Origin: Allomuricauda sp. TMED12 | GTDB lineage: Bacteria > Bacteroidota > Bacteroidia > Flavobacteriales > Flavobacteriaceae | Length of the DNA stretch: 64,000 bases | Reading direction: 5' to 3' | Assembly: GCA_002167435.2 (NCBI GenBank) | Contig: NHBR02000140.1 | Coordinates: 1 to 64,000, forward strand | In this document: positions 1 to 64,000 of the stretch, piece after piece | How the letters are laid out: every line of letters starts with the position of its first letter | How positions within the stretch are numbered: the first letter of the stretch is position 1 | The notes under the pieces: generated by a model | The model's database searches: none | Told to the model about the DNA's origin: nothing | Seen by the model: only the letters and a program-made list of their open reading frames with translations | Position numbers and translations under genes: made by a program

Positions 1-1
1 A

Positions 2-1366
2 GAGGTTGACTTGTTTACGGACAAAGAGGTATTTCATAAGCTTGGAGAAGACCAGGATTGGAATTATGATGCCCTTGAAATTTCAGAAAGGGACATGAAA
101 GAGATATACGGAAGGGTATTAAAAGATTTACAAGCCATTCCAGACGTGCCAAAAACATACACTACTTTTCAGAAGTATGGCAAATTGCTTAATGATATTG
201 GTTTTTATTTCTACAATTTGGATGAGGTCGATTACAAATTGGCTATAAACAGGTTTAAAGATAGCTTTACCTATTTCTATATCCATTACGTAGAGAATGA
301 ATACTTTGAATTAGATCTTGACACACTGGATTCAGAATCAAATACCTGGCTATTGCAGAACGAGTTTAAAACGGAAAAAATTAAAATTCGCTCAAAGGAT
401 AAAAACAATGACACCAGGAGAATTACAGATAAGGCAGAATTAATAGCCCTTATCAAAAATGGCTATTACTTTTATGGTTATGAAAACTCTGCATATGACT
501 ATGATAAGTTTGATTCTTACCCAGAAAAACAATTGGCAGATTATGTAAATCACCTTATTGAACAAGAACCAGATAAGACTGCACCATTTTGGCTGAGAAA
601 TGAACGTAACATTCATTTTAAGTATGGTACACATAAGTATTTCCCTGATTTCATATTCTTCTACAACAAGATAATTTACGTTATAGAGATTAAAGGGGAA
701 GCCTTTTCAAATGTAAAAAAGAATAGATTATTACTTGAATTAAACAATGTTGAAGGAATAGGCAAAGTAGAGAATTATGTGGGTATGGTTGTGTTTGAAG
801 TTCAAATGAAAAACGTAACAGACCTTACCAAATCATTTGATGAATTTAGAAGAGAAGCTGAAGAATATTTCAACCAACTTCAGACAAAATCAGAAGTGGT
901 TTCTGATAGTGAAGTTCCGATAGAATTGAAATATAAGGAGTATGTACCCGCATATGAAGCAAAACAAGCTTATTCAAATTTCATACTTCAGAAAGAACCC
1001 AAGTCTTTAAAATGGCTAAAGGTGAAGCCAGAAGTATATTCTGAGAGTATTTTTGCTACAATGGTTAAGAATGATGATTTGGGAGCAGAGTTTAAGAACA
1101 AATGGATTCTGTTGGACAGCACACCTCTTAAGCCTGAAGAATTAGAAAACAAAACCATATTGGCTTATCATCCAGGGATAGATGACGATTCCTATAAAAA
1201 GAAAGGATTAACAATTAAAAAATTCAATTATAAAGAAGTTACCCGCAAAGTTGGAATGTTCGATGAAATCATTAGGTCTATAGTTCTATCAAATGATGAA
1301 AAAGATGAAATAAAGATTGAACAGAAATTAGACGAGTTCAAAGTGATCGGAAAAAAATTGAATTAA
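2..1366 (+). CDS. Type III restriction/DEAD-box helicase-like protein, C-terminal part (cut by window edge)
   Basis: The reading frame is open to the left edge (Glu-Val-Asp codons precede the first possible TTG at 11), so this is the 3' part of a longer gene. The visible ~450 residues contain a PD-(D/E)XK nuclease core: the Pro-Asp pair of FPDFIFF near residue 212 (counting from the TTG) and the E-I-K of YVIEIKGE near residue 227. The preceding stretch with FDSYPEKQ and FWLRNE is typical of the C-terminal domain of type III restriction Res subunits, which couple a helicase to DNA cleavage. Helicase motifs would lie outside the window. The convergent neighbour is a RepA-like ATPase. Family assignment is moderately sure; the exact restriction type cannot be confirmed because the helicase half and any methyltransferase are not visible. 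Confidence 0.65.
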   Translation, partial: EVDLFTDKEVFHKLGEDQDWNYDALEISERDMKEIYGRVLKDLQAIPDVPKTYTTFQKYGKLLNDIGFYFYNLDEVDYKLAINRFKDSFTYFYIHYVENEYFELDLDTLDSESNTWLLQNEFKTEKIKIRSKDKNNDTRRITDKAELIALIKNGYYFYGYENSAYDYDKFDSYPEKQLADYVNHLIEQEPDKTAPFWLRNERNIHFKYGTHKYFPDFIFFYNKIIYVIEIKGEAFSNVKKNRLLLELNNVEGIGKVENYVGMVVFEVQMKNVTDLTKSFDEFRREAEEYFNQLQTKSEVVSDSEVPIELKYKEYVPAYEAKQAYSNFILQKEPKSLKWLKVKPEVYSESIFATMVKNDDLGAEFKNKWILLDSTPLKPEELENKTILAYHPGIDDDSYKKKGLTIKKFNYKEVTRKVGMFDEIIRSIVLSNDEKDEIKIEQKLDEFKVIGKKLN

Positions 1367-1391
1367 AAAAGAGGTCATGAACAATAGAACA

Positions 1392-2495
1392 TCAACGTTT
1401 TTTAGATAACTCAATCAAGTCTTTGTTTTCCTTTACAATTTCTCCAACAACTGTTCTTTTAGCCTCTAATTCAGTTCCTTCTAAAATCCTTACAATATCT
1501 CGAATGCTGTTGTATTTGTTAGACGTTTCATCTTTAAAAGTACTTGCTAATTCTATCACTTTTTTCTTTAATGCAGAATTGTCTTTTTTGGGTATAAATT
1601 GCCTGCTCGATGTGATTCCTGTATTATGAAATCCCTGCGTGTCCATCAATTGATAAGTAAATGAAGTTTGTTTTGTTTCCCTCCTTATGAAATTTCCTTT
1701 CAAAACCAGAAGTTGCAAATCACCATTTTTTTGAGGCTTTAATTGAAGTACAACCCTCATTTTAGCTTCAAATCCTTGCGACCCTATTACATTATCTTTT
1801 GAGATGTAGTTACCAGTGTTTTTTTTCGTGTGGTGAAGAAACACAATTAGGCACTCATACTTTTTTGCAAGATTTTGATACTTGTCGAGAAAACTTCTGA
1901 CCTTATTGTTTTGATTAAGGTCATCGGGAAAAACATCACCAAAAGCATCTATAATTATCAAATCTCTTTTCTCTTCCTTCAACTTTTTCTCCAGCTTTTT
2001 AAGCAAGTCATTAGATTCAAAAATGAACTCAATGTTTTTAAGTTTTTTCTTTTTAAAACGCCCAAATGAATTTACTTGGTTTTTAATCTTGGAACTGATA
2101 GAAAAAATATCATCCTCCGTACTTACATAAATAGACTTTGAGTAATCTGGATAAAGAGGAGTCTCCATAAAGGAGTTTTTTCCTAGGGCAATATGTAACG
2201 CCAAATAAGATAGAAATGTCGATTTTCCACAATCACTTTCGCCTACTAATGCCGCCAGACCGATTTTTTGTAAGAAAGGCTTCCACAGATAGGGTATAGA
2301 GGTGATTTTGTTGTTAAATATTTCTAAACCATTATATTCGGTCTTGTAAACAAAATCATCAGGTTTCTTTTGGGCACTTGTATTGATTGGTTTGTCATCT
2401 GGCAAAACAAAATTGAATAAAGATAAATCCACAACTTCATGGTCATCACCAAAATCTATCCCTTCAAATTCATTTTTTTTGTTTGCATCCGACAT
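1392..2495 (-). CDS. RepA-like / AAA_25 family RecA-fold ATPase
   Basis: This 367-residue protein has a Walker A motif GESDCGKS (residues 85-92), a Walker B stretch ending IIIDAFGD (about 180-187) and a His-His-Thr motif (221-223) after a hydrophobic strand. This is the layout of RepA/RSF1010-type hexameric replicative helicases and related AAA_25 ATPases found on plasmids, integrated elements and phages. The N-terminal 80 residues are a poorly conserved acidic extension; the C-terminal ~70 residues may be helical and DNA-binding, which is inference. It is divergent from the DUF262-HNH gene across a palindromic spacer, and it sits inside the accessory segment that ends at the tRNA fragment, so a role in element replication or maintenance is likely. 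Confidence 0.75.
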   Translation of the reverse strand: MSDANKKNEFEGIDFGDDHEVVDLSLFNFVLPDDKPINTSAQKKPDDFVYKTEYNGLEIFNNKITSIPYLWKPFLQKIGLAALVGESDCGKSTFLSYLALHIALGKNSFMETPLYPDYSKSIYVSTEDDIFSISSKIKNQVNSFGRFKKKKLKNIEFIFESNDLLKKLEKKLKEEKRDLIIIDAFGDVFPDDLNQNNKVRSFLDKYQNLAKKYECLIVFLHHTKKNTGNYISKDNVIGSQGFEAKMRVVLQLKPQKNGDLQLLVLKGNFIRRETKQTSFTYQLMDTQGFHNTGITSSRQFIPKKDNSALKKKVIELASTFKDETSNKYNSIRDIVRILEGTELEAKRTVVGEIVKENKDLIELSKKR

Positions 2496-2524
2496 AGTGT
2501 TAAATTTAAGTAAAATAAAAACGT

Positions 2525-2552
2525 GTCCGTTTTATTTATATTTATAACGGAC
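2525..2552. promoter_or_regulatory. Inverted repeat between divergent genes, operator candidate
   Basis: GTCCGTT (2525-2531) and AACGGAC (2546-2552) form a perfect 7-bp dyad separated by 14 AT-only bases; half-sites repeat every 21 bp, two helical turns. A further GGAC follows directly. It lies 30 bp in front of the RepA-like start codon and about 95 bp before the DUF262 gene. Operator, autoregulatory site or replication-linked site are all possible; binding is inferred from symmetry and position only. Confidence 0.45.
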
Positions 2553-2647
2553 GGACAAAACCAAACCACTCAACTTTGCAAGTATTTAAAGAAAATCCTC
2601 TCTTAGAATTTGTTTTGCCAATTATACATTTAGAAGAGTTTTAATTT

Positions 2648-4237
2648 ATGCCAACAATACAACAATATATAAACGACAGGAACAAATATAAAGTAGATTA
2701 TAACTATCAAAGACCAAATGATGCATGGTCAAATGATGATAAACAATGCCTGGTAGACACAATTTTAAAGGGAGAGCCAATTCCTTTATTTTTTGTGAAC
2801 TACATAAGTAGCGAAGGCGTTTTTTATATTGTGGATGGTCAACAACGGCTAAATTGTATTAGCCAGTTTTATGACAATAAAATCAAGCTTTCCAAAAAAT
2901 ATTCAGGGGAGAAGAATCATGGGGTCACTTTTAATGGGGATAAAGGTTTAGATGATATACAAAAGGCGCAATTTTTAAATTATAATCTTAGGTTCCATAT
3001 AATGGAGGATTATAACGACGAAAGGGTGCGGTTGATATTTTCAAGGTTACAGAGGGGCAAACCACTACAATTAGGAGAGCGCTTAAACGCCAAACCTGGT
3101 AAAATAGTGGAATCCATGCGAATTGTAGCCAACCACGATTTTTTAAAATACTCGGTTGGAGTTTCCAAAAATAGATATGGTGTTTTTCCTGATGCGGCTA
3201 GAATTTTGTTTTACGAAGTTTATGGGGCAAAACAAATGGGGTCTGGAGAGATCTATAACTTTTTTGACATAAAGAAAGACTTGGACAAAACCTCCAAGGA
3301 ATACAAAAATATATTAAGTGTACTAAACTTTTTGAGCAAGTGCTTTCCCAAAGAGCCAGGAGATTATAAATACTTGGAGAAACACGCATGGGTTCTTGCG
3401 GTTTATACAATGGTTAGGGAATTAAAGCTGCGTTATGCACTTTCTGGTCATGAGCAAAACATACAAAACTTTATCCAAACTTTTCATTCCAAAATTTATA
3501 GCGAAGCATTTAGAAGTTCTAATGCAACATATCAAAGATTTTATGATAATATTCGAGGGGGGTGGTCTGAGAAAATTATTTCCCTAAGAAGGGACATTTT
3601 AATTGAAGAGTTCCTTAAAAAATATAATGTTTTAGAGCTTGATGATAAGCGACAAATAAATGATGAGGACAAAATAGCCGCTTTTAATAGCTCAAATGGT
3701 AAATGTGAGTTCAAAGGCTGTAATTATAAATTTAAGGATTACAAAGAAGCAGAATACCATCATGAAAAGTTGTATTCACAAGGTGGGAAAAGTGAACTTG
3801 GCAATATAACTGTTTTATGTTCAACCTGCCATTCTAAAGTACATGGAAAAGTTGAGTATACGACTATTAAGAATATTGAGGAATCCAAACCATCTGAAGA
3901 AACTAAAAAGGACTACAATAATCATGGTCTTTCAAAATTACCCATTGGTAAATATGTTAGGCAAAGAATGGAAGAGGTTATTGACGAAAATTTGCTAAAT
4001 TATAAAGAGCTTGAGAAGCTACAAACGGAATATTATTCTAAAGTTACTTTAGATTTACAGTTGCCATTTTTAAAAAAGGTAAATTCCCCAAACCCTGCGA
4101 AAGTTGAAAGATATTGGAAAAAACCTTTGCTGATTAAAGGGGAATATTTTCTAATGTGTTCTGAATGGTATGAACAGCCCAACAACAATGACCGTCCATA
4201 TTTCGATAGATGGTTACGTAAATTGAAACAAAGTTAA
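2648..4237 (+). CDS. DUF262 - HNH endonuclease domain protein (GmrSD/ParB-like nuclease)
   Basis: This 529-residue protein joins an N-terminal DUF262 domain, with the signature DGQQR at residues 63-67, to an HNH nuclease module: C353 and C358, then a His-His pair at 371-372, then C391-S-T-C394-H and H399. The four cysteines form a zinc knuckle that frames the beta-beta-alpha metal fold. DUF262-HNH proteins are related to GmrSD type IV restriction enzymes and to several phage-defence nucleases, where the DUF262 half uses a nucleotide and the HNH half cuts DNA. About 130 further residues follow the HNH module and are not recognised. It is the last gene before the tRNA fragment at 4335-4360, so it belongs to the putative island. 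Defence activity is inferred from family and context. Confidence 0.82.
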   Translation: MPTIQQYINDRNKYKVDYNYQRPNDAWSNDDKQCLVDTILKGEPIPLFFVNYISSEGVFYIVDGQQRLNCISQFYDNKIKLSKKYSGEKNHGVTFNGDKGLDDIQKAQFLNYNLRFHIMEDYNDERVRLIFSRLQRGKPLQLGERLNAKPGKIVESMRIVANHDFLKYSVGVSKNRYGVFPDAARILFYEVYGAKQMGSGEIYNFFDIKKDLDKTSKEYKNILSVLNFLSKCFPKEPGDYKYLEKHAWVLAVYTMVRELKLRYALSGHEQNIQNFIQTFHSKIYSEAFRSSNATYQRFYDNIRGGWSEKIISLRRDILIEEFLKKYNVLELDDKRQINDEDKIAAFNSSNGKCEFKGCNYKFKDYKEAEYHHEKLYSQGGKSELGNITVLCSTCHSKVHGKVEYTTIKNIEESKPSEETKKDYNNHGLSKLPIGKYVRQRMEEVIDENLLNYKELEKLQTEYYSKVTLDLQLPFLKKVNSPNPAKVERYWKKPLLIKGEYFLMCSEWYEQPNNNDRPYFDRWLRKLKQS

Positions 4238-4334
4238 AGTCTAATAAGTAAATATTTTTAGTAATAAGGCATACAATTCGGACGCCTAGAAAGTTGACAA
4301 GTCATCAAACAATTGGATTTAAATAGATTAACCT

Positions 4335-4360
4335 CCCTGGTTCGAGCCCAGGTGGGACCA
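4335..4360 (+). other. 3' fragment of a tRNA gene: attachment-site scar of an integrated element
   Basis: CCTGG (4336-4340), TTCGAGC (4341-4347) and CCAGG (4348-4352) are a perfect T arm; TGGGACC (4353-4359) plus discriminator A (4360) are the 3' acceptor strand of a tRNA whose 5' end should read GGTCCCA. The ~75 bases upstream contain no GGTCCCA, D arm or anticodon arm, so the 5' half is missing. Such a remnant, with the tRNA's own terminator still downstream, is what integration into a tRNA 3' end leaves at the distal junction. CCA is not encoded. The isotype cannot be assigned from this fragment. Confidence 0.75.
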
Positions 4361-4363
4361 CTT

Positions 4364-4389
4364 AAAACCCCCAATTATTTGGGGGTTTT
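4364..4389 (+). terminator. Rho-independent terminator after the tRNA fragment
   Basis: AAAACCCCC (4364-4372), an 8-base loop, and GGGGGTTTT (4381-4389) form a perfect 9-bp hairpin ending in T residues. It lies 4 bases after the tRNA fragment and was presumably the original tRNA terminator. Confidence 0.85.
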
Positions 4390-4473
4390 GTTATTTTAGA
4401 GATTAAGTTTTGAAGAGGGATTCCTATGTATAGGCATGGTTTTTGATCTGAGAATGTTCTATATTTATTCGTA

Positions 4474-6813
4474 GTGATCCATTCTAAAAACATAATTGTC
4501 TTCCCTTTCTTTTTGATTCTGTTCTTTTCTTCTTTTGGACAAGAGGCAGCAAAAATAGGAGCGGAAGAAGACCCTTTGCTTGAAAATATACATTTACACC
4601 TTAATAAAACAGCATTTTTCAAAGGAGAACACTTATGGTTCCAGGCCTACTTTCAAGATCAGAATCAGGGCTTGCCATCTTCGTCAACTACCAATCTGCA
4701 TGTTGGCATTTTTTCAAAAGAAGGAAAGGCCTTAGTAAAAAAAATGTTTTTCGTCAACAATGGTATCAGCTACGGAGATTTCAAAATTGATTCAACTTTT
4801 GTTGAGGATTCATATACCCTGATGGCATGGACCAACTACATGAAAAACTTTGAAGTTGCCACTCCTTTTCTTCAAAAGATCACGATGATTGGAAATGCGG
4901 AGCAACCCCCTTCAAAAGTCAAAGGTGGCACGACCATTTTGATTCAACCTGAAGGACAGCAGATAGTAGCCGACACATACAATAGTGTGGGTCTAATGGT
5001 TTATGATGAAGCCCTACGCCCCATAAAAACCGATGGGATTCAACTCTTGACTGAAGATGGCACCCATGTTCAATCAAATATTCAAACAAACGAGTTAGGG
5101 CAAGGCAGGTTTGGCTTCTTTGCCGACCCCTCCACATCGTATTTTTTAAAGATCAAAGATGCAAATGGTCTTTGGGTTACCAAAAAACTGGAAACCAACC
5201 TTAAGCAACAAATAGGAATCAGTGTGGACAACACGGCAAAAGATGTTGTCATGCTAAGGCCTAAATGGTCAAAAACCATCCTGTCATCAAGCGAGGGCAA
5301 AGGACGTTCAATAGCAATTTTCAACAATACTGATCGGTCTTTCATTTACCGTGATGATGTCGATAGAGACAACGATGTCATTTCAGTAAACCGAAATCAA
5401 ATCCCCAACGGAATCAATACTGCGGTAATTTTAGATGAAGAAATGCGCCCCATCTCACAACGTATGTTTTTTAACAAACAAACAGTGGGTAAAAAGGAAT
5501 ATTCGGTTAATGTAAGCTACTGCCTTAATAAAAGCCAAGATTCCCTTCAAATAGACTTGATATTACCTGAAGGAAAAGAAATGGCCAATTTAAGTATATC
5601 GGTGCTTCCTGCTGAATCAAGCGCTTACTTCCCCAACAACTCCATAAGCTCATCTTTTTTAGTGCAGCCTTACCTCAAGCAGCAATTTGTTGATGGCACC
5701 TATTTTTTTGAGGGGAACAAACGTTTAAGGGACTATCAAATGGATACCAGGTTGCTTATGGAAGGAACTGAAAAATTCAACGGGTACCTTAGGATGGACG
5801 ACAGCCAAAACAACACATATGAATTCGAAAAAAATATTGCCATCAACGGTAATATTTTGGATGCGGACACCAAAAATGAAAAACAGGTTTCCGTTATGTC
5901 CCAATCATTTGGTGCTGTCAATCTTTTTGAGCTTGCATCCGACAAGCGCTTCGAGGGTAGCCTTCCACTATTCGGGGGAGACTCCATATTGATCAGTGTT
6001 TTGGACCAAAAAGGAAAACTCAGAAAGCCAAAAGCCGAAATCTACTTTGATGATTACAAAGAGGACACGTTTGATTATACAAAATGGTTGGGCAATATGA
6101 GCCAAGTTGAACACGAACCTATTCTTTTAAAAACAGATGAGGACCTGGACCTGACAGATAGGACCATTTCCCTTGACGAAGTTGTGGTTTCTGAAAGGGC
6201 AAAGCAGAACACTAAATACCAAATAACCGCAAACATAGAAAGGCGAATCATAGATAAAGAGGCGATTAAACGATACACTTTTGAAAGCTATATTCGCAGA
6301 TTGGGTTTTAAGGTAAACCCTAATTATAAGGGAGGTATCAATGTTTATGTTTCAGACCCTCCTTACCTAAAGTATGTGCCTGTTTTAATTGAGGGCATGT
6401 TTGCCAGCCCGGGTGAGCTTATTTCCAGGCCACTTTCTTCTATTAAATCAATGGTTTACAGCAAAAATAGATTGGGTCCTTTTATTTCCTTGTCATTAAG
6501 GTACGATTATGATGATTTGTATTGCAGAGAGGGTCAGTTCACAAGTATTTTTATACCAAAAGGATTCAGCCGTACACAAACTTATTTTACTCCAAATTAC
6601 CCAGATTATACTTCATTTTTATATAAAAAATATGGTGCTATTTGGTGGGAAAGTCAACTTGAGGTCAATTCAGAAATACCATATTCAATCACCGTGCCCC
6701 TAAACGACCAGAAAGAGGTAAAGGTTATTGTTGAGGGAATGTCGGCCAATGGCCTTTTGTACCATACTGAACAAATTTGTAGTCCTTTCGAAAACAAATA
6801 TTCCTCTAATTAG
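4474..6813 (+). CDS. Exported MG2/TonB-plug-like surface protein
   Basis: The 779-residue product starts with a clear signal peptide (hydrophobic run about residues 7-20, followed by FGQEAA). The early segment HLHLNKTAFFKGEHLWFQAY matches the macroglobulin MG2-like module found in many Bacteroidota exported proteins, where a membrane sensor or TonB-receptor-like plug follows. Near residue 568 the motif LDEVVVSERA resembles the start of a TonB-dependent receptor plug domain, but there is no room for a 22-strand barrel. The start is GTG at 4474; no in-frame ATG lies close upstream, and the gene sits directly beside the island junction, so the start could be disturbed. Function is unknown; periplasmic or outer-membrane location is inferred. 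Confidence 0.7.
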   Translation: MIHSKNIIVFPFFLILFFSSFGQEAAKIGAEEDPLLENIHLHLNKTAFFKGEHLWFQAYFQDQNQGLPSSSTTNLHVGIFSKEGKALVKKMFFVNNGISYGDFKIDSTFVEDSYTLMAWTNYMKNFEVATPFLQKITMIGNAEQPPSKVKGGTTILIQPEGQQIVADTYNSVGLMVYDEALRPIKTDGIQLLTEDGTHVQSNIQTNELGQGRFGFFADPSTSYFLKIKDANGLWVTKKLETNLKQQIGISVDNTAKDVVMLRPKWSKTILSSSEGKGRSIAIFNNTDRSFIYRDDVDRDNDVISVNRNQIPNGINTAVILDEEMRPISQRMFFNKQTVGKKEYSVNVSYCLNKSQDSLQIDLILPEGKEMANLSISVLPAESSAYFPNNSISSSFLVQPYLKQQFVDGTYFFEGNKRLRDYQMDTRLLMEGTEKFNGYLRMDDSQNNTYEFEKNIAINGNILDADTKNEKQVSVMSQSFGAVNLFELASDKRFEGSLPLFGGDSILISVLDQKGKLRKPKAEIYFDDYKEDTFDYTKWLGNMSQVEHEPILLKTDEDLDLTDRTISLDEVVVSERAKQNTKYQITANIERRIIDKEAIKRYTFESYIRRLGFKVNPNYKGGINVYVSDPPYLKYVPVLIEGMFASPGELISRPLSSIKSMVYSKNRLGPFISLSLRYDYDDLYCREGQFTSIFIPKGFSRTQTYFTPNYPDYTSFLYKKYGAIWWESQLEVNSEIPYSITVPLNDQKEVKVIVEGMSANGLLYHTEQICSPFENKYSSN

Positions 6814-6877
6814 GCAAATTCAGAAAAAGCCTGATTCAAACCCAAGAATTCACTAATTTGCTACAAAGGAGAATACC

Positions 6878-7969
6878 ATGCTCACGGCCGAACAAAAGCT
6901 CAAGGAACGCATCAAGGAACTTACCTGTTTATATGAGGTCACCTCGCTCATCGTAAACTGTGATTACGACGATATGGAAACGGCATTGCTCGGTATTGTG
7001 CAATGTTTAGAGCGTGCTTGGCAGTTCGATGAGGAAACTTACGTGGAGCTGTCCACGCCAGATTACTTCATCAATACAGAGGAGAAAGGGGAAGAATATG
7101 TGTTTTTGGAATCAGTAATTACCGTGTTCAATAAACCGAAAGGAGAGATAAAAGTTGGATATCCATCTCCCAAGTACCAACTCAAGGACTTTTTGGAGGA
7201 AGAGCAACAACTGTTGGACAACGTCTGCCTTAAAGTGGGCAATCTGTTGGAGCGGAAGGAAATCAAAGAAAAGGAGGAGCATATTCGCCGACAGGTGGAA
7301 CAATCCGATAGGCTTCGAATTCTGGGAGAAATCACGGCGGGCATTGCCCACGAGCTCAACACACCACTAGCAAACATTTTGGGTTTTACCGAACTGCTTC
7401 AGGAGCACATCAGCGATGACCCACAAGCCCTCAAAGATTTGGACAAAATTATCACCAACACCATATTTTCAAGGGAAGTGGTAAAAAAACTGATGTTTTT
7501 CGCCTGCGAAATGCCCGAAACCCGGGAGGTTATCAATGTGGTGGAGGTGATTGAGGACGCCATCAATATGTTGCGCACTACCTTGCGGCAAAATGATGTC
7601 TCTTGCGAATTCGAACATTCCCAAGACAACATAGCGCTGCGCATCGATAAAATTCAGTTGACCCAAGTGGTCTTCAATCTTATTGTAAATGCTATCTATT
7701 TTGCACCGCCTAAAAGTACTATTTCTGTTTCCCTCAGTGTTGAAAAGGAAAATGTCATCCTAAAAATAGTAGACCAAGGCCCCGGCATCCCCGAGGAATC
7801 CATCCCTCACATTTTTGATCCGTTTTTTACGACCAAACCCGTTGGGGAAGGTTCAGGATTGGGACTTAGCGTGGTACATGGTATTGTTCAGAGTCACCAA
7901 GGAAACATAGCGGTTACGTCAAATACACCAACAGGCACTATCTTTACGTTGCAATTCCCAAAAAAGTAA
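6878..7969 (+). CDS. Soluble sensor histidine kinase (NtrB-like)
   Basis: This 363-residue protein has no membrane segment. Residues 1-130 look like a GAF-type sensor domain followed by a coiled coil (about 125-148). The H-box IAHELNTP puts the phosphorylated histidine at 158; the N-box is NLIVNA (267-272), G1 is DQGPGIP (299-305), the F-box is DPFFTTKP (314-321) and G2 is GEGSGLGLSVV (323-333). All key kinase motifs are intact. ATG at 6878 is preceded by AAAGGAG. It ends 5 bp before the sigma54-type response regulator, so the two form a pair. The cytoplasmic signal it senses cannot be read from sequence. Confidence 0.93.
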   Translation: MLTAEQKLKERIKELTCLYEVTSLIVNCDYDDMETALLGIVQCLERAWQFDEETYVELSTPDYFINTEEKGEEYVFLESVITVFNKPKGEIKVGYPSPKYQLKDFLEEEQQLLDNVCLKVGNLLERKEIKEKEEHIRRQVEQSDRLRILGEITAGIAHELNTPLANILGFTELLQEHISDDPQALKDLDKIITNTIFSREVVKKLMFFACEMPETREVINVVEVIEDAINMLRTTLRQNDVSCEFEHSQDNIALRIDKIQLTQVVFNLIVNAIYFAPPKSTISVSLSVEKENVILKIVDQGPGIPEESIPHIFDPFFTTKPVGEGSGLGLSVVHGIVQSHQGNIAVTSNTPTGTIFTLQFPKK

Positions 7970-7974
7970 GCGCT

Positions 7975-9300
7975 TTGTTGAAAAAGGAAAACATATTGCT
8001 GGTCGATGACGACATCGATATTCTTGAACTGCTACAACGGCATTTAAAGTCGATGGATTATCACACCTACAAGGCTGTTTCGGTGAAGGAGGCGCTTTAC
8101 ATCTTAAAAGATACCGAGATAGATTTATTGGTAACAGACATTAATATGCCAGAGATAGATGGGCTGGAATTAGTGAAACATGTGGCCGAACATTACCCGA
8201 ATATGCCCAAATTGGTGGTAACGGGATTTCCTTCGGTTGAAGATGCTTCAAGCGTAATCAAACACGGGGCAACGGACTACTTGACCAAACCCTTTACCAA
8301 AGTGGAGTTGGAATTAGCGGTTAAAAAAGCCTTGGCAAGTAAGAAAGGGAAGAAAACTTTGAAAGCACCACCAGTAAAACCTGCCTTGAACAACAGCTAC
8401 GGCGATATGATCGGAAACTCCGAAGCGTTCCAAAAGGTCACGGAGATCATAGATCGTGTAAAGGACAATCGAGCCACGGTTTTGGTTCGTGGGGAAAGCG
8501 GAACTGGAAAGGAACTGGTGGCAAGGGCCATTCATTATTCCGGCAAATATGCTCGCGCTCCTTTTATTGCGGTGAACTGTGGTGCTATTCCCGAGAGTTT
8601 ATTGGAAGCTGAGCTTTTTGGCTACACGAAAGGGGCGTTTACGGGCGCCAATGAAAACCGTAATGGATTTTTTCAAGCTGCACATGGCGGCACTATATTT
8701 TTAGACGAAATAGGAAATGCTCCCTTGCCCGTTCAAAATAGATTATTACGGGTACTTCAGGAGAAAGAAGTCACCAAAATTGGCTCGCAAAAGGCGGAAA
8801 AATTGGATGTGCGGGTCATAGCGGCAACCAACAGCAATTTGGAAGAGCTAATTCAAAAGAAAACTTTTAGAGAAGACCTTTATTATCGCCTTTCTGTAGT
8901 TGCTGTTGATGTACCACCGCTCAGGGAACGGTCTTTAGACATTCCTTTGTTGGTTGAAAAGTTTATACAGAAGTACGGCATTGAGTATAAGGACCGTTTT
9001 GTTCGTATTGCGGAAGACGCCCTGGAAGTTTTGAAGCGATATTCTTGGCCTGGAAATATTCGCGAGCTGGAGAATGTGGTCCAGCGTGCCGTAATAATGT
9101 GTGATGGTCAAATCAAGCTAGAGCATCTCCCCGATGAATTAAAGTACAAAATCGACTTTCCAGAAAAGGGATTCAAAACACTTCAAGAAAAAGAGAAAGA
9201 ATACATTCAAGAAGTGCTCCTATCCACTCAGGGCAACAAGACAAAAGCTGCTGAAATTTTGGGCATCAACCGGAAAACACTCCGTGAAAAATTAAAATAA
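7975..9300 (+). CDS. NtrC-family sigma54-dependent response regulator
   Basis: A full three-domain activator: receiver domain with acidic D11-D13, phospho-acceptor D55 (LLVTD), T83 and K105; AAA+ domain with Walker A GESGTGKE (173-180), the sigma54-contacting GAFTGA loop (220-225) and Walker B TIFLDEIG (240-247); and a Fis-type helix-turn-helix at the C terminus (GNKTKAAEILGINRKTLREK, about 421-440). The start is TTG at 7975 or 7978; no ATG fits before the receiver domain. It is cotranscribed with the kinase immediately upstream. The strong sigma54 promoter 130 bp downstream, in front of the Rnk-like gene, is its most obvious candidate target. Confidence 0.95.
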   Translation: MLKKENILLVDDDIDILELLQRHLKSMDYHTYKAVSVKEALYILKDTEIDLLVTDINMPEIDGLELVKHVAEHYPNMPKLVVTGFPSVEDASSVIKHGATDYLTKPFTKVELELAVKKALASKKGKKTLKAPPVKPALNNSYGDMIGNSEAFQKVTEIIDRVKDNRATVLVRGESGTGKELVARAIHYSGKYARAPFIAVNCGAIPESLLEAELFGYTKGAFTGANENRNGFFQAAHGGTIFLDEIGNAPLPVQNRLLRVLQEKEVTKIGSQKAEKLDVRVIAATNSNLEELIQKKTFREDLYYRLSVVAVDVPPLRERSLDIPLLVEKFIQKYGIEYKDRFVRIAEDALEVLKRYSWPGNIRELENVVQRAVIMCDGQIKLEHLPDELKYKIDFPEKGFKTLQEKEKEYIQEVLLSTQGNKTKAAEILGINRKTLREKLK

Positions 9301-9305
9301 CTTCT

Positions 9306-9351
9306 GGGGCAATTTGCCCCGACCGGGTAATTTTTACCCACGCCCCTTTTT
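9306..9351 (+). terminator. Tandem hairpins after the response regulator, terminator
   Basis: GGGGC (9306-9310) pairs with GCCCC (9316-9320), and GGGTAA (9325-9330) with TTACCC (9334-9339). A second GCCCC (9342-9346) followed by TTTTT could pair with the first GGGGC instead, enclosing the inner stem and giving a typical terminator end. Likely ends the kinase-regulator transcript. Confidence 0.6.
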
Positions 9352-9361
9352 CTTTACATCC

Positions 9362-9379
9362 CTTATAATATTATATAAG
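9362..9379. promoter_or_regulatory. Inverted repeat, candidate activator site (UAS)
   Basis: CTTATA (9362-9367) and TATAAG (9374-9379) are inverted arms spaced 6 bp, about 50-70 bp upstream of the sigma54 -24 element. The position suits an enhancer site for an NtrC-type activator. AT-rich sequence makes chance symmetry possible. Confidence 0.35.
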
Positions 9380-9430
9380 ATATTGACAATCATATTATTA
9401 AAGTTTTGATTTGTCGTTTATCCTCTCAAA

Positions 9431-9446
9431 TGGCACAGCCTTTGCC
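9431..9446 (+). promoter_or_regulatory. Sigma54 (-24/-12) promoter
   Basis: TGGCAC (9431-9436), five bases, TTGCC (9442-9446). This matches the sigma54 consensus TGGCAC-N5-TTGCA/T at all but the last base, with the obligatory GG and GC dinucleotides at the correct 10-bp spacing. Transcription would start near 9457, giving a ~50-base leader before the Rnk-like gene at 9507. An NtrC-type activator is encoded just upstream. Confidence 0.85.
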
Positions 9447-9506
9447 ATTTTAGGGTCAGAATGCTGGGGTGTTAATTTTTAGTGCCCCGTCCGTTAATAA
9501 CTGGAA

Positions 9507-9923
9507 ATGAAATACGGAAGCCTGATCATGGAAAAAAAGGATTACCTAACACTAAAACGCATACTGAACTTTCATAGGTATTATGAAGATTATGCCCATA
9601 AGGATGCGTTGGAACAGTTGGGCGATAGAATAGATAAGGCTTTGGTAGAAGATGAGTGGGATATGCCAGATGATGTGGTTCGGTTGAACTCTAAGGTTAC
9701 GGTGGAATTCATGAAGGGATCACGCCAAAGTTTTCAATTGGTTGCATCAACCCGGGATGATCTTAAAAAGAACATGGTCTCTGTGGTAAGTACCTTAGGA
9801 GCCAGCCTCGTTGGACTTGCAGTGGATGATCAAATTCAACTCGGATTTCCATTGGATGCTCAATCCTTCAAGATAGTTGACGTAGAGCAATCGCATGAGG
9901 TATCACCCAGTTTTGATTTATAA
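9507..9923 (+). CDS. Rnk-like GreA/GreB-fold protein
   Basis: This 138-residue protein has the Rnk layout: a short N-terminal helical segment, then a GreA/GreB C-terminal fold beginning MPDDVVRLNSKV (about 52-63) with FQLV and a hydrophobic core at GASLVGLAVDD. Rnk-type proteins bind RNA polymerase near the secondary channel without the long acidic coiled coil needed for transcript cleavage. An internal ATG at 9528 exists, but the N-terminus MKYGSLIMEKKDY is typical of flavobacterial members, so 9507 is preferred. It follows the strong sigma54 promoter, making it a probable target of the adjacent two-component pair. Its own function here is unknown. Confidence 0.82.
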   Translation: MKYGSLIMEKKDYLTLKRILNFHRYYEDYAHKDALEQLGDRIDKALVEDEWDMPDDVVRLNSKVTVEFMKGSRQSFQLVASTRDDLKKNMVSVVSTLGASLVGLAVDDQIQLGFPLDAQSFKIVDVEQSHEVSPSFDL

Positions 9924-9967
9924 GAGTGTTACATGAAATTAAATATAAACCCTTAATATATATAGTT

Positions 9968-10327
9968 ATGAGAATAATAGTTTTAGCAATCCTGTTCGTG
10001 GTAGCGACCACAAATATCAACGCACAAAGCATAAACCCTCAAGAGGTAAAAGTTGGAGATGTTTTGGAAATTGGCCGCCCCGATGCACCCAAGTTTAAGC
10101 ATATTGATTTTCCAAGAGCCAACTTCATTATTAAAAAAGGAGGTATTGCCAATTATAAAGCAGTAGTTGGGAACAAAGTGGTTGTGACTGAAGTAAAAGA
10201 GAAAAAAGATGGGACTCTGGTAGTGAGAATAAAAAAAGCTGACGGCAGAAGGTTTTTTAATAGTCACCCCGTTGTTGAAGCAGATTTAAAAGAAGCACTT
10301 GAGTCTGGCGAGTTAAGCGTACTGTAG
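9968..10327 (+). CDS. Small exported protein of unknown function
   Basis: ATG at 9968 gives a 119-residue product with a signal peptide (MRIIVLAILFVVATT then NINAQS); the longer frame from 9926 would bury this signal, so the later start is chosen. The mature part of about 100 residues is rich in Lys and Val and alternates like a small beta protein (VGDVLEIG, NKVVVTEVKEK, TLVVRIKKADGRRFF). No catalytic motif is seen and I do not recognise a named family. It starts 44 bp after the Rnk-like gene and may share its sigma54-driven transcript. Confidence 0.75.
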   Translation: MRIIVLAILFVVATTNINAQSINPQEVKVGDVLEIGRPDAPKFKHIDFPRANFIIKKGGIANYKAVVGNKVVVTEVKEKKDGTLVVRIKKADGRRFFNSHPVVEADLKEALESGELSVL

Positions 10328-10341
10328 TTGATTGATGATTT

Positions 10342-10400
10342 CCGCTCAGCTTAAAGCATTAGGTTTGCTCAATTAGAATGGTTAGCTAATGGCTGGGCGG
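10342..10400. terminator. Long-loop inverted repeat, terminator candidate
   Basis: CCGCTCAGC (10342-10350) and GCTGGGCGG (10392-10400) pair over 9 bases with one wobble, across a 41-base loop, followed by ATTTGTTT. It lies between the small exported protein and the membrane sensor. The long loop makes terminator function uncertain. Confidence 0.4.
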
Positions 10401-10470
10401 ATTTGTTTCCCTGTAAAATTTTTAATATCATTAATTTACACATATATCAATTCATGTAAAACACAAAAGG

Positions 10471-11091
10471 ATGCTAAAAAGAAGAACAATAAAACAACGT
10501 ATACATGCAGGTTTTATACTTGCCGCCGCCTTTTTATTGGTTCTAGCATCCAATCGGTTAAACAACAGAAACTTTTCTACAGTTGAGCATGGAGTGGACT
10601 CGGTTTTTGAAGATCGCTTGGTAGTCCAGGAATATATTTACAGACTGAACAATCTATTCCATAAAAAAGAATTGTTCTTGGCCAATAATACACTGGATAA
10701 TGGAACTATTCCACAATATCCTGAGATAAGATCCATCCTAGCGGATTTTGGAAAGACGGACTTAACTCGAGAGGAGTCCTTGTTCTTGACAAGTTTGAAA
10801 GAAAATTATTCTGAACTTAAAACCTTGGAGGGCAATCATGCGAACAAGAATGCTTCCGAAAAAGAAATTGTTTCCGTTTTAAACAGCATCAGCAGAAACC
10901 TGGATGAACTTGCAGAGGTTCAACTTTCTGAAGGCAGGCAGTTGACGCAACGTTCCAAAAGGTCTCTGGGTATGAATCAATTGTTGTCCAGTATAGAAAT
11001 TGTTTTTTTAATCATTATAGGAATACTTTTTCTTGTTATCGTTTTCCATCGCGACAAATCAAATATGAGGCTTGTAGAAGAGGAGTCTTAA
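10471..11091 (+). CDS. Membrane protein with four-helix-bundle (MCP-type) sensor domain
   Basis: The 206-residue product has an N-terminal membrane helix (about 12-27), a helical periplasmic domain (about 30-170) and a second membrane helix (about 172-191, IVFLIIIGILFLVIVF), ending in a 15-residue cytoplasmic tail. This is the topology of the 4HB_MCP sensor domain of chemoreceptors and kinases, but no HAMP, kinase or methyl-accepting domain follows. It may act as a stand-alone sensor for one of the two nearby kinases; the soluble kinase at 6878 lacks any sensor in the membrane. That link is inference. Confidence 0.7.
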   Translation: MLKRRTIKQRIHAGFILAAAFLLVLASNRLNNRNFSTVEHGVDSVFEDRLVVQEYIYRLNNLFHKKELFLANNTLDNGTIPQYPEIRSILADFGKTDLTREESLFLTSLKENYSELKTLEGNHANKNASEKEIVSVLNSISRNLDELAEVQLSEGRQLTQRSKRSLGMNQLLSSIEIVFLIIIGILFLVIVFHRDKSNMRLVEEES

Positions 11092-11104
11092 AGGTGCTAT
11101 AATT

Positions 11105-11548
11105 TCAAAAAACCTCCAAGATTGATTGGCCTTTCCCGTTAAAAACAAAGTTTTCACCCTTCTCTTTTCCAATAAGCAATTTAGCAATGGGCGCATTGGC
11201 CGAAATACAGTAAACAATCCCTTGGTCATGCTTAAACGCTCCTGTTGATATAGCGATAAAATAATCGGCCATACTGGTTTTTACCAAAGATCCCAAACGA
11301 ATTTTGTTCGATCGTTTATCAATTTTGATTTTATTGAGAATGCTTCGGGTTGCATCGAGTTCCTGTAATTGTTGGCCCAGTTTTTCCTGTTCCAATTGCA
11401 CCATGGCCCGTCCTGTTTCGTGCTTGTCACCTGCAGAACTTTTAGTTTCGGAATTCAGGGATTCCCAGAGTTCATCACCCTGTTTTTTGAGACGGGTGGT
11501 TCTTTCGTCCACATAGCTCCAGCAGAAATCTAAAAGCGCTTGTTTCAT
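11105..11548 (-). CDS. Gre-like (GreA/GreB-fold) protein with N-terminal coiled coil
   Basis: ATG at 11548 gives 147 residues; a TTG at 11563 would overlap the upstream kinase and is less likely. Residues 5-75 form a helical hairpin with the tip sequence SSAGDKHETG, and the C-terminal half (KIRLGSLVKTSMADYFIAIS ... ILEVF) fits the Gre C-terminal fold. Relatives in Bacteroidota are often labelled 3-oxoacyl-ACP synthase, but no ketosynthase motif exists here. In GreA/GreB two acidic residues at the coiled-coil tip enable RNA cleavage by RNA polymerase; D and E are present in the tip here. It is the last gene of the regulator-kinase operon on this strand. Confidence 0.72.
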   Translation of the reverse strand: MKQALLDFCWSYVDERTTRLKKQGDELWESLNSETKSSAGDKHETGRAMVQLEQEKLGQQLQELDATRSILNKIKIDKRSNKIRLGSLVKTSMADYFIAISTGAFKHDQGIVYCISANAPIAKLLIGKEKGENFVFNGKGQSILEVF

Positions 11549-11555
11549 AGTTTGA

Positions 11556-12908
11556 TTAGGCAAAGGTAAGCCGGAAAAAAGTTTCCTTGTGGGGTACGGA
11601 ACGCACTTGTATGCTTCCGCCGTGAAGCTGCATTACTCTTTTGGAAAGACTAAGCCCAATGCCTGTCCCTTCACTTTTTGTGGTGAAAAAGGGCACAAAA
11701 ATTTCGTCCATCACCTCGGGCGGTATACCCGGTCCATTGTCTCGGATTTCAATGTATTTTGAGTCATTTTCATCGATTCCCGCAACCATTTGTACTTTTC
11801 CACCTTTGATGGACTCCACAGATTGCAAACCATTTTTGGCCAAGTTGATCAACACTTGGGAAATTTGTTTTTCATCAATATAAAACTCCAGGTTTTCGGG
11901 CTTGCAAAGTATAGAGAACTCACTTTCCCCCTCAATAAGCCTTGCAGACATCAGCACTTCAATTTTTTCCAGTAAATCTTTACCTTTCACAAGGGTTTTG
12001 TTGGGTTCGGGCACATGCAGCAAACTGCGGTAAGATTGCACAAAATCCATAAGGTCGCCGCCTTGATCTTTGATTACCTCCAAACCTTTCAGCGTGTTTT
12101 TTATCTGGCTTTCCTCCAACTCTTCCATCGGAGTGATCTTATCCCCTTTTCGGTAATATTTGATAATCGAGTCCGATATGGAAGCAATCGGCGTGATGGT
12201 GTTCATAATTTCATGGGTGAGCACGCGGATAAGACGGACCCAAGACTCTGTTTCTTTTTCATCAAGCTCTTTATGAATATCCTGGACCACCACCAATTGC
12301 AAAGACTGGCCATCCAATGACAACGGAGTTGATTTTAAGGCCAATTGTATTTGCTCACGCTCGTTGGACAACTGGAACAGTTTGCGCTGAAAAGGTTTAA
12401 AGTTTTTGAAGATTTCATACAAATTTTCATCAACCTGCTTTAGTTGTTTGATGTGGTTAAGGGGAGTATAATCCAACAACTTCTCCAAGGTTGGATTGGC
12501 AAAAAGAATATGCCCTTTTTCGTTATAGGTCATGATGCCAATACTGGCCTGTTTCAGAATTTCTTGATAGTACTGCTCCCTAATTTGAAGCTGCAGATGT
12601 ACTTCTTGGATAAGCCCGTTAACGCGGTTTAGACTTTTATTTAATTCTTTAAATGATTCAATAGTGACGCCCTCCGGGAAACGCAGTGTAAAATCCTCGT
12701 TTTTAATGGCATCGAAAAAATAGGCGATTTTTCTGTTGGTGCGATTTATAAAAGTAATCAGAGAAAATATTTGTGCTACTAAAATCAGTGCACAAAGACC
12801 CATTGTGAAATACCATTTGTAGGACAATGAAAAGGCCATGGCAATGGCTGTCAAGGTGAGAAAGATTACTCGAAGAATAAGCTGAATATAAAAGTTTCTA
12901 CTTGCCAT
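11556..12908 (-). CDS. Membrane sensor histidine kinase (NtrY/NtrB-like)
   Basis: The 450-residue kinase has two membrane helices close together (about 8-28 and 34-54) with almost no periplasmic loop, a HAMP-like linker, a PAS domain (about 113-210, with GIMTYNEKGHILFANP), an H-box with H232 (RVLTHEIMNTITP), then ATPase motifs NLAKNG, DNGPGIP, PFFTTK and EGTGIGLSLS. It probably senses membrane or cytoplasmic signals rather than an extracellular ligand. Its start overlaps the end of the sigma54 regulator gene by 11 bp, so they are translated together. Confidence 0.93.
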   Translation of the reverse strand: MASRNFYIQLILRVIFLTLTAIAMAFSLSYKWYFTMGLCALILVAQIFSLITFINRTNRKIAYFFDAIKNEDFTLRFPEGVTIESFKELNKSLNRVNGLIQEVHLQLQIREQYYQEILKQASIGIMTYNEKGHILFANPTLEKLLDYTPLNHIKQLKQVDENLYEIFKNFKPFQRKLFQLSNEREQIQLALKSTPLSLDGQSLQLVVVQDIHKELDEKETESWVRLIRVLTHEIMNTITPIASISDSIIKYYRKGDKITPMEELEESQIKNTLKGLEVIKDQGGDLMDFVQSYRSLLHVPEPNKTLVKGKDLLEKIEVLMSARLIEGESEFSILCKPENLEFYIDEKQISQVLINLAKNGLQSVESIKGGKVQMVAGIDENDSKYIEIRDNGPGIPPEVMDEIFVPFFTTKSEGTGIGLSLSKRVMQLHGGSIQVRSVPHKETFFRLTFA

Positions 12909-14271
12909 CCGTGGATCTTTTTTTCAACTTGTTATAAAGGGTTTGGCGCGATATTCCCAATTGTTCAGCGGCCGCACTGTAATTTCCCTCATTCTGCTCC
13001 AATGCCCTAAAGATCATTTGCTGTTCCATTTCGTTCAGGGTCATGGGTTCGTTGTCGATAGACTGCATGGGTTTGGCATGCAATAGAAAATCGGAGGGTT
13101 TTAAAACAGTACCATCAGAAAGAATAACGGCACGCTCCATGGTGTGCTGAAGCTCTCTTATGTTGCCCGGCCATGGATAGTCCATTAGCCTTTCTTGTGC
13201 CAATTGATTGATGCGCAGTCCACTTTTATCATATTTATGGGCAAACTTTTTCAGAAAAAAATCAGCTAGCACCAAAATATCATCATCGCGGTCCCGTAAT
13301 GGAGGCACTTCTATATGTATGGTGTTGATTCGGTACAACAAATCTTCACGGAACAATCCATCTGCGACCATTTGCTCCAAGTTGCAGTTCGTGGCACAAA
13401 TGAGCCGAATATCCACATCAATGGATTTATTGGAACCTACCCGCACAATGGATTTATTTTGGATGGAGGACAATAGTTTGGCCTGCATCTGTAACGAAAG
13501 GTTTCCTATTTCATCCAAAAATAGACTTCCTTGGTGCGCAGCTTCAAACTTACCTGCCCTATCTTCTTTGGCATCGGTAAAAGACCCTTTGGTGTGTCCA
13601 AAAAGTTCACTTTCAAAAAGGTTCTCGGCTATCGACCCCATATCCACGGGAATAAAAACTTCTTCTTTTCGCTTGGATAAGCGATGTAATTCCCTTGCGA
13701 TTAGTTCTTTTCCGGTACCATTTTCGCCTGTGATAAGGACGTTAACATCGGTTTTGGCCACTTTGGCCACTAGATTCAATACCGATGTCAGAGCTTTGGA
13801 TTGACCAATGATATAATTTCTCCCATCATTGATGAGCTGTTTTAGGTTGTTCTCCTTTTTCTTGAGGCTGTGTATTTCCTGTTTGGATTTTCTAAGTTCG
13901 TAGGCCGACTTTACCGTGGTCATCAAACGTTCGTTGTTCCATGGTTTCAACACAAAATCTGAAGCTCCCTGTTTCAGGGCCCTAACGGCTAAATCTACGG
14001 CACCGTAGGCCGTCATCAAAATTACAGACGTATTGGGAGACCTTTTTTTTATCTCGTTGAGCCAATATAATCCCTCATTTCCGGTATTCACCCCGGCGGA
14101 GAAATTCATGTCCAAAAGTACAATATCGATATCTTCCAAATTGGGAAAAGAGGAAATCTGGTTGGGATTAAAAATGGTTTGGACGCTTTTGTACTCAAAC
14201 TGTAATAGAATTTCCAAAGCACTTAACACGCTCTTATTATCGTCAACAACTAAAATTTTGGCATCAACCAT
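12898..14271 (-). CDS. NtrC-family response regulator with variant GSFTDA loop
   Basis: The 457-residue activator has a receiver domain with acidic D10-D11 and phospho-acceptor D54 (VLLDMNF), an AAA+ domain with Walker A GENGTGKE (182-189) and Walker B LFLDEIGN, and a Fis-type helix-turn-helix (NYSAAAEQLGISRQTLYNKL) at the end. The sigma54-contact loop reads GSFTDA (229-234) rather than the canonical GAFTGA; the essential Phe-Thr are kept. Variants with D at the fifth position occur in Bacteroidota activators, so function is probably retained. It is divergent from the TolC-permease operon at a 203-bp spacer and is the natural candidate regulator of that operon. Confidence 0.93.
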   Translation of the reverse strand: MVDAKILVVDDNKSVLSALEILLQFEYKSVQTIFNPNQISSFPNLEDIDIVLLDMNFSAGVNTGNEGLYWLNEIKKRSPNTSVILMTAYGAVDLAVRALKQGASDFVLKPWNNERLMTTVKSAYELRKSKQEIHSLKKKENNLKQLINDGRNYIIGQSKALTSVLNLVAKVAKTDVNVLITGENGTGKELIARELHRLSKRKEEVFIPVDMGSIAENLFESELFGHTKGSFTDAKEDRAGKFEAAHQGSLFLDEIGNLSLQMQAKLLSSIQNKSIVRVGSNKSIDVDIRLICATNCNLEQMVADGLFREDLLYRINTIHIEVPPLRDRDDDILVLADFFLKKFAHKYDKSGLRINQLAQERLMDYPWPGNIRELQHTMERAVILSDGTVLKPSDFLLHAKPMQSIDNEPMTLNEMEQQMIFRALEQNEGNYSAAAEQLGISRQTLYNKLKKRSTDGK

Positions 14272-14332
14272 GGGGCGCTGGATTAATTTTCTTAGTTAAA
14301 ACTAGTAATTGCTTTGATATGTTTTAACCTGA

Positions 14333-14371
14333 TGTAAAATATTTTGACATTTTTTGTATAAAAGTTTTACA
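14333..14371. promoter_or_regulatory. Dyad upstream of the efflux operon, activator-site candidate
   Basis: TGTAAAA (14333-14339) and TTTTACA (14365-14371) are perfect inverted arms, 32 bp apart (about three helical turns). They lie 64-100 bp upstream of the TGGCAC element at 14435, in the range where NtrC-type activators bind, between the regulator gene and tolC. Binding is inferred. Confidence 0.45.
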
Positions 14372-14434
14372 CCTAATGAGTGCTTGTTGTTGATTTAATA
14401 TCATAATTAACTGATAATCAATATATAATAAATT

Positions 14435-14463
14435 TGGCACAAGAATGGACAGTAGTTTGGCAC
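14435..14463 (+). promoter_or_regulatory. Duplicated TGGCAC elements before tolC, degenerate sigma54 promoter candidate
   Basis: TTTGGCACAAG (TGGCAC at 14435-14440) and TTTGGCACAGG (TGGCAC at 14458-14463) are near-identical, 23 bp apart. TGGCAC is the exact sigma54 -24 element. At the -12 position of the first copy the sequence is TGGAC instead of TTGCA, and the second copy has AAAA, so neither is a full promoter by consensus. The first would start transcription near 14461, just before the tolC ATG at 14475. Confidence 0.4.
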
Positions 14464-14474
14464 AGGATAAAATT

Positions 14475-15809
14475 ATGAGTCTAAAAACATACATAACAAC
14501 CTTATTATTATTTACTGCATTCATTGGGGTTTCCCAAGAGGTGTGGACCTTAGAAGAATGTGTGGACTATGCCATTGAGCACAACCTTCAGGTAAAGAAT
14601 ACTTCTTATAACAACGAATCTAGCAGGGAATCTTATAGACAGTCTGTCAGGGATTTGTTGCCTTCGGTAAATGGTTCCACCGATTATAGTATTAGATACG
14701 GTAGATCTGCAGATCCACAGACCAACGATTTTGTGAATACGCAGTTCTTCAGTAATAATTATTCCCTTAACGCCAATTTGGACTTGTTTCGTGGATTTCA
14801 AAAATTAAACACCATCAGAGCCTCCAAGTTCATTTACAAGGCTACCCAAGAAGATATTCTACAAGAAAAGTTTTTGTTGGCTTTTAGGGTAATGAGTGCC
14901 TATTACGATATCAAGTTTTTCGAAGGTTTGGTGGCCAATTCCTTGGAACAACTGGAAATTTCACAAGGAAATTATGATTTGGTCAAAAAACAAGTGGAAC
15001 TTGGGCTAATGGCCGGTGCCGACCTTTATGAAGCAGAGTCCAATCTTTTGGGAGATAAATTGTTGTTGACACAGAATAGAAACCAACTTACAAATGCCAA
15101 GCTGGTCTTGATTCAAGAAATGAATTTGACCGAAGTGTCTGATATAAAACTAAAAGAAAGCTTGGAAGAAACTTTGTTGAATGAAGATGTTACTTTGGAT
15201 TCCCTGTACCAATCCGCCAGAGGATTTGTGCCCTTGGTAAAATCGCAAGAATATAGGGTAACAGCAGCCAAAAAACAATTGCAGGCCACAAGAGGGGGGT
15301 TGTTTCCTTCTTTATCACTTTTTGCGGGTTACGGAACCAGCTATTTTGAGACCAATGTGGATGAAAATGGCAATGTTATACCTTTTAGAACACAGTTTAG
15401 TGATAACACGTCCAAGTTTGTTGGGGCACAATTGAATATTCCCATAAGTAATGGATGGTCCAACCATTCCAGAGTTAAGCAGCAGAAGATAGCGTATATG
15501 CAGGCCAAGAATAATTTGGAGATTCAGGAGCAGGAACTTTTTCAGTTGTTGCAACAACTTGTTCAAGATAACAGGGCTCTAATTGCAGAATACGAACAGA
15601 GTGCAAAACAAGTAGAATCACAGCAAATCGCTTTTACCATAGCGCAAAAGAGATATGAAAAAGGACTGATCAATGCCTTGGAACTTTTTCAGGCAAAGAA
15701 CCTTTACGGTGTTGCGCAGAACCAAAACCTACAAGTAAGCCTAAGGTTAAAAGTCAACCAAAGTACCATTGACTTTTATAACGGGCTACCAATTTTTAAT
15801 ATCAACTAA
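14475..15809 (+). CDS. TolC-family outer membrane efflux protein
   Basis: ATG at 14475 opens directly on a signal peptide (MSLKTYITTLLLFTAFIGVSQ); the frame from 14445 would add ten residues in front, so the later start is chosen. The 444-residue product begins with WTLEECVDYAIEHNLQVKN, the classic outer membrane factor opening, and has two similar helical halves (TolC repeats) with long coiled coils such as the C-terminal YEKGLINALELFQAKNLY. TolC trimers form the outer membrane duct for tripartite pumps. It is the first gene of the long operon and is 8 bp from the adaptor gene. Confidence 0.93.
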   Translation: MSLKTYITTLLLFTAFIGVSQEVWTLEECVDYAIEHNLQVKNTSYNNESSRESYRQSVRDLLPSVNGSTDYSIRYGRSADPQTNDFVNTQFFSNNYSLNANLDLFRGFQKLNTIRASKFIYKATQEDILQEKFLLAFRVMSAYYDIKFFEGLVANSLEQLEISQGNYDLVKKQVELGLMAGADLYEAESNLLGDKLLLTQNRNQLTNAKLVLIQEMNLTEVSDIKLKESLEETLLNEDVTLDSLYQSARGFVPLVKSQEYRVTAAKKQLQATRGGLFPSLSLFAGYGTSYFETNVDENGNVIPFRTQFSDNTSKFVGAQLNIPISNGWSNHSRVKQQKIAYMQAKNNLEIQEQELFQLLQQLVQDNRALIAEYEQSAKQVESQQIAFTIAQKRYEKGLINALELFQAKNLYGVAQNQNLQVSLRLKVNQSTIDFYNGLPIFNIN

Positions 15810-15817
15810 AAAATACG

Positions 15818-17068
15818 ATGGATATACAATTAGAGAAAAAGAAAGGACTTAAGCTTAAGCACTACGGCTATATCGCATTGGGGATATTGCTCTTGTTTTT
15901 TGGCTATAAATTGATTTTCGCCAGTTCCATGTCCACTTTTAGAACGGAAAAGGAGCGTTTGTCCCTTTCCACAGTAACCGATGGCAAGTTTGATGATTAT
16001 ATTACCATAAATGGGAATGTAGCCCCAATTGCCACCATTTATATGGATGCCTATGAAGGAGGGCGTGTTTCCGAAAAATTGATAGAAGAAGGTTCCATGG
16101 TAAATAAAGGAGACATTATTCTAAAACTGGAAAACATGGCCCTTTATGAGCAGATTTTGGCCAGCGAAAGTAATCTGGCACTAAAGCAGAACGACCTGCG
16201 CTCTACCAAACTAACTTTTGATTCGAGACAGGTTGAAGGTAGAAAATCCTTGGCCACAGCTCAATACGATGTCCAAAGGCTAAAACGAGCCTATGAGCAG
16301 AACCAAGAGTTGTATGAAGAAGAATTGATTTCCAAGGAAACTTATTTAAAGTCTAAGGAAGACTACGAATTGGCGCAAAAGCAATACGAAATCGTAAAGC
16401 TACAGACCGAGCAGGATGATGAATTGAGGGAAACCTCCTTAAAAGGATTGGATACCGACTTGGCGCGTATGCAAAAAACGTTGTCCATGGTCTACGAACG
16501 TTTGGATCATTTAAATGTTCGCGCGCCCGCTGATGGGCAGCTTGGGTTTTTGGATGCCGAAATCGGTCAAAATATTTCGCAGGGACAACGTATTGGACAA
16601 ATTAACGTGCTTACGGACTTTAAAATTGAAGCCGATATTGACGAGCACTACATTGATCGTGTAAAAAGAGACCTTTCCGCCACTTTGGAACGTAATGGCA
16701 ACGAATTCAAATTGCGCTTGCGAAAAGTATACCCTGAGGTAAGGAACGGCAGGTTCCGCGTAGACTTGGTTTTTGTGGACGAAAAACCTGAAACCATTCG
16801 CGCAGGGCAGAGCTACAACATACGATTGCAATTGGGCGAATCCAACAATGCCCTTTTGTTGCCCAAGGGAGGCTTTTTCCAAAGTACAGGAGGCCAATGG
16901 GTATTTGTAGTTAATCCTGATGGCAACGAAGCCATTAAACGTAATGTACGATTGGGAAAACAAAATTCAAGATATTATGAAGTCCTCGAAGGACTTCAAC
17001 CAGGAGAACAGGTCATTACCAGTAACTACGATAGTTTCGGTGATGCGGAACGGATTGTGCTGAAATAA
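15818..17068 (+). CDS. HlyD/MacA-type periplasmic adaptor
   Basis: The 416-residue protein has one N-terminal membrane helix (about 17-36), a split lipoyl-like domain (GGRVSEKLIEEGSMVNKGD near residues 75-95 and LNVRAPADGQLGFL after the hairpin), a long coiled-coil hairpin (about 115-225), a beta-barrel domain and a membrane-proximal C-terminal domain. This is the RND/MacA membrane-fusion architecture that bridges an inner-membrane permease to TolC. It lies between tolC and the first ABC ATPase, as in macAB-tolC systems. Confidence 0.93.
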   Translation: MDIQLEKKKGLKLKHYGYIALGILLLFFGYKLIFASSMSTFRTEKERLSLSTVTDGKFDDYITINGNVAPIATIYMDAYEGGRVSEKLIEEGSMVNKGDIILKLENMALYEQILASESNLALKQNDLRSTKLTFDSRQVEGRKSLATAQYDVQRLKRAYEQNQELYEEELISKETYLKSKEDYELAQKQYEIVKLQTEQDDELRETSLKGLDTDLARMQKTLSMVYERLDHLNVRAPADGQLGFLDAEIGQNISQGQRIGQINVLTDFKIEADIDEHYIDRVKRDLSATLERNGNEFKLRLRKVYPEVRNGRFRVDLVFVDEKPETIRAGQSYNIRLQLGESNNALLLPKGGFFQSTGGQWVFVVNPDGNEAIKRNVRLGKQNSRYYEVLEGLQPGEQVITSNYDSFGDAERIVLK

Positions 17069-17136
17069 TTCGTAAAAATGTAACATCAATCAAAAGAGCG
17101 TAGTCTTTAAATAAAACATAAAACAACCATCAAAAA

Positions 17137-17832
17137 ATGATACAGATAACAGATCTTAAAAAAAGTTTCCGAACGGAGGAAGTAGAAACCTTGGCTTTGA
17201 ACGGTGTAAACCTAAAAGTGGAAGAGGGTGAATTCGTGGCAATCATGGGCCCATCCGGGTGTGGAAAGTCCACTTTGCTGAATATTATTGGCATGCTGGA
17301 CAACCCTACGGAGGGCAGCTACAATTTTGCAGGGCACGAAGTGGGCGGATTAAAAGAAAGCCAGCGAACCCAACTTAGAAAAGGTAATCTTGGCTTTGTG
17401 TTCCAAAGCTTTAACCTTATTGATGAGCTTACTGTTTTTGAAAACGTGGAACTTCCCTTGATTTACCTTAAAATGAACAAGGCCGAACGCAAGGAAAAGG
17501 TGATGAAGGTGTTGGAGCGCATGAAGATTGCACATAGGGAAAAGCATTTTCCACAGCAACTTTCGGGAGGACAGCAACAAAGGGTCGCCATTGCCCGTGC
17601 GGTAGTCACCAATCCAAAACTAATTTTGGCGGATGAGCCAACAGGTAATTTGGATTCCAAAAACGGTATCGAGGTAATGAACTTGTTGACAGAACTAAAC
17701 CAAGAAGGTACCACCATTGTGATGGTAACACATTCCGATCGCGATTCGCATTATGCACACAGGGTCATCAACCTATTCGACGGTCAAATTGTGACAGAAA
17801 GCCAAAACAAACCTATGGGAGCAATGGTATAG
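17137..17832 (+). CDS. ABC transporter ATP-binding protein, MacB/LolD class (ATPase 1)
   Basis: The 231-residue ATPase has Walker A GPSGCGKST (38-46), Q-loop in FVFQSFNLI, signature LSGGQQQRVAIARA, Walker B LILADEPTG, D-loop NLDSKNG and the switch His in VTHSD. All catalytic motifs are standard. Short stand-alone ATPases of this class drive FtsX/MacB-type permeases that work by mechanotransmission rather than by moving substrate through the membrane. A 68-bp gap separates it from the adaptor gene; P1 begins 30 bp downstream. Confidence 0.95.
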   Translation: MIQITDLKKSFRTEEVETLALNGVNLKVEEGEFVAIMGPSGCGKSTLLNIIGMLDNPTEGSYNFAGHEVGGLKESQRTQLRKGNLGFVFQSFNLIDELTVFENVELPLIYLKMNKAERKEKVMKVLERMKIAHREKHFPQQLSGGQQQRVAIARAVVTNPKLILADEPTGNLDSKNGIEVMNLLTELNQEGTTIVMVTHSDRDSHYAHRVINLFDGQIVTESQNKPMGAMV

Positions 17833-17862
17833 TAGTTTATTCATCAATCAAAAGCGAACATT

Positions 17863-20220
17863 ATGTTCAGGAACTATCTTAAAATCGCTTGGCGAAATCT
17901 TTGGAAAAACAAGGGGTATACCGCGTTAAATATTTTTGGGCTGGCCATAGGGATTACCTGTGCTAGCCTAATATTGCTTTGGGTAGAGGATGAAGTGAAC
18001 TATGACAAAGTTTTTCCCAAAAGAGACCAAGTATATTATGTGCCCACAAATAACCTTTTTGAAGGTGAATGGCGTACATTCTATGAATCTGCACCAGGAC
18101 CTCTGGCAAAAGCAATAAAAGATGAAATTCCTGGCGTAATTGGTAGTGCAAGAACAGTAGGGGAAAATCTTTTGTTTACTGTTAACGACAATGGCATTAA
18201 CAAAAATGGCCGATATGTCGACCCAGATTTTATAAGCATGTTCAGCCTTTCTTTTGTTGAGGGAGACATGGCAAATGCCTTTAAGGATTTTGATGCCATT
18301 GTAATTTCAAAAAAGTTGGCGACCCAATTATTCGGTCAAGGCACAAAGGCCTTGGGCAAAGTGATCAAGATCAATAATGAGTCAAATTATAGGGTCACTG
18401 GTGTTTTTGAAGACCTGCCCAACAACGTAACCATTAAATTCGATTGGGTTGCTCCCTTTGAAAGGTTCGCCGTTGGAAAAGATTGGATGAATGATTACCA
18501 AAACGGATTTGCCGACACATTTGTTGAGCTTACTCCAGAAGCCGATTTTGAGACCGTGAACGCAAAAGTGGAGAAGCTTATTCCTTCAAAAACTGGAAAA
18601 GAAGGTAAATATGCCTTTCTGCACCCAATGAAAGATTGGCATTTACGCTCTGGTTTTGAGAACGGAAAAAAAGTTGGCGGTCAGATAACCTATGTGCGTT
18701 TATTTTCCCTGATAGCAATAATAATTTTGCTGATTGCCTGTATTAATTTCATGAACCTTTCCACAGCCAGCAGTGAAAAAAGGGCAAAAGAAGTAGGGGT
18801 ACGTAAAGTGTTGGGTTCCAACAAAAACAGATTGATCATACAATTCATGGCAGAAGCTTTGCTTACAGCAACCATGGCTACAATAGTAAGTGTTCTACTG
18901 TTGGTTCTTCTTCTACCCATGTTCAACACGCTGGTTCAAAAACAAATTGAGCTAAACTTTTTCAGTTATATCCATCTGTTCTCTCTTTTGGGGATTAATC
19001 TTATTTGTGGTGTTCTTGCTGGATGGTACCCGGCCTTCTATTTATCCTCTTTCAAGCCAATAAAAATAATTAAGGGAGTAAAGGTCAAAGAGGGCAGTGC
19101 CCCTATAATTCGAAAGAGCCTGGTCGTTGCACAATTCACGGTTTCCATTGTATTTATAATCAGTACCATTATTGTATACCAGCAGATTGAGCATGTAAAA
19201 AGCCGCGATATGGGATATGACAGAGAAAATCTTATACAACTTCCGGTAAACGGCAATGTATTAAAGGATTTTACACCCATAAAACAGGAAATGATTGCTT
19301 CTGGCACTGTTGAAAATGTTGCCCTTTTAAATACTTCCATTCTTTCAGGAGGGAGCAATAGTTCTGGTTGGGAATGGCAAGGAGGTAAAGACACCAAGGG
19401 TGTGCTCATTTCCCATAGATTTATTAGTTCTGACTTTTTTGATACAACAGGCCTGGAAATTATTGAAGGTCATGGTTTCAGTGATAAGGTTGCATTGGAC
19501 AGCACAAATGTGTTGATAACACAATCTCTCGCCAAATTAATGGGTGACGAAAGTGCTGTTGGTAAAATAATACACCGAGATGAAGACGCGTATACGGTGA
19601 TAGGTGTGGTCAAAGATTTTTTATATGGCAACATGTATAAAACAAGTGATCCGGTAATGTTCTTTAACTACCCCCAGTATACCTATAACATGTATGTAAG
19701 GGCAAAGTCTGGCTATACTATGACATCCATTCTTGCCTCAATGGAAAAAGTAATGAAAAAATACAACCCCGCTTTTCCTTTTGAGTACGAGTTTGTTGAT
19801 GAAGCTTTTAGTTCAAAATTCAAAAGCGAAAAACTTGTGGGCAGCCTTTCGAAGATTTTTGCACTACTTGCTATTGTTATTTCTTGTTTAGGGCTATTTG
19901 GCCTTTCCACATTTACAGCAGAGCAACGAAGAAAGGAGATAGGCATACGAAAGGTCCTTGGGGCATCCGTGGCCAAAATCAGCCAAATGCTTTCCATGGA
20001 TTTTGCCAAGTTGGTGCTATTGGGTTTGCTAATAGGTTTTCCACTGGCATATTTTTCAATGGAAAATTGGCTTGAAGGGTTTGCCTATAGAATTGAAATC
20101 CAATGGTGGGTATTTGCCCTTGCCGGCATTATTGCTCTCGGTATTGCCCTTTTAACGGTAAGTTTTCAATCCATAAGGGCTGCATTAACAAATCCCGTCA
20201 AAAGCCTAAGAACAGAATAA
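17863..20220 (+). CDS. MacB/FtsX-type ABC permease P1 (subtype A)
   Basis: 785 residues with the double-FtsX plan: membrane helix near the N terminus (about 20-42), periplasmic MacB core domain, three membrane helices (about 281-396), a second helix and periplasmic domain, then three final helices. Cytoplasmic coupling segments that dock on the ATPase are RAKEVGVRKVLGS (about 307-319) and RRKEIGIRKVLGA (about 689-701). The protein ends NPVKSLRTE. It shares long local identity with P3, for instance the WHLRSGFENGKKVGG and INFMNLSTA segments, and less with P2. Confidence 0.93.
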   Translation: MFRNYLKIAWRNLWKNKGYTALNIFGLAIGITCASLILLWVEDEVNYDKVFPKRDQVYYVPTNNLFEGEWRTFYESAPGPLAKAIKDEIPGVIGSARTVGENLLFTVNDNGINKNGRYVDPDFISMFSLSFVEGDMANAFKDFDAIVISKKLATQLFGQGTKALGKVIKINNESNYRVTGVFEDLPNNVTIKFDWVAPFERFAVGKDWMNDYQNGFADTFVELTPEADFETVNAKVEKLIPSKTGKEGKYAFLHPMKDWHLRSGFENGKKVGGQITYVRLFSLIAIIILLIACINFMNLSTASSEKRAKEVGVRKVLGSNKNRLIIQFMAEALLTATMATIVSVLLLVLLLPMFNTLVQKQIELNFFSYIHLFSLLGINLICGVLAGWYPAFYLSSFKPIKIIKGVKVKEGSAPIIRKSLVVAQFTVSIVFIISTIIVYQQIEHVKSRDMGYDRENLIQLPVNGNVLKDFTPIKQEMIASGTVENVALLNTSILSGGSNSSGWEWQGGKDTKGVLISHRFISSDFFDTTGLEIIEGHGFSDKVALDSTNVLITQSLAKLMGDESAVGKIIHRDEDAYTVIGVVKDFLYGNMYKTSDPVMFFNYPQYTYNMYVRAKSGYTMTSILASMEKVMKKYNPAFPFEYEFVDEAFSSKFKSEKLVGSLSKIFALLAIVISCLGLFGLSTFTAEQRRKEIGIRKVLGASVAKISQMLSMDFAKLVLLGLLIGFPLAYFSMENWLEGFAYRIEIQWWVFALAGIIALGIALLTVSFQSIRAALTNPVKSLRTE

Positions 20221-20245
20221 ATCAATCAATCAAAAAACGAATCAT

Positions 20246-22663
20246 ATGTTCAAAAACCACCTAAATATCGCTTGGAGAACCATCAAAAAAGATAGGCTCT
20301 TCACTTTTATCAAAATAGGAGGTTTTGCAGTGGGCATTGCTGCCTGTCTATTGATCGCCTTATTTATTCGAAACGAACTCAGTTACGATCAGCATTATGC
20401 CAACAAGGATCAAATGTACAGAGTGGTTTTTCAAGGGGTGCTACAGGGAGAAGTAATGAAAAGCACACATTTTCAATTACCGTTCGCCGATGCACTTCAG
20501 TCCGATTTTCCGGAAATTGTTAAAGCAGGAAAGGTCAATACCATCGAAATTTTTGGAGCAGGGAAGCGCGGCTTTAGAATCAATGGGGAACGGGAGAGTA
20601 CATTTGAGGAGAACTTTATTATTGCGGACCAGGAGGCTTTTGATATTTTGGAAATCAACTTGGAGCAGGGCGACGCAACAACGGCCTTGACCAATCCCAA
20701 GAGCCTTGTAATCTCCAAATCCAAAGCAGACAAGTATTTTCCCAACGGAAATGCCTTGCAGCAGACCGTATTTTTGGATAACGATACGTCCAATCCCTAT
20801 ACGGTAACGGGAGTGATGCAAGATGTGCCAAAAAACTCACATTTGGATTTTGATTTTATGCTTCCTGTAGAAGATAACTATGGAGGTTGGACCAATCAGA
20901 ATTACTTTACCTATGTGCTTGTAAACCCCAATACCAATATTCAGGAGTTGGAACAAAAAATGTCCTTGATCGTTGAAAAATATATCATTCCAGCACAGAT
21001 AAAACGAGGGCGCTCCGAATCTTTTCTCGATGTGCTGAGAACAGCTGAATATAAACTACAGCCGGTATCTGATATCTATTTAAAGTCCGATCTTAAAATG
21101 CAGGATGGCCTTAAGCATGGAGACATCAAATTTGTATGGCTTTTCGCGGCCATAGCCATTTTTGTGTTACTGTTGGCCATTATAAACTTCATTAATCTTT
21201 CCACGGCCAAATCGGCCAATAGGGCCAAAGAGGTTGGTCTCAGAAAAACAATTGGTGCCTTCAGGAACAACTTGGTCAACCAGTTTCTTACGGAGTCCGT
21301 GATCTTCAGTATCATTTCCTTTGTGTTGGGCATTGTGCTTGCATGGGCCTTACTACCCACCTTTAATGAGATTGCCGACAAGAACATGGTGCTGCCTTGG
21401 TCGAATTGGTGGTTTGCCGCGGTATTGTTGATCTCTGCATTACTAGTTGGAGTTTTGGCAGGACTGTACCCTGCGTTTTATTTATCCGCATTTAGGCCGG
21501 CAAGTGTACTAAAGGGAAAATTGAGCATCGGCAGCAAGAGCGGAAAGTTGAGGAGCGGGTTGGTGGTTTTTCAGTTTACCACTTCGGTCATTTTGATCAT
21601 TGGGACCTTGATCATATACCGCCAGATGGATTTTATTGTAAGCAAAGAATTGGGGTATGACAAGGAAAAGGTAGTAGTACTTGAGGGAACCAATGTCCTT
21701 GCCGGAAAAATGGAATCGTTTAAAGAACAACTATCCGCCTTGTCACAGGTAAAAAGCGTAACAGCGTCCAATTATTTGCCCGTTGATGGCGGCAGTAGAA
21801 ATGGAAATACATTTATGGTTGATGGCCAAGATGATGGTGGTAGGGGAATCCCTGCCCAAATTTGGAAGGTGGACTACGATTATATAAAAACCCTGGGCAT
21901 TCAACTACAGAAAGGGAGAAGTTTCTCCAAAGAATTTGCATTTGATTCTATTAATTCCATAGTCATCAATACCAAAATGGCGTCAGAATTGGGTCTTCTG
22001 GACCCCATTGGCAAAAAATTGAACAACAACAGTGAGGTCTTCACCATTATTGGGGTTATCGAGGACTTCCATTTTAAATCCTTGAAAGAAGATATTTCTG
22101 CCTTGTCCTTGGTAATCGGTAAGGATATAGGGTCCATTTCGCTAAAATTGGAAAAGGGAAATCCAGCCGATGCCCTGGCATCCATCGAAAAAGTTTGGAA
22201 CAAAAACATACCCAATCAGGCGCTCAACTATACCTTTTTGGAGCAGGAGTTTGCTCAAATGCACAATGATGTGCGGCGTATGGGAAAAATATTCAACAGT
22301 TTTGCACTTTTTGCCATTCTTGTAGCTTGTTTGGGATTGTTTGCACTCTCTGCCTTTATGGTGGAACAACGAAGAAAAGAAATCAGTATTCGAAGAGTAC
22401 TGGGTGCTCCTTTCAAGAACATCTATCAATTGCTTACCATCGATTTCTTAAAGTTGATATTGATATCCATCTGTATTGCCATACCAATAGGTTGGTATTT
22501 AATGAATCGTTGGCTGGAGGATTTTGCATACAGAATTTCCATAGGTTGGGAAATCTTTTTAACAGCGGCGTTTATTGCATTAGGTATTGCCGTACTCACT
22601 ATAAGTTACCAATCCGTCGGGGCAGCTTTGCTGAAACCAACCAAGGGCTTGCGCACGGAATAA
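20246..22663 (+). CDS. MacB/FtsX-type ABC permease P2 (subtype B)
   Basis: 805 residues, same double-FtsX plan. Coupling segments are RAKEVGLRKTIGA (from about 326) and RRKEISIRRVLGA (from about 708), the second slightly divergent (ISIRR for IGIRK). The second periplasmic domain contains LSQVKSVTASNYLP and a Trp-Lys-Val-Asp-Tyr stretch that match P4 (LSQVNTATLSSYLP, WRVDQDY) rather than P1 or P3, defining subtype B. It starts 25 bp after P1, behind an A-rich ribosome-binding region, and ends LRTE. Confidence 0.93.
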   Translation: MFKNHLNIAWRTIKKDRLFTFIKIGGFAVGIAACLLIALFIRNELSYDQHYANKDQMYRVVFQGVLQGEVMKSTHFQLPFADALQSDFPEIVKAGKVNTIEIFGAGKRGFRINGERESTFEENFIIADQEAFDILEINLEQGDATTALTNPKSLVISKSKADKYFPNGNALQQTVFLDNDTSNPYTVTGVMQDVPKNSHLDFDFMLPVEDNYGGWTNQNYFTYVLVNPNTNIQELEQKMSLIVEKYIIPAQIKRGRSESFLDVLRTAEYKLQPVSDIYLKSDLKMQDGLKHGDIKFVWLFAAIAIFVLLLAIINFINLSTAKSANRAKEVGLRKTIGAFRNNLVNQFLTESVIFSIISFVLGIVLAWALLPTFNEIADKNMVLPWSNWWFAAVLLISALLVGVLAGLYPAFYLSAFRPASVLKGKLSIGSKSGKLRSGLVVFQFTTSVILIIGTLIIYRQMDFIVSKELGYDKEKVVVLEGTNVLAGKMESFKEQLSALSQVKSVTASNYLPVDGGSRNGNTFMVDGQDDGGRGIPAQIWKVDYDYIKTLGIQLQKGRSFSKEFAFDSINSIVINTKMASELGLLDPIGKKLNNNSEVFTIIGVIEDFHFKSLKEDISALSLVIGKDIGSISLKLEKGNPADALASIEKVWNKNIPNQALNYTFLEQEFAQMHNDVRRMGKIFNSFALFAILVACLGLFALSAFMVEQRRKEISIRRVLGAPFKNIYQLLTIDFLKLILISICIAIPIGWYLMNRWLEDFAYRISIGWEIFLTAAFIALGIAVLTISYQSVGAALLKPTKGLRTE

Positions 22664-22685
22664 ATCAATTAAAAAACCATCAATC

Positions 22686-25085
22686 ATGTTTAAGAATTAT
22701 CTAAAAATAGCCTGGAGAAACCTTACCAAGAACATGGGCTACACCATCATTAATGTTGGCGGATTGGCCCTGGGAATGGCCGTAACCTTGATTATTGGTC
22801 TTTGGATCAATGATGAGTTGAGCCATAACAACTATTTTACCCATAAGGATAAAATTGCCCAAATGTATCAATCCCAGACTTTTAATGGGGAAACCGGGAC
22901 TGGACCTGCCATGCCCCGCCCATTGGAAAAAGCATTGAGGGAAAGCTATATGGATAATTTTAAGCATTTGGTCATGTCTTCCTGGACTACCTCACAGTAC
23001 CTTAAGTACAAGGAAACGAGTCTTTCAAGGGATGGAAATTTTATGCAACGAGAAGCTCCTGAAATGTTCGACCTCAATATTTTGAAAGGGGAAAAAGATG
23101 GAATTCGGGAAATCAACTCCATAATGCTTTCGGAGTCGACCGCCGATGCTTTGTTCGGGAACGAAGACCCTATTGGAAAAACCATAGAGGTCAATAGCCA
23201 ATATGATATGATGGTTACTGCGGTGTTCGAAGATATTCCGTTCAACACCTCTTTTAATGACACCGATTTTTTGATGCCTTGGGACAAATATGTTTCCATT
23301 AATGAATGGGTCAACAATGCGGAGGACCAATGGGGCAACAACTCGTTCCAAATGTTTGTACAAATTGCCGACAACACATCAATGGAGAGTGTTACCGCCA
23401 AGATAAGGAATGTAAAAAAAGACCTTAATGAGGAGACTGTAGAATTTAACCCTCAATTGTTTTTGCTTCCTATGGAAGATTGGTATTTAAGGTCACGATT
23501 CGAGAATGGAAAACAAGCAGGGGGCAGAATCAAATATGTTTGGTTGTTCGGGATTATCGGTGTTTTTGTATTGCTTTTGGCCTGTATCAATTTTATGAAC
23601 TTGAGTACCGCCAGGTCAGAGAAGCGAGCGAAAGAGGTTGGTATTAGAAAATCCATTGGGTCGCAGCGCGGACAATTGATCAATCAATTTTTGGGAGAGT
23701 CTTTTTTGGTGGTGCTACTTGCATTTGTTATCGCTGCCGCCATTGTGGTTTTGTCGATTAACGGGTTTAATGATTTGGCCAGGAAAGAGTTGGTGTTTCC
23801 ATGGGGGTCTATTGGTTTTTGGTCGTCGTCTTTGGTCTTCATTCTGTTTACCGCATTATTGGCAGGAAGTTATCCAGCACTGTACTTATCTTCTTTTAAA
23901 CCAGTGGATGTTTTAAAAGGCACTTTCAAAACAGGAAAGCATTCAGGATTGCCCCGAAAAATTTTGGTAGTGGTACAGTTTACCGTTTCAGTTGCCTTTA
24001 TCATTGGAACCGTAATCGTTATGCAACAAATCAACTATGCCAAAAACAGACCTGTTGGTTACGAAAAAGAAGGACTGGTGCAGATTCCAACCATGAGCGA
24101 AGATTTTACAGGAAAGTTTGATTTGATGCGAGAGGAATTTATCAATTCCGGGGCGATTACCGAAATGTCGACCTCCAGTGCCCCCACAACCCGAATTTGG
24201 TCCAATCGCAGTGGATTTGATTGGGAAGGAAAACCCGAAGGTTTTCAAGAAGATCTGGCCTGGACCGAAGTGTCGCCCGAATATGCCAACAGCCTAAACT
24301 TAAAAATTGTAGAAGGAAGGGATTTTTCACGAGAGTTCGCCTCCGACTCCACCGCAGTACTCCTAAACGAAACTGCAGTAAAATACATGGGCTTGGAAAA
24401 CCCGGTAGGCAAGTTCATCACAGATTCTGATGTGGAAGACCCTTTTGAGCCAATGAAAATTATAGGCGTAGTACAAGACATGATTGCCCAATCCCCATAT
24501 GAACCTGTAAAACAAGGAATGTACGTGTTCGATAGACATGGCAATGGATCCTACTATAATATGAGATTGAACCCGAACCAAAGCGCAAGTCAAAATATAG
24601 CGATAATCGAAAGGGTTTTTAAAGAACATTTTCCCAACATCCCATTTCAATATGATTTTGTGGATGAGGAGTACGGCGAAAAGTTTGCTGCGGAAGAACG
24701 TATAGGCAGCCTTTCAGGAATTTTCACCGGTCTTGCCATTTTAATCAGTTGTTTGGGTCTATTTGGGCTGACCTCCTTTGTGGCGGAGCAACGCACCAAG
24801 GAAATTGGGGTGCGAAAAGTATTGGGTGCCTCTGTGTTCAATGTATGGAACATGTTGTCCAAAGACTTTTTGAAACTGGTAATTATCTCCTGCTTTATTG
24901 CAGTCCCTATAGCCTATTATGTAATGAACGGATGGTTACAAGAGTATCCATATCGTGTGATCTTGAAATGGTGGATTTTTGCTCTGGCCATGATCGGTGC
25001 TTTTGCGGTTACCATTATAACGGTAAGCTTTCAGGCCATTAAAGCAGCAAAATCAAATCCAGCACGAAGCCTAAGGACAGAATAA
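22686..25085 (+). CDS. MacB/FtsX-type ABC permease P3 (subtype A)
   Basis: 799 residues, same plan. Coupling segments RAKEVGIRKSIGS (from about 314) and RTKEIGVRKVLGA (from about 702) are intact. The run MEDWYLRSRFENGKQAGG before the second membrane helix is nearly the same as in P1, as is the helix LLACINFMNLSTARSEK, so P1 and P3 are closest relatives. The second periplasmic domain differs more (SAPTTRIWSNRSGFDWEG), which is where substrate or adaptor contacts would be expected. Gap to P2 is 22 bp. Confidence 0.93.
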   Translation: MFKNYLKIAWRNLTKNMGYTIINVGGLALGMAVTLIIGLWINDELSHNNYFTHKDKIAQMYQSQTFNGETGTGPAMPRPLEKALRESYMDNFKHLVMSSWTTSQYLKYKETSLSRDGNFMQREAPEMFDLNILKGEKDGIREINSIMLSESTADALFGNEDPIGKTIEVNSQYDMMVTAVFEDIPFNTSFNDTDFLMPWDKYVSINEWVNNAEDQWGNNSFQMFVQIADNTSMESVTAKIRNVKKDLNEETVEFNPQLFLLPMEDWYLRSRFENGKQAGGRIKYVWLFGIIGVFVLLLACINFMNLSTARSEKRAKEVGIRKSIGSQRGQLINQFLGESFLVVLLAFVIAAAIVVLSINGFNDLARKELVFPWGSIGFWSSSLVFILFTALLAGSYPALYLSSFKPVDVLKGTFKTGKHSGLPRKILVVVQFTVSVAFIIGTVIVMQQINYAKNRPVGYEKEGLVQIPTMSEDFTGKFDLMREEFINSGAITEMSTSSAPTTRIWSNRSGFDWEGKPEGFQEDLAWTEVSPEYANSLNLKIVEGRDFSREFASDSTAVLLNETAVKYMGLENPVGKFITDSDVEDPFEPMKIIGVVQDMIAQSPYEPVKQGMYVFDRHGNGSYYNMRLNPNQSASQNIAIIERVFKEHFPNIPFQYDFVDEEYGEKFAAEERIGSLSGIFTGLAILISCLGLFGLTSFVAEQRTKEIGVRKVLGASVFNVWNMLSKDFLKLVIISCFIAVPIAYYVMNGWLQEYPYRVILKWWIFALAMIGAFAVTIITVSFQAIKAAKSNPARSLRTE

Positions 25086-25110
25086 CTATCATCATCAAAA
25101 AACAAGAATC

Positions 25111-27543
25111 ATGTTTAAGAACAATATTAAAATAGCATGGAGGAGCCTTAAAAAACAGCCATTCTTCACTTTCCTCAACATATTTGGATTAGCTATTGGA
25201 ATGGCTGGCGGGCTTTTGCTCGGCCTTTACATTCATGATGAGCTTACCCACGATACCATGTTTGCGGACGCAGATCGAATTTATAGATTGAACGCAGATA
25301 TGAAATTTGGAGGGAAAGAAGAAAAAATGGCCGAGGTATCAGCACCAATGGCAGGAGCCATGATGAATGATTTTCCAGAGGTTGAACTAACCACTCGTTT
25401 TAGAAGTCTCGGGAGTGTTTTCATCAAGGAAGAGGGAAAACGAAGTAACGTACGCGAACCCGGAGTAACCTATGCTGACTCTACATTTTTTAAAATGCTG
25501 GGGATAAAGCTACTCTATGGTGATGAGAACACCGCCCTGAAAGAGCCCAATACATTGGTAATGACCAAATCCGCAGCAGAAAAACATTTCCCTGTAAATC
25601 AAGCTATTGGAAAGACCGTTCAGTTGAACGATAGGGATATCTTTACTGTTTCAGGTATTGTAGATGATATGCCGGACAATTCCTTTTTGCGAGACAGGGA
25701 TTTGTTCTTGGCCATGTCTGGATACGAAGACTCTCGTATGGCTGAATGGGGAAGCCATAATTATTACACGCTTATCAAATTGATTCCTGGGGCTTCCGCA
25801 GCAGATCTGCAAGAAGAAATGAAGACAATGGTAGGGAAATACCTAATTCCATACGCCCAAAGATTTTTCCCCGGAATAACCGAACAACAGTTCTTGGATT
25901 CGGGAAATTACATGAAATACTCCACCATTGCCCTTGCCGATATACACCTACATTCTGGTAGAGGCCCCGAATTTAGCCCGGTTAGCGACATTAAAAATGT
26001 TTATATACTAGGGGCTATAGCATTAATTCTTCTCGTATTGGCCAGTGTAAACTTTATGAACCTTACCACGGCCCATTCCTTGAAAAGATCAAAAGAAGTG
26101 GGCATAAGAAAAACATTGGGCTCACAAAGAAAAAGTTTGATCGGACAATTTCTAACGGAATCCGGATTGATTGCATTGGGGTCATTGGTTTTTGCCATAA
26201 TCATAGCTGCAGTGGTTATGCCATTTTATAACGATTTAAGCGGTAAAGAACTATCCATTCCATTTTCCAGTCCATCGTTCTGGTTGATTTTGTTGATTGC
26301 AACTTTGGCCTTGGGTATACTATCAGGAAGTTATCCAGCCTTTTTTATGTCCCGTTTTGTTGCTGCCAAAGTACTCAAAGGACAAGGGGACAATTCCATT
26401 GGTGGTGGAAGAGTAAGGAATGTTCTTGTGGTACTTCAGTTTTCCATTTCTGTATTCCTTATTATGGGAACTCTCACGGTTTTCCAACAATTAAGCTTTA
26501 TACAAGGAAAGGACCTTGGCTATGCGAAGGATCAAGTTCTGATCATAAGAGGGGTTAATTCTTTGGAAGGAAACAAAAATGCCTTCAAAAATGAAGTAGA
26601 GCAACTAAGCCAGGTAAATACGGCCACATTGAGCAGTTATTTACCCACGCCTTCTTCTCGAAGTGATAGTTCGTTTATGAGAAAGGAAGATCGAAGTCAG
26701 GAAAAAGCCATTAATATGCAACAATGGCGAGTAGATCAGGATTATATCTCAACCATAGGATTATCTCTGGTCTCGGGTCGAAATTTTGATACTTCCCGTT
26801 ATTCTAGCGATTCCACTGCGATTATCATAAATGAAAAAGCAGTATCCATATTGGGAAAAACTCCCGAAACCGTATTGGGACAACAGTTCTTGGACAATTT
26901 TAATGAAGAGACATTGATTACTGTTATAGGTGTTGTGAAAGACTTTAATTTTGAATCTCTTCGGGATGAGGTAGAGGCACTTTCTCTTTTCTATGGCAGT
27001 GAACAAGCTAGCAACTTGGCCATAAAACTTAATCAAGGAGATGTGACCCGAACCATTAGTGACATCGAAAACATTTGGATGGGAATTGCTCCAACACAGC
27101 CGTTTGAATATTATTTTATGGACGATTCCTTCAATACCAGTTATGAAGCGGAGCAGCGTTTGGGCAGAATTTTTATGATATTCACCATACTTTCCATCAT
27201 CATTGCATGTCTAGGACTTTTGGGCCTGGCCACATTCAACGCGCAAAAACGCGTAAAGGAAATTGGAGTAAGAAAGGTTTTGGGCGCAGGTGTTGGGCAG
27301 ATTGTGTATAGATTATCCGTTGATTTTTTAAAACTAGTAGGTATCTCGGTTCTCATCGCATTGCCCATTGGATGGTTTGCCATGGATAGGTGGCTAGAAG
27401 ATTTTTCATACCACATCAATATTCCTTGGTGGACATTTGCGTTATCCGCATTTATTGCCGTGGGCATCGCTTTAATCACTGTGAGCTATCAAAGTATAAA
27501 AGCAGCCATTGTAAACCCGGTTAAAAGTTTGAGGAGCGAATAA
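25111..27543 (+). CDS. MacB/FtsX-type ABC permease P4 (subtype B)
   Basis: 810 residues, same plan. Coupling segments are RSKEVGIRKTLGS (from about 326) and RVKEIGVRKVLGA (from about 714). The first periplasmic domain carries FSPVSDIKNVYI, equivalent to LQPVSDIYLKS in P2, and the second carries LSQVNTATLSSYLP and SGRNFD, again as in P2. It therefore repeats the A-B order of P1-P2. The protein ends NPVKSLRSE and P5 begins 19 bp later. Confidence 0.93.
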   Translation: MFKNNIKIAWRSLKKQPFFTFLNIFGLAIGMAGGLLLGLYIHDELTHDTMFADADRIYRLNADMKFGGKEEKMAEVSAPMAGAMMNDFPEVELTTRFRSLGSVFIKEEGKRSNVREPGVTYADSTFFKMLGIKLLYGDENTALKEPNTLVMTKSAAEKHFPVNQAIGKTVQLNDRDIFTVSGIVDDMPDNSFLRDRDLFLAMSGYEDSRMAEWGSHNYYTLIKLIPGASAADLQEEMKTMVGKYLIPYAQRFFPGITEQQFLDSGNYMKYSTIALADIHLHSGRGPEFSPVSDIKNVYILGAIALILLVLASVNFMNLTTAHSLKRSKEVGIRKTLGSQRKSLIGQFLTESGLIALGSLVFAIIIAAVVMPFYNDLSGKELSIPFSSPSFWLILLIATLALGILSGSYPAFFMSRFVAAKVLKGQGDNSIGGGRVRNVLVVLQFSISVFLIMGTLTVFQQLSFIQGKDLGYAKDQVLIIRGVNSLEGNKNAFKNEVEQLSQVNTATLSSYLPTPSSRSDSSFMRKEDRSQEKAINMQQWRVDQDYISTIGLSLVSGRNFDTSRYSSDSTAIIINEKAVSILGKTPETVLGQQFLDNFNEETLITVIGVVKDFNFESLRDEVEALSLFYGSEQASNLAIKLNQGDVTRTISDIENIWMGIAPTQPFEYYFMDDSFNTSYEAEQRLGRIFMIFTILSIIIACLGLLGLATFNAQKRVKEIGVRKVLGAGVGQIVYRLSVDFLKLVGISVLIALPIGWFAMDRWLEDFSYHINIPWWTFALSAFIAVGIALITVSYQSIKAAIVNPVKSLRSE

Positions 27544-27562
27544 ACAATTTAAAACACCAACC

Positions 27563-30013
27563 ATGTTTTTCAACAACTTAAAAATAGCCTGGCGCAGTAT
27601 ATTAAAGAATAAACTGTTTTCACTTATTAATGTATTGGGCCTGTCCATTGGGATTTGTGCTGCTATGGTGATTGGTACCATTGTTTATTACGATTTTTCA
27701 TTTGACACTTTTCACAAGGATAAGGAGAAGATTTACAGGATAACCACAGAGTTTAAGTCCATGGGCAATACATTTTCTAATAGAGGTGTTGCCCTTCCCT
27801 TAATGCGTACTTTTCAAGAAGGAGTTCCAGGTGTTCAAATTGCAGCACCTTTCAGAAACACAAGTTTTTCAAAAGTGGAAAACAAAAGGCAAGATCTTAG
27901 TTTTAAAAATGTTGAAAATGCCATTATAGCAGACGATGCCTATTTTGAACTTTTTGATTACGATTGGTTGGCCGGAGACAGGGAATCTGCCCTTTCCGAA
28001 GTAGCACAGGTGGTTCTCTCCGAAAAGAAGGCGGAAAGATACTTTCCACATACCGAAATAGGTGATATTATTGGAAGAACGCTGATTTACAATGATTCCA
28101 TTCCTGTAAAAGTAACAGGTGTTGTGGCCGACTTTAAACAAAACAGCGATCTAAAGTTTACCGAATTTATGTCCATGGCCTCGGCCAAAATGTTTGGTAT
28201 ATCGGATTTAAAAACGAGTGACGCTTGGAACAGTACCAATTCTGGAGATCAATTATTTTTTAAAATAAAGGACCAAGCTAGCGTTGCAGTAATCCAGTCC
28301 CGTTTGGATGCTTTAGCAGAAGAACACAAAAACAAGGCTCCTTGGGCCGAAAATCAAAAACGCTTATTCGTGATGCAACCGTTTACCGATATTCATTTTG
28401 GTGGGGAATATTCCGAATATCCGTTTAACAATTCCGACCATGTGGCCAGCATAAAAGTTTTAAAAAGCTTGACTTTTGTGGCCTTGTTCCTATTGTTATT
28501 GGGTTGTGCGAATTTTGTCAATCTAAATTCTGCCCAGGCACTTACGCGAGCTAAAGAAATAGGAATTCGAAAAACCCTGGGGAGTTCCAAAAAGCACGTT
28601 ATACGTCAGTTTTTGGTAGAAACCTTGATTTTAACCTCTATTGCGGCTGTTTTGTCTCTTATATTGGCCCCATTGCTATTGCGCCAATTTGCGGATTTTT
28701 TGCCGGACGATATTTCACTTACCGTTCTCTACACCTTAAAAGGCGTATTGGGCATTTTCGCACTTATTATTTTGGTAAGCGTGCTGTCCGGTTTTTACCC
28801 AGCGTTTGTACTTTCCGGGTTCCGACCGGTATCCGTGCTTAAAGGTCAATTTTCCAAAGGCGACCGGGGGGTACGATTGCGTAAAACATTGACCGTTTTT
28901 CAATTTGTGGTGGCACAGGTTTTTGTAATTGGGACGCTTTTGGTGGCAAAACAGCTCAATTATGTAATGAACAAGGACATGGGGATTAAAACCACGGCAA
29001 TAGCTTATGTTTCTGCTCCATGGAACGATAATTCTAAGATTAAAAAAGAAAGGCTCTTCAACCAAATAAAAGAAATAAAGGAGCTGTCCAATGTCAGTTT
29101 TGGTGATGGTCCTCCTGCATCCAACAATTATACATCGACAGTACTGACTTATTACAAGGATAATGTTGAGATGCACCAACAAACCCAATTGTTGTGGGGA
29201 GATGTAAACTATCTGGATACTTATAATATTCCAATTATTTCCGGGCGGGAACGACTTAATGACAGCATAGAAGAGTATGTCGTAAATGAAGCTTTTGCCA
29301 AGGAAATTGGATTTGAAAACCCTGAGGATGTGGTTGGCGAATTCATTAAAATGGATACCATGAACATTCAAATTGTAGGCTTGATGCGGGATTTTAATCA
29401 GCAATCATTAAAATCAACCATTGGTCCAATGGCGATTACGGGTGATTGGGGCCGTGGCAATTTTTCAAGCTTTAGAAGCATCCATTTTGATTTAGGTGAA
29501 AATTCTGAGCAGTGGACCAACTACATTAAACAAATAGAGAAAACTTGGGCTTCGATTTATCCCGATGAAGAAATAAACCTTCAATTTATGGATGAGGTCG
29601 TTGAAAGCTTCTATCGTACTGAAAGAAGCACTGTACAGCTCCTAAAGTGGGCCACAGGCCTGGCCATTTTGATAAGCTGCATGGGGCTCATGGGATTAGT
29701 GGTCTATACTACAGAACGTAGAATAAAGGAAATTGGAGTCCGCAAAGTCTTGGGAGCAAATCTGGCCCAATTGAATCTATTGCTTTGCAAGGAGTTTTTG
29801 ATTTTGGTAGGTGTAGCTTTTGTGATTTCTGTTCCCATTTCATGGTACCTTATTCAAGAATGGATTCAGGAGTTTGCCTACAAAACAAGCTTGAGCTGGT
29901 GGGTCTTTATGGCCAGTGGCCTGGGAATGGTACTGGTGGCCGTGGCCGTAATTGGTACAAGAACCTATAGAACGGCAAATATTAATCCCGTTGAAAGTTT
30001 GCGAAACGAATAA
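27563..30013 (+). CDS. MacB/FtsX-type ABC permease P5
   Basis: 816 residues, the longest of the set. Coupling segments RAKEIGIRKTLGS (from about 329) and RIKEIGVRKVLGA (from about 719) are intact. The periplasmic domains are unlike both the A and B subtypes, for example SFGDGPPASNNYTSTVLTYY in the second domain. The membrane helix LLLLGCANFVNLNSAQALTR also departs from the FMNLST consensus. Ends NPVESLRNE; only 10 bp before P6. Confidence 0.92.
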   Translation: MFFNNLKIAWRSILKNKLFSLINVLGLSIGICAAMVIGTIVYYDFSFDTFHKDKEKIYRITTEFKSMGNTFSNRGVALPLMRTFQEGVPGVQIAAPFRNTSFSKVENKRQDLSFKNVENAIIADDAYFELFDYDWLAGDRESALSEVAQVVLSEKKAERYFPHTEIGDIIGRTLIYNDSIPVKVTGVVADFKQNSDLKFTEFMSMASAKMFGISDLKTSDAWNSTNSGDQLFFKIKDQASVAVIQSRLDALAEEHKNKAPWAENQKRLFVMQPFTDIHFGGEYSEYPFNNSDHVASIKVLKSLTFVALFLLLLGCANFVNLNSAQALTRAKEIGIRKTLGSSKKHVIRQFLVETLILTSIAAVLSLILAPLLLRQFADFLPDDISLTVLYTLKGVLGIFALIILVSVLSGFYPAFVLSGFRPVSVLKGQFSKGDRGVRLRKTLTVFQFVVAQVFVIGTLLVAKQLNYVMNKDMGIKTTAIAYVSAPWNDNSKIKKERLFNQIKEIKELSNVSFGDGPPASNNYTSTVLTYYKDNVEMHQQTQLLWGDVNYLDTYNIPIISGRERLNDSIEEYVVNEAFAKEIGFENPEDVVGEFIKMDTMNIQIVGLMRDFNQQSLKSTIGPMAITGDWGRGNFSSFRSIHFDLGENSEQWTNYIKQIEKTWASIYPDEEINLQFMDEVVESFYRTERSTVQLLKWATGLAILISCMGLMGLVVYTTERRIKEIGVRKVLGANLAQLNLLLCKEFLILVGVAFVISVPISWYLIQEWIQEFAYKTSLSWWVFMASGLGMVLVAVAVIGTRTYRTANINPVESLRNE

Positions 30014-30023
30014 ACTTTAAGTT

Positions 30024-32426
30024 ATGATGAACTTTTTAAAACTGGCATTTCGCAGATTGTTCCGAAAAGGCGAACATGCCCTTACCAGAATCATATCATT
30101 AACAGCAGGTTTGGCTTTCGGAATACTGCTACTTTCCGAAGTGCTCTACTACTTTAGTTACGATAGTTTTTATCCAGATGCCGATCGTATCCATGTAGTT
30201 CACGAAAATTTTAAAATGGATAAGTCTTCCGATCAATTGGAAAGCTATCCAAGAGTCAGTGGGGCCATTGCGCCGGGTTTAAAGGCAGAAGTACCTGGCA
30301 TTGAGGCAGCCACCCGCCTCAATGCCTTGGGAGATCATATGATCTATACAAATGACTTCAACAGCTATAGTGCCACCATTTCATTGGCAGACGAACATCT
30401 GTTTGATGTGCTTCCTGTTCCTATGGTTAGTGGCAATCCCCGGGAAATTTTAAAAAGCCCCATGACCTGTATGGTCTCTCAGGAAATTGCGGATAATATA
30501 GGGGGCAATGTTATTGGAAAGGTTGTTGAAATAAAGAATTATCCGGGCAAAAAGCTCACCATAGGCGGTGTATTCGAAACCTTACCAGAGAACACCAACT
30601 ATACATATGATGTTTTGATTTCCATGGTGTCCACCGAACAGTTTACTTGGGATGGCACTGAAAACTGGATGGGCAATGACCGGTATTATGCCTGTGTAAA
30701 GTTGAGTCCGGGCGTTAGTCCTGCAGACTTGGCTCCAGGTGTTCGGGCCATGCAGGTAAAACATCAAGATATTGAAAAGCTGGAAGAAGAACATCAAGGA
30801 GTCGTGTTACAATATTCATTTATGCCCATTACAGAAATGCATGTGGACAATGTAAAGGATATGATCATTATTCTGGTCACCATTGCCCTTTCGGTATTGT
30901 TCGTTTCCTTGATGAACTACATTCTCTTGACCATGGGAACACTGATTACAAGAGCAAAGAGCTCTGCCATTCACAAAACCTGTGGGGCGGAGAGCAAGAA
31001 CTTACAACAGATGATCTTTTCCGAGACTGTGGTCATTTTCTCTGTTTCAATATTGGGCGCATTGCTTTTGATCTGGGGATTGAAGCCCGTGGCAGAGGCA
31101 CAATGGGGACATAATCTAACCTCTGTACTGAACCCATACGTTATTATCCCTTTGACCTTGTTAATGGTACTTTTAGTGCTTATTACCAGTTATTTCCCCG
31201 GACGTTTTTTTTCGCGTATCCCTGTGGCAACAGCTTTTCGCGATTATCAACAGAAAAAAGGCAAATGGAAACTGTTCCTGCTATCCTTTCAATTTATAGG
31301 AGCAACATTTATACTCACCGTTTTGGTGATTGTGACCCTTCAATATAATAGCATGAAAAATGCTGACCACGGTTATCTTACTGAAGGGGTCTATTACGGC
31401 TCTACCGAAGGTATGGACGGGAACAAAGTTGATATGGTCTTGAACGAGCTAAGGGCCATGCCCGAAATAGAGACTGTCGGTTTAGGGTATGACGTCCCTA
31501 TAAATGGCGCAGCGGGAAATAATATTCTTTCGCCCGACGGTAAACAGGAGTTGTTCAATATAGCTGATTTTTATGAGGCTGATGGCAATTATTTATCCAT
31601 ATTGGGCATTAAAGTATCTGAAGGCGAGAACTTTATAAGTGGCCAAACAGCGGCCAACGATGTCATTATTAGTAAAAAAGGCGCGGAATTGCTTAAACTG
31701 AACAATGGTTGGACAGATGGTGTCGTGGGAAAACAGATTACCGTCACTGAACATGGAAATACAACAATACAGGGCGTTTACCCAGATTTTGTAGTACAAT
31801 CAATTTCAAACCCAGATGTTCGTCCATCCGCATTTTTTTATCAGCCAGAAGAAAAGTTTGAACAACTCAAAATAGAAGACCCTTCCACGTCATTCAATAT
31901 CATGGTAAAGGTTCATGAAGGTGCCCAAGATGGAATTATCGATAAAATCACCGATATTTTTAACTTAGGTTTCCCTCGCGAAGATGCGGAGATAAAAAGT
32001 CTCGAAGCAGAACAATTGAATGCCTACAAAGGTCAAAAAGGATTCCGAAATGCCATGCTGATAGGAAACATCATTATTCTTTTGGTTACCATAATCGGGT
32101 TGCTCGGTTATACCTTCAACGAATCTGCCCGACGAAGAAAAGAACTGGCCATTAGAAGAATAAGCGGAGCGACGCTTTCAGATATATTAAAATCGTTCAT
32201 TTCCGATTTGGAATTTGTCGCCGTTCCTGCTGTGTTGCTGGGGTTGATAGGTGCTTGGCTTACGGTGGACAAATGGATGCAAAACTTTGCTTTTAAAGTG
32301 CCGCTGCATTGGGGGATATTTGCCGTATGTAGCCTCTCCATCTTATTACTGGTGGCATTGATCGCTGCTATAAACTATACACGGACCGCCAATCAAAACC
32401 CTGTAGATTCATTGCGTCAGGAATAA
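30024..32426 (+). CDS. MacB/FtsX-type ABC permease P6, divergent coupling helices
   Basis: 800 residues (start ATG 30024, or the adjacent ATG 30027). The double-FtsX layout and the C-terminal NPVDSLRQE are kept, but the first coupling segment reads RAKSSAIHKTCGAES (from about 310) instead of RAKEIGIRKTLGS, and the second reads RRKELAIRRISGA (from about 704). The acidic residue and the glycine of the KEIG motif are lost in the first. The reading frame is complete and shows no sign of decay, so this looks like a specialised permease, perhaps with different ATPase contacts, rather than a pseudogene. Confidence 0.9.
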   Translation: MMNFLKLAFRRLFRKGEHALTRIISLTAGLAFGILLLSEVLYYFSYDSFYPDADRIHVVHENFKMDKSSDQLESYPRVSGAIAPGLKAEVPGIEAATRLNALGDHMIYTNDFNSYSATISLADEHLFDVLPVPMVSGNPREILKSPMTCMVSQEIADNIGGNVIGKVVEIKNYPGKKLTIGGVFETLPENTNYTYDVLISMVSTEQFTWDGTENWMGNDRYYACVKLSPGVSPADLAPGVRAMQVKHQDIEKLEEEHQGVVLQYSFMPITEMHVDNVKDMIIILVTIALSVLFVSLMNYILLTMGTLITRAKSSAIHKTCGAESKNLQQMIFSETVVIFSVSILGALLLIWGLKPVAEAQWGHNLTSVLNPYVIIPLTLLMVLLVLITSYFPGRFFSRIPVATAFRDYQQKKGKWKLFLLSFQFIGATFILTVLVIVTLQYNSMKNADHGYLTEGVYYGSTEGMDGNKVDMVLNELRAMPEIETVGLGYDVPINGAAGNNILSPDGKQELFNIADFYEADGNYLSILGIKVSEGENFISGQTAANDVIISKKGAELLKLNNGWTDGVVGKQITVTEHGNTTIQGVYPDFVVQSISNPDVRPSAFFYQPEEKFEQLKIEDPSTSFNIMVKVHEGAQDGIIDKITDIFNLGFPREDAEIKSLEAEQLNAYKGQKGFRNAMLIGNIIILLVTIIGLLGYTFNESARRRKELAIRRISGATLSDILKSFISDLEFVAVPAVLLGLIGAWLTVDKWMQNFAFKVPLHWGIFAVCSLSILLLVALIAAINYTRTANQNPVDSLRQE

Positions 32427-32452
32427 GTATAACCCATCAAAAAACAAAAACA

Positions 32453-34867
32453 ATGCTAAAGAACTATCTAAAAATTGCTTGGAGAAATTTGATAAAGAAC
32501 AAGGTGTTTACATTGGCAAACATCATAGGTCTTTCCAGTGCCTTTGCTGTGGCCATACTTCTTGTGATGACGGCACTATTTGAGCTGTCGTTCGACTCTT
32601 TCCATGAAAACAAAGCCTCGGTTTATCAATTGTACCTCAGCAACCAAACACCAAGGGGTACAGAGATCGGCACTTCCAACCCGGTACCACTTGCCCCGGC
32701 CCTTATGGATGAAGTTTCGGGTATAAAAAGGGCTGTTAGAAGAGTCAGTGAAGATGCTTTGGTCACTTTTAACAACAAAGAACTCAACTTGGATGCCGAG
32801 TATGTGGACCCTTCATTTTTTGAAATCTTCACCTTTCCGGCGCTATTGGGCAATACCGAGAGCCCTTTGCCCGATAAAAACAGTGTGTCCCTTTCGGAAG
32901 AATCGGCCCAGAAAATTTTTGGCAGCACGGACAATGTCATCGGTAAAACACTCTCCTTGAAGATCGGCAAGGAAGAAAGGCCTTTTACCGTTGCATCGAT
33001 TTTGCAAAACTCCCCTGCTAATTCCAGTATTGACTTCGATATCGTAATCCCGTTCGAAAACCATCCAGAATATGAAACCGACAAGGATCGTTGGGACTCT
33101 CAATTCCTCCCAATTTTTATCCAGTTGGACAAGGGTGTTTCTGTAGCTCAATTCGAGGAAAACACCGTTCCCTTTACCGAACTTCATTACCAGGGGGGTA
33201 TTGAAAGTGATATCCGCGATGGGGCGGTCCCTGATGCCAATGGGAAATATAAACAATTTCATTTGATGCCTATTTCCAATATGCACTTTGCGACTTATAA
33301 ATCTGGGGTTGCCATAGTAAACCGTACATTTCCCTATATGATTTTGGGCATCGCATTCGTGATTATTTTTATCGTGAGTGCCAATTTCATTAATATGAGC
33401 ATTGCGCTCAGTGAAAAACGGTTGAAGGAAATAGGGATGCGAAAAACCCTGGGGGCCGTTAAAAAGCAGCTGTTTATTCAATTTTGGATGGAAAGCCTCT
33501 TTGTTTTTGGTATTTCCCTTGTTCTTGGATTGGTGGCGAGCAACATGCTGTTGCAGCCTTTTAAAACCCTTTTCAATACAAAAGCCTCCTTTGCCGATGT
33601 CGCACAACCCAACGTAATTTTTTTCTTTGGCATAGCCATTTTCTGTATAACTCTTGTCGCAGGAGGATATCCTGCTCTTTTGATGTCCAAATTGAGTACA
33701 CTTCGGGCCCTAAAAGGGAAATTGGATTTGGGCAAAAACCGATTGCGGAACAGCTTGATCGTGCTTCAATTTACGATTGCCATTATTTTGATCAGTGGAA
33801 CTTTGGTCCTTCATGGCCAAATTGAATTTATGCGGAACAAAGATCTTGGGTATAATAAAGAGCAGGTTGTCTCCATTCCCTTAAATGGTAAAAAGGACAG
33901 CTATCGAGTAGTGGAACTCTTACGCAATGAACTTAAGGGGAATCCGGATATCTTGAACGTTTCCGGGGCAGACAATAATTTGGGGAAGGGTCGCGATGGT
34001 AGCCTTTCCAGCAGTATGATGGGCTTCGATTTTGAAGGACGGGGCGTGGTCACCAACACCATTACCGTAGATTATGATTACGCCAAGACCCTTGATCTGG
34101 AATTGGTTGCCGGGCGTATGTTCGACCGGAATTATGCCGCTGATAGTCTGTCACTGGTAATCAATGAGAGCATGGCCAAACAATTGGGAAAAGAAGACCC
34201 GCTAGCGGTTAGCATTCCAATGGACGATAGCACTGCGTATTCGGTTGTTGGAGTGGTAAAAGACTATAATTTTCAGGAAATGAGCAGGGAAATTAAGCCT
34301 CTTACCCTGTTCATGAACAAAGATTGGGACCTCTACTATGCCTACGTCAAAATTGCGCCAAAGAATGTAGCAAAATCATTTGAGGCCATTGAGACAGCTT
34401 GGGAAAAAGTGGAGCCACAAGCTGAGTTTTTAGGCTCTTTTTTGGATGAAAATGTCGACCGCACTTTTAGGCGCGAAAAAACAATGACGACTATTGTGAC
34501 CAGTGGAAGTATTCTTGGTATTTTGTTAAGTTGCATTGGACTCTTTGCCATTTCTATGTTGGTGGTGGCACAACGGACCAAAGAAATAGGAGTGCGAAAA
34601 GTGGTCGGCGCCAGTGTATCCTCAGTGGCACTTTTACTGACCAAGGATTTTTTAAAGTTGGTGGGTCTTGCCTTTATCATTGCAACACCGATAGCTTGGT
34701 ATTTTTTAAACGAATGGCTCCAGAACTATGCTTCGCATGTTGCCCTCAGCCCTTTGTTTTTTGTGGCTGCAGGCCTTACAGCTTGTTGGATTGCTTTTAT
34801 TACTGTGGGCTCTCGGACCCTTAAAGCAGCATCTGCCAATCCTGTTAGAAGTTTAAGAGACGAATAA
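32453..34867 (+). CDS. MacB/FtsX-type ABC permease P7
   Basis: 804 residues. Coupling segments RLKEIGMRKTLGA (from about 323) and RTKEIGVRKVVGA (from about 708) are intact. The N-terminal MLKNYLKIAWRNLIKNK is close to P1 and P3, but the periplasmic domains are distinct (for example DNNLGKGRDGSLSSSMMGFD in the second). The protein ends NPVRSLRDE. It is the last permease; the serine hydrolase gene follows after 16 bp. Confidence 0.93.
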   Translation: MLKNYLKIAWRNLIKNKVFTLANIIGLSSAFAVAILLVMTALFELSFDSFHENKASVYQLYLSNQTPRGTEIGTSNPVPLAPALMDEVSGIKRAVRRVSEDALVTFNNKELNLDAEYVDPSFFEIFTFPALLGNTESPLPDKNSVSLSEESAQKIFGSTDNVIGKTLSLKIGKEERPFTVASILQNSPANSSIDFDIVIPFENHPEYETDKDRWDSQFLPIFIQLDKGVSVAQFEENTVPFTELHYQGGIESDIRDGAVPDANGKYKQFHLMPISNMHFATYKSGVAIVNRTFPYMILGIAFVIIFIVSANFINMSIALSEKRLKEIGMRKTLGAVKKQLFIQFWMESLFVFGISLVLGLVASNMLLQPFKTLFNTKASFADVAQPNVIFFFGIAIFCITLVAGGYPALLMSKLSTLRALKGKLDLGKNRLRNSLIVLQFTIAIILISGTLVLHGQIEFMRNKDLGYNKEQVVSIPLNGKKDSYRVVELLRNELKGNPDILNVSGADNNLGKGRDGSLSSSMMGFDFEGRGVVTNTITVDYDYAKTLDLELVAGRMFDRNYAADSLSLVINESMAKQLGKEDPLAVSIPMDDSTAYSVVGVVKDYNFQEMSREIKPLTLFMNKDWDLYYAYVKIAPKNVAKSFEAIETAWEKVEPQAEFLGSFLDENVDRTFRREKTMTTIVTSGSILGILLSCIGLFAISMLVVAQRTKEIGVRKVVGASVSSVALLLTKDFLKLVGLAFIIATPIAWYFLNEWLQNYASHVALSPLFFVAAGLTACWIAFITVGSRTLKAASANPVRSLRDE

Positions 34868-34883
34868 ATTCATTCCGTAATAA

Positions 34884-36380
34884 ATGAAAACTAAATTTTT
34901 GAAGGTCTTATTTCTGGTGTTGACTGTCGGATATACCGTTCTTGCCCAAGAAGATATAAATAACAATAACCTCGAATTTAAAATAGACAATTACTTGAGC
35001 AAAAGTGTGGCCAATGGCTATTCTGGAAGTGTTCTAGTGGCCAAAGAAGGTGAAATTGTTTTTTCTAAAGGTTATGGTTGGGCCGATAGATCGTTGAAAA
35101 TAAGGAATACACCAGCCACTGTGTTTAATATTGGCTCGGTGACGAAGCAATTCACTGCAGCTGCCATATTAAAACTCATGGAAGACCAAAAGCTGGATGT
35201 TTCTGATAACATTGAAAAGTATTTTCCACAAGCACCTTTAGATAAAAAGGATATCACAATACATCAATTGCTTACCCATACATCTGGAGTATCACCCAGT
35301 ACGGGAGGTTTCAGGTATGATAAAGCGAGCAAAGAAACATTCCTGAACGATTTTTTCGAATCAGAATTAATGTATTTGCCTGGCACAAAACATACGTATG
35401 CCAATGCCAACTATATCTTGTTGACAGCTATTGTTGAACAAGTTGCTCAACAAGATTACGAGACCTTTTTAAGGAATAACTTTTGGACGCCATTGCAAAT
35501 GAACCATACGGGATACAAAGGGATTACCTTTGATAGCGAGCAACTTGCCCACGGATACTATTTTCATTACACGGATGGTGAGTGGAGGGACTGGGGAACC
35601 ACACAAGAACATCTCCCTTATAATAATGAGCATTGGTACAGTATAGGTAAAGGTGACATATATTCCACCGTAGAGGATTTGTATACGTGGCACCGAGCAC
35701 TCGAAAACAATAAAGTGCTGTCTTCGGAAACAATAAAGTTGATGGAAGAAGACCATGTTCCGGAAAATGAAACACAAACATCTTTTTATGGTTATGGTTG
35801 GGCGATATTCAATTCAAAGAACAATTCAAAAATTGTAGCACATAATGGAAGTAATGGGATTTACTTTGCCGATTTTCTCCGGTTCGTGGAAGATGATCTT
35901 GTTATCATTGCTTTGTCCAATGTTATTTTAAACCAAAAATCAGAGAATGTGGCATGGGAAATAGCTTCAATGGTGCTGGATGAAGAATATCGCCCCAAAA
36001 CAATCCCAAAAAACAAGTATGAACTGGTTTTTGACTTTATTAGATCAAACACTCCCGATAAAGCAAATCAATTGCCTCAATTTATTGAGACCAAATCGGG
36101 CAGCACAATAAACGACAAGGCACTATTGAACCGAATCGGATTTAAGCAAGTGTCCGAAAACAGGGATACAGATTGGGGCATCTCACTTTTAAAGCTCAAT
36201 ACCCGTCTTTTTCCTGGCGATGGTAACCTTTGGGATTCACTTGGAGAAGGATATTATATAATCAACGACAGGGCAAAAGCAGTTGAAAGTTTTGAGAGAG
36301 CTATGGAGTTAGGCCCGGAAACCAATTGCTATTGGTGCGAAAATGCAACAAAAAGATTAGAGGAATTAAACAACAAATAA
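34884..36380 (+). CDS. Exported beta-lactamase-fold serine hydrolase with C-terminal TPR-like region
   Basis: The 498-residue product has a signal peptide (to about residue 21, VLAQ), the nucleophile motif S85-V-T-K88, the second motif YAN near residue 172 (HTYANANY) and the third motif HNG near residue 319. This is the class C beta-lactamase / CubicO fold used by penicillin-binding-like peptidases and esterases. The last ~100 residues contain a TPR-like pair of helices (DSLGEGYYIINDRAKAVESF). Embedded between P7 and ATPase 2 with 16 bp and 1 bp gaps, it must be cotranscribed with the pump; a role in processing an exported peptide or envelope substrate is possible but inferred. Confidence 0.88.
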   Translation: MKTKFLKVLFLVLTVGYTVLAQEDINNNNLEFKIDNYLSKSVANGYSGSVLVAKEGEIVFSKGYGWADRSLKIRNTPATVFNIGSVTKQFTAAAILKLMEDQKLDVSDNIEKYFPQAPLDKKDITIHQLLTHTSGVSPSTGGFRYDKASKETFLNDFFESELMYLPGTKHTYANANYILLTAIVEQVAQQDYETFLRNNFWTPLQMNHTGYKGITFDSEQLAHGYYFHYTDGEWRDWGTTQEHLPYNNEHWYSIGKGDIYSTVEDLYTWHRALENNKVLSSETIKLMEEDHVPENETQTSFYGYGWAIFNSKNNSKIVAHNGSNGIYFADFLRFVEDDLVIIALSNVILNQKSENVAWEIASMVLDEEYRPKTIPKNKYELVFDFIRSNTPDKANQLPQFIETKSGSTINDKALLNRIGFKQVSENRDTDWGISLLKLNTRLFPGDGNLWDSLGEGYYIINDRAKAVESFERAMELGPETNCYWCENATKRLEELNNK

Positions 36381-36381
36381 G

Positions 36382-37044
36382 ATGCTATTACAACTAAACA
36401 ACATATTTAAATGGGTGCATTCAGGAGGTCAACGCTTCTTTTTGCTCAAGGACATTAACCTGGAAGTGGAAGAAGGAGAATTTATCTCTGTAATGGGACC
36501 ATCGGGCTCGGGAAAATCGACATTGCTCAACGTTATCGGCATGTTGGACACCTTTGACGAGGGAGAGTATAATTTCTTGGATGAATCCGTTCATTCTTTA
36601 AAGGAGAAACACCGATCCAATCTATATAAACAATACATTGGCTTTGTGTTTCAATCCTATCATCTGTTGGATGATCTTACGGTTAAGGAAAACCTGGAGA
36701 TGCCGTTGATCTATAAAAAAATAAAGGGTTCCGAGAGAAAAGCCATGGTTGCCGATATGCTGGACAGGTTCAACATTGTTGGCAAAAAAGATTTGTTTCC
36801 TGCTCAACTAAGTGGAGGCCAACAACAATTGGTCGGGGTGGCGAGAGCCTTGATTGCCAATCCAAAATTGATTTTGGCAGATGAGCCAACGGGTAACCTG
36901 AACTCTAAACAAGGTGAGGAGATCATGGAACTGTTTAAACAATTGAACAGTGAGGGCGTAACCATAATTCAGGTGACGCACTCCGAGAAAAATGCCGAGT
37001 ACGGCTCAAGAGTCATTAATTTATTGGACGGGAGAATGGTTTGA
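36382..37044 (+). CDS. ABC transporter ATP-binding protein, MacB/LolD class (ATPase 2)
   Basis: The 220-residue ATPase has Walker A GPSGSGKST (39-47), Q-loop FVFQSYHLL, signature LSGGQQQ (about 143-149), Walker B LILADEPTG and switch His in VTHSEK. Two positions differ from ATPase 1: the signature flank reads LVGVARA where RVAIARA is usual, and the D-loop is NLNSKQG, with Asn for the normally invariant Asp. The catalytic Glu after Walker B is present, so it may still hydrolyse ATP, possibly with changed dimer behaviour. It starts 1 bp after the hydrolase stop codon and ends the operon. Confidence 0.92.
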   Translation: MLLQLNNIFKWVHSGGQRFFLLKDINLEVEEGEFISVMGPSGSGKSTLLNVIGMLDTFDEGEYNFLDESVHSLKEKHRSNLYKQYIGFVFQSYHLLDDLTVKENLEMPLIYKKIKGSERKAMVADMLDRFNIVGKKDLFPAQLSGGQQQLVGVARALIANPKLILADEPTGNLNSKQGEEIMELFKQLNSEGVTIIQVTHSEKNAEYGSRVINLLDGRMV

Positions 37045-37069
37045 CCTCAGGGATTAGTTGTTAGTCTGT

Positions 37070-37093
37070 GATTCTTGAGCCTGCCGAAGAATC
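37070..37093. terminator. Hairpin between convergent genes, weak terminator candidate
   Basis: GATTCTT (37070-37076) and AAGAATC (37087-37093) form a 7-bp stem with a 10-base loop in the 69-bp gap between ATPase 2 and the convergent oxidoreductase gene. No good T tract follows on either strand, so terminator function is doubtful. Confidence 0.35.
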
Positions 37094-37113
37094 TAAATAA
37101 AGCCAGATGGTTG

Positions 37114-38232
37114 CTAATCTGCAAGTTCAGCCAATTCTTTACCAACAAGGCTACCAAGAGCCACGCCCATACCCCCTAAGCGGACACCACAAAATATGGA
37201 ATCGGAAACTTGTTTTACTATAGGTGATTTTTGTTTGCCAACACCCATAATACCACTCCATCTTCGTTCAATTTTGACAGGATGATTTGGTAAAATCATA
37301 TTCCGGAGTATGGCTTCCAGTTTGTCTTGAATAATTTTAGTCTCTCCGAATTCTATGGTTTCCTCAGTTTTAAAATCAAGGTTTCTACCGCCTCCAAACA
37401 AGATTCTGTTATCAATGTTTCGGAAATAATAATATCCTTCATCAAAATGAAAGGTGCCTTTTATTTCCAAATTTTTGATGGGTTCCGTAACCAAAACCTG
37501 TGCTCGTGCAGGTTTTACGGTTTCTGATTTTAATAGTTTAGAAGCAAAACCATTGGTGGCCACAAATACTTTTTTGGATGAAAACTCAAACCCATCGGTT
37601 ACGATTGTCGCTCCATTATTCGATTCAACCACATCATTGACCATAACCCCATTTAATATGGGGATTTCCATGGACAAACATTTTTGAATCAAGGAACGCA
37701 TCATTATACCTGTGTCCAGTTGGCCTTCTAGACGGTGTGTAATGTATTTTTCTTGAATACTGCCAAAACCGAACAGATTGCTACTGGTAACAAATGGTTT
37801 TTTGTCAAACACGGGTTCCATCAGTTCATTTAGATATGGAATGGATTCCAAACAGTTTTCATAGAATTGCGGTTTTTCCAAGGGGAAAAGTTCGTGACTG
37901 CCGTGCAATTGAAAACCTGTGGCTTCATCGCCTAACAGACTTCGAAGTCGTTGAATGCCATCCCAACGTTTTTGAACCAATCGCACCACTTCTTCCTCGG
38001 TATGATGCTCTAGGTCCGATAAAATTTCAGATGCGCTTCCAAAACATGCAAAGCCCGCATTTTTGGTGCTTGCCCCTTGTGGCAAACTACCTTTTTCGAG
38101 GATTAAAATATTTGTGTGTGGATATTTTTCCTTCAGTTGAATGGCACAATTTATTCCGACGATGCCGCTGCCGATAACGGTAAAGTCAACATTTGAAAAC
38201 CAACTTTTATGCTCCCAATAACTTAATTCCAT
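37114..38232 (-). CDS. FAD-dependent oxidoreductase (DAO family)
   Basis: The 372-residue protein has an N-terminal Rossmann dinucleotide motif (VIGSGIVGINCAIQL) with the acidic end of strand two (LILEKG), a DAO-type middle region, and the C-terminal FAD-contact stretch VRLGGMGVALGSLVGKELAE. DAO enzymes oxidise amines or amino acids at the C-N bond. The GASTKNAGFACFG segment resembles glycine/sarcosine oxidase-like proteins. Substrate cannot be told. It begins directly downstream of the accC terminator on the same strand and probably has its own promoter. Confidence 0.85.
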   Translation of the reverse strand: MELSYWEHKSWFSNVDFTVIGSGIVGINCAIQLKEKYPHTNILILEKGSLPQGASTKNAGFACFGSASEILSDLEHHTEEEVVRLVQKRWDGIQRLRSLLGDEATGFQLHGSHELFPLEKPQFYENCLESIPYLNELMEPVFDKKPFVTSSNLFGFGSIQEKYITHRLEGQLDTGIMMRSLIQKCLSMEIPILNGVMVNDVVESNNGATIVTDGFEFSSKKVFVATNGFASKLLKSETVKPARAQVLVTEPIKNLEIKGTFHFDEGYYYFRNIDNRILFGGGRNLDFKTEETIEFGETKIIQDKLEAILRNMILPNHPVKIERRWSGIMGVGKQKSPIVKQVSDSIFCGVRLGGMGVALGSLVGKELAELAD

Positions 38233-38242
38233 AAAAGAAAAA

Positions 38243-38259
38243 CCCCGATAAAATCGGGG
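38243..38259 (-). terminator. Terminator of the accB-accC transcript
   Basis: CCCCGAT (38243-38249), AAA, ATCGGGG (38253-38259): a 7-bp stem; reading the minus strand it is followed by TTTTTCTTTT. It lies 7 bp after the accC stop codon. Confidence 0.85.
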
Positions 38260-38265
38260 CTATGT

Positions 38266-39624
38266 TTAATGTTCTTCCTTATATTTTGGGTCCATTTTAA
38301 AATCTTCCATGAATTTGGTAGTGTAGTTACCTGCCAAATAATCTGGATGGTCCATTAATTGACGGTGGAATGGAATAGTAGTTTTAACCCCCTCGATTAC
38401 AAATTCGTCCAAGGCCCTTCTCATTTTATTGATGGCCTCTTCCCTTGTTTGGGCAGTGGTTATCAACTTTGCAATCATGGAATCATAATTTGGAGGAATC
38501 ATATACCCGCTATACACATGTGTGTCCAATCGTACTCCATGTCCACCGGGCATGTGCAAAGTGGTAATTTTTCCGGGTGAAGGCCTAAAGCCATTATAAG
38601 GGTCTTCCGCATTGATTCGGCACTCAATGGAATGTAATTTTGGGAAGTAGTTTTTTCCAGAGATTGGCACACCACCTGCAACCAAAATTTGCTCACGAAT
38701 CAAGTCGTAGTCCACAACTTGTTCTGTAATAGGATGCTCTACTTGGATACGGGTGTTCATCTCCATAAAGTAGAAGTTTCGGTGTTTGTCCACCAAAAAC
38801 TCAATGGTTCCCGCACCTTCGTATTTAATATATTCGGCAGCTTTAACGGCAGCTTTACCCATATCTTCACGGAGTTTGTCCGTCATAAACGGTGAAGGGG
38901 TCTCCTCGGTAAGCTTCTGGTGTCTTCGCTGAATGGAGCAATCTCTTTCGGACAAGTGACAAGCTTTTCCATACTGGTCTCCCACGATCTGGATTTCGAT
39001 ATGTCGAGGTTCCTCAATCAACTTTTCCATGTACATGCCTCCGTTGCCAAAGGCTGCGGTAGCTTCGGTTACAGCACTGTTGAAGTTTTTCTCCATTTCA
39101 CCCTCGGACCAAATGGCGCGCATTCCTTTACCTCCACCACCAGCAGTAGCTTTGATCATTACAGGATAGCCCATTTTTTTGGCTTCTTTTCTTGCGTGGT
39201 CAACATTTTTCAACAGGCCTTCGGAGCCGGGAACGGTGGGAACGCCCGCTTTTTTCATGGTTAACTTGGCGGTTGCCTTGTCTCCCATTTTATCAATCTG
39301 TTCACCCGATGCACCAATAAATTTGATATCGTGCTCAGCACAGATTTTTGAGAATTTGGAGTTTTCGGAAAGAAATCCGTATCCTGGGTGAATGGCATCG
39401 GCATTGGTGATTTCCGCTGCTGCTATAATATTTGGAATCTTTAAATAAGATTCACTGCTGGGTGCTGGACCTATACAAACGGCTTCGTCTGCAAAGCGCA
39501 CATGAAGACTTTCTTCATCCGCTTTAGAGTAAACGGCCACAGTTTTGATGCCCATTTCCTTGCAAGTTCTTATAATTCGCAAGGCAATTTCACCCCTATT
39601 TGCAATCAATACTTTTTTAAACAT
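38266..39624 (-). CDS. accC: Acetyl-CoA carboxylase, biotin carboxylase subunit
   Basis: 452 residues from ATG 39624 ([18 protein letters not shown]); a TTG three codons upstream is less likely. The protein carries the biotin carboxylase N-terminal domain, the ATP-grasp glycine loop ([12 protein letters not shown]) and the [13 protein letters not shown] active-site stretch, all typical of AccC. It carboxylates biotin on AccB using ATP and bicarbonate in the first step of fatty acid synthesis. accB lies upstream on the same strand with an 87-bp gap, and a strong terminator follows. Confidence 0.97.
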
Positions 39625-39711
39625 AGAGCACAATCTTAAATTCTGAATTCTAAATTTTAAATGGTTCTAAGCAATAAAACTTGTTACTTAGAATTTATCA
39701 TTTAAAATTCA

Positions 39712-40209
39712 CTACGATGGGTCTACCAAGAATAAAGGTTGGTCAAACTCAACAGGAGAGGAATCATCAACCAATATCTTAACTATCTTACCTGAAACTT
39801 CTGACTCGATATCATTGAAAAGTTTCATTGCCTCGATCACACAAAGAACATCACCTTGGTTAATGGTGCTTCCAACTTCCACAAATGGTGGTTTGTCAGG
39901 AGATGGTTTTCTATAGAATGTTCCTATGATGGGGGATTTGATGGTAATATATTTTGAATCTTCATCTGATTTCTTGGAATCAGATGTTGCTGCAGCTTCT
40001 TGTGCTGCGGCTGGAGCTTGGGCCGCCGGAGCTGCTGCGGAAGGAGCCTGAGCCACAGGGATCTGTTGCACAATGGTTGTTTCTGGTGTACTGGAACCTG
40101 AACTTCCCGTTCGAATGGTGATTTTAATATCCTCCATTTCCAACTTCACCTCGCTGGCACCCGATTTGGCTACAAACTTGATTAAACTTTGAATTTCCTT
40201 AATGTCCAT
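39712..40209 (-). CDS. accB: Acetyl-CoA carboxylase, biotin carboxyl carrier protein
   Basis: 165 residues with a helical N-terminal domain, a long Ala/Pro-rich flexible linker (about 40-75), and the biotinyl domain carrying the VIEAMKL motif; K129 is the biotin attachment site. The protein shuttles carboxyl-biotin between AccC and the carboxyltransferase. It is 26 bp downstream of fabH and upstream of accC, forming a fatty-acid initiation operon fabH-accB-accC. Confidence 0.97.
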
Positions 40210-40235
40210 GGAATATAATTTAGTTAGTTGTGTGA

Positions 40236-41231
40236 TTAAGAATTATAGGCCCATTTTAAATAAATGGAACCCCATGTAAAACCTCCTCCAAAGGCGGCAA
40301 AAATTATGTTGTCTCCCTTTTTCAACTGCTTCTCATAATCGTAAAGCAATAAGGGCAATGTTGCAGAGGTGGTGTTTCCGTACCGGTCAATATTGATCAT
40401 AACCTTTTCGGGTTCGACACCCATTCTATTGGCAGTGGCATCGATTATTCGTTTGTTGGCCTGATGAGGCGCCAACCATTGCACATCGTCTTTGGTTAGG
40501 TTGTTTCGCTCCATAATCAAAGCCGATACATCGGCCATATTGGACACTGCAAATTTAAAAACGGACTTTCCGTCTTGAAAGACGTAATGTTGTTTGTTCT
40601 TTACAGTTTCTTCGGATGGGGGCAAAATAGAACCTCCAGCATCAATTTTTAAAAATTGACGACCAATTCCATCCGAACGCAAATATTCATCCTGTAATCC
40701 AAGACCTTCTTCATTGGGTTCAAAAAGAACCGCTCCGGCACCATCTCCAAAAATAATACAAGTGGTTCTATCGGTATAGTCTATAATGGACGACATTTTA
40801 TCGGCACCTATTAGCAATACCTTTTTGTACCTGCCGGATTCAATATAACTAGCTGCGGTCGACATTCCGTATAAAAAACTGGAACAAGCGGCCTGCAGGT
40901 CGTAAGCAAAAGCATTGGACGCGCCAATTTCCGAAGCAACATAAGCTGCTGTAGCTGCAACTGGCATATCTGGAGTTGCGGTGGCAACTAGCACAAAATC
41001 TATCTGGGAAGCATCAATGCCTCTTTTTTGAAGCAAATCTTCCGCAGCTTTGATTGCCATGTAAGATGTTCCTGCGTTCTCTTCTTTTAAGATTCTTCGT
41101 TCCTTGATCCCAGTTCTTGTGGTGATCCACTCGTCGTTGGTATCCACCATGGTTTCCAATACTTTATTGGAAAGAACAAAATCTGGAACGTACCCTCCTA
41201 CAGCTGTTATTGCTGCTGTTGTTTTCTTCAT
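40236..41231 (-). CDS. fabH: 3-oxoacyl-[ACP] synthase III
   Basis: 331 residues with the FabH catalytic triad: C116 in LQAACSSF, His in APHQAN and Asn in DRYGNTTSA. It condenses acetyl- or branched acyl-CoA with malonyl-ACP to start fatty acid synthesis. First gene of the fabH-accB-accC run; the rpmF terminator at 41357-41383 separates it from the ribosomal protein operon upstream, so it needs its own promoter in the 125-bp leader. Confidence 0.97.
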
Positions 41232-41356
41232 TTTTAGCCTCTCTTTATTGTCAAAAACCTTGAAATTTGACCCAAAAGCGGTGAAAATTAGTCATTTTAT
41301 ATGACTTTATAGTCAAAATCGAACCGATTTTGGGTGTTAACAGGGGTCCATAAAAA

Positions 41357-41383
41357 AACTCCCGTTAAAATTGAACGGGAGTT
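41357..41383 (-). terminator. Terminator of the DUF177-rpmF transcript
   Basis: AACTCCCGTT (41357-41366), 7-base loop, AACGGGAGTT (41374-41383): a perfect 10-bp stem; on the minus strand it is followed by TTTTTTA. It lies between rpmF and fabH. Confidence 0.9.
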
Positions 41384-41406
41384 GCTTTATTTTAAGGGAT
41401 TTGCGG

Positions 41407-41607
41407 TTATGCCGCAGTTTCCTCTTCTGTTTTGTCAATCAATACCTGACCTCTATAGTACAATTTGCCTTCGTGCCAGTGAGCTCTGTGGAACAAGTGC
41501 ATTTCACCTGTAGTTGAGTCCTTGGCAATTGTTGGCGCAACTGCTTTGTAGTGGGTTCTTCTTTTGTCCCTTCTGGTTTTTGATGTTTTTCTTTTAGGAT
41601 GTGCCAT
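41407..41607 (-). CDS. rpmF: 50S ribosomal protein bL32
   Basis: 66 residues beginning [21 protein letters not shown], the bL32 signature. The usual zinc-binding cysteines are absent: where zinc forms have paired CxxC motifs, this protein reads KDSTTGEMH and HRAHWHEG. It is therefore a zinc-independent form. It follows the DUF177 gene by 7 bp, the conserved yceD-rpmF order seen in many bacteria. Confidence 0.97.
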
Positions 41608-41614
41608 TATAAAC

Positions 41615-42145
41615 CTATTTATCCGTTAGTAACTTTTTTAAATCGTCCCATCTGGGATCTGTTTCTTCTGTTGATTTTGTATTCTCTTTTGGCTGTAACT
41701 CTTCGAGTTTGTCCAAGATTTCCGATTGTAACGTTCCGTCCTCAACTCCGGGATGAACCCTTTTTTGTGGAACGGCCAGCACTAACATTTCATAAATGTA
41801 CTGTGCTATATTGAATTGGTACTCTCCATGTGGAATAATCAAGATTTCATCATCTTCATCATTGTACTCCTCGCCAAACTTGACGACTAGCTTTAAATTG
41901 GAATCGATGGGCTGGTCGTAAGGCTCACCCGTTAAATCACAATCCACATTTATGGTACCCTTCGCTTGAATCTGAAGTTCCATCATAGTGCTCATTTTTT
42001 CCAAAACGGCATCAATGTGCACGGAAGCTCCGTTAAATTCTTGGTAGTCAAAAGATTCAAAGAACGCATCATCAATTTCGTACACAAATTTATGTTTTCC
42101 CAACTTCAGACCTGAAAAAGGGATAAAATACTCTTTCAGCTTCAT
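41615..42145 (-). CDS. DUF177 / YceD family protein
   Basis: 176 residues from ATG 42145 ([18 protein letters not shown]). The open frame reaches a TTG at 42220, but that TTG is the -33 element of the promoter, so the later start is right. The protein has the DUF177 core with D-C-D-L-T-G-E (VDCDLTGEP) and an acidic middle. YceD proteins are coexpressed with rpmF and linked to 23S rRNA accumulation in some bacteria. The C-terminal tail has [11 protein letters not shown], typical for the family. Confidence 0.9.
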
Positions 42146-42190
42146 CATTTCTACACTTAAGGTTTGTGTACCAGCCTTTAAAGGCGGGTG

Positions 42191-42220
42191 CAAAGATACT
42201 ACTAATTTACAAAACTGCAA
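42191..42220 (-). promoter_or_regulatory. Bacteroidota-type promoter for DUF177-rpmF
   Basis: On the minus strand: TTG (42220-42218), 19-bp spacer, TATCTTTG (42198-42191). This matches the Bacteroidota consensus TTG / TAnnTTTG exactly. Transcription would start near 42185, about 40 bases before the ATG at 42145. Confidence 0.8.
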
Positions 42221-42261
42221 TTCTTGCTACAACAAATATCGAAATTGCAGTTAACTTTTTA

Positions 42262-43311
42262 TCACCCACGTTTAATTTTCTGCTTTTGTAGGGGGTTTTT
42301 GGTCAGTTCCAGATACTCGCTTCTGTTGTTGAACACATGCATTGCGGTAAACACAGCTTCTTTAAAAGAACTCTCATCTGCCTTGCCCTTGCCCGCAATT
42401 TCATAAGCGGTTCCATGGTCTGGGGATGTCCGGACCTTGTCCAATCCTGCCGTATAGTTCACCCCTTTGCCAAAAGAAAGGGTCTTAAAGGGTATCAATC
42501 CCTGATCGTGATATGCTGCTAAAACAGCATCAAAGTTTTGATGGCTGTTGGAGCCAAAAAAACTATCTGCTGAGTAAGGTCCGTATACCAGTGTGCCTTG
42601 GTTGAATAATTCTTTTATGGTTGGTTTTAGGATTTTATCGTCTTCTTCACCAATAGTTCCGCTATCTCCACTATGCGGATTAATGCCAAGGATGGCAATT
42701 TTGGGTCTGCGAATACCAAAATCCGTTTTCAGGGATTTCTCCATGATGGCAACCTTGTTCCGAATCAAGGCGGGGGTAATGGCCTTCGCCACATCTTTAA
42801 CGGCTATATGATCGGTGAGCAAACCAACACGTAAAGAATTCGTAACCATAAACATCAGACTTTCACCATCGAGTTCTTGGGCAAGAAAGTCGGTATGACC
42901 TGGAAATTTAAAATCTTCGGACTGGATATTGTTTTTGTTGATGGGTGCCGTGACCAGCACATCAATTTTATCTTCTTTTAGCGCCGCAACTGCAGCTCTC
43001 AAGGAGCGAATAGCAAAATCACCCCCCTCTTTGGTGGCTTGGCCGTATTCTATTTTAGGAACTTCCTTCCAAACATTTACAATATTTACCTTGCCCTCGA
43101 TGGCCTGTTCGGCATCCCTGACACCATTAAACTTTAGGTTAATCTCCAGATCCTTTAACTGTTGGGAGATGGTTTTATTGGATGCAAATATGATTGGAGT
43201 ACAAAACTCCAACATTCTTGGATCTTCAAATGTTTTGAGCGCTACCTCGCACCCAATACCGTTAATATCCCCTATGGAGATCCCTAACTTTATTTTTTGC
43301 TTTTCCTTCAT
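42262..43311 (-). CDS. pdxA: 4-hydroxythreonine-4-phosphate dehydrogenase
   Basis: 349 residues with PdxA hallmarks: GISIGDINGIGCEVALK at the N terminus, PGHTDFLAQ, the metal-site stretch INPHSGDSG, and AYHDQGLIPFK. The enzyme oxidises 4-phosphohydroxythreonine in the DXP-dependent vitamin B6 pathway. It is divergent from ribE with a 58-bp gap, so two cofactor genes share one control region. Confidence 0.96.
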   Translation of the reverse strand: MKEKQKIKLGISIGDINGIGCEVALKTFEDPRMLEFCTPIIFASNKTISQQLKDLEINLKFNGVRDAEQAIEGKVNIVNVWKEVPKIEYGQATKEGGDFAIRSLRAAVAALKEDKIDVLVTAPINKNNIQSEDFKFPGHTDFLAQELDGESLMFMVTNSLRVGLLTDHIAVKDVAKAITPALIRNKVAIMEKSLKTDFGIRRPKIAILGINPHSGDSGTIGEEDDKILKPTIKELFNQGTLVYGPYSADSFFGSNSHQNFDAVLAAYHDQGLIPFKTLSFGKGVNYTAGLDKVRTSPDHGTAYEIAGKGKADESSFKEAVFTAMHVFNNRSEYLELTKNPLQKQKIKRG

Positions 43312-43331
43312 AAAATGAATGCCGATATGGC

Positions 43332-43339
43332 TACTTTTG
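43332..43339 (+). promoter_or_regulatory. -7 promoter element for ribE
   Basis: TACTTTTG fits the Bacteroidota -7 box TAnnTTTG and would start transcription about 25 bases before the ribE ATG at 43370. No TTG is found at the normal distance upstream, so only the -7 part is supported. The position rules out the earlier ATG at 43319 as the ribE start. Confidence 0.5.
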
Positions 43340-43369
43340 CATTACAAAACTAGTCAATTAATAAGACAC

Positions 43370-43960
43370 ATGTTCACAGGGATCATAGAGACTTTGGGTA
43401 AAGTCGAAAAGCTGGAAAAAGATGGTGGAAATCTGAACATTACCATCGCTTCGGATATTACTTCGGAATTGAAAATAGATCAGAGTGTGGCCCACAATGG
43501 GGTATGCCTTACAGCGGTTGCCATTGATGGTGATAGTTATACCGTGACGGCCATTGAAGAGACCCTAAATAAAACCAATTTGGATGATTTAGAGCTGGGT
43601 GATACGGTGAACTTGGAGCGGGCCATGGTACTAGGAGCCCGTTTAGATGGACATATTGTTCAAGGGCATGTGGACCAAACAGCGGTTTGTTTATCTGTTG
43701 AGGAGAAAGATGGAAGCTGGATCTATAGTTTTGAATATGACCCCAAACTTAATAATGTGACCATTGAAAAAGGTTCCATCACCGTAGATGGAGTGAGTTT
43801 AACCGTGGTTGACTCCCAAAAAACCAGTTTTAGCGTAGCGATTATTCCCTACACCCACGCACACACCCGTTTCCATACTTACAAAGCAGGTACAAAGGTG
43901 AATTTGGAGTTTGATGTGATTGGGAAATATGTTGCCCGCTTATTGGAGTTGAGAGGGTAA
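43370..43960 (+). CDS. ribE: Riboflavin synthase, alpha subunit
   Basis: 196 residues from ATG 43370 (MFTGIIETLGKVEKL, the invariant N terminus of the family). It contains two lumazine-binding repeats; each has the pattern NGVCLTAV ... / DGVSLTVV. The trimeric enzyme makes riboflavin from two molecules of 6,7-dimethyl-8-ribityllumazine. The short leader leaves no room for an FMN riboswitch. It is convergent with the symporter gene 7 bp away, without a visible terminator. Confidence 0.97.
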   Translation: MFTGIIETLGKVEKLEKDGGNLNITIASDITSELKIDQSVAHNGVCLTAVAIDGDSYTVTAIEETLNKTNLDDLELGDTVNLERAMVLGARLDGHIVQGHVDQTAVCLSVEEKDGSWIYSFEYDPKLNNVTIEKGSITVDGVSLTVVDSQKTSFSVAIIPYTHAHTRFHTYKAGTKVNLEFDVIGKYVARLLELRG

Positions 43961-43967
43961 AGACCCG

Positions 43968-45776
43968 CTAAAATACATTCCGCATTCCGCGCCATACCTT
44001 TAACAAAACAAAGGCGGATACGGCTACCACAATAGTAAGAATTATGGCCAGTTGATATTCTCCATAAATCCAATATCCTGTTGCGAACATAATGGAGTAA
44101 ATCAATACAACACCAGATAACATAGCTTTTATTCCTGATGGCACACCCCACTTTTCATTGGTCTTGACTATTTCCACATGGTCTGCTTTAGCTTCATCTA
44201 CAACTTTTGACCAACCCGGGCCTCCTGGCTGAATTTTTAAATAAAAGCTTCGAAGCACCTGTTTACTTTCGGGCTGCGTAACAAATGTCGCCGTTAACCA
44301 TATAATTGTAGTGACCAACATTATAAATGGCAAATCGGCCCATTCTGGAAAAATTCCCGTTTCGGGGGCAAACAAATATTCTCTCAAAGCAGTGGTCTCC
44401 AATAAGACCGCCAAGATTCCAGAAGAAAACATTGCCGTAATTTCGCTCCATGCATTGATACGCCACCAAAACCACCTTAAAATAAAGATAAGCCCTGTTC
44501 CTGCTCCGAAGGATAAAAGCAAATTGAAGACTCCCATGGCATCCTGCAGGGCCAAGGCCAAAAATGCACTCAAAACCATTAATAGTACAGTAGAGATCCT
44601 ACCCACATTTACCATTTGTTTTTCTGTGGCCTCTGGATTTATTTGTTGTTTATAAAAATCATACACTATATAGGATGAACCCCAGTTCAATTGGGTAGAA
44701 ATGGTCGACATATAGGCTGCGACCAGAGAGGCCAGAACTACCCCCAAAAGTCCTGTTGGCAGTTTTGTCATCATAGCGGAATACGCCAAATCATGACCTA
44801 GCTTATCTTCCGTTACATTCGGAAAAGCTTCGTGGATACTTGCAATATCGGGATACAGCACCAAGGATGCCAAAGCTACCAGAATCCATGGCCAAGGCCT
44901 TAGTGCATAGTGCATTATGTTAAAGAAAAAGGTGGCGCCAATAGCATGATTCTCATTTTTCGCCGCCAACATTCGTTGTGCGATATAGCCGCCTCCACCT
45001 GGTTCCCCGCCCGGGTACCACGAACTCCACCATTGCACGGCCAAGGGTATGATAAGGGCAGTGATCAAGGCTTTTTTGTCATTAAAATCGGGAAGTATAC
45101 TCAACTTATCTTTTACATTTTCGTTCTCCAAAACTGCTTGGAGCCCGCCCACTTCGGGCAAATTAACGAGATAATAGGCAGCTCCTATTGCACCTGCCAT
45201 TGCCATAAAAAACAGAAAAAAGTCGCTGTAAACAACACCTTTAAATCCACCGAGAGCACTAAAAATTACAGTGATAAGGCCTGCGCTCACAACCGTAACC
45301 CAAGGTTCCAGACCCAACATTACGCCACCTATTTTTATGGCTGCCAAAGTCACAGAGGCCATGGTGATCACATTAAACAGTACTCCTAGATATATGGCCC
45401 TGAATTTTCTTAGAAAACTTGCAGCCTTTCCTCCATACCTTAATTCGTAAAATTCTAAATCTGTTTTTACATTGGACTTTCTCCAAAGTTTCGCATAGAC
45501 AAAAACCGTCAACATTCCTGTCAATAAAAAACACCACCAGCCCCAATTTCCGGAAACTCCATTGGAACGAACCAAATTGGTCACCAAGTTGGGTGTATCT
45601 GTCGAAAAAGTGGTCGCAACCATGGACAATCCCAAAAGCCACCAGGGCATACTTCGGCCAGATAAAAAATATTCTGTTGAATCTTTACCGGATTTTTTGG
45701 AGACATATATCCCTATGAAAAGGACCAAGGCAAAAAATCCAAAGATGATGGTGTAATCTAAAAGTTCTAGTTTCAT
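43968..45776 (-). CDS. Sodium:solute symporter (SSS family)
   Basis: 602 residues, strongly hydrophobic with about 13-14 membrane helices, beginning LDYTIIFGFFALVLFIGIYVSKK and carrying SSS family features such as FLSGRSMPWWLLGLSMVATT and the long GKAASFLRKFRAIYLGV loop. These proteins move sugars, amino acids, or organic ions with sodium. Relatives in Bacteroidota are often near sugar genes, but none are adjacent here, so the substrate is unknown. A minus-strand TATCTTTA (45803-45796) is a possible near-match -7 box. Confidence 0.92.
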   Translation of the reverse strand: MKLELLDYTIIFGFFALVLFIGIYVSKKSGKDSTEYFLSGRSMPWWLLGLSMVATTFSTDTPNLVTNLVRSNGVSGNWGWWCFLLTGMLTVFVYAKLWRKSNVKTDLEFYELRYGGKAASFLRKFRAIYLGVLFNVITMASVTLAAIKIGGVMLGLEPWVTVVSAGLITVIFSALGGFKGVVYSDFFLFFMAMAGAIGAAYYLVNLPEVGGLQAVLENENVKDKLSILPDFNDKKALITALIIPLAVQWWSSWYPGGEPGGGGYIAQRMLAAKNENHAIGATFFFNIMHYALRPWPWILVALASLVLYPDIASIHEAFPNVTEDKLGHDLAYSAMMTKLPTGLLGVVLASLVAAYMSTISTQLNWGSSYIVYDFYKQQINPEATEKQMVNVGRISTVLLMVLSAFLALALQDAMGVFNLLLSFGAGTGLIFILRWFWWRINAWSEITAMFSSGILAVLLETTALREYLFAPETGIFPEWADLPFIMLVTTIIWLTATFVTQPESKQVLRSFYLKIQPGGPGWSKVVDEAKADHVEIVKTNEKWGVPSGIKAMLSGVVLIYSIMFATGYWIYGEYQLAIILTIVVAVSAFVLLKVWRGMRNVF

Positions 45777-45844
45777 TTGTTTAGTTTGGCTGGAGCTAAA
45801 GATAGCTTTTTTGGGTTACTTTTGTGAACCAGTAAAAAGTCTTC

Positions 45845-46600
45845 ATGTTTCTTTCCACTTTCTCAGATATTTCTGTTGCCGCATGGACGATGGCAGCTAC
45901 CGCTGTCTTTTTAATGGGGGTTTCCAAAGCGGGGCTGAAAGGAATGTCCATTTTTAATGTGACCCTAATGGCATTGGCTTTTGGCTCTAGAGCTTCTACC
46001 GGTCTTTTTATTCCCTTGCTGATTGTGGGCGATATTTTTGCGGTGGTCTATTATAACCGACATACCCAATGGAAGTACATTATTAAGTTTCTTCCTTGGA
46101 TGATTCTAGGGATTCTTGTGGGAGTTTTAATCGGAAAGGATCTTCCAGAGCGTGAGTTTAAATGGGGCATGGTGGTCGTGATATTCATTAGTTTGGGAAT
46201 GCTGATTTGGTGGGACCGTAGAAAATCCAAAAAAGTACCGACCCATTGGCTGTTTTCTGGTTCTATGGGAATTTTGGCAGGTATATGCACTATGATTGGA
46301 AATTTGGCCGGAGCATTTACCAATATTTTCTTTTTGGCCATGCGGTTGCCCAAAAACGAGTTTGTAGGCACAGCAGCCTGGTTGTTTTTTATCACCAATC
46401 TGTTTAAACTCCCCTTCCATGTTTTTGTTTGGAAGACAATTTCTGTGGAAAGCCTTCTAATCAATCTACGATTGTTGCCAGCTATTTTTATTGGTTTGGT
46501 TTTAGGTGTTTTCTTGGTGAAGAAAATCAACGAAAAAAATTACAAACGCTTTATTTTGATTGTGACGGCTATTGGTGCAGTGGCGATTCTTTTTAGGTAG
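45845..46600 (+). CDS. Sulfite exporter TauE/SafE family membrane protein
   Basis: 251 residues with about eight membrane helices in two related halves; the segments FLMGVSKAGLKGMSIFNV and AGICTMIGNLAGAFTNIFFLA are the characteristic TauE repeats. Family members export sulfite, sulfoacetate or other small organic anions. ATG 45845 is preceded by TACTTTTG (45817-45824), a good -7 box match without a normally spaced TTG. It is divergent from the symporter gene. Confidence 0.9.
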   Translation: MFLSTFSDISVAAWTMAATAVFLMGVSKAGLKGMSIFNVTLMALAFGSRASTGLFIPLLIVGDIFAVVYYNRHTQWKYIIKFLPWMILGILVGVLIGKDLPEREFKWGMVVVIFISLGMLIWWDRRKSKKVPTHWLFSGSMGILAGICTMIGNLAGAFTNIFFLAMRLPKNEFVGTAAWLFFITNLFKLPFHVFVWKTISVESLLINLRLLPAIFIGLVLGVFLVKKINEKNYKRFILIVTAIGAVAILFR

Positions 46601-46718
46601 GATAAAGTAATTTCCATAAAAAAGAGGATATCCAAAATGTCGATTTTCGACAAACTCTTCCTATAGTTGTGGGGGTTGATTCAGGTTCTCATTACGATAT
46701 GCATACCATCATTATGAG

Positions 46719-46739
46719 ATTCTGAAATAAATTCAGAAT
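46719..46739. repeat. Small perfect hairpin in spacer (repeat-like)
   Basis: ATTCTGAA (46719-46726), ATAAA loop, TTCAGAAT (46732-46739). The 248-bp spacer also holds TGTCGATTTTCGACA near 46638-46652. Such hairpins recur in flavobacterial spacers; whether this is a dispersed repeat here cannot be shown from one window. Confidence 0.4.
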
Positions 46740-46796
46740 GACGTGTTTAAATTCTTTATAGATGAAAAAGAGATTTTAAAAGGTGCCACAAACAAA

Positions 46797-46823
46797 AAAG
46801 CCGCATCAAGTTGATGCGGCTTT
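46797..46823. terminator. Bidirectional terminator between convergent genes
   Basis: AAAGCCGCATCAA (46797-46809) and TTGATGCGGCTTT (46811-46823) are perfect inverted arms; the folded stem is GCCGCATC/GATGCGGC with an AAGTT loop, with A tract before and T tract after. It serves the M14 peptidase gene (minus) and possibly the TauE gene (plus). Confidence 0.85.
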
Positions 46824-46848
46824 CCTTATACATTAATTATACTTTCTG

Positions 46849-49464
46849 CTATTCCGAAGCACCGTCGTAAATTGCATTAAAAATCAATTTATAGGTGCCA
46901 CGAGGCTGTGCTCTAAACTGTGGGCGGAACGCGAACAGGATAGCTGAACCTTTTCCGTATTTGGCTTTTACCATTGCAGGCTTTTTGGCGATAAACTTGT
47001 CTTCGCCCATGGCCCAACCACTCATTAAGAGATCTTTTTCAGCATAGGTTACGATTACTTCGACGTCCGGTGCAGGGGCATCCTTTATATCCTCTTCTCC
47101 ACCTTCACCTGTTTTTCTTTGCTTGTCAATCGTGAAAGCTCTACTTCTATTAAAGGAAACCGCAACGGTATCTTTCATACCAAAAGCCAATGGGTTGGAC
47201 GTGTCCACTCCCGCTTTTATCAAAGAACCAGGGATAAAGAAATCATTGCTGCTGGCACCTTCTACGGCATCACGCAATGGTAATCCAAACTGCTCAATGA
47301 CAAAATCACTAGCGGCATCAAAAGCGATCAATGTTCCGCCTTCTTCCACATAATCGCTTAATGCCATAGAACCTTTTAGGCCAATACCACCAGTAAATTT
47401 TTCGGGCATGCTCAAGTTGCTGTGTCCGTGTAAAATAGAACTTGGTCTCTGTGATGGAATAATAATCGCATCATACTGGGACAAATCTTTGGTTTTGATA
47501 TCGGCATCATGCAAGGTATCCATATCAAATTCGTATTCGTCCATTACAAAACGGGTCCACCCTTCATCCATGTTCGCCACCCAAGATTTGTATAGTCCAA
47601 CTTTGGGCAAATGGATTTTTTTCAATTGAACTTCTGGTTTGGCAGACAAACCGGTGAACTCAAGTCCGAATTCATCGGCCAAGGACTCCATCATTTCTTT
47701 ATCTCCGGAAACAATGTAAGACCCTGCAGGAAAAGTTACTTTTCCAGCTTTGAATTCACCCATACTTTTGTGTGCAGTTCCTCCAGCTTTCAAAATTTTG
47801 TTTGTGGCTACTACAGAGGCGTTGGTGTTTACACTTAGGGCATATCCAAATGAACCGTTTCTGTTTATATCGCCTTCGTAGTATTTTGCCTGGCCTGTAA
47901 CTTTTTCGGTTGAAGCTTTAAAAGGTTCTGCTATTTTATCTACCTCAATCCCCATTTGCATTGGCAATGTCCATCCAGCTAAATCGTATGGTGTATCCGG
48001 AGGACCACCTGGATATTGGAAACGTGTTGGATAGTTTTGTTTTTCCATAAGGTCCAACAAGTATGGCCTAAAGGCCTGTGCAGTATAAATTACATAGGAA
48101 CCTTCTTCATACTCTTTTCCATTGACCGTGAAGTCTTTGGTAGCTTTTTCAACTTCAATTCCACCTTGGAGCAATACGTTCACCAAGTTTACGGACTCAA
48201 AAGCATCCCATTGTTTTTTGCTGATAATGTAGGCGAACAAATCTTCGGTTGTACCTTTTTCAACAGCAGATTTACCCATTTTGTAAATATTGAGCAAGTA
48301 ATTGCTCTTGCGGTCGGCAGCAAGGTCCAAGGTGGCCCAAGTGGCTGTCAACATATAATCTACAGCATCCCTAAAGTGGGATTCGCCCCCTTTCCAAGGG
48401 TCTGGGTACATAATATCCGTACCATCTGTTGGAGTACCACCAGCAACGGTTTTGGGTAATTTTTCGGGGTCGTAGAACCTTGGCGTAGGGGTTGTATGGC
48501 CTGTTTCGGTAAGGATTCCGATCATGTTATGGTAGTAAGGCACTGTGCGTCCTCCGCCGTTCCAGAACATGGTGTAAAAGTTGTCGGCAATGGCACCGGG
48601 CATATTTTCCAAAGAAAAACGCTTGGACATGGCAGAACCTACTTCACTAACGCCTGCAGTAATTGCTGGGTGAATTTTTGGGTTTACCGGATCGGCATAT
48701 GGAGGTATTGAAATTTTGGTCCAAGATGGGGATGATTGATGGTGATTGTAAACAATCTGTGGGTACCATTCGTTATACAATATATTGGTAACATTATACG
48801 TCTCGGGCATGTTGTTCATAAACCAATCCCTGTTGTTATCGTGCCCCATGTAATAATGGTAAAGAATCGGAGGGCGAGAAGTCTCATAAGGAGTGCCTAG
48901 ATTTTTTCGGTACCAGTCCACAACAATGTCCAAGCCATCAGGGTTCATTACGGGCATTAAAAGGGTAATTACGTTTTCCCTGATTTTTTGCATTTCTGCA
49001 GTTTCGGATGTGGCAAGGGTATATGCAAGCTCCGAGGTCATCTGCCCATGGGCCAGCTCCGTGGAGTGCATTCCGCCATCCACCCAAACAATGGCTTTTC
49101 CTTCTTGGGAAAGTTTAACGGCTTCTTCGTCACTTACTTGAACACGAGCCAGTTTGGTACTAATGTCCTTCCATTTATCAAGTTGTGCCAAGTTTTCTTC
49201 TGTGGAGATAAACAATAGGTACATTTTGCGACCCAATACGGTTTCTCCAATTTCAATTTTTTTAACCCTATTGGAGGCTGCATCCAGTTTGGACAAGTAG
49301 TCTTCAATTTGGGAATAATCGGCTAGTTTGTAATCGTCTCCCACCCTAAATCCATAAACATCCTTAGGAGAAGGAACTGTTTGTGCTACGGAAACCGTAG
49401 CGCAAGACAAAGACATCACTGCGGAGAACAGCAATGTTTTGAGATTTGCAATTTTAGTAATCAT
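46849..49464 (-). CDS. Exported M14-family zinc carboxypeptidase with amidotransferase-like C-terminal domain
   Basis: 871 residues with a signal peptide (to about residue 28, VSVAQ). The catalytic domain has the zinc motif H133-S-T-E136 (GGMHSTELAHG), the Arg-type stretch NNRDWF, a His pair at 241-242 (VYNHHQSS) and the TETGHT stretch that supplies the catalytic Glu. From about residue 640 a class I glutamine amidotransferase-like fold follows (YDAIIIPSQRP, GGTLIAFD) without an evident Cys nucleophile. Such fusions are common in Bacteroidota and degrade extracellular peptides. The gene stands alone, ended by a strong terminator. Confidence 0.92.
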   Translation of the reverse strand: MITKIANLKTLLFSAVMSLSCATVSVAQTVPSPKDVYGFRVGDDYKLADYSQIEDYLSKLDAASNRVKKIEIGETVLGRKMYLLFISTEENLAQLDKWKDISTKLARVQVSDEEAVKLSQEGKAIVWVDGGMHSTELAHGQMTSELAYTLATSETAEMQKIRENVITLLMPVMNPDGLDIVVDWYRKNLGTPYETSRPPILYHYYMGHDNNRDWFMNNMPETYNVTNILYNEWYPQIVYNHHQSSPSWTKISIPPYADPVNPKIHPAITAGVSEVGSAMSKRFSLENMPGAIADNFYTMFWNGGGRTVPYYHNMIGILTETGHTTPTPRFYDPEKLPKTVAGGTPTDGTDIMYPDPWKGGESHFRDAVDYMLTATWATLDLAADRKSNYLLNIYKMGKSAVEKGTTEDLFAYIISKKQWDAFESVNLVNVLLQGGIEVEKATKDFTVNGKEYEEGSYVIYTAQAFRPYLLDLMEKQNYPTRFQYPGGPPDTPYDLAGWTLPMQMGIEVDKIAEPFKASTEKVTGQAKYYEGDINRNGSFGYALSVNTNASVVATNKILKAGGTAHKSMGEFKAGKVTFPAGSYIVSGDKEMMESLADEFGLEFTGLSAKPEVQLKKIHLPKVGLYKSWVANMDEGWTRFVMDEYEFDMDTLHDADIKTKDLSQYDAIIIPSQRPSSILHGHSNLSMPEKFTGGIGLKGSMALSDYVEEGGTLIAFDAASDFVIEQFGLPLRDAVEGASSNDFFIPGSLIKAGVDTSNPLAFGMKDTVAVSFNRSRAFTIDKQRKTGEGGEEDIKDAPAPDVEVIVTYAEKDLLMSGWAMGEDKFIAKKPAMVKAKYGKGSAILFAFRPQFRAQPRGTYKLIFNAIYDGASE

Positions 49465-49721
49465 TGTTTTGAATTAGTTATAATTTGACTGAAAATTAAG
49501 CATTTGTGGGGAGGTAATTAAACCCATAGGTGTTAATTGCACATCTTTTCCTTCTTTTTGAAAAGTTTTAGATAAAACCATCCAATAATCATCAATATAC
49601 CAATGGTGTCCATGTGTTTTTTCCATTTGGACGTTTTGGTCAATTTGTTGACCCTTACAGACCACCCCGTGCTTTCTTTCCGCTATTTCTTTGCATCATT
49701 ATTAATCAACAAGTAAAAAAC

Positions 49722-50090
49722 ATGAGTACAAAAAAGAAAGTAGTGGTGTTGATCACCAAAGGGTTGGATGACGAAAGGGCATCTGTAGCATGGAGCATTG
49801 CCAACGGAGGTATTAAAACAGGACTTGATGTAAGCATCTTCCTTGTTAGTTCGGGTGTGGACTGGGTAAGAAAAGGGGCATTTGAATATGCGCACTTGAA
49901 CCCCAAGGATCCTACAATGAAGGATATGATCGAAACCGTCTTACTGAACAAAAGCAGAATTATGGTGTGCCCACCTTGTTCGGCCGTAAGGGGATATACG
50001 CCGGAAGATCTTATCGAGGGAATTGAATTGGTCGGCTCTCCGGCATTGCACCAATTGATTCTTGAAGGAGCGGAAACCATTTCCATTTAA
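49722..50090 (+). CDS. DsrE/DsrF-like sulfur-relay family protein
   Basis: 122 residues from ATG 49722 (MSTKKKVVVLITKGLDDERAS); the frame extends upstream to 49614 but the homologous part starts here. The DsrE fold is indicated by VVVLITKG, GLDVSIFLVSSGVDWV and the C-terminal half with CPPC (IMVCPPCSAVRGY). In the family conserved cysteines carry sulfane sulfur in relay reactions. A rhodanese gene follows after 26 bp, supporting a sulfur-transfer pair. Confidence 0.88.
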   Translation: MSTKKKVVVLITKGLDDERASVAWSIANGGIKTGLDVSIFLVSSGVDWVRKGAFEYAHLNPKDPTMKDMIETVLLNKSRIMVCPPCSAVRGYTPEDLIEGIELVGSPALHQLILEGAETISI

Positions 50091-50116
50091 TCTATTAATT
50101 AAAAAATGATTCAATC

Positions 50117-50485
50117 ATGAGCAATACAGTATCAAAAGTTCATTTCTCCAAAGAAGTTATTGAACAGATCAAGGTTGATAAACTCGATGGAATCCTCGCT
50201 GAGGACAACTTTACTATAATCGATGTAAGGTCTCCGCAAGGCATAGAAAGTCAAGGGAGTATTCCAGGGGCCATAAACATTCCTTTGGAAGAGGTTAAAA
50301 CACAAATAGACAATAGAAGCGAAAATCCAGCTTCCATTTTGAACAGTGGTGGTCCTTTCCTGTTTTGCTGCACAGGTGGTGTAATGTCCTACATGGCAGC
50401 AATCCATGCACAAGAAAACGGTATCCCCAATGTTTACAATTTGGAAGGGGGGCATTCTGCTTGGAAAAACTTAAAAACAGCTTAG
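50117..50485 (+). CDS. Single-domain rhodanese-like protein
   Basis: 122 residues with the rhodanese fold: FTIIDVRSPQGIESQGSIPG at the start of the domain and the active-site loop FCCTGGVMS, in which the first or second Cys carries the persulfide. The C-terminal YNLEGGHSAW is typical of the family. It pairs with the DsrE-like protein in a two-gene operon, probably for moving or disposing of reactive sulfane sulfur. Confidence 0.93.
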   Translation: MSNTVSKVHFSKEVIEQIKVDKLDGILAEDNFTIIDVRSPQGIESQGSIPGAINIPLEEVKTQIDNRSENPASILNSGGPFLFCCTGGVMSYMAAIHAQENGIPNVYNLEGGHSAWKNLKTA

Positions 50486-50512
50486 CCAATCCAGTATATT
50501 CGGGAAGTAAAT

Positions 50513-50547
50513 ATCCATCAACAGTGAAAACATTGTTGGTGGATTTT
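50513..50547 (+). terminator. Terminator after the DsrE-rhodanese pair
   Basis: ATCCATCAACA (50513-50523) pairs with TGTTGGTGGAT (50534-50544) with one G-T wobble, loop of 10, followed by TTTT on the plus strand. It lies 28 bp after the rhodanese stop and just before the convergent AraC gene end. Confidence 0.75.
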
Positions 50548-50558
50548 ACTGTTCTAGC

Positions 50559-51434
50559 TTATCCTACGGCTTGAGATTTGCTGCTTCGCCAGTTGTTGGG
50601 TGTTATGCCGTATGCCGATTTAAAACTGCGGATAAAATGGGAATCACTTTCAAACCCACAATCGTAACAGATCTGCTGAATGGTAAAATCGGTATTGAGC
50701 ATGAGTTTACGTGCTAAATTGAGCCGTTTTGCCATCAACCATTTAGCGGGGGTGGTGTCGTATTCCTTTTTAAAATATCTTTTAAAGGTTGAAATACTTT
50801 GGCCGCACAATCGGGCATATTCTTCAACTTTTAAGTTATAAATGTACTGCTCCTCCATAATCTGCTCAACTGTAAACCCAGAATTTTGTGCCAACGTATA
50901 AAGAACATTTTTAATGCTGGAGTTTTTTGGGTTCATGCAGATGTTCATTAACATTTCCCTGAACTTTAACTCTATGATTTTCTGAGGGGTTTTCTCTGGT
51001 TGTTTTAGGTAAGAAAAAAATGATTGGTAGAGTACGCGTAAACTTTCAGAAACGTCAATACGATACACAAAATTGGGATGTTCCAATTTTTGCATGTGCA
51101 TAGTTTCTTGACCAATATCATTTTCCATACACCGCTTGATGAAATCATCTTTCATAAAAAACATGAGCACGCAAAAGCTTTCCTCAAAATATTGCTGATT
51201 CTTAAAAGCACCCTTGCGAACAAAAATGGACTGATTTTCTTTGACCAAATATTCATTGGAGGGCATAATCCATTTTTTCTGACCATTCAAAACATACACA
51301 ATGCTATGACACTCGGACCAAGCATCAAAAAGCTCTTCTTTTATAGGGCACTTAAACTCAACGATAAGATAGTCCTCACCGATAATTTTATGGTAACCCG
51401 GGGTTTCCAGAAAGTGTTTATAAGAATCAAACAT
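50559..51434 (-). CDS. AraC-family transcriptional regulator
   Basis: 291 residues: an N-terminal cupin-like sensing domain (about 1-150) and a C-terminal AraC double helix-turn-helix (about 188-288) with LNLARKLMLNTDFTIQQICYD and GFESDSHFIRSFKSAYGITPNNW, the strong family signature. The inducer is unknown. It faces the DsrE-rhodanese operon tail to tail, and no obviously coregulated gene is divergent from it. Confidence 0.93.
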   Translation of the reverse strand: MFDSYKHFLETPGYHKIIGEDYLIVEFKCPIKEELFDAWSECHSIVYVLNGQKKWIMPSNEYLVKENQSIFVRKGAFKNQQYFEESFCVLMFFMKDDFIKRCMENDIGQETMHMQKLEHPNFVYRIDVSESLRVLYQSFFSYLKQPEKTPQKIIELKFREMLMNICMNPKNSSIKNVLYTLAQNSGFTVEQIMEEQYIYNLKVEEYARLCGQSISTFKRYFKKEYDTTPAKWLMAKRLNLARKLMLNTDFTIQQICYDCGFESDSHFIRSFKSAYGITPNNWRSSKSQAVG

Positions 51435-51582
51435 TTGTTGTTCAGCATGTTATCACCTTTCAAGGTACGAAAAAATATGATTTGTTTTTGTGTCATAACC
51501 TCTATTTAGTGTCCCTATCTGAAGATTAAGGGATCATGCCTTTTTTCTGGCTGCAATATGGGGTGGTCTGAACATTCAATAT

Positions 51583-51987
51583 CTAACCTAGATTTGGTTT
51601 TTTGCGGGATGCTTTCTTCTCGGCGGTTATTTTTTTGGACTTCAACCGCTTTTCTTTGGAAGATTTGGTCGGTTTGGTCGGTTTTCGCTTTTTGGGAATA
51701 GTAACGGCTTTTTTGAGTATCTCAAAAAAACGTTTTACTACCAAGTCTTTATTTCGATGCTGACTTCGGGCTTCATCACATTGAAGAACTAAAGCACCTT
51801 CATTGGTAAGTCGGGATTTTAGCTTTAATTGAATCCGATGCTTTTCCCTATCCGAAAGGCCTTCCGAGGCTGGGATGTTAAACGTGAGCTCTACTTTGGA
51901 GGAAACCTTGTTCACGTGCTGACCTCCAGCCCCGCTGCTGCGCATGGCCTTAAACTTTAGCTCGCTATGTATCTGTTTCTTGTCCAA
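51583..51987 (-). CDS. arfB: Alternative ribosome-rescue factor, peptidyl-tRNA hydrolase
   Basis: 134 residues containing only the peptide-release domain: GGQ at 21-23 within RSSGAGGQHVNKVSSKVEL, followed by a very basic C-terminal tail (KRKPTKPTKSSKEKR) that inserts in the empty mRNA channel. This is the ArfB/YaeJ pattern; classical release factors are much longer. The gene overlaps the end of the ABC ATPase gene by 23 bp and is therefore translationally coupled to it. Confidence 0.93.
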   Translation of the reverse strand: MDKKQIHSELKFKAMRSSGAGGQHVNKVSSKVELTFNIPASEGLSDREKHRIQLKLKSRLTNEGALVLQCDEARSQHRNKDLVVKRFFEILKKAVTIPKKRKPTKPTKSSKEKRLKSKKITAEKKASRKKPNLG

Positions 51988-52960
51988 CTTGGAGCCTTCT
52001 ATTTATGGTTTCCAAAGATACATTAAGAAATATGGTTACTCCTTTTTCCTGCTTTTTCTCAGAATTAAAAAAGATAATGGTTCCATCATCTGCAACTCCT
52101 TCATTTAAGTGATGGCTGCCTTTAAAAAAAGAGTTGGCCACCTCAACTTTTAGACCAGAGGAATCGGAAAATTTGAACTCATGCGGATATACCAATACCA
52201 ACTTATCAATTTCGGAATAGGATTTTAAAAGTTTCATAGGAACCTTGTTCACCTGTCCAAACAACGAAGCAGTGTAGTAATTGGGGGGATTGTTATAGAG
52301 TTCTTGTGTGTTCTGATTGGCGATTATATGTCCCTTTTCCAAAATCAAAGTGCGTTCTGCAAAAGGCAGTACATCACTCGGGTCATGGCTTGCTGTAAGT
52401 ACCGTAACCCCTTGTTTTTTAAGGTATAAAAATAGATTCCGACGGAGAGCGTTACGTTTAAAATTATCGATATGGCCAAAGGGTTCGTCCAAGAGTAAAA
52501 TTTCGGGCTCTTGGGCCAACACACGGGCAAGGGCCACACGTTGTTGCTGTCCACCGCTGAGGTACTTTACCTTGGTCTTTGCGTATGCTTTCATCTCGAT
52601 CAATTCCAGCAGTTCGTTGATTCGTTCTTCGTGTGTATCACGTTCAAAAACGGAAAGGAACTGACCTATGTTCTCTTCCACGGTAATGAAGGGCATCAAA
52701 TCAAAATCCTGAGCCAAATATTTCATGTAGGGCTCACCTGGAACTAGATTGAAATTGGGCCCCAGTGCTTCAATGTCTCCCCAAAAAACAGAACCCTCTT
52801 CCACATGGAGCAGTCCGTAAATAATTTTGAGCAAGGTGCTTTTTCCCGAGCCACTTTCGCCCATCAAAGCCACGTGCTCCCCTGGGGCCACTTCAAAAGA
52901 AATGTCCTTTAAAATAGTCTGGTTACGATAACCAAAAGAATCTACTTGGACTTTTAGCAT
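51965..52960 (-). CDS. Orphan ABC transporter ATP-binding protein
   Basis: 331 residues: ATPase domain with Walker A GESGSGKST, signature LSGGQQQRVALARV, Walker B LLLDEPFGHID and switch His in TASHDPS, then a ~100-residue C-terminal domain resembling the TOBE-type regulatory domain of importer ATPases (EFKFSDSSGLKVEVANSFFKG). No permease or binding protein gene is adjacent, so its partner is elsewhere. It is coupled to arfB by overlap and preceded by the peptidase terminator. Confidence 0.9.
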   Translation of the reverse strand: MLKVQVDSFGYRNQTILKDISFEVAPGEHVALMGESGSGKSTLLKIIYGLLHVEEGSVFWGDIEALGPNFNLVPGEPYMKYLAQDFDLMPFITVEENIGQFLSVFERDTHEERINELLELIEMKAYAKTKVKYLSGGQQQRVALARVLAQEPEILLLDEPFGHIDNFKRNALRRNLFLYLKKQGVTVLTASHDPSDVLPFAERTLILEKGHIIANQNTQELYNNPPNYYTASLFGQVNKVPMKLLKSYSEIDKLVLVYPHEFKFSDSSGLKVEVANSFFKGSHHLNEGVADDGTIIFFNSEKKQEKGVTIFLNVSLETINRRLQVGQETDT

Positions 52961-52970
52961 AGAAAAGAAA

Positions 52971-52990
52971 GGCTACTAAAATCAGTAGCC
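52971..52990 (-). terminator. Terminator of the S9 peptidase gene
   Basis: GGCTACT (52971-52977), six-base loop, AGTAGCC (52984-52990); on the minus strand followed by TTTCTTTTC. It separates the S9 peptidase gene from the ABC ATPase gene downstream. Confidence 0.8.
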
Positions 52991-53000
52991 CTTTATATTA

Positions 53001-55157
53001 TTAATCTTTAAATTCCTTCAACACGGCTTGATTGGGCAGTTCATCATATCCCATATTAAAAAAGGTAAACCCAAAAATATCGGCATATTGCTCAATGGTC
53101 TTGCTTACAGGAGTCCCTGCACCGTGACCGGCATTGGTCTCGATTCTAATCAATGTGGGCTGTTCTCCAGCTTGTTTTTCTTGTAGTTCCGCAGCAAACT
53201 TAAAGCTGTGTGCAGGAACCACACGGTCATCGTGATCTCCCGTAGTTACCAATGTAGCAGGATATTCTGTGCCTTCTTTTACGTTGTGTACTGGGGAATA
53301 TCCCTTGATATAATTGAACATTTCCTCACTGTCTTCGGAAGTTCCATAGTCGTAGGCCCATCCTGCTCCAGCGGTAAAGGTATGGTAGCGCAGCATGTCC
53401 ATCACTCCAACAGCGGGCAAAGCTACTTGCATTAAATCAGGACGCTGGGTCATGGTGGCACCGACCAATAATCCTCCGTTGGAACCACCGCGGATGGCGA
53501 GATATTCTTTGGAGGTGTACTTGTTGTCAATCAAGTATTCGGCAGCAGCGATAAAGTCATCAAATACATTCTGCTTTTGAAGCTTGGTACCCGCTAGGTG
53601 CCATTTTTTACCGTATTCACCGCCACCTCTTAGGTTGGGAACGGCATACACACCGCCTTGCTCCATCCAGACTGCATTTACAATGCTGAAAGAGGGCGTT
53701 AAACTAATATTGAATCCTCCATAACCATACAGGATGGTCGGGTTTTTTCCGTTGAGCTCTGTTCCTTTTTTATAGGTAATGATCATAGGCACCTTTGTGC
53801 CATCTTTTGAATTGTAAAACACCTGTTTTGATTCGTAATCATCGGGATTGAAATCAATTTGAGGTTTCCAGTATTGTTCGTACTCGCCAGTCTCCACATT
53901 ATATTTGTACAACGAACCGGGCGTGTTGTAATTGGTAAAGGAAAAATAGAATTCCTTGTCCTCTTTTTTGCCGCCAAAACCTCCAGCGCTTCCAACGCCA
54001 GGCAGTTCCACTTCACGGATCAAGTTGCCTTCATAATCATATTGAAGTACTTTGGAAATGGCGTCCACCATGTATTCGGTAAAGAAATAACCTCCACCTG
54101 TTCCCGCGGTCAATACGTTTTCGGTCTCAGGAATAAGGTCTTCCCAATTTTCAGGAGTCGGGTTGGATGCATCCACAACCACCACCTTTTTATTGGGAGC
54201 TTCTCGGTCGGTCACCAAAAAGAGTTTTGAACCTTCGTTGTCGATAACGTAGGTGTCAGAGTCGGTATCATCCAAAATCGTGATTAGCTCAGGATTATCT
54301 TGGGAAAGGTCCATCATAAACAATTTGTTGCCCGATGTGGAAACCGATGCCGAAATAAAAAGATACTTCTGGTCTTCGGAAACGGAACCGCCTACATAAC
54401 GATGCTTTTCTTCGGGTGTTCCACCAAAGATGATCTTGTCCTCGGATTGGGGCGTTCCCAACTTATGATAGTATAGTTTGTGCTGGTCGGTTTTTGCGGA
54501 AAGTTCGCTTCCCTCGGGCTTATCATAGCTAGAGTAGAAAAAACCATCATTTCCTTTCCAAGAAACGCCACTGAATTTAATATCGACCAAGGTGTCCTCT
54601 ACAATTTCTTTGGACTCCGCATCAATGGTAATGGCTTTTCTCCAATCGCTACCTCCTTCTGAAATAAGGTAGGCGGCTTTGGAGCCATCTTTGGTAAAGC
54701 TGAGTCCCATTAAGGATGTAGTGCCATCTTCGGAAAATGTGTTGGGGTCCAAAAAGACCTCTTCTTCGCCATCATTCTTTTTACGGTAAACCACATATTG
54801 GTTTTGTAGCCCATTGTTTTTGTAATAATAGGTGTAGTCACCTTCCTTGAAAGGGGAGCCTACTTTTTCATAGTTCCAAAGTTTTTCCAATCGGTTTTTT
54901 AGGTCCTCACGGAACGGAATCTTGTCCAAATACCCAAAAGTGACCGCGTTTTGTTTTTTTACCCAAGCTTCGGTCTCTTCGCTACGGTCGTCTTCCAACC
55001 AGCGATAGGGGTCCGGGACCTCATTTCCAAAATAATTATCTACGGTATCGACTTTTTTGGTAATGGGATAGTTCACAGTTATAGGTTCTCTTTGTTTAGT
55101 GTTTTCTTGGCAGGCTGCAAATAAAACCACGGCAGCCAACAGACTTATGTTTTTCAT
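53001..55157 (-). CDS. Prolyl oligopeptidase (S9 family) lipoprotein
   Basis: 718 residues from ATG 55157, chosen because it opens on a lipoprotein signal with lipobox LFAAC16. The N-terminal half is a seven-bladed beta-propeller ([12 protein letters not shown] entry, repeated WxG-type blades), and the C-terminal half is an alpha/beta hydrolase with the Ser in GGSNGG ([15 protein letters not shown]), Asp in TTGDHDDRV and His in NAGHGAG. It cleaves after Pro in short peptides. Membrane anchored in the periplasm or on the surface. Confidence 0.95.
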
Positions 55158-55439
55158 GTTTTCTCGGATTGATTCGGATAAAAATACCACAAAAGGAATG
55201 ATATTAAAGACTGACATATGGGCTTTAACGATTTTTTTGAAATTGGCGATGTCGCGATGAATATTGCATAACTTTTTTAAAGGTTCTCATGCAAACGGAA
55301 ATGACAATCCCATAAATGCTAGTCGGATGGAGTTTGTCGAAAAAGTTAATATTGTGTTAAGAAAATTCAACTAAATAACATTATATTATGAGGAAAAGTA
55401 TTACATTCATCCGGATTAAAATTAAAAACTAATAGAATT

Positions 55440-56684
55440 ATGAAAAAAACTCTTTTAAAAAGTATGGTCCTTTTGGCCAGTACTGGGTTGCTTTTATTCT
55501 CCTGTTCGGATGAGAGTCAAACTGAAATCGACAACCTTGAAAATTCAATTGCAGTTCCTGAAAGTGAAGAATCGGTACTGTTTAATCAAGGCAGTTACGT
55601 AATTGATGGATCGTATATCATTGTCTTTGACCAAAAGGTGACCGGTGACGTTGGCGCTAAGTTTGGAAGTGACTATAAATCGGCCAAAGGAGCGGTAAAA
55701 CAATTAGCCACTGAAATTTTGGGTACTCTACAAATGAAGGGAGATATAATTGATCATGTGTATAGCAAAACCCTAATGGGAGTGTCTGCTAGAATGAGTC
55801 CTTCGGATGTGGCCAAGCTTTCAGGTGATGATCGCATAGCCTACATAGAAAAAGATCAAATGTTCACATTGGCACCACCTCCAGGCAAAGGTCCAGGTGG
55901 AGGAGGAGGTGGATCGACCGCCCAAGAAACTCCTTGGGGAATTGCCAGAGTTAATGGTGGAGCTTCTTATACAGGCAATAATGTAGCTTGGATCATTGAT
56001 TCAGGTATTGAGTCCACTCACGAAGATTTGAATGTGGATGTAAGTCGAGGGTACAATGCCTTTACCAATGGTCCCGATTCTGATTTGACCGTGGATAACA
56101 ATGGTCACGGGACACATGTTGCAGGAACGGTAGCAGCCATCAATAATGAAATCGGTGTAGTTGGTGTTGCTGCAGGAGCAACCGTTATTCCAGTGAAGGT
56201 TTTGGACCGTCGTGGTAGTGGTTCCTACTCTGGAGTTATTGCGGGAATTGATTTTGTTGCCGCCAATGCTTCCAATGGAGATGTTGCCAATATGAGTTTG
56301 GGAGGTGGATTCTCACAAGCCGTTAACGATGCGGTGATCAATGCTTCTTCAGTGGTAAAATTTGCCATTGCAGCAGGTAATGAAAGCTCCGATGCGAATG
56401 GGTCTTCGCCAGCTTCTGCAAATGGAAATAATATCTACACTATTTCTGCTATGTCGGAAGGAGATATTTGGGCTTCGTTCTCTAATTACGGAAACCCTCC
56501 AGTTGATTATTGTGAGCCCGGTGTAGCCATTAAATCTACATGGCCAGGAGGATACAACACAATCAGCGGAACTTCAATGGCTTCTCCACATGCATGTGGA
56601 CTGTTGCTTTTGGGTAACATTAGCAATGGTGGTACAGTAAGCGGTGATCCAGACGGAAATGCGGATACTATTGGAGTAAACTAA
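55440..56684 (+). CDS. Subtilisin-like S8 protease with I9 propeptide, lipoprotein
   Basis: 414 residues with a lipoprotein signal (Cys at 22, LLLFSC), an inhibitor I9 propeptide domain (about 58-145), a Gly-rich linker (about 147-158) and the S8 catalytic domain with D187 (WIIDSGIESTH), H223 (NGHGTHVAGT) and S379 (GTSMASPHACGLL). The domain is complete but there is no sorting or extra C-terminal domain. The propeptide is presumably removed after export. Its gene is monocistronic with its own terminator. Confidence 0.95.
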   Translation: MKKTLLKSMVLLASTGLLLFSCSDESQTEIDNLENSIAVPESEESVLFNQGSYVIDGSYIIVFDQKVTGDVGAKFGSDYKSAKGAVKQLATEILGTLQMKGDIIDHVYSKTLMGVSARMSPSDVAKLSGDDRIAYIEKDQMFTLAPPPGKGPGGGGGGSTAQETPWGIARVNGGASYTGNNVAWIIDSGIESTHEDLNVDVSRGYNAFTNGPDSDLTVDNNGHGTHVAGTVAAINNEIGVVGVAAGATVIPVKVLDRRGSGSYSGVIAGIDFVAANASNGDVANMSLGGGFSQAVNDAVINASSVVKFAIAAGNESSDANGSSPASANGNNIYTISAMSEGDIWASFSNYGNPPVDYCEPGVAIKSTWPGGYNTISGTSMASPHACGLLLLGNISNGGTVSGDPDGNADTIGVN

Positions 56685-56705
56685 CCCTATCACTATAAAA
56701 AGAAG

Positions 56706-56723
56706 AGGGCCCAATTGGGCCCT
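56706..56723. terminator. Bidirectional terminator between the S8 protease and asd
   Basis: AGGGCCC (56706-56712), AATT loop, GGGCCCT (56717-56723), then TTTTTT on the plus strand. Only a short AAGAAG precedes it, so it mainly serves the S8 protease gene. Confidence 0.88.
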
Positions 56724-56750
56724 TTTTTATTATTAACAAGCAATGACTAT

Positions 56751-57764
56751 TTAAGAGATTGCTTCTGAAGTATTCGAAACCAAATTGTTTTCTACCAAAT
56801 ATTCTGCAATCTGTACGGCATTGGTAGCTGCACCTTTTCTTAAATTGTCCGCAACTATCCACATGTTCAATGTATTGGGTTGTGTTTCATCTCTACGGAT
56901 TCTCCCCACAAAAACATCGTCCTTGCCATTGGCAAAAGCTGGCATAGGGTAGGTGTTGGTATCTGGGTTGTCCTGCACCACAATTCCAGGAGTTTCACTA
57001 AGGAGTTGTCTTACTTCTGACAAATCAAAGTCGTTATGGAACTCTACGTTGACCGATTCCGAGTGTCCACCAGCTGTAGGAATGCGAACGGCCGTAGCGG
57101 TAACGGAAAAGGTACGATCATCCAATATTTTTTGTGGCTCACGGGCCAATTTCATTTCTTCTTTGGTATACCCATTTTCCAAGAACACATCGCAATGGGG
57201 CAATGCATTTCGGTTAATGGGGTATGGATATGCCATTTCACCCTCTATACCAGCTGCTTCATTTTCCATTTGTTCAACAGCTTTTACCCCAGTTCCAGAA
57301 ACGGACTGGTAGGTAGAAACTACCACACGTTTCATCTGATATTTTTTGTGCAACGGGTCCAAGGCCAATACCATTTGAATAGTGGAACAGTTTGGGTTTG
57401 CTATAATCTTATCTTCAGCAGTCAATTCTGAAGCGTTGATTTCTGGAACCACCAATTTTTTGGTCGGGTCCATACGCCAAGCGGAGGAGTTGTCGATTAC
57501 CGTGGTTCCCACTTCGGCAAATTTGGGAGCCCACTCCAAAGAAGTATCGCCACCAGCGGAAAAAATAGCGATATCCGGTTGAGCGGCTACAGCATCATCC
57601 AAACCGATTACGGTGTATTCTTCATTTTTATATTTGAGTTTTTTGCCTACAGAACGCTCCGAGGCAACCAACAACAATTCTGAAATAGGGAAGTTACGTT
57701 CTTCCAACACTTTCAACATAACTTCGCCTACCATTCCGGTGGCTCCAACAACTGCTACTTTCAT
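56751..57764 (-). CDS. asd: Aspartate-semialdehyde dehydrogenase
   Basis: 337 residues from ATG 57764 (MKVAVVGATGMVGEVMLKVL). The open frame runs back to 57815, but that TTG is the promoter -33 element. The catalytic Cys is C126 in IANPNCSTIQ, with SVSGTGVKA and the HSESV stretch that supplies the His. The enzyme makes aspartate semialdehyde for lysine, methionine and threonine synthesis and for peptidoglycan precursors. Monocistronic. Confidence 0.97.
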   Translation of the reverse strand: MKVAVVGATGMVGEVMLKVLEERNFPISELLLVASERSVGKKLKYKNEEYTVIGLDDAVAAQPDIAIFSAGGDTSLEWAPKFAEVGTTVIDNSSAWRMDPTKKLVVPEINASELTAEDKIIANPNCSTIQMVLALDPLHKKYQMKRVVVSTYQSVSGTGVKAVEQMENEAAGIEGEMAYPYPINRNALPHCDVFLENGYTKEEMKLAREPQKILDDRTFSVTATAVRIPTAGGHSESVNVEFHNDFDLSEVRQLLSETPGIVVQDNPDTNTYPMPAFANGKDDVFVGRIRRDETQPNTLNMWIVADNLRKGAATNAVQIAEYLVENNLVSNTSEAIS

Positions 57765-57785
57765 TATTAAATTTATTTCTTGTCG

Positions 57786-57815
57786 CAAAGGTACTTTAGT
57801 CAATGGGTTATACAA
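57786..57815 (-). promoter_or_regulatory. Bacteroidota-type promoter for asd
   Basis: On the minus strand: TTG (57815-57813), 19-bp spacer, TACCTTTG (57793-57786). Exact match to the TTG / TAnnTTTG consensus with the same spacing as the DUF177-rpmF promoter. It is about 22 bp before the asd ATG, so the leader is very short. Confidence 0.8.
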
Positions 57816-57865
57816 GCTTTTTGCTCACCAATCATTAAAAAATAACAAAATGTTATAAATAAAAC

Positions 57866-57900
57866 AACCATCAACATGTTAGCGAAACACATTGATGGTT
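57866..57900 (-). terminator. Long-stem hairpin, terminator of mscL
   Basis: AACCATCAA (57866-57874) and TTGATGGTT (57892-57900) are 9-bp inverted arms around a 17-base loop that itself contains TGTT/AACA; on the minus strand the stem is followed by GTTTTATTT. It is the more terminator-like of two hairpins after mscL. Confidence 0.65.
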
Positions 57901-57925
57901 TTGAAGGTTATTGTGATGTAGCGGC

Positions 57926-57948
57926 AGTGTCGAATTTTTTTCGACACT
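57926..57948. repeat. Perfect hairpin directly after mscL
   Basis: AGTGTCGAA (57926-57934), TTTTT loop, TTCGACACT (57940-57948). A 9-bp perfect stem 8 bp after the mscL stop, without a T tract after the stem on the minus strand; it may stabilise the mRNA end or be a repeat unit. Confidence 0.5.
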
Positions 57949-57956
57949 TACGATTT

Positions 57957-58364
57957 TTATTTCTTCAACAAATCGCGGATCTCTGCCAACAGTTCCTCTT
58001 GGGACGGACCCTTTGGAGGTTCTGGTGCAGGCTCCTCTTTTTTCTTGAGCTTGTTCACTCCTTTAACAATAAGGAACATCACAAAGGCCACGATGATAAA
58101 GTCGATGACATTGGTAAGGAATGCACCGTACATTACAGCTATTTCCCCGACAATTTCCCCGGCATCATTTGGTGTTCCTTCGGTAATTACATATTTCAAA
58201 TCGTTGAAATCTGCATTGAACAGCAATCCGATCAAAGGAGAAACAATGCCTCCCGTGAACGATGAAACCACTTCTTTAAAAGCGGCACCCATGACAAAAC
58301 CTACGGCGATATCCACCAGGTTTCCTTTCATGGCAAACTCTTTAAATTCTTTTAAAAATCCCAT
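57957..58364 (-). CDS. mscL: Large-conductance mechanosensitive channel
   Basis: 135 residues from ATG 58364 (MGFLKEFKEFAMKGNLVDIAVGF), the standard MscL N terminus. Two membrane helices: the pore-lining first helix (about 18-42, AVGFVMGAAFKEVVSSFTGGI) and the second (about 77-100), with a periplasmic loop between and a Lys/Glu/Pro-rich cytoplasmic tail. The pentameric channel opens on hypo-osmotic shock. Two hairpins follow the stop codon. Confidence 0.96.
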   Translation of the reverse strand: MGFLKEFKEFAMKGNLVDIAVGFVMGAAFKEVVSSFTGGIVSPLIGLLFNADFNDLKYVITEGTPNDAGEIVGEIAVMYGAFLTNVIDFIIVAFVMFLIVKGVNKLKKKEEPAPEPPKGPSQEELLAEIRDLLKK

Positions 58365-58440
58365 TTTTATAGTTGAGTATTGGTTAATCAGAGACAAATT
58401 AAGCAAAAAAGTGGTTTGCTCACTTAATAAATGCAGAAAT

Positions 58441-59550
58441 TCAATTGTTTTTCAGCTCTCTTTTAACCCGTTGAGATATGGCTGTTAAGATTTCATAAGA
58501 AATGGTATTAGCGGTGGCTGCAAAATTTTCAGCTGATTTTTTAGGGCCAAATACAATTGCCTCATCTCCTTCTTTACAATCAATATCGGTAACGTCCACC
58601 ATGATCATGTCCATACAAACGTTGCCCAAAATAGGTGCTTTTTTATTGTTGATGGTCACAAATCCTTTGCCCTTCCCATATTGTCTACCTATGCCATCGG
58701 CATGTCCGATAGGCAGCGTGGCACTTTTTAGAGGTTTGTTTGATTTAAAAGCTCTATTATAGCCAACGGATTCGTTGATATCTATTTGATGGATTTGGGA
58801 GATAATGGTTTTTAATGTTGCAACAGGTCTTAATTGTGCATCCACATTAGCCTGATTGCCATAACCGTAGAGCCCTATTCCACTGCGGACCATCTCGAAC
58901 TGAGCTTCTGGATAATTGATGATACCCGAAGTGTTAAGCATATGCCGCATGGGTGCATAGTCTAGCTTTTCCGTGAGCTTGTTGCTCAAATTTTCGAAGG
59001 AACTGATTTGTTTCAAGCTAAATTCACGCTCATTGACATCTTCGGACGCCGCCAAATGTGAAAGGGCAGAAACTATTATGATGGAACCGTTATTCTTTGT
59101 TTTCTTGGCGATATAATCAATATCGGCCTCCGAGAAACCCAAACGATTTAATCCTGTATTGAATTTTATATGAACAGGGTATGCTGTCTTTTTAGTAAGC
59201 TTCGCTGTCTCAAGAAATTGGTTAAGAATATTCCGGGAATATATACTGGGCTCCAAATAGTACTCGATCAAATCATCAAAATTGGAAGCCAAGGGATGCA
59301 GGACCAAAATGGGAAGCTGAATCCCTGCTTCCCGCAATAAAACCCCTTCACTTACATAGGCAACGGCCAAATAATCGGCACCTAATTGTTCAAGTTTACG
59401 GGCAATTACAATCATATCACTTCCATAAGCAAAGGCTTTTACCACTCCTAAAAACTTGGTTTCAGGTCTAATTTGGGACCGCAAATAGTTATAATTGTGC
59501 TCCAAGGCCGAAAGGTCCAAGACCAAAGTAGTTTCCCCGACCTTACTCAT
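58441..59550 (-). CDS. alr: Alanine racemase
   Basis: 369 residues; the PLP-binding lysine is K38 in VVKAFAYGS (canonical VKADAYG), and the second catalytic residue is the Tyr of [19 protein letters not shown] and MDMIMVDVT are also family hallmarks. It makes D-alanine for peptidoglycan. Its ATG overlaps the tdk stop codon (8 bp overlap), so translation is coupled. Confidence 0.96.
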
Positions 59551-60187
59551 TGGACTTCTCTTTTTTTGTGCTTACTTCTTCGGAGTCCACATCCATTCCC
59601 CTTATTTTTTCTCGCAGCATGGCCTTGTAAAATGCGGCTCTGCTCAGGGGTTCATATTCTTCTGTTTCACCTAAAAGCACCAAATTGTCGTTGAGGGATT
59701 TTCTAAAACTATAGTTGGCCAAATTACCGGTTCGGGTACATACGGCATGTACTTTGGTCACATACTCCGCAGTGGCCATTAAAGAGGGCATGGGTCCAAA
59801 CGGATTTCCCTTAAAGTCCATATCCAGACCAGCGACCACTACACGAACCCCTCGGTTGGCCAAATCGTTGCAGACGGTCACAATTTCATCATCAAAAAAT
59901 TGGGCCTCGTCGATCCCTACAACATCACAATCATCTGCCAAGAGGCGAATATTGGCTGCGGCAGGCACTGGAGTGGATCTAATTTCGTTGGAGTCGTGGG
60001 AGACGACCATTTCCTCATGATAGCGTGTATCCACAATGGGTTTAAAGATTTCCACCTTTTGCTTGGCAAATTGAGCCCGTTTTAGTCGTCGGATGAGCTC
60101 TTCGGTCTTTCCAGAAAACATGGAGCCGCAGATAACTTCGATCCATCCGAACTGTTCCTTGGGGTTGACTGTGTTTTCGAGAAACAT
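59543..60187 (-). CDS. tdk: Thymidine kinase
   Basis: 214 residues from ATG 60187 ([21 protein letters not shown]). The frame is open further upstream to 60241 but the promoter lies there. P-loop [14 protein letters not shown], the metal-binding Asp in VGIDEAQFF and a C-terminal substrate loop are clear. One normal Cys of the zinc-ribbon lid is present ([13 protein letters not shown]), others are not, so the lid may not bind zinc. It phosphorylates thymidine for DNA salvage. First gene of tdk-alr. Confidence 0.95.
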
Positions 60188-60238
60188 ACCGTATTTTTGA
60201 AAGAAATTGTTTGTTTTCCCGTTATATTGGGACAAGCA

Positions 60239-60272
60239 CAAAGCTACTAAAAAATTGCACCCCTGTTTTCAA
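60239..60272 (-). promoter_or_regulatory. Bacteroidota-type promoter for tdk-alr
   Basis: On the minus strand: TTG (60272-60270), 23-bp spacer, TAGCTTTG (60246-60239). The -7 box fits TAnnTTTG exactly; the spacer is at the long end. Start of transcription would be near 60233, about 45 bases before the tdk ATG. Confidence 0.6.
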
Positions 60273-60342
60273 TAAGATTTTAACCTTTTATTGATAGGGT
60301 ATTAGCAAAATCATTATATTTTTATAACAAAGAAGAAAAGCT

Positions 60343-61032
60343 ATGATACGGAAATTGAGGGAAGAGTTGATCAAGTTGTCCACCGAAATAATTACGGCAA
60401 GGGAGGATACCGATCTTGCGGCACTTTATGAGAAGTCCAAGGAGATTTATGAAAAGTTGGCTGTATTGAAATTCATAGATGAAAAATTGAGCGATGTTGA
60501 GGTTGATACAAGCAAAAATGTGATTGCCACAAGATTTGAGAAAATCGCAAACGCGGTTTTGAGCGGAAACATTTCCGTACCTGAAAGCAATCCGCACCAA
60601 GAAGATATTATGACCCCGGGTATGGACACGATTAAGGACATGGTTTCCGAAATGCCCTCCAATGCTGATTTGGAACAGGTGTTTGCCGAATTTGTGGCCA
60701 AGCCAGATTTTATGAAGAACGATAAGGAAAACTTGGCCCCGATGGATGATAGCGCTGTTTCCACTCAACAGAAAAAAGCAAAATCTTTGAACGACACATT
60801 GGCCAAGGACCTTCAGGTAGGGCTCAACGATAAACTTGCCTTTGTAAAGCACCTTTTTAACAATAGCATGGAAGATTACACAAGGGTACTTTCCCAACTC
60901 AACACTATTGACACCGAGGAACGTTCCATTGCATTTATCAACAATATGGTAAAACCGGAATACAACAATTGGGAGGGTAAAGAAGAATACGAAGCTCGCT
61001 TTACCGCTTTAATTGAACGTAGGTTCGCATAA
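60343..61032 (+). CDS. Conserved protein of unknown function, helical
   Basis: 229 residues, rich in Lys, Glu and Asp, with no membrane or signal segment. The N-terminal 55 residues are helical (LREELIKLSTEIITAREDTDL), the middle is a disordered acidic linker with many Asp and Pro, and the C-terminal 80 residues are again helical (DLQVGLNDKLAFVKHLFNNS ... YEARFTALIERRFA). I recognise no domain. It is likely a cytoplasmic flavobacterial conserved protein; the 48-bp gap to rsmI and the shared direction suggest a shared transcript. Confidence 0.8.
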   Translation: MIRKLREELIKLSTEIITAREDTDLAALYEKSKEIYEKLAVLKFIDEKLSDVEVDTSKNVIATRFEKIANAVLSGNISVPESNPHQEDIMTPGMDTIKDMVSEMPSNADLEQVFAEFVAKPDFMKNDKENLAPMDDSAVSTQQKKAKSLNDTLAKDLQVGLNDKLAFVKHLFNNSMEDYTRVLSQLNTIDTEERSIAFINNMVKPEYNNWEGKEEYEARFTALIERRFA

Positions 61033-61080
61033 ATCCATTTTTCCAATTTTATTTTAGCAGGAAGACCTTAACTTTGGTTT

Positions 61081-61752
61081 ATGGGAAAGCTATATTTGGT
61101 TCCAACCCCAATCGGAAATTTGGAGGACATGACCCTCCGTGCCATCAAGGTCCTTAAGGATGTGGATGTGGTCTTGGCTGAAGATACCCGCACCAGTGGC
61201 AAACTCCTAAAACATTTCGACATCAACACTCCCTTGCAGAGTCATCATATGCACAACGAGCACAAGCAGGTTGACACCCTAGTGCAAAAAATGAAGGATG
61301 GTGCCACCTATGCCCTTATCTCCGATGCGGGCACCCCAGCTATTTCCGATCCGGGATTTTTATTGACCCGGGCCTGTGTGGAAAACGATATTGAAGTGGA
61401 ATGTTTGCCTGGAGCCACGGCATTTGTTCCTGCTTTGGTAAATAGCGGATTACCCAACGACCGATTTGTTTTTGAAGGATTTTTACCCGTAAAAAAAGGA
61501 CGCCAGACCCGACTTTTGGAACTTTCCGAAGAGACAAGAACCATGGTTTTTTACGAATCTCCCCATAAGCTCCTTAAAACCTTAACGCATTTCGCCGAGT
61601 ATTTTGGGGAAGATAGACCCGTTTCCGTATCCAGGGAACTGACCAAATTATATGAAGAGACCATTCGCGGAACTGTTGCGGAGGTATTGGAACATTTCAA
61701 TAATAAAGCGCCGAAGGGAGAATTTGTAATTGTAGTTGCCGGGAAGAAATAA
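61081..61752 (+). CDS. rsmI: 16S rRNA 2'-O-ribose methyltransferase RsmI
   Basis: 223 residues beginning GKLYLVPTPIGNLEDMTLRAI, with the SAM-binding features LAEDTRTSGKLLKHF and YALISDAGTPAISDPG. RsmI methylates the ribose of C1402 in 16S rRNA and belongs to the tetrapyrrole methylase fold. The helix-turn-helix C-terminal extension of some homologues is absent. ATG 61081 fits the family start. Confidence 0.96.
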   Translation: MGKLYLVPTPIGNLEDMTLRAIKVLKDVDVVLAEDTRTSGKLLKHFDINTPLQSHHMHNEHKQVDTLVQKMKDGATYALISDAGTPAISDPGFLLTRACVENDIEVECLPGATAFVPALVNSGLPNDRFVFEGFLPVKKGRQTRLLELSEETRTMVFYESPHKLLKTLTHFAEYFGEDRPVSVSRELTKLYEETIRGTVAEVLEHFNNKAPKGEFVIVVAGKK

Positions 61753-61782
61753 AGAGTATATTTATTTCTTAAATCCAACCAA

Positions 61783-62817
61783 ATGAAAACCAAGGTCTTC
61801 TTTTGTTTCCTGCTAATCTGTGCTACACTTTTAGGTCAGAACAAATCCATTCCGGTTGTTGATCACATTATATTGGAAGATTATGCAATAGGGAAACTCC
61901 ATAAGGTTTGGCTTACTTTAGGAGAGGACGGGTTCAATGAACCCATAAAAATCCCCGTAATCATTGCGAAAGGAAAAGATAATGGCAAAGTACTTGGGCT
62001 TACAGCGGCCATTCACGGCAACGAGTTGAATGGAATTAGGATTATTCAACAAGTGATGAATTCCTTAAACGTCTCCAAGTTAAACGGTACCGTCGTCGCC
62101 ATACCAGGATTAAACCCCCTTGCCATTGCCAGCAATCAGCGAGAGTATTTAGATCTTCAAGATTTAAACCGATTGTTCCCGGGAAAGGAAAACGGTAATC
62201 GCTCGCAACAAATGGCGTATCAAATTGCCCAAAAAGTGATTCCCCTTTTCGACTATCATGTGGATTTTCACACGGCCAGTTTTGGTAGAATCAACAGTTT
62301 GTACGGAAGGGGGAATATGGATGATGAGGTATTGGCGAACATGCTACGTGCCCTGGAACCGGATATTATTGTGTCCAACAAGGGGAAGGCCAGTTTTGGG
62401 GAGGCAAGTGGTTTAACAATGCGGGCCTTTGCCATTGGTATGGGTGTTAAAAGCATTACCGTGGAGTTTGGAAATCCTCAAGTTTATCAAGAAGAAATGA
62501 TTGATCGCGGCATTGTTGGAGTTCAGAACCTTTTAAAATGGCTTCAATTTACAGCGGGAGCAATAGAATTGGCAGAAGCTCAAAATGTTTGTTCTAAATC
62601 CTATTGGCTTTTCACCAAAAAGGGAGGGTATTTGGAAGTTTTTGTGGAGTTAAAAGAAAAGGTGACCAAAGGTCAGGCCATAGGAGTGCTACGTGATTCT
62701 TTTGGAGATATTATCGAGGAGTATATTGCTCCCGAAGCAGGTATCGTTATTGGTAAAAGTACCAATCCTGTGAATATTTCGGGAGGTCGAATTATTCATT
62801 TGGGAATTTTGGAGTAA
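61783..62817 (+). CDS. Exported succinylglutamate desuccinylase/aspartoacylase-family (M14-like) protein
   Basis: 344 residues with a signal peptide (MKTKVFFCFLLICATLLGQ) and the zinc amidohydrolase motifs: H-G-N-E in AAIHGNELNGI (first ligands), the His in VDFHTASFGR, and the catalytic Glu in VEFGNP. The C-terminal ~80 residues form a small beta domain (KKGGYLEVFVELKEKVTKGQ) as in the AstE/AspA family. It likely hydrolyses an N-acyl amino acid or similar amide outside the cytoplasm. It ends 4 bp before the DUF819 gene, a coupled pair. Confidence 0.9.
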   Translation: MKTKVFFCFLLICATLLGQNKSIPVVDHIILEDYAIGKLHKVWLTLGEDGFNEPIKIPVIIAKGKDNGKVLGLTAAIHGNELNGIRIIQQVMNSLNVSKLNGTVVAIPGLNPLAIASNQREYLDLQDLNRLFPGKENGNRSQQMAYQIAQKVIPLFDYHVDFHTASFGRINSLYGRGNMDDEVLANMLRALEPDIIVSNKGKASFGEASGLTMRAFAIGMGVKSITVEFGNPQVYQEEMIDRGIVGVQNLLKWLQFTAGAIELAEAQNVCSKSYWLFTKKGGYLEVFVELKEKVTKGQAIGVLRDSFGDIIEEYIAPEAGIVIGKSTNPVNISGGRIIHLGILE

Positions 62818-62821
62818 CGAT

Positions 62822-63952
62822 ATGGAATGGATTCCTTGGCTTATAACTTGTTTCACTGTGGTCTGTGTATATTTTTTAGACCGCTGGGAACAGAAATGGG
62901 TAAGGTCTATTTTTGATTGGGTTCCTGCCATTTTACTTTCCTACATAATTCCTGCAATCATAAGTTTTGCTTTTGGGCTCGATTTATCCCAATCCGATAT
63001 CCATGGGCTGAGTAAGGACTTTTTTATTCCATTGACCATTGTGGCCGTAATGGCAAGTCTGTCGCTCCACCAACTTAAATCGATAGGTTACAAACCTATC
63101 GTAGTTTTTTTGACGGGATCATTTTTTATCGCTCTTTTCCCAGTAGTTTTTATAATCCTTTTTGATAGTACGGACTTGGTGTCCAATACCTTCTCTTCGA
63201 ATGGATATTGGAAAGGCGTTCCACCTATTGTAGGTAGTTGGATTGGTGGTAGTACCAGTCAGTTGGTCTTGAAAGAGCTGGTCGATTGCCCCGAAAATAT
63301 ATTTCTCTCTGTATTGATCATGGACAACATTTTGGTCAATATTTGGACAATTCTCATGTTTCAGACCATAAAAAGGAGCAATGTCCTGAATAAATCATTG
63401 AGGATTACCGATCAAGAAATTCCGGAACGTATCAATGTCCGAAATGGGAAGTTGCTATCGCCCTGGGTAACCTTGGTCGTTATGCTAATTATGGTTTTTA
63501 TCACAGATTCATTATTGGATGCTTTTGTAGTAAAAGTTGTGGTCCTATCATTCGTTGGCTTGGCTTTTGGGAATTTTATTCCAAGATGGAACTTTCGATT
63601 TACCCTAAAGCTTGGAGGTATTTTGATTTTAGTGGTAATGTCAATTTTAGGGCTAAAACTGCAGTTTCATATGTTTGGCTTTGATTCGGCTTTTTTTGGC
63701 TTTTTACTGATATGGTTGGGCGGTCATTTTGTTTTTATGCTTCTTATAGCCAAACTTTTGAACGTGAACATGGCTTGGGTTCCCATAGCCAGTATGGCCA
63801 ATGTAGGGGGGATTGCCACGGCACCGGCAGTTACGGCTGCCTATCGTGGAAGCTGGATGCCTCATGCCATAATCCTTGCAATTTTAAGTATGGCAACAGG
63901 GACATTTTGGGGCATGTTGACCATTTATCTGTTGGAAAAATTAATGGTTTGA
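62822..63952 (+). CDS. DUF819 family membrane protein
   Basis: 376 residues with about ten membrane helices; a cytoplasmic linker near residue 190-215 divides two halves. GSWIGGSTSQLVLKE (near residue 138) and ASMANVGGIATAPAVTAAY (near residue 335) are paired Gly/Ser-rich motifs typical of DUF819, which relates to carboxylate or peptide transporter folds. Coupling to the aspartoacylase-like gene suggests it may import the product of that enzyme; this is inference. Confidence 0.85.
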   Translation: MEWIPWLITCFTVVCVYFLDRWEQKWVRSIFDWVPAILLSYIIPAIISFAFGLDLSQSDIHGLSKDFFIPLTIVAVMASLSLHQLKSIGYKPIVVFLTGSFFIALFPVVFIILFDSTDLVSNTFSSNGYWKGVPPIVGSWIGGSTSQLVLKELVDCPENIFLSVLIMDNILVNIWTILMFQTIKRSNVLNKSLRITDQEIPERINVRNGKLLSPWVTLVVMLIMVFITDSLLDAFVVKVVVLSFVGLAFGNFIPRWNFRFTLKLGGILILVVMSILGLKLQFHMFGFDSAFFGFLLIWLGGHFVFMLLIAKLLNVNMAWVPIASMANVGGIATAPAVTAAYRGSWMPHAIILAILSMATGTFWGMLTIYLLEKLMV

Positions 63953-64000
63953 TTAATAACGGGAACCATCATGCTTCCCTTTTTCCCAGCCCACTTCAGC
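63953..64000 (-). CDS. Possible C terminus of a gene entering from the right edge
   Basis: On the minus strand the codons read to a TAA at 63955-63953 with the deduced end AEVGWEKGKHDGSRY. The frame is open to the window edge, and the position right behind the DUF819 stop is natural for a convergent gene. Only 15 codons are visible, and another frame is also open, so this is weak. Confidence 0.3.
   Translation of the reverse strand, partial: AEVGWEKGKHDGSRY

Follow-up and report, generated by a model that had tools for sequence, protein, structure and literature searches.

The window, meaning here the whole stretch of 64,000 nucleotides analysed from Allomuricauda sp. TMED12 (contig NHBR02000140.1), carries on its plus strand a TolC, an HlyD-type adaptor, a first ATPase (NBD1), seven permeases (P1 to P7), a PF00144 serine hydrolase, and a second ATPase (NBD2), in this order. 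A sequence-only reading had described seven complete double-FtsX permeases with gaps of 10–26 bp, preceded by a TolC/HlyD/ATPase set, followed by a hydrolase and an ATPase, and all running in one direction; the permeases and their spacing are borne out by our check of open reading frames and Pfam domains, and the arrangement around them by coordinates and profiles. The operon reading frames, all on the plus strand, have one terminal stop apiece, the seven permeases are intact (785–816 aa), and the gaps between them measure, from P1 to P7, 25, 22, 25, 19, 10, and 26 bp. A histidine kinase (HK) and a sigma-54 regulator (11556–14271, minus strand), outside the set of that reading, are part of the conserved frame. 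The features are:

11556..12908, minus strand: HK with two N-terminal TM helices, a weak PAS and a HATPase domain, intramembrane-sensing type by layout
12898..14271, minus strand: sigma-54 response regulator (Response_reg, Sigma54_activat, and Fis-type HTH by domain matches), divergent to the operon
14333..14371, no strand: paired TGT-N11-ACA palindromes, 22 bp apart, in the upstream region; predicted regulator site
14433..14462, plus strand: sigma-54-like -24 element TTTGGCAC with a weak -12 (GG-N10-GA), from the upstream-region alignment
14475..15809, plus strand: TolC-family outer-membrane efflux protein (PF02321; TIGR01844 match under cut-off)
15818..17068, plus strand: periplasmic adaptor of RND_mfp/HlyD type, DarC-like, by profile matches
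17137..17832, plus strand: NBD1, canonical ATPase (LSGGQQQR, NLDS), by ABC_tran match and motif reading
17863..20220, plus strand: permease P1, in 7 of 28 complete genus arrays
20246..22663, plus strand: permease P2, in 12 of 28
22686..25085, plus strand: permease P3, core, in 28 of 28
25111..27543, plus strand: permease P4, core, structure predicted, in 27 of 28
27563..30013, plus strand: permease P5, in 9 of 28
30024..32426, plus strand: permease P6, divergent (19–24% identity to the other six), in 4 of 28
32453..34867, plus strand: permease P7, in 21 of 28
34884..36380, plus strand: serine hydrolase PF00144 with a signal-like N-terminus (S-x-x-K, Y-A-N, and H-N-G by eye)
36382..37044, plus strand: NBD2, an ATPase by ABC_tran match whose signature (LSGGQQQL) and D-loop (NLNS) are both altered

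The TolC reading frame spans 14445–15809, and 14475 is the better start, directly ahead of the signal-peptide-like MSLKTY... In agreement with the sequence-only reading, a Pfam scan of 18 neighbouring genes (up to 45.8 kb, small ORFs excluded) found no peptide-biosynthesis gene.

For the genus, 35 loci were ordered: the window, the named record L042, and those of 33 of the 35 remaining genus genomes (the genomes outside the set are G006, which gave no match, and G029); the incomplete loci G005a, G009, G011, G013, G026, G023b, and L042 were left out of the complete-locus counts. Permeases were defined as ORFs of more than 600 aa, with ORFs under 90–150 aa excluded, and shorter pieces (three in G002 of 296, 455, and 124 aa; two in G285 of 597 and 200 aa) were not counted. 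The HK, sigma-54 regulator, TolC, HlyD, NBD1, and NBD2 follow one order in the 28 complete loci (window included), a constancy that comes in part from the choice of loci, since a locus counted as complete on the basis of TolC, NBD1, and NBD2. Each of these loci has 4–14 permeases, every one between NBD1 and NBD2, and because a related run thus recurs inside the same frame, the layout of the window is not due to chance. The proposed comparison of gene order in related genomes therefore gave a divided answer: the order of the frame is constant, but permease number and content vary, identical content being found in only one of 378 pairs of genus loci. Equally, the two ATPases of the ordered set first described are constant, but its embedded hydrolase is optional, present in five of 28 complete loci and adjoining NBD2 in all five; exported hydrolases sit within some arrays. 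Permeases were grouped by single-linkage clustering with a 50% identity threshold, and thresholds of 45, 55, and 65% led to much the same outcome for order. On this basis the relative order of orthologues was kept in 480 of 502 comparisons, against 66% in shuffles, and the free shuffling of permeases that had been named as speaking against an ordered system was not seen; P3 and P4 are inverted between two sets of genus loci. It should be noted that order conservation is partly due to shared descent.

Beyond the genus, 53 further Flavobacteriaceae genomes encode an NBD1-like gene upstream of NBD2 on the same contig and strand, 4.9–80.2 kb apart; an NBD2 orthologue of this grade is absent from 193 of 249 family genomes. 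Reading 25 loci gene by gene, selected for very large and small intervals from the 54 extra-genus genomes with an NBD2 orthologue, we found 2–30 permeases, enclosed in every case by a single NBD1 and a single NBD2; the largest array found holds 30. Seven is a mid-sized example, not a fixed number. A strict quantisation of the NBD1–NBD2 intervals was rejected: the best period, 2490 bp, reached a concentration of only 0.49, and gene counts were therefore used instead. The frame is looser outside the family, where 14 loci of the phylum were selected for NBD adjacency or large intervals: G323 has NBD2 ahead of NBD1, G414 has an additional NBD2-like gene, and one of three permeases in G477, two of three in G654, and eight of nine in G481 lie between the ATPases. 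We found no description of such permease arrays in the literature, in a search that covered few subscription papers or preprints and is weak evidence of absence.

The sigma-54 regulator is 76–99% identical across the 28 genus loci, and the loop between the TM helices of the HK comprises a few residues only. An intramembrane-sensing kinase, BceS, is likewise encoded beside BceAB, a system that also shares the Type VII permease fold; the present locus differs in its sigma-54 regulator, adaptor, TolC, and two periplasmic domains per permease. The paired palindromes occur at this one place in the 4.3-Mb genome and recur in 27 of the 29 upstream regions from the genus and in 18 of the 24 from the family; they are likely to be the regulator binding site. 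Compared with a canonical -24/-12 promoter, the -24 element is conserved and the -12 is weak; the pattern is unique within the genome, and a second TTTGGCA lies 23 bp beyond it in the window. All 29 genus upstream regions and 20 of the 24 from the family contain TTTGGCA or a variant (in 17 of the 20 it falls between -53 and -21). The operon may be sigma-54 dependent. The layout also supports the earlier proposals of one likely transcription unit and of a shared adaptor and duct, and a single transcript would cover the whole operon; in the window a single weak promoter-like match (9 of 12) lies across the P5–P6 joint, and some gaps of the 30-permease array reach 244–511 bp, leaving room for promoters.

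PF12704 and PF02687 each match twice in every one of the seven permeases, whose pairwise identities of 19–41% indicate neither recent duplication nor an assembly repeat. With 4-TM units, a periplasmic domain after TM1, and an FtsX-type domain, the array belongs to the Type VII ABC systems (MacB superfamily) as a variant. The AF2 model of P4 (pLDDT 81) has eight long hydrophobic helices, with a loop (415–431) joining the halves, and its best structural matches are YbbP, MacB, BceB, and LolE; P4 is thus predicted to be a fused MacB pseudo-dimer of eight helices, and every permease may, by prediction from this one model, be built likewise. Over 33 group representatives, the coupling regions are conserved and differ between the halves (RAKEVG.RK..GA vs. 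QR.KEIGIRKVLGASV), and the periplasmic stretches for the most part vary more than they do. Conserved coupling helices are expected in any set of paralogues.

Among known systems, MacAB-TolC of Escherichia coli has the same permease fold and tripartite layout, and in the window the adaptor and TolC genes lie in the permease operon, as expected of such a system. According to PMC5985334, MacB carries the ATPase on the same chain and is a homodimer of 4-TM units, whereas the window and its relatives have separate unequal ATPases and 2–30 fused permeases. All seven permeases have ADOP (TIGR03434) as their top NCBIfam model, with the same twofold domain order and length and full-length alignment (137.7–319.4 bits; cut-off 622.3), and the top seven genome matches of the ADOP model are the seven window permeases. 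ADOP were named as orphans with no adjacent ATPase gene; the window run, in contrast, is bordered by NBD1 and NBD2. Of the profiles for the darobactin exporter DarBCD, DarD ranks first in NCBIfam for both ATPases (302 and 249 of 375 bits), as does DarC for the adaptor (211 of 450), and DarB ranks second for the permeases (46–187 of 700), all under the cut-offs; darobactin has one permease and one ATPase. YbbAP-TesA of E. coli shares the fused double permease, the separate ATPase, and, by gene content, a periplasmic hydrolase partner, and YbbP is the best full-length structural match of the P4 model. According to PMC12646458, YbbP has 10 TM helices, including a pair that links the halves, and works with two copies of a single ATPase, whereas P4, the one permease modelled, has eight helices, and the locus combines two distinct ATPases with an adaptor, TolC, and a PF00144 hydrolase that is optional. 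The YbbP profile NF041854 matched only P5 (25.2 bits, cut-off 999). ADOP, DarB, and YbbP were rejected as family labels, all being under their curated cut-offs.

The resemblance of P4 to YbbP and LolE, together with the exported hydrolases within some arrays, would suit housekeeping work on the envelope, in which lipids or lipoproteins are extracted as by LolCDE or YbbAP-TesA and the permeases serve different envelope molecules. We regard this as unlikely, though a serious contender: the operon has a TolC and an adaptor, the fast turnover of content better suits variable external substrates, and the genome already has what is, judging by its genes, a separate YbbAP-TesA-like locus on contig 90 (one further double permease, of 845 aa, YbbP-like at 311.8 bits and under the 999 cut-off, accompanied by a separate ATPase of its own and by a TesA-like gene). 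Half-size permeases are found on contig 137.

The two ATPases are consistently unequal. NBD1 has LSGGQQQR and the D-loop D in all 71 loci compared; in NBD2 the signature R is replaced by L, I, M, or V in 71 of 71, and the D-loop D is absent from every readable row, with N in all 57 from Flavobacteriaceae and, outside the family (n = 14), 12 H, one N, and one misread by the search pattern. The remaining ATPases of the genome, where motifs were readable, retain R or K plus D. The unequal NBDs are inherited together, both being present in every complete genus locus and in each of the 25 family loci, and their genes are adjacent in six of the 14 loci outside the family, a set selected partly for this. 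These changes and this adjacency suggest that a single asymmetric ATPase pair serves all the permeases, and NBD1 and NBD2 are more plausibly the two halves of one heterodimer. The asymmetry is also compatible with two homodimers on different permeases. Two motors of that kind, with NBD1 and NBD2 homodimers driving two pump sets through one duct, would fit the position of the NBD genes at opposite array ends in Flavobacteriaceae and the Walker A, Walker B Glu, and H-loop His that NBD2 retains, by which it may hydrolyse ATP alone; the joint inheritance, the adjacency in six loci, and the same two coupling-region types common to the permease groups argue against them, and we consider them rather improbable. 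One ATPase is said to serve several permeases in the importers using MsiK/MsmK or FhuC; the array differs from these in its exporter-type fold and in the two unequal ATPases that bracket the permeases.

The sequence-only reading had also raised a stepwise line or hetero-oligomer of seven. Largely conserved order and operon-like spacing could indicate such an obligate machine, its permeases acting jointly on one substrate, but between the same two ATPases the number ranges from 2 to 30, most permeases are missing from some species (P1, P2, P5, P6, and P7 each from some genus loci), and P4 is already a pseudo-dimer by prediction; a fixed set of seven thus falls away, and the obligate machine is very unlikely.

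In the ten array genes tested, pN (0.02–0.16) is far below pS (0.49–0.76), a sign of purifying selection. As dS is high (2.5–3.4 for P2, P4, and P7) or saturated (P5 and P6), dN/dS, at 0.016–0.080 where computable, is rough, and we relied on pN and pS. Strikingly low synonymous differences were found in 11 of 1120 permease versus eight of 2250 frame comparisons, which are non-independent; lateral transfer of single permeases may be read from them as a hint only. Domain shuffling was rejected, with half-gene mosaics in none of 512 permeases (265 from the genus and initially sampled loci, 174 from the family, 73 from the phylum); a mosaic had one half at least 60% identical to a relative elsewhere and the other 20 points lower in that relative, a test informative only for permeases with a 60% relative in another locus. 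The seam leader ATCAATCAAAA, present in 41 of 207 genus seams, was rejected as a recombination site, since with 42 occurrences genome-wide (two for the reversed control) it is not array-specific; no two window permease genes, leaders included, share an exact stretch of more than 20 nt, and we claim no mechanism of recombination. A silent store, in which expression is confined to the first permeases and the others form an exchange reservoir, would accord with the content turnover and those low synonymous differences, but is highly improbable given pN well under pS for every permease, P7 included, intact reading frames with gaps of 10–26 bp, and the absence of mosaics among the 512. Among P4, P6, and the hydrolase, scanned for anti-phage defence, no PADLOC model matched; the PADLOC matches of NBD1 and NBD2 look like generic ABC/AAA hits, and on this coverage anti-phage defence was rejected.

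We therefore favour, with a probability of roughly 0.6, a single engine with exchangeable substrate heads, the ATPase pair being shared by all array permeases. Across these loci the engine would comprise the two matched ATPases, an adaptor, and in most cases an outer-membrane duct. NBD1 and NBD2 would form an asymmetric pair able to dock onto any array permease; each permease, a fused dimer of MacB type, would match the pair with its two coupling helices and bind its own substrate with its two periplasmic domains. Joined to the one HlyD adaptor and to the duct formed by TolC, it would make up a Type VII mechanotransmission pump, with the permeases taking turns on the shared engine. Different permeases for different substrates, as proposed before, is the likeliest use and is supported by the layout. 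As to the substrate class, we infer toxic amphiphiles or peptides in the periplasm or inner membrane, for which the operon would be a repertoire of specificities; a role in defence against such compounds is tentative, somewhat short of an even chance. Optional exported hydrolases may process part of the substrates, and the intramembrane-sensing kinase and sigma-54 regulator would turn on the entire unit via one promoter. In evolution, permease genes would be gained and lost one by one inside fixed borders, in largely fixed order. The combined picture, a plug-in repertoire of one ATPase pair, adaptor, and duct with up to 30 exchangeable heads and one membrane-sensing switch against membrane-active compounds, is possible, though we would not quite bet on it.

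In the usual view of ABC exporters, each permease has a motor to itself. Loci in which a single motor pair seemingly keeps 2–30 permeases, with natural gains and losses in many species, offer a direct approach to how motor–permease pairing, adaptor sharing, and substrate specificity are set, and since minimal two-permease arrays exist, the role of ADOP-like double permeases becomes testable. They also offer a way to ask what marine Bacteroidota export or defend against; if the proposal is true, Bacteroidota would possess an evolving, heritable repertoire against membrane-active compounds.

The operon proposed in the sequence-only reading, in which a TolC-adaptor-ATPase set is followed by seven permeases, a hydrolase and a second ATPase, is present in the window as described, and the gene run from 14475 to 37044 on the forward strand stands; that reading left out a sigma-54 response regulator and a histidine kinase (HK), which sit upstream of the array in divergent orientation. 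We call the two separate ABC ATPases NBD1 and NBD2, the double permeases P1 to P7 in order, and the permease run between the ATPases the array. The features of the region, together with one locus from another contig, are:

2648-4237, forward strand: protein with GmrSD_N and HNH, in the left end of the contig, where GC is lower
6878-9300, forward strand: second histidine kinase and sigma-54 response regulator pair, near the array
9507-9923, forward strand: second Gre-type protein, further up (clear match, 51 bits)
11105-11563, reverse strand: Gre-type protein beside the kinase (GreA/GreB C-terminal domain, a weak match under the cut-off)
14456-14465: second TTTGGCACAG, immediately ahead of the TolC start codon
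14475-37044, forward strand: TolC, HlyD adaptor, NBD1, P1-P7, PF00144 hydrolase and NBD2, consecutive
17863-20220: P1
L218:1204-5165 (contig 90 of the same genome, G000): YbbP-like permease, YbbA-like ATPase and divergent TesA-like gene, all below curated cut-offs

P1 to P7 are double MacB_PCD/FtsX permeases of 785-816 aa, spaced 10-26 bp apart, with mutual identities of 19-41% and P6 as the outlier at 19-24%. The host genome comprises 4.34 Mb in 150 contigs, and the genomes closest to it carry the names Allomuricauda, Flagellimonas or Muricauda. The YbbP-like permease on contig 90 (845 aa; YbbP-model score 312 bits) belongs to a trio that is probably a Bacteroidota counterpart of YbbAP-TesA; because this locus is separate, the array is not this species' YbbAP-TesA. 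A further MacB-type locus on contig 137 (L125-L126) has permeases of half size together with an ATPase resembling NBD1 (51%), a TolC-like gene and a gene with a weak adaptor match. The formal labels TIGR03434 (ADOP), DarB, DarC and DarD (darobactin exporter models) and YbbP were rejected for the array, every model score being below cut-off.

The locus was taken from 33 of 35 other genomes of the genus, with ORFs labelled by BLAST against the genes of the window; together with the window and the record L042 this gave 35 loci, 28 of which were complete, that is, held TolC, NBD1 and NBD2 in one stretch. HK, regulator, TolC, HlyD, NBD1 and NBD2 follow in identical order in 28/28, and in all 28 every permease over 600 aa lies between NBD1 and NBD2. 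The flanks are similarly constant, with the Gre-type gene on one side (26/28) and DAO and accC (27/28), accB and fabH (26/28) on the opposite side, whereas the cargo varies: P3 occurs in 28 loci, P4 in 27, P7 in 21, P2 in 12, P5 in nine, P1 in seven and P6 in four, and the PF00144 hydrolase in five, always immediately before NBD2. Pairwise permease identity shows a main peak at 25-40% and a second broad mode at 50-90%; single linkage at 50% identity gave 33 groups, 11 of them confined to a single locus, and only 1/378 locus pairs have identical permease content. Since content varies in this way while NBD1 (90-100% identity) and the regulator (76-99%) stay similar across the genus loci, whole genes are gained and lost within a fixed frame, and seven is no special number: the arrays hold 4-14 permeases (median 7). 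Permeases shuffling freely among homologous loci, which according to the sequence-only reading would speak against a single system, were not seen. For group pairs co-occurring in at least three loci, each instance being compared with the majority order, this order was kept in 480/502 instances (95.6%), against a mean of 66% and a maximum of 71% in 500 shuffles; linkage at 45, 55 and 65% gave 95.7, 95.6 and 97.4%. The conservation owes partly to shared descent, and P3 precedes P4 in some genus loci and follows it in others.

A search of 249 genomes of the family with NBD2 (E 1e-62) found a match of 74-100% identity in 56, including the window's genome and one more of the genus, with a sharp break below: the next matches, the window's own NBD1 among them, reach at most 57%. 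In 53 of the 54 extra-genus genomes NBD2 is preceded, on its own contig and strand and at a distance of 4.9-80.2 kb, by an NBD1-like gene; the exception is G124, where the two are on different contigs. The 25 family loci examined gene by gene, chosen for very large or small intervals, hold 2-30 permeases, all lying between a single NBD1 and a single NBD2, in two types of frame: one opens with TolC, the other opens with HlyD and has a TolC-like gene far behind NBD2. P3-type permeases (at least 50% identity to the genus group) occur in 22/25, even in two-permease arrays. The largest array, in G275, spans 81.6 kb with all its 37 genes on one strand, namely NBD1, 30 permeases of 785-828 aa (median identity 31%), five accessory ORFs and NBD2; that of G076 has 27 permeases. 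In G285 (L174) the first permease is broken into two ORFs (597 and 200 aa), which may reflect either decay of an array member or an error in the sequence, and G002 has comparable pieces.

Across the phylum, an NBD2-type gene at 59% identity or more was found in 74 of 395 sampled genomes, the window's included. Among 14 extra-family loci, chosen for adjacent ATPases or large intervals, permeases lie between the ATPases in G406 (16), G434 (14), G545 (12) and G481 (8/9), NBD1 adjoins NBD2 with permeases elsewhere in the unit in six (G353, G341, G635, G493, G414 and G517), and the layouts of G323, G477, G654 and G438 are different or incomplete; the stretch examined in G353 held no full double permease. 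The G406 array (L188-L190) is broken by five opposite-strand ORFs resembling an inserted island. A Chitinophaga barathri locus (L054) has six permeases, with NBD1 at one end and a cut-off NBD2-like gene at the other.

The two ATPases are systematically unequal. In 71 sequences NBD1 has the signature LSGGQQQR and the D-loop NLD, whereas in NBD2 the signature R is replaced by L, I, M or V in 71/71 and the D-loop D by N in 57/57 Flavobacteriaceae sequences; the 14 others have H (12) or N (1), the pattern having matched the wrong place in one. NBD2 retains Walker A, the Walker B glutamate and the H-loop histidine. Those ATPases elsewhere in the genome whose signature could be read by pattern (L201, L203, L205, L206, L209-L212 and L216) have R or K, plus D; the rest gave no readable signature. 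One main rival holds that NBD1 and NBD2 are two separate motors; the asymmetry, the joint presence and the adjacency in other loci argue for one heterodimeric motor, which the permeases may share.

An AF2 model of P4 (pLDDT 81, pTM 0.75) has two units of four long helices joined via a short low-confidence loop, each with a periplasmic domain after the first helix and a coupling helix after the second, so that P4 is predicted to be a fused MacB dimer of eight helices. In structure the model comes closest to YbbP (Z 24, 670 residues, rmsd 9.2), a permease domain from Porphyromonas, BceB, MacB and LolE, and its best sequence-profile matches are the Porphyromonas domain and MacB. YbbP differs in that it is described as having 10 helices, two of which are linking ones (PMC12646458). 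Conservation across the 33 group representatives is among the strongest at the ends and in the coupling regions and mostly weakest in the periplasmic stretches, and the two coupling regions are unlike (RAKEVG.RK..GA versus QR.KEIGIRKVLGASV). This fits a single chain that contacts two different ATPases through shared feet and has heads of its own; the heads may differ in substrate, possibly in a defence role. The other main rival is envelope maintenance in place of efflux.

The divergent kinase and regulator are the candidate control pair for the array; the second such pair is nearby, and its sigma-54 regulator adjoins some of the genus loci. Applied to the array's kinase, a simple hydropathy rule gives two TM segments linked by a short loop in 27/27 genus, 16/20 family and 9/9 phylum sequences, and one or three segments in the remaining four family sequences. 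In this layout it resembles kinases like BceS, an intramembrane-sensing kinase. Upstream of TolC lie a pair of TGT-N11-ACA palindromes spaced by 22 bp and a pair of TTTGGCAC elements spaced by 23 bp, both conserved in the genus and each combination found once in the whole genome. Paired palindromes occur in 27/29 genus and 18/24 family upstream regions, and TTTGGCA or a near variant in 29/29 and 20/24 (17 of those 20 at -53 to -21). In the first TTTGGCAC element a sigma-54-like -24 is accompanied, at normal spacing, by a weak -12; the second TTTGGCACAG is without a -12 partner and conserved in nearly all aligned genus loci. Between 14200 and 33000, promoter-like sites number 47 versus 43.6 in shuffles, one weak site straddling the P5-P6 joint, and terminator-like sites 28 versus 18.8 (sd 5.4), those on the operon strand falling within genes. 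The array may form a single transcript, and RNA polymerase factors of the Gre type could help transcribe an operon of 20-80 kb. ATCAATCAAAA, with 42 occurrences genome-wide and two in a reversed control, is perhaps a leader element. The GmrSD_N/HNH protein is possibly a restriction-type gene.

Fourteen ORFs, all with signal-like N-termini as judged by eye, are embedded between NBD1 and NBD2 in 7/25 family loci; the eight scanned encode DUF2807 (head GIN domain; four), alpha/beta hydrolase, DUF2911, GH26 and PKD (one each). Exported proteins are embedded in both the G275 (L139-L143; alpha/beta hydrolase, GH26, DUF2911, DUF2807 and PKD) and G076 (L144-L148) arrays. Together with the PF00144 hydrolase of the window they recall YbbAP-TesA, whose hydrolase is thought to take substrates from the permease; unlike that system, most array loci are without a gene of this kind.

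Against the orthologues of a relative, pN was 0.02-0.16 and pS 0.49-0.76 in each of the ten array genes tested (among them P5, P6 and P7), with dN/dS of 0.016-0.080 where computable, several dS values being near saturation. The array genes thus seem to be in use, and a silent cassette store is spoken against by pN lying far under pS in every gene tested and by the finding of no half-gene mosaic, by the criterion used, among 512 permeases. P1 has a pS of 0.49 to L042, below the other array genes compared with that record (0.68-0.76), possibly because this one permease was exchanged laterally.

Type VII permeases, adaptor, TolC and sigma-54 regulators are already known. A passage in a 2018 review names homodimers, heterodimers and fusions made through two interceding helices and does not include this arrangement (PMC5985334), and the limited literature covered held no account of a fixed-frame permease array, which is suggestive only. 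One engine with exchangeable heads would be the simplest account of the array.
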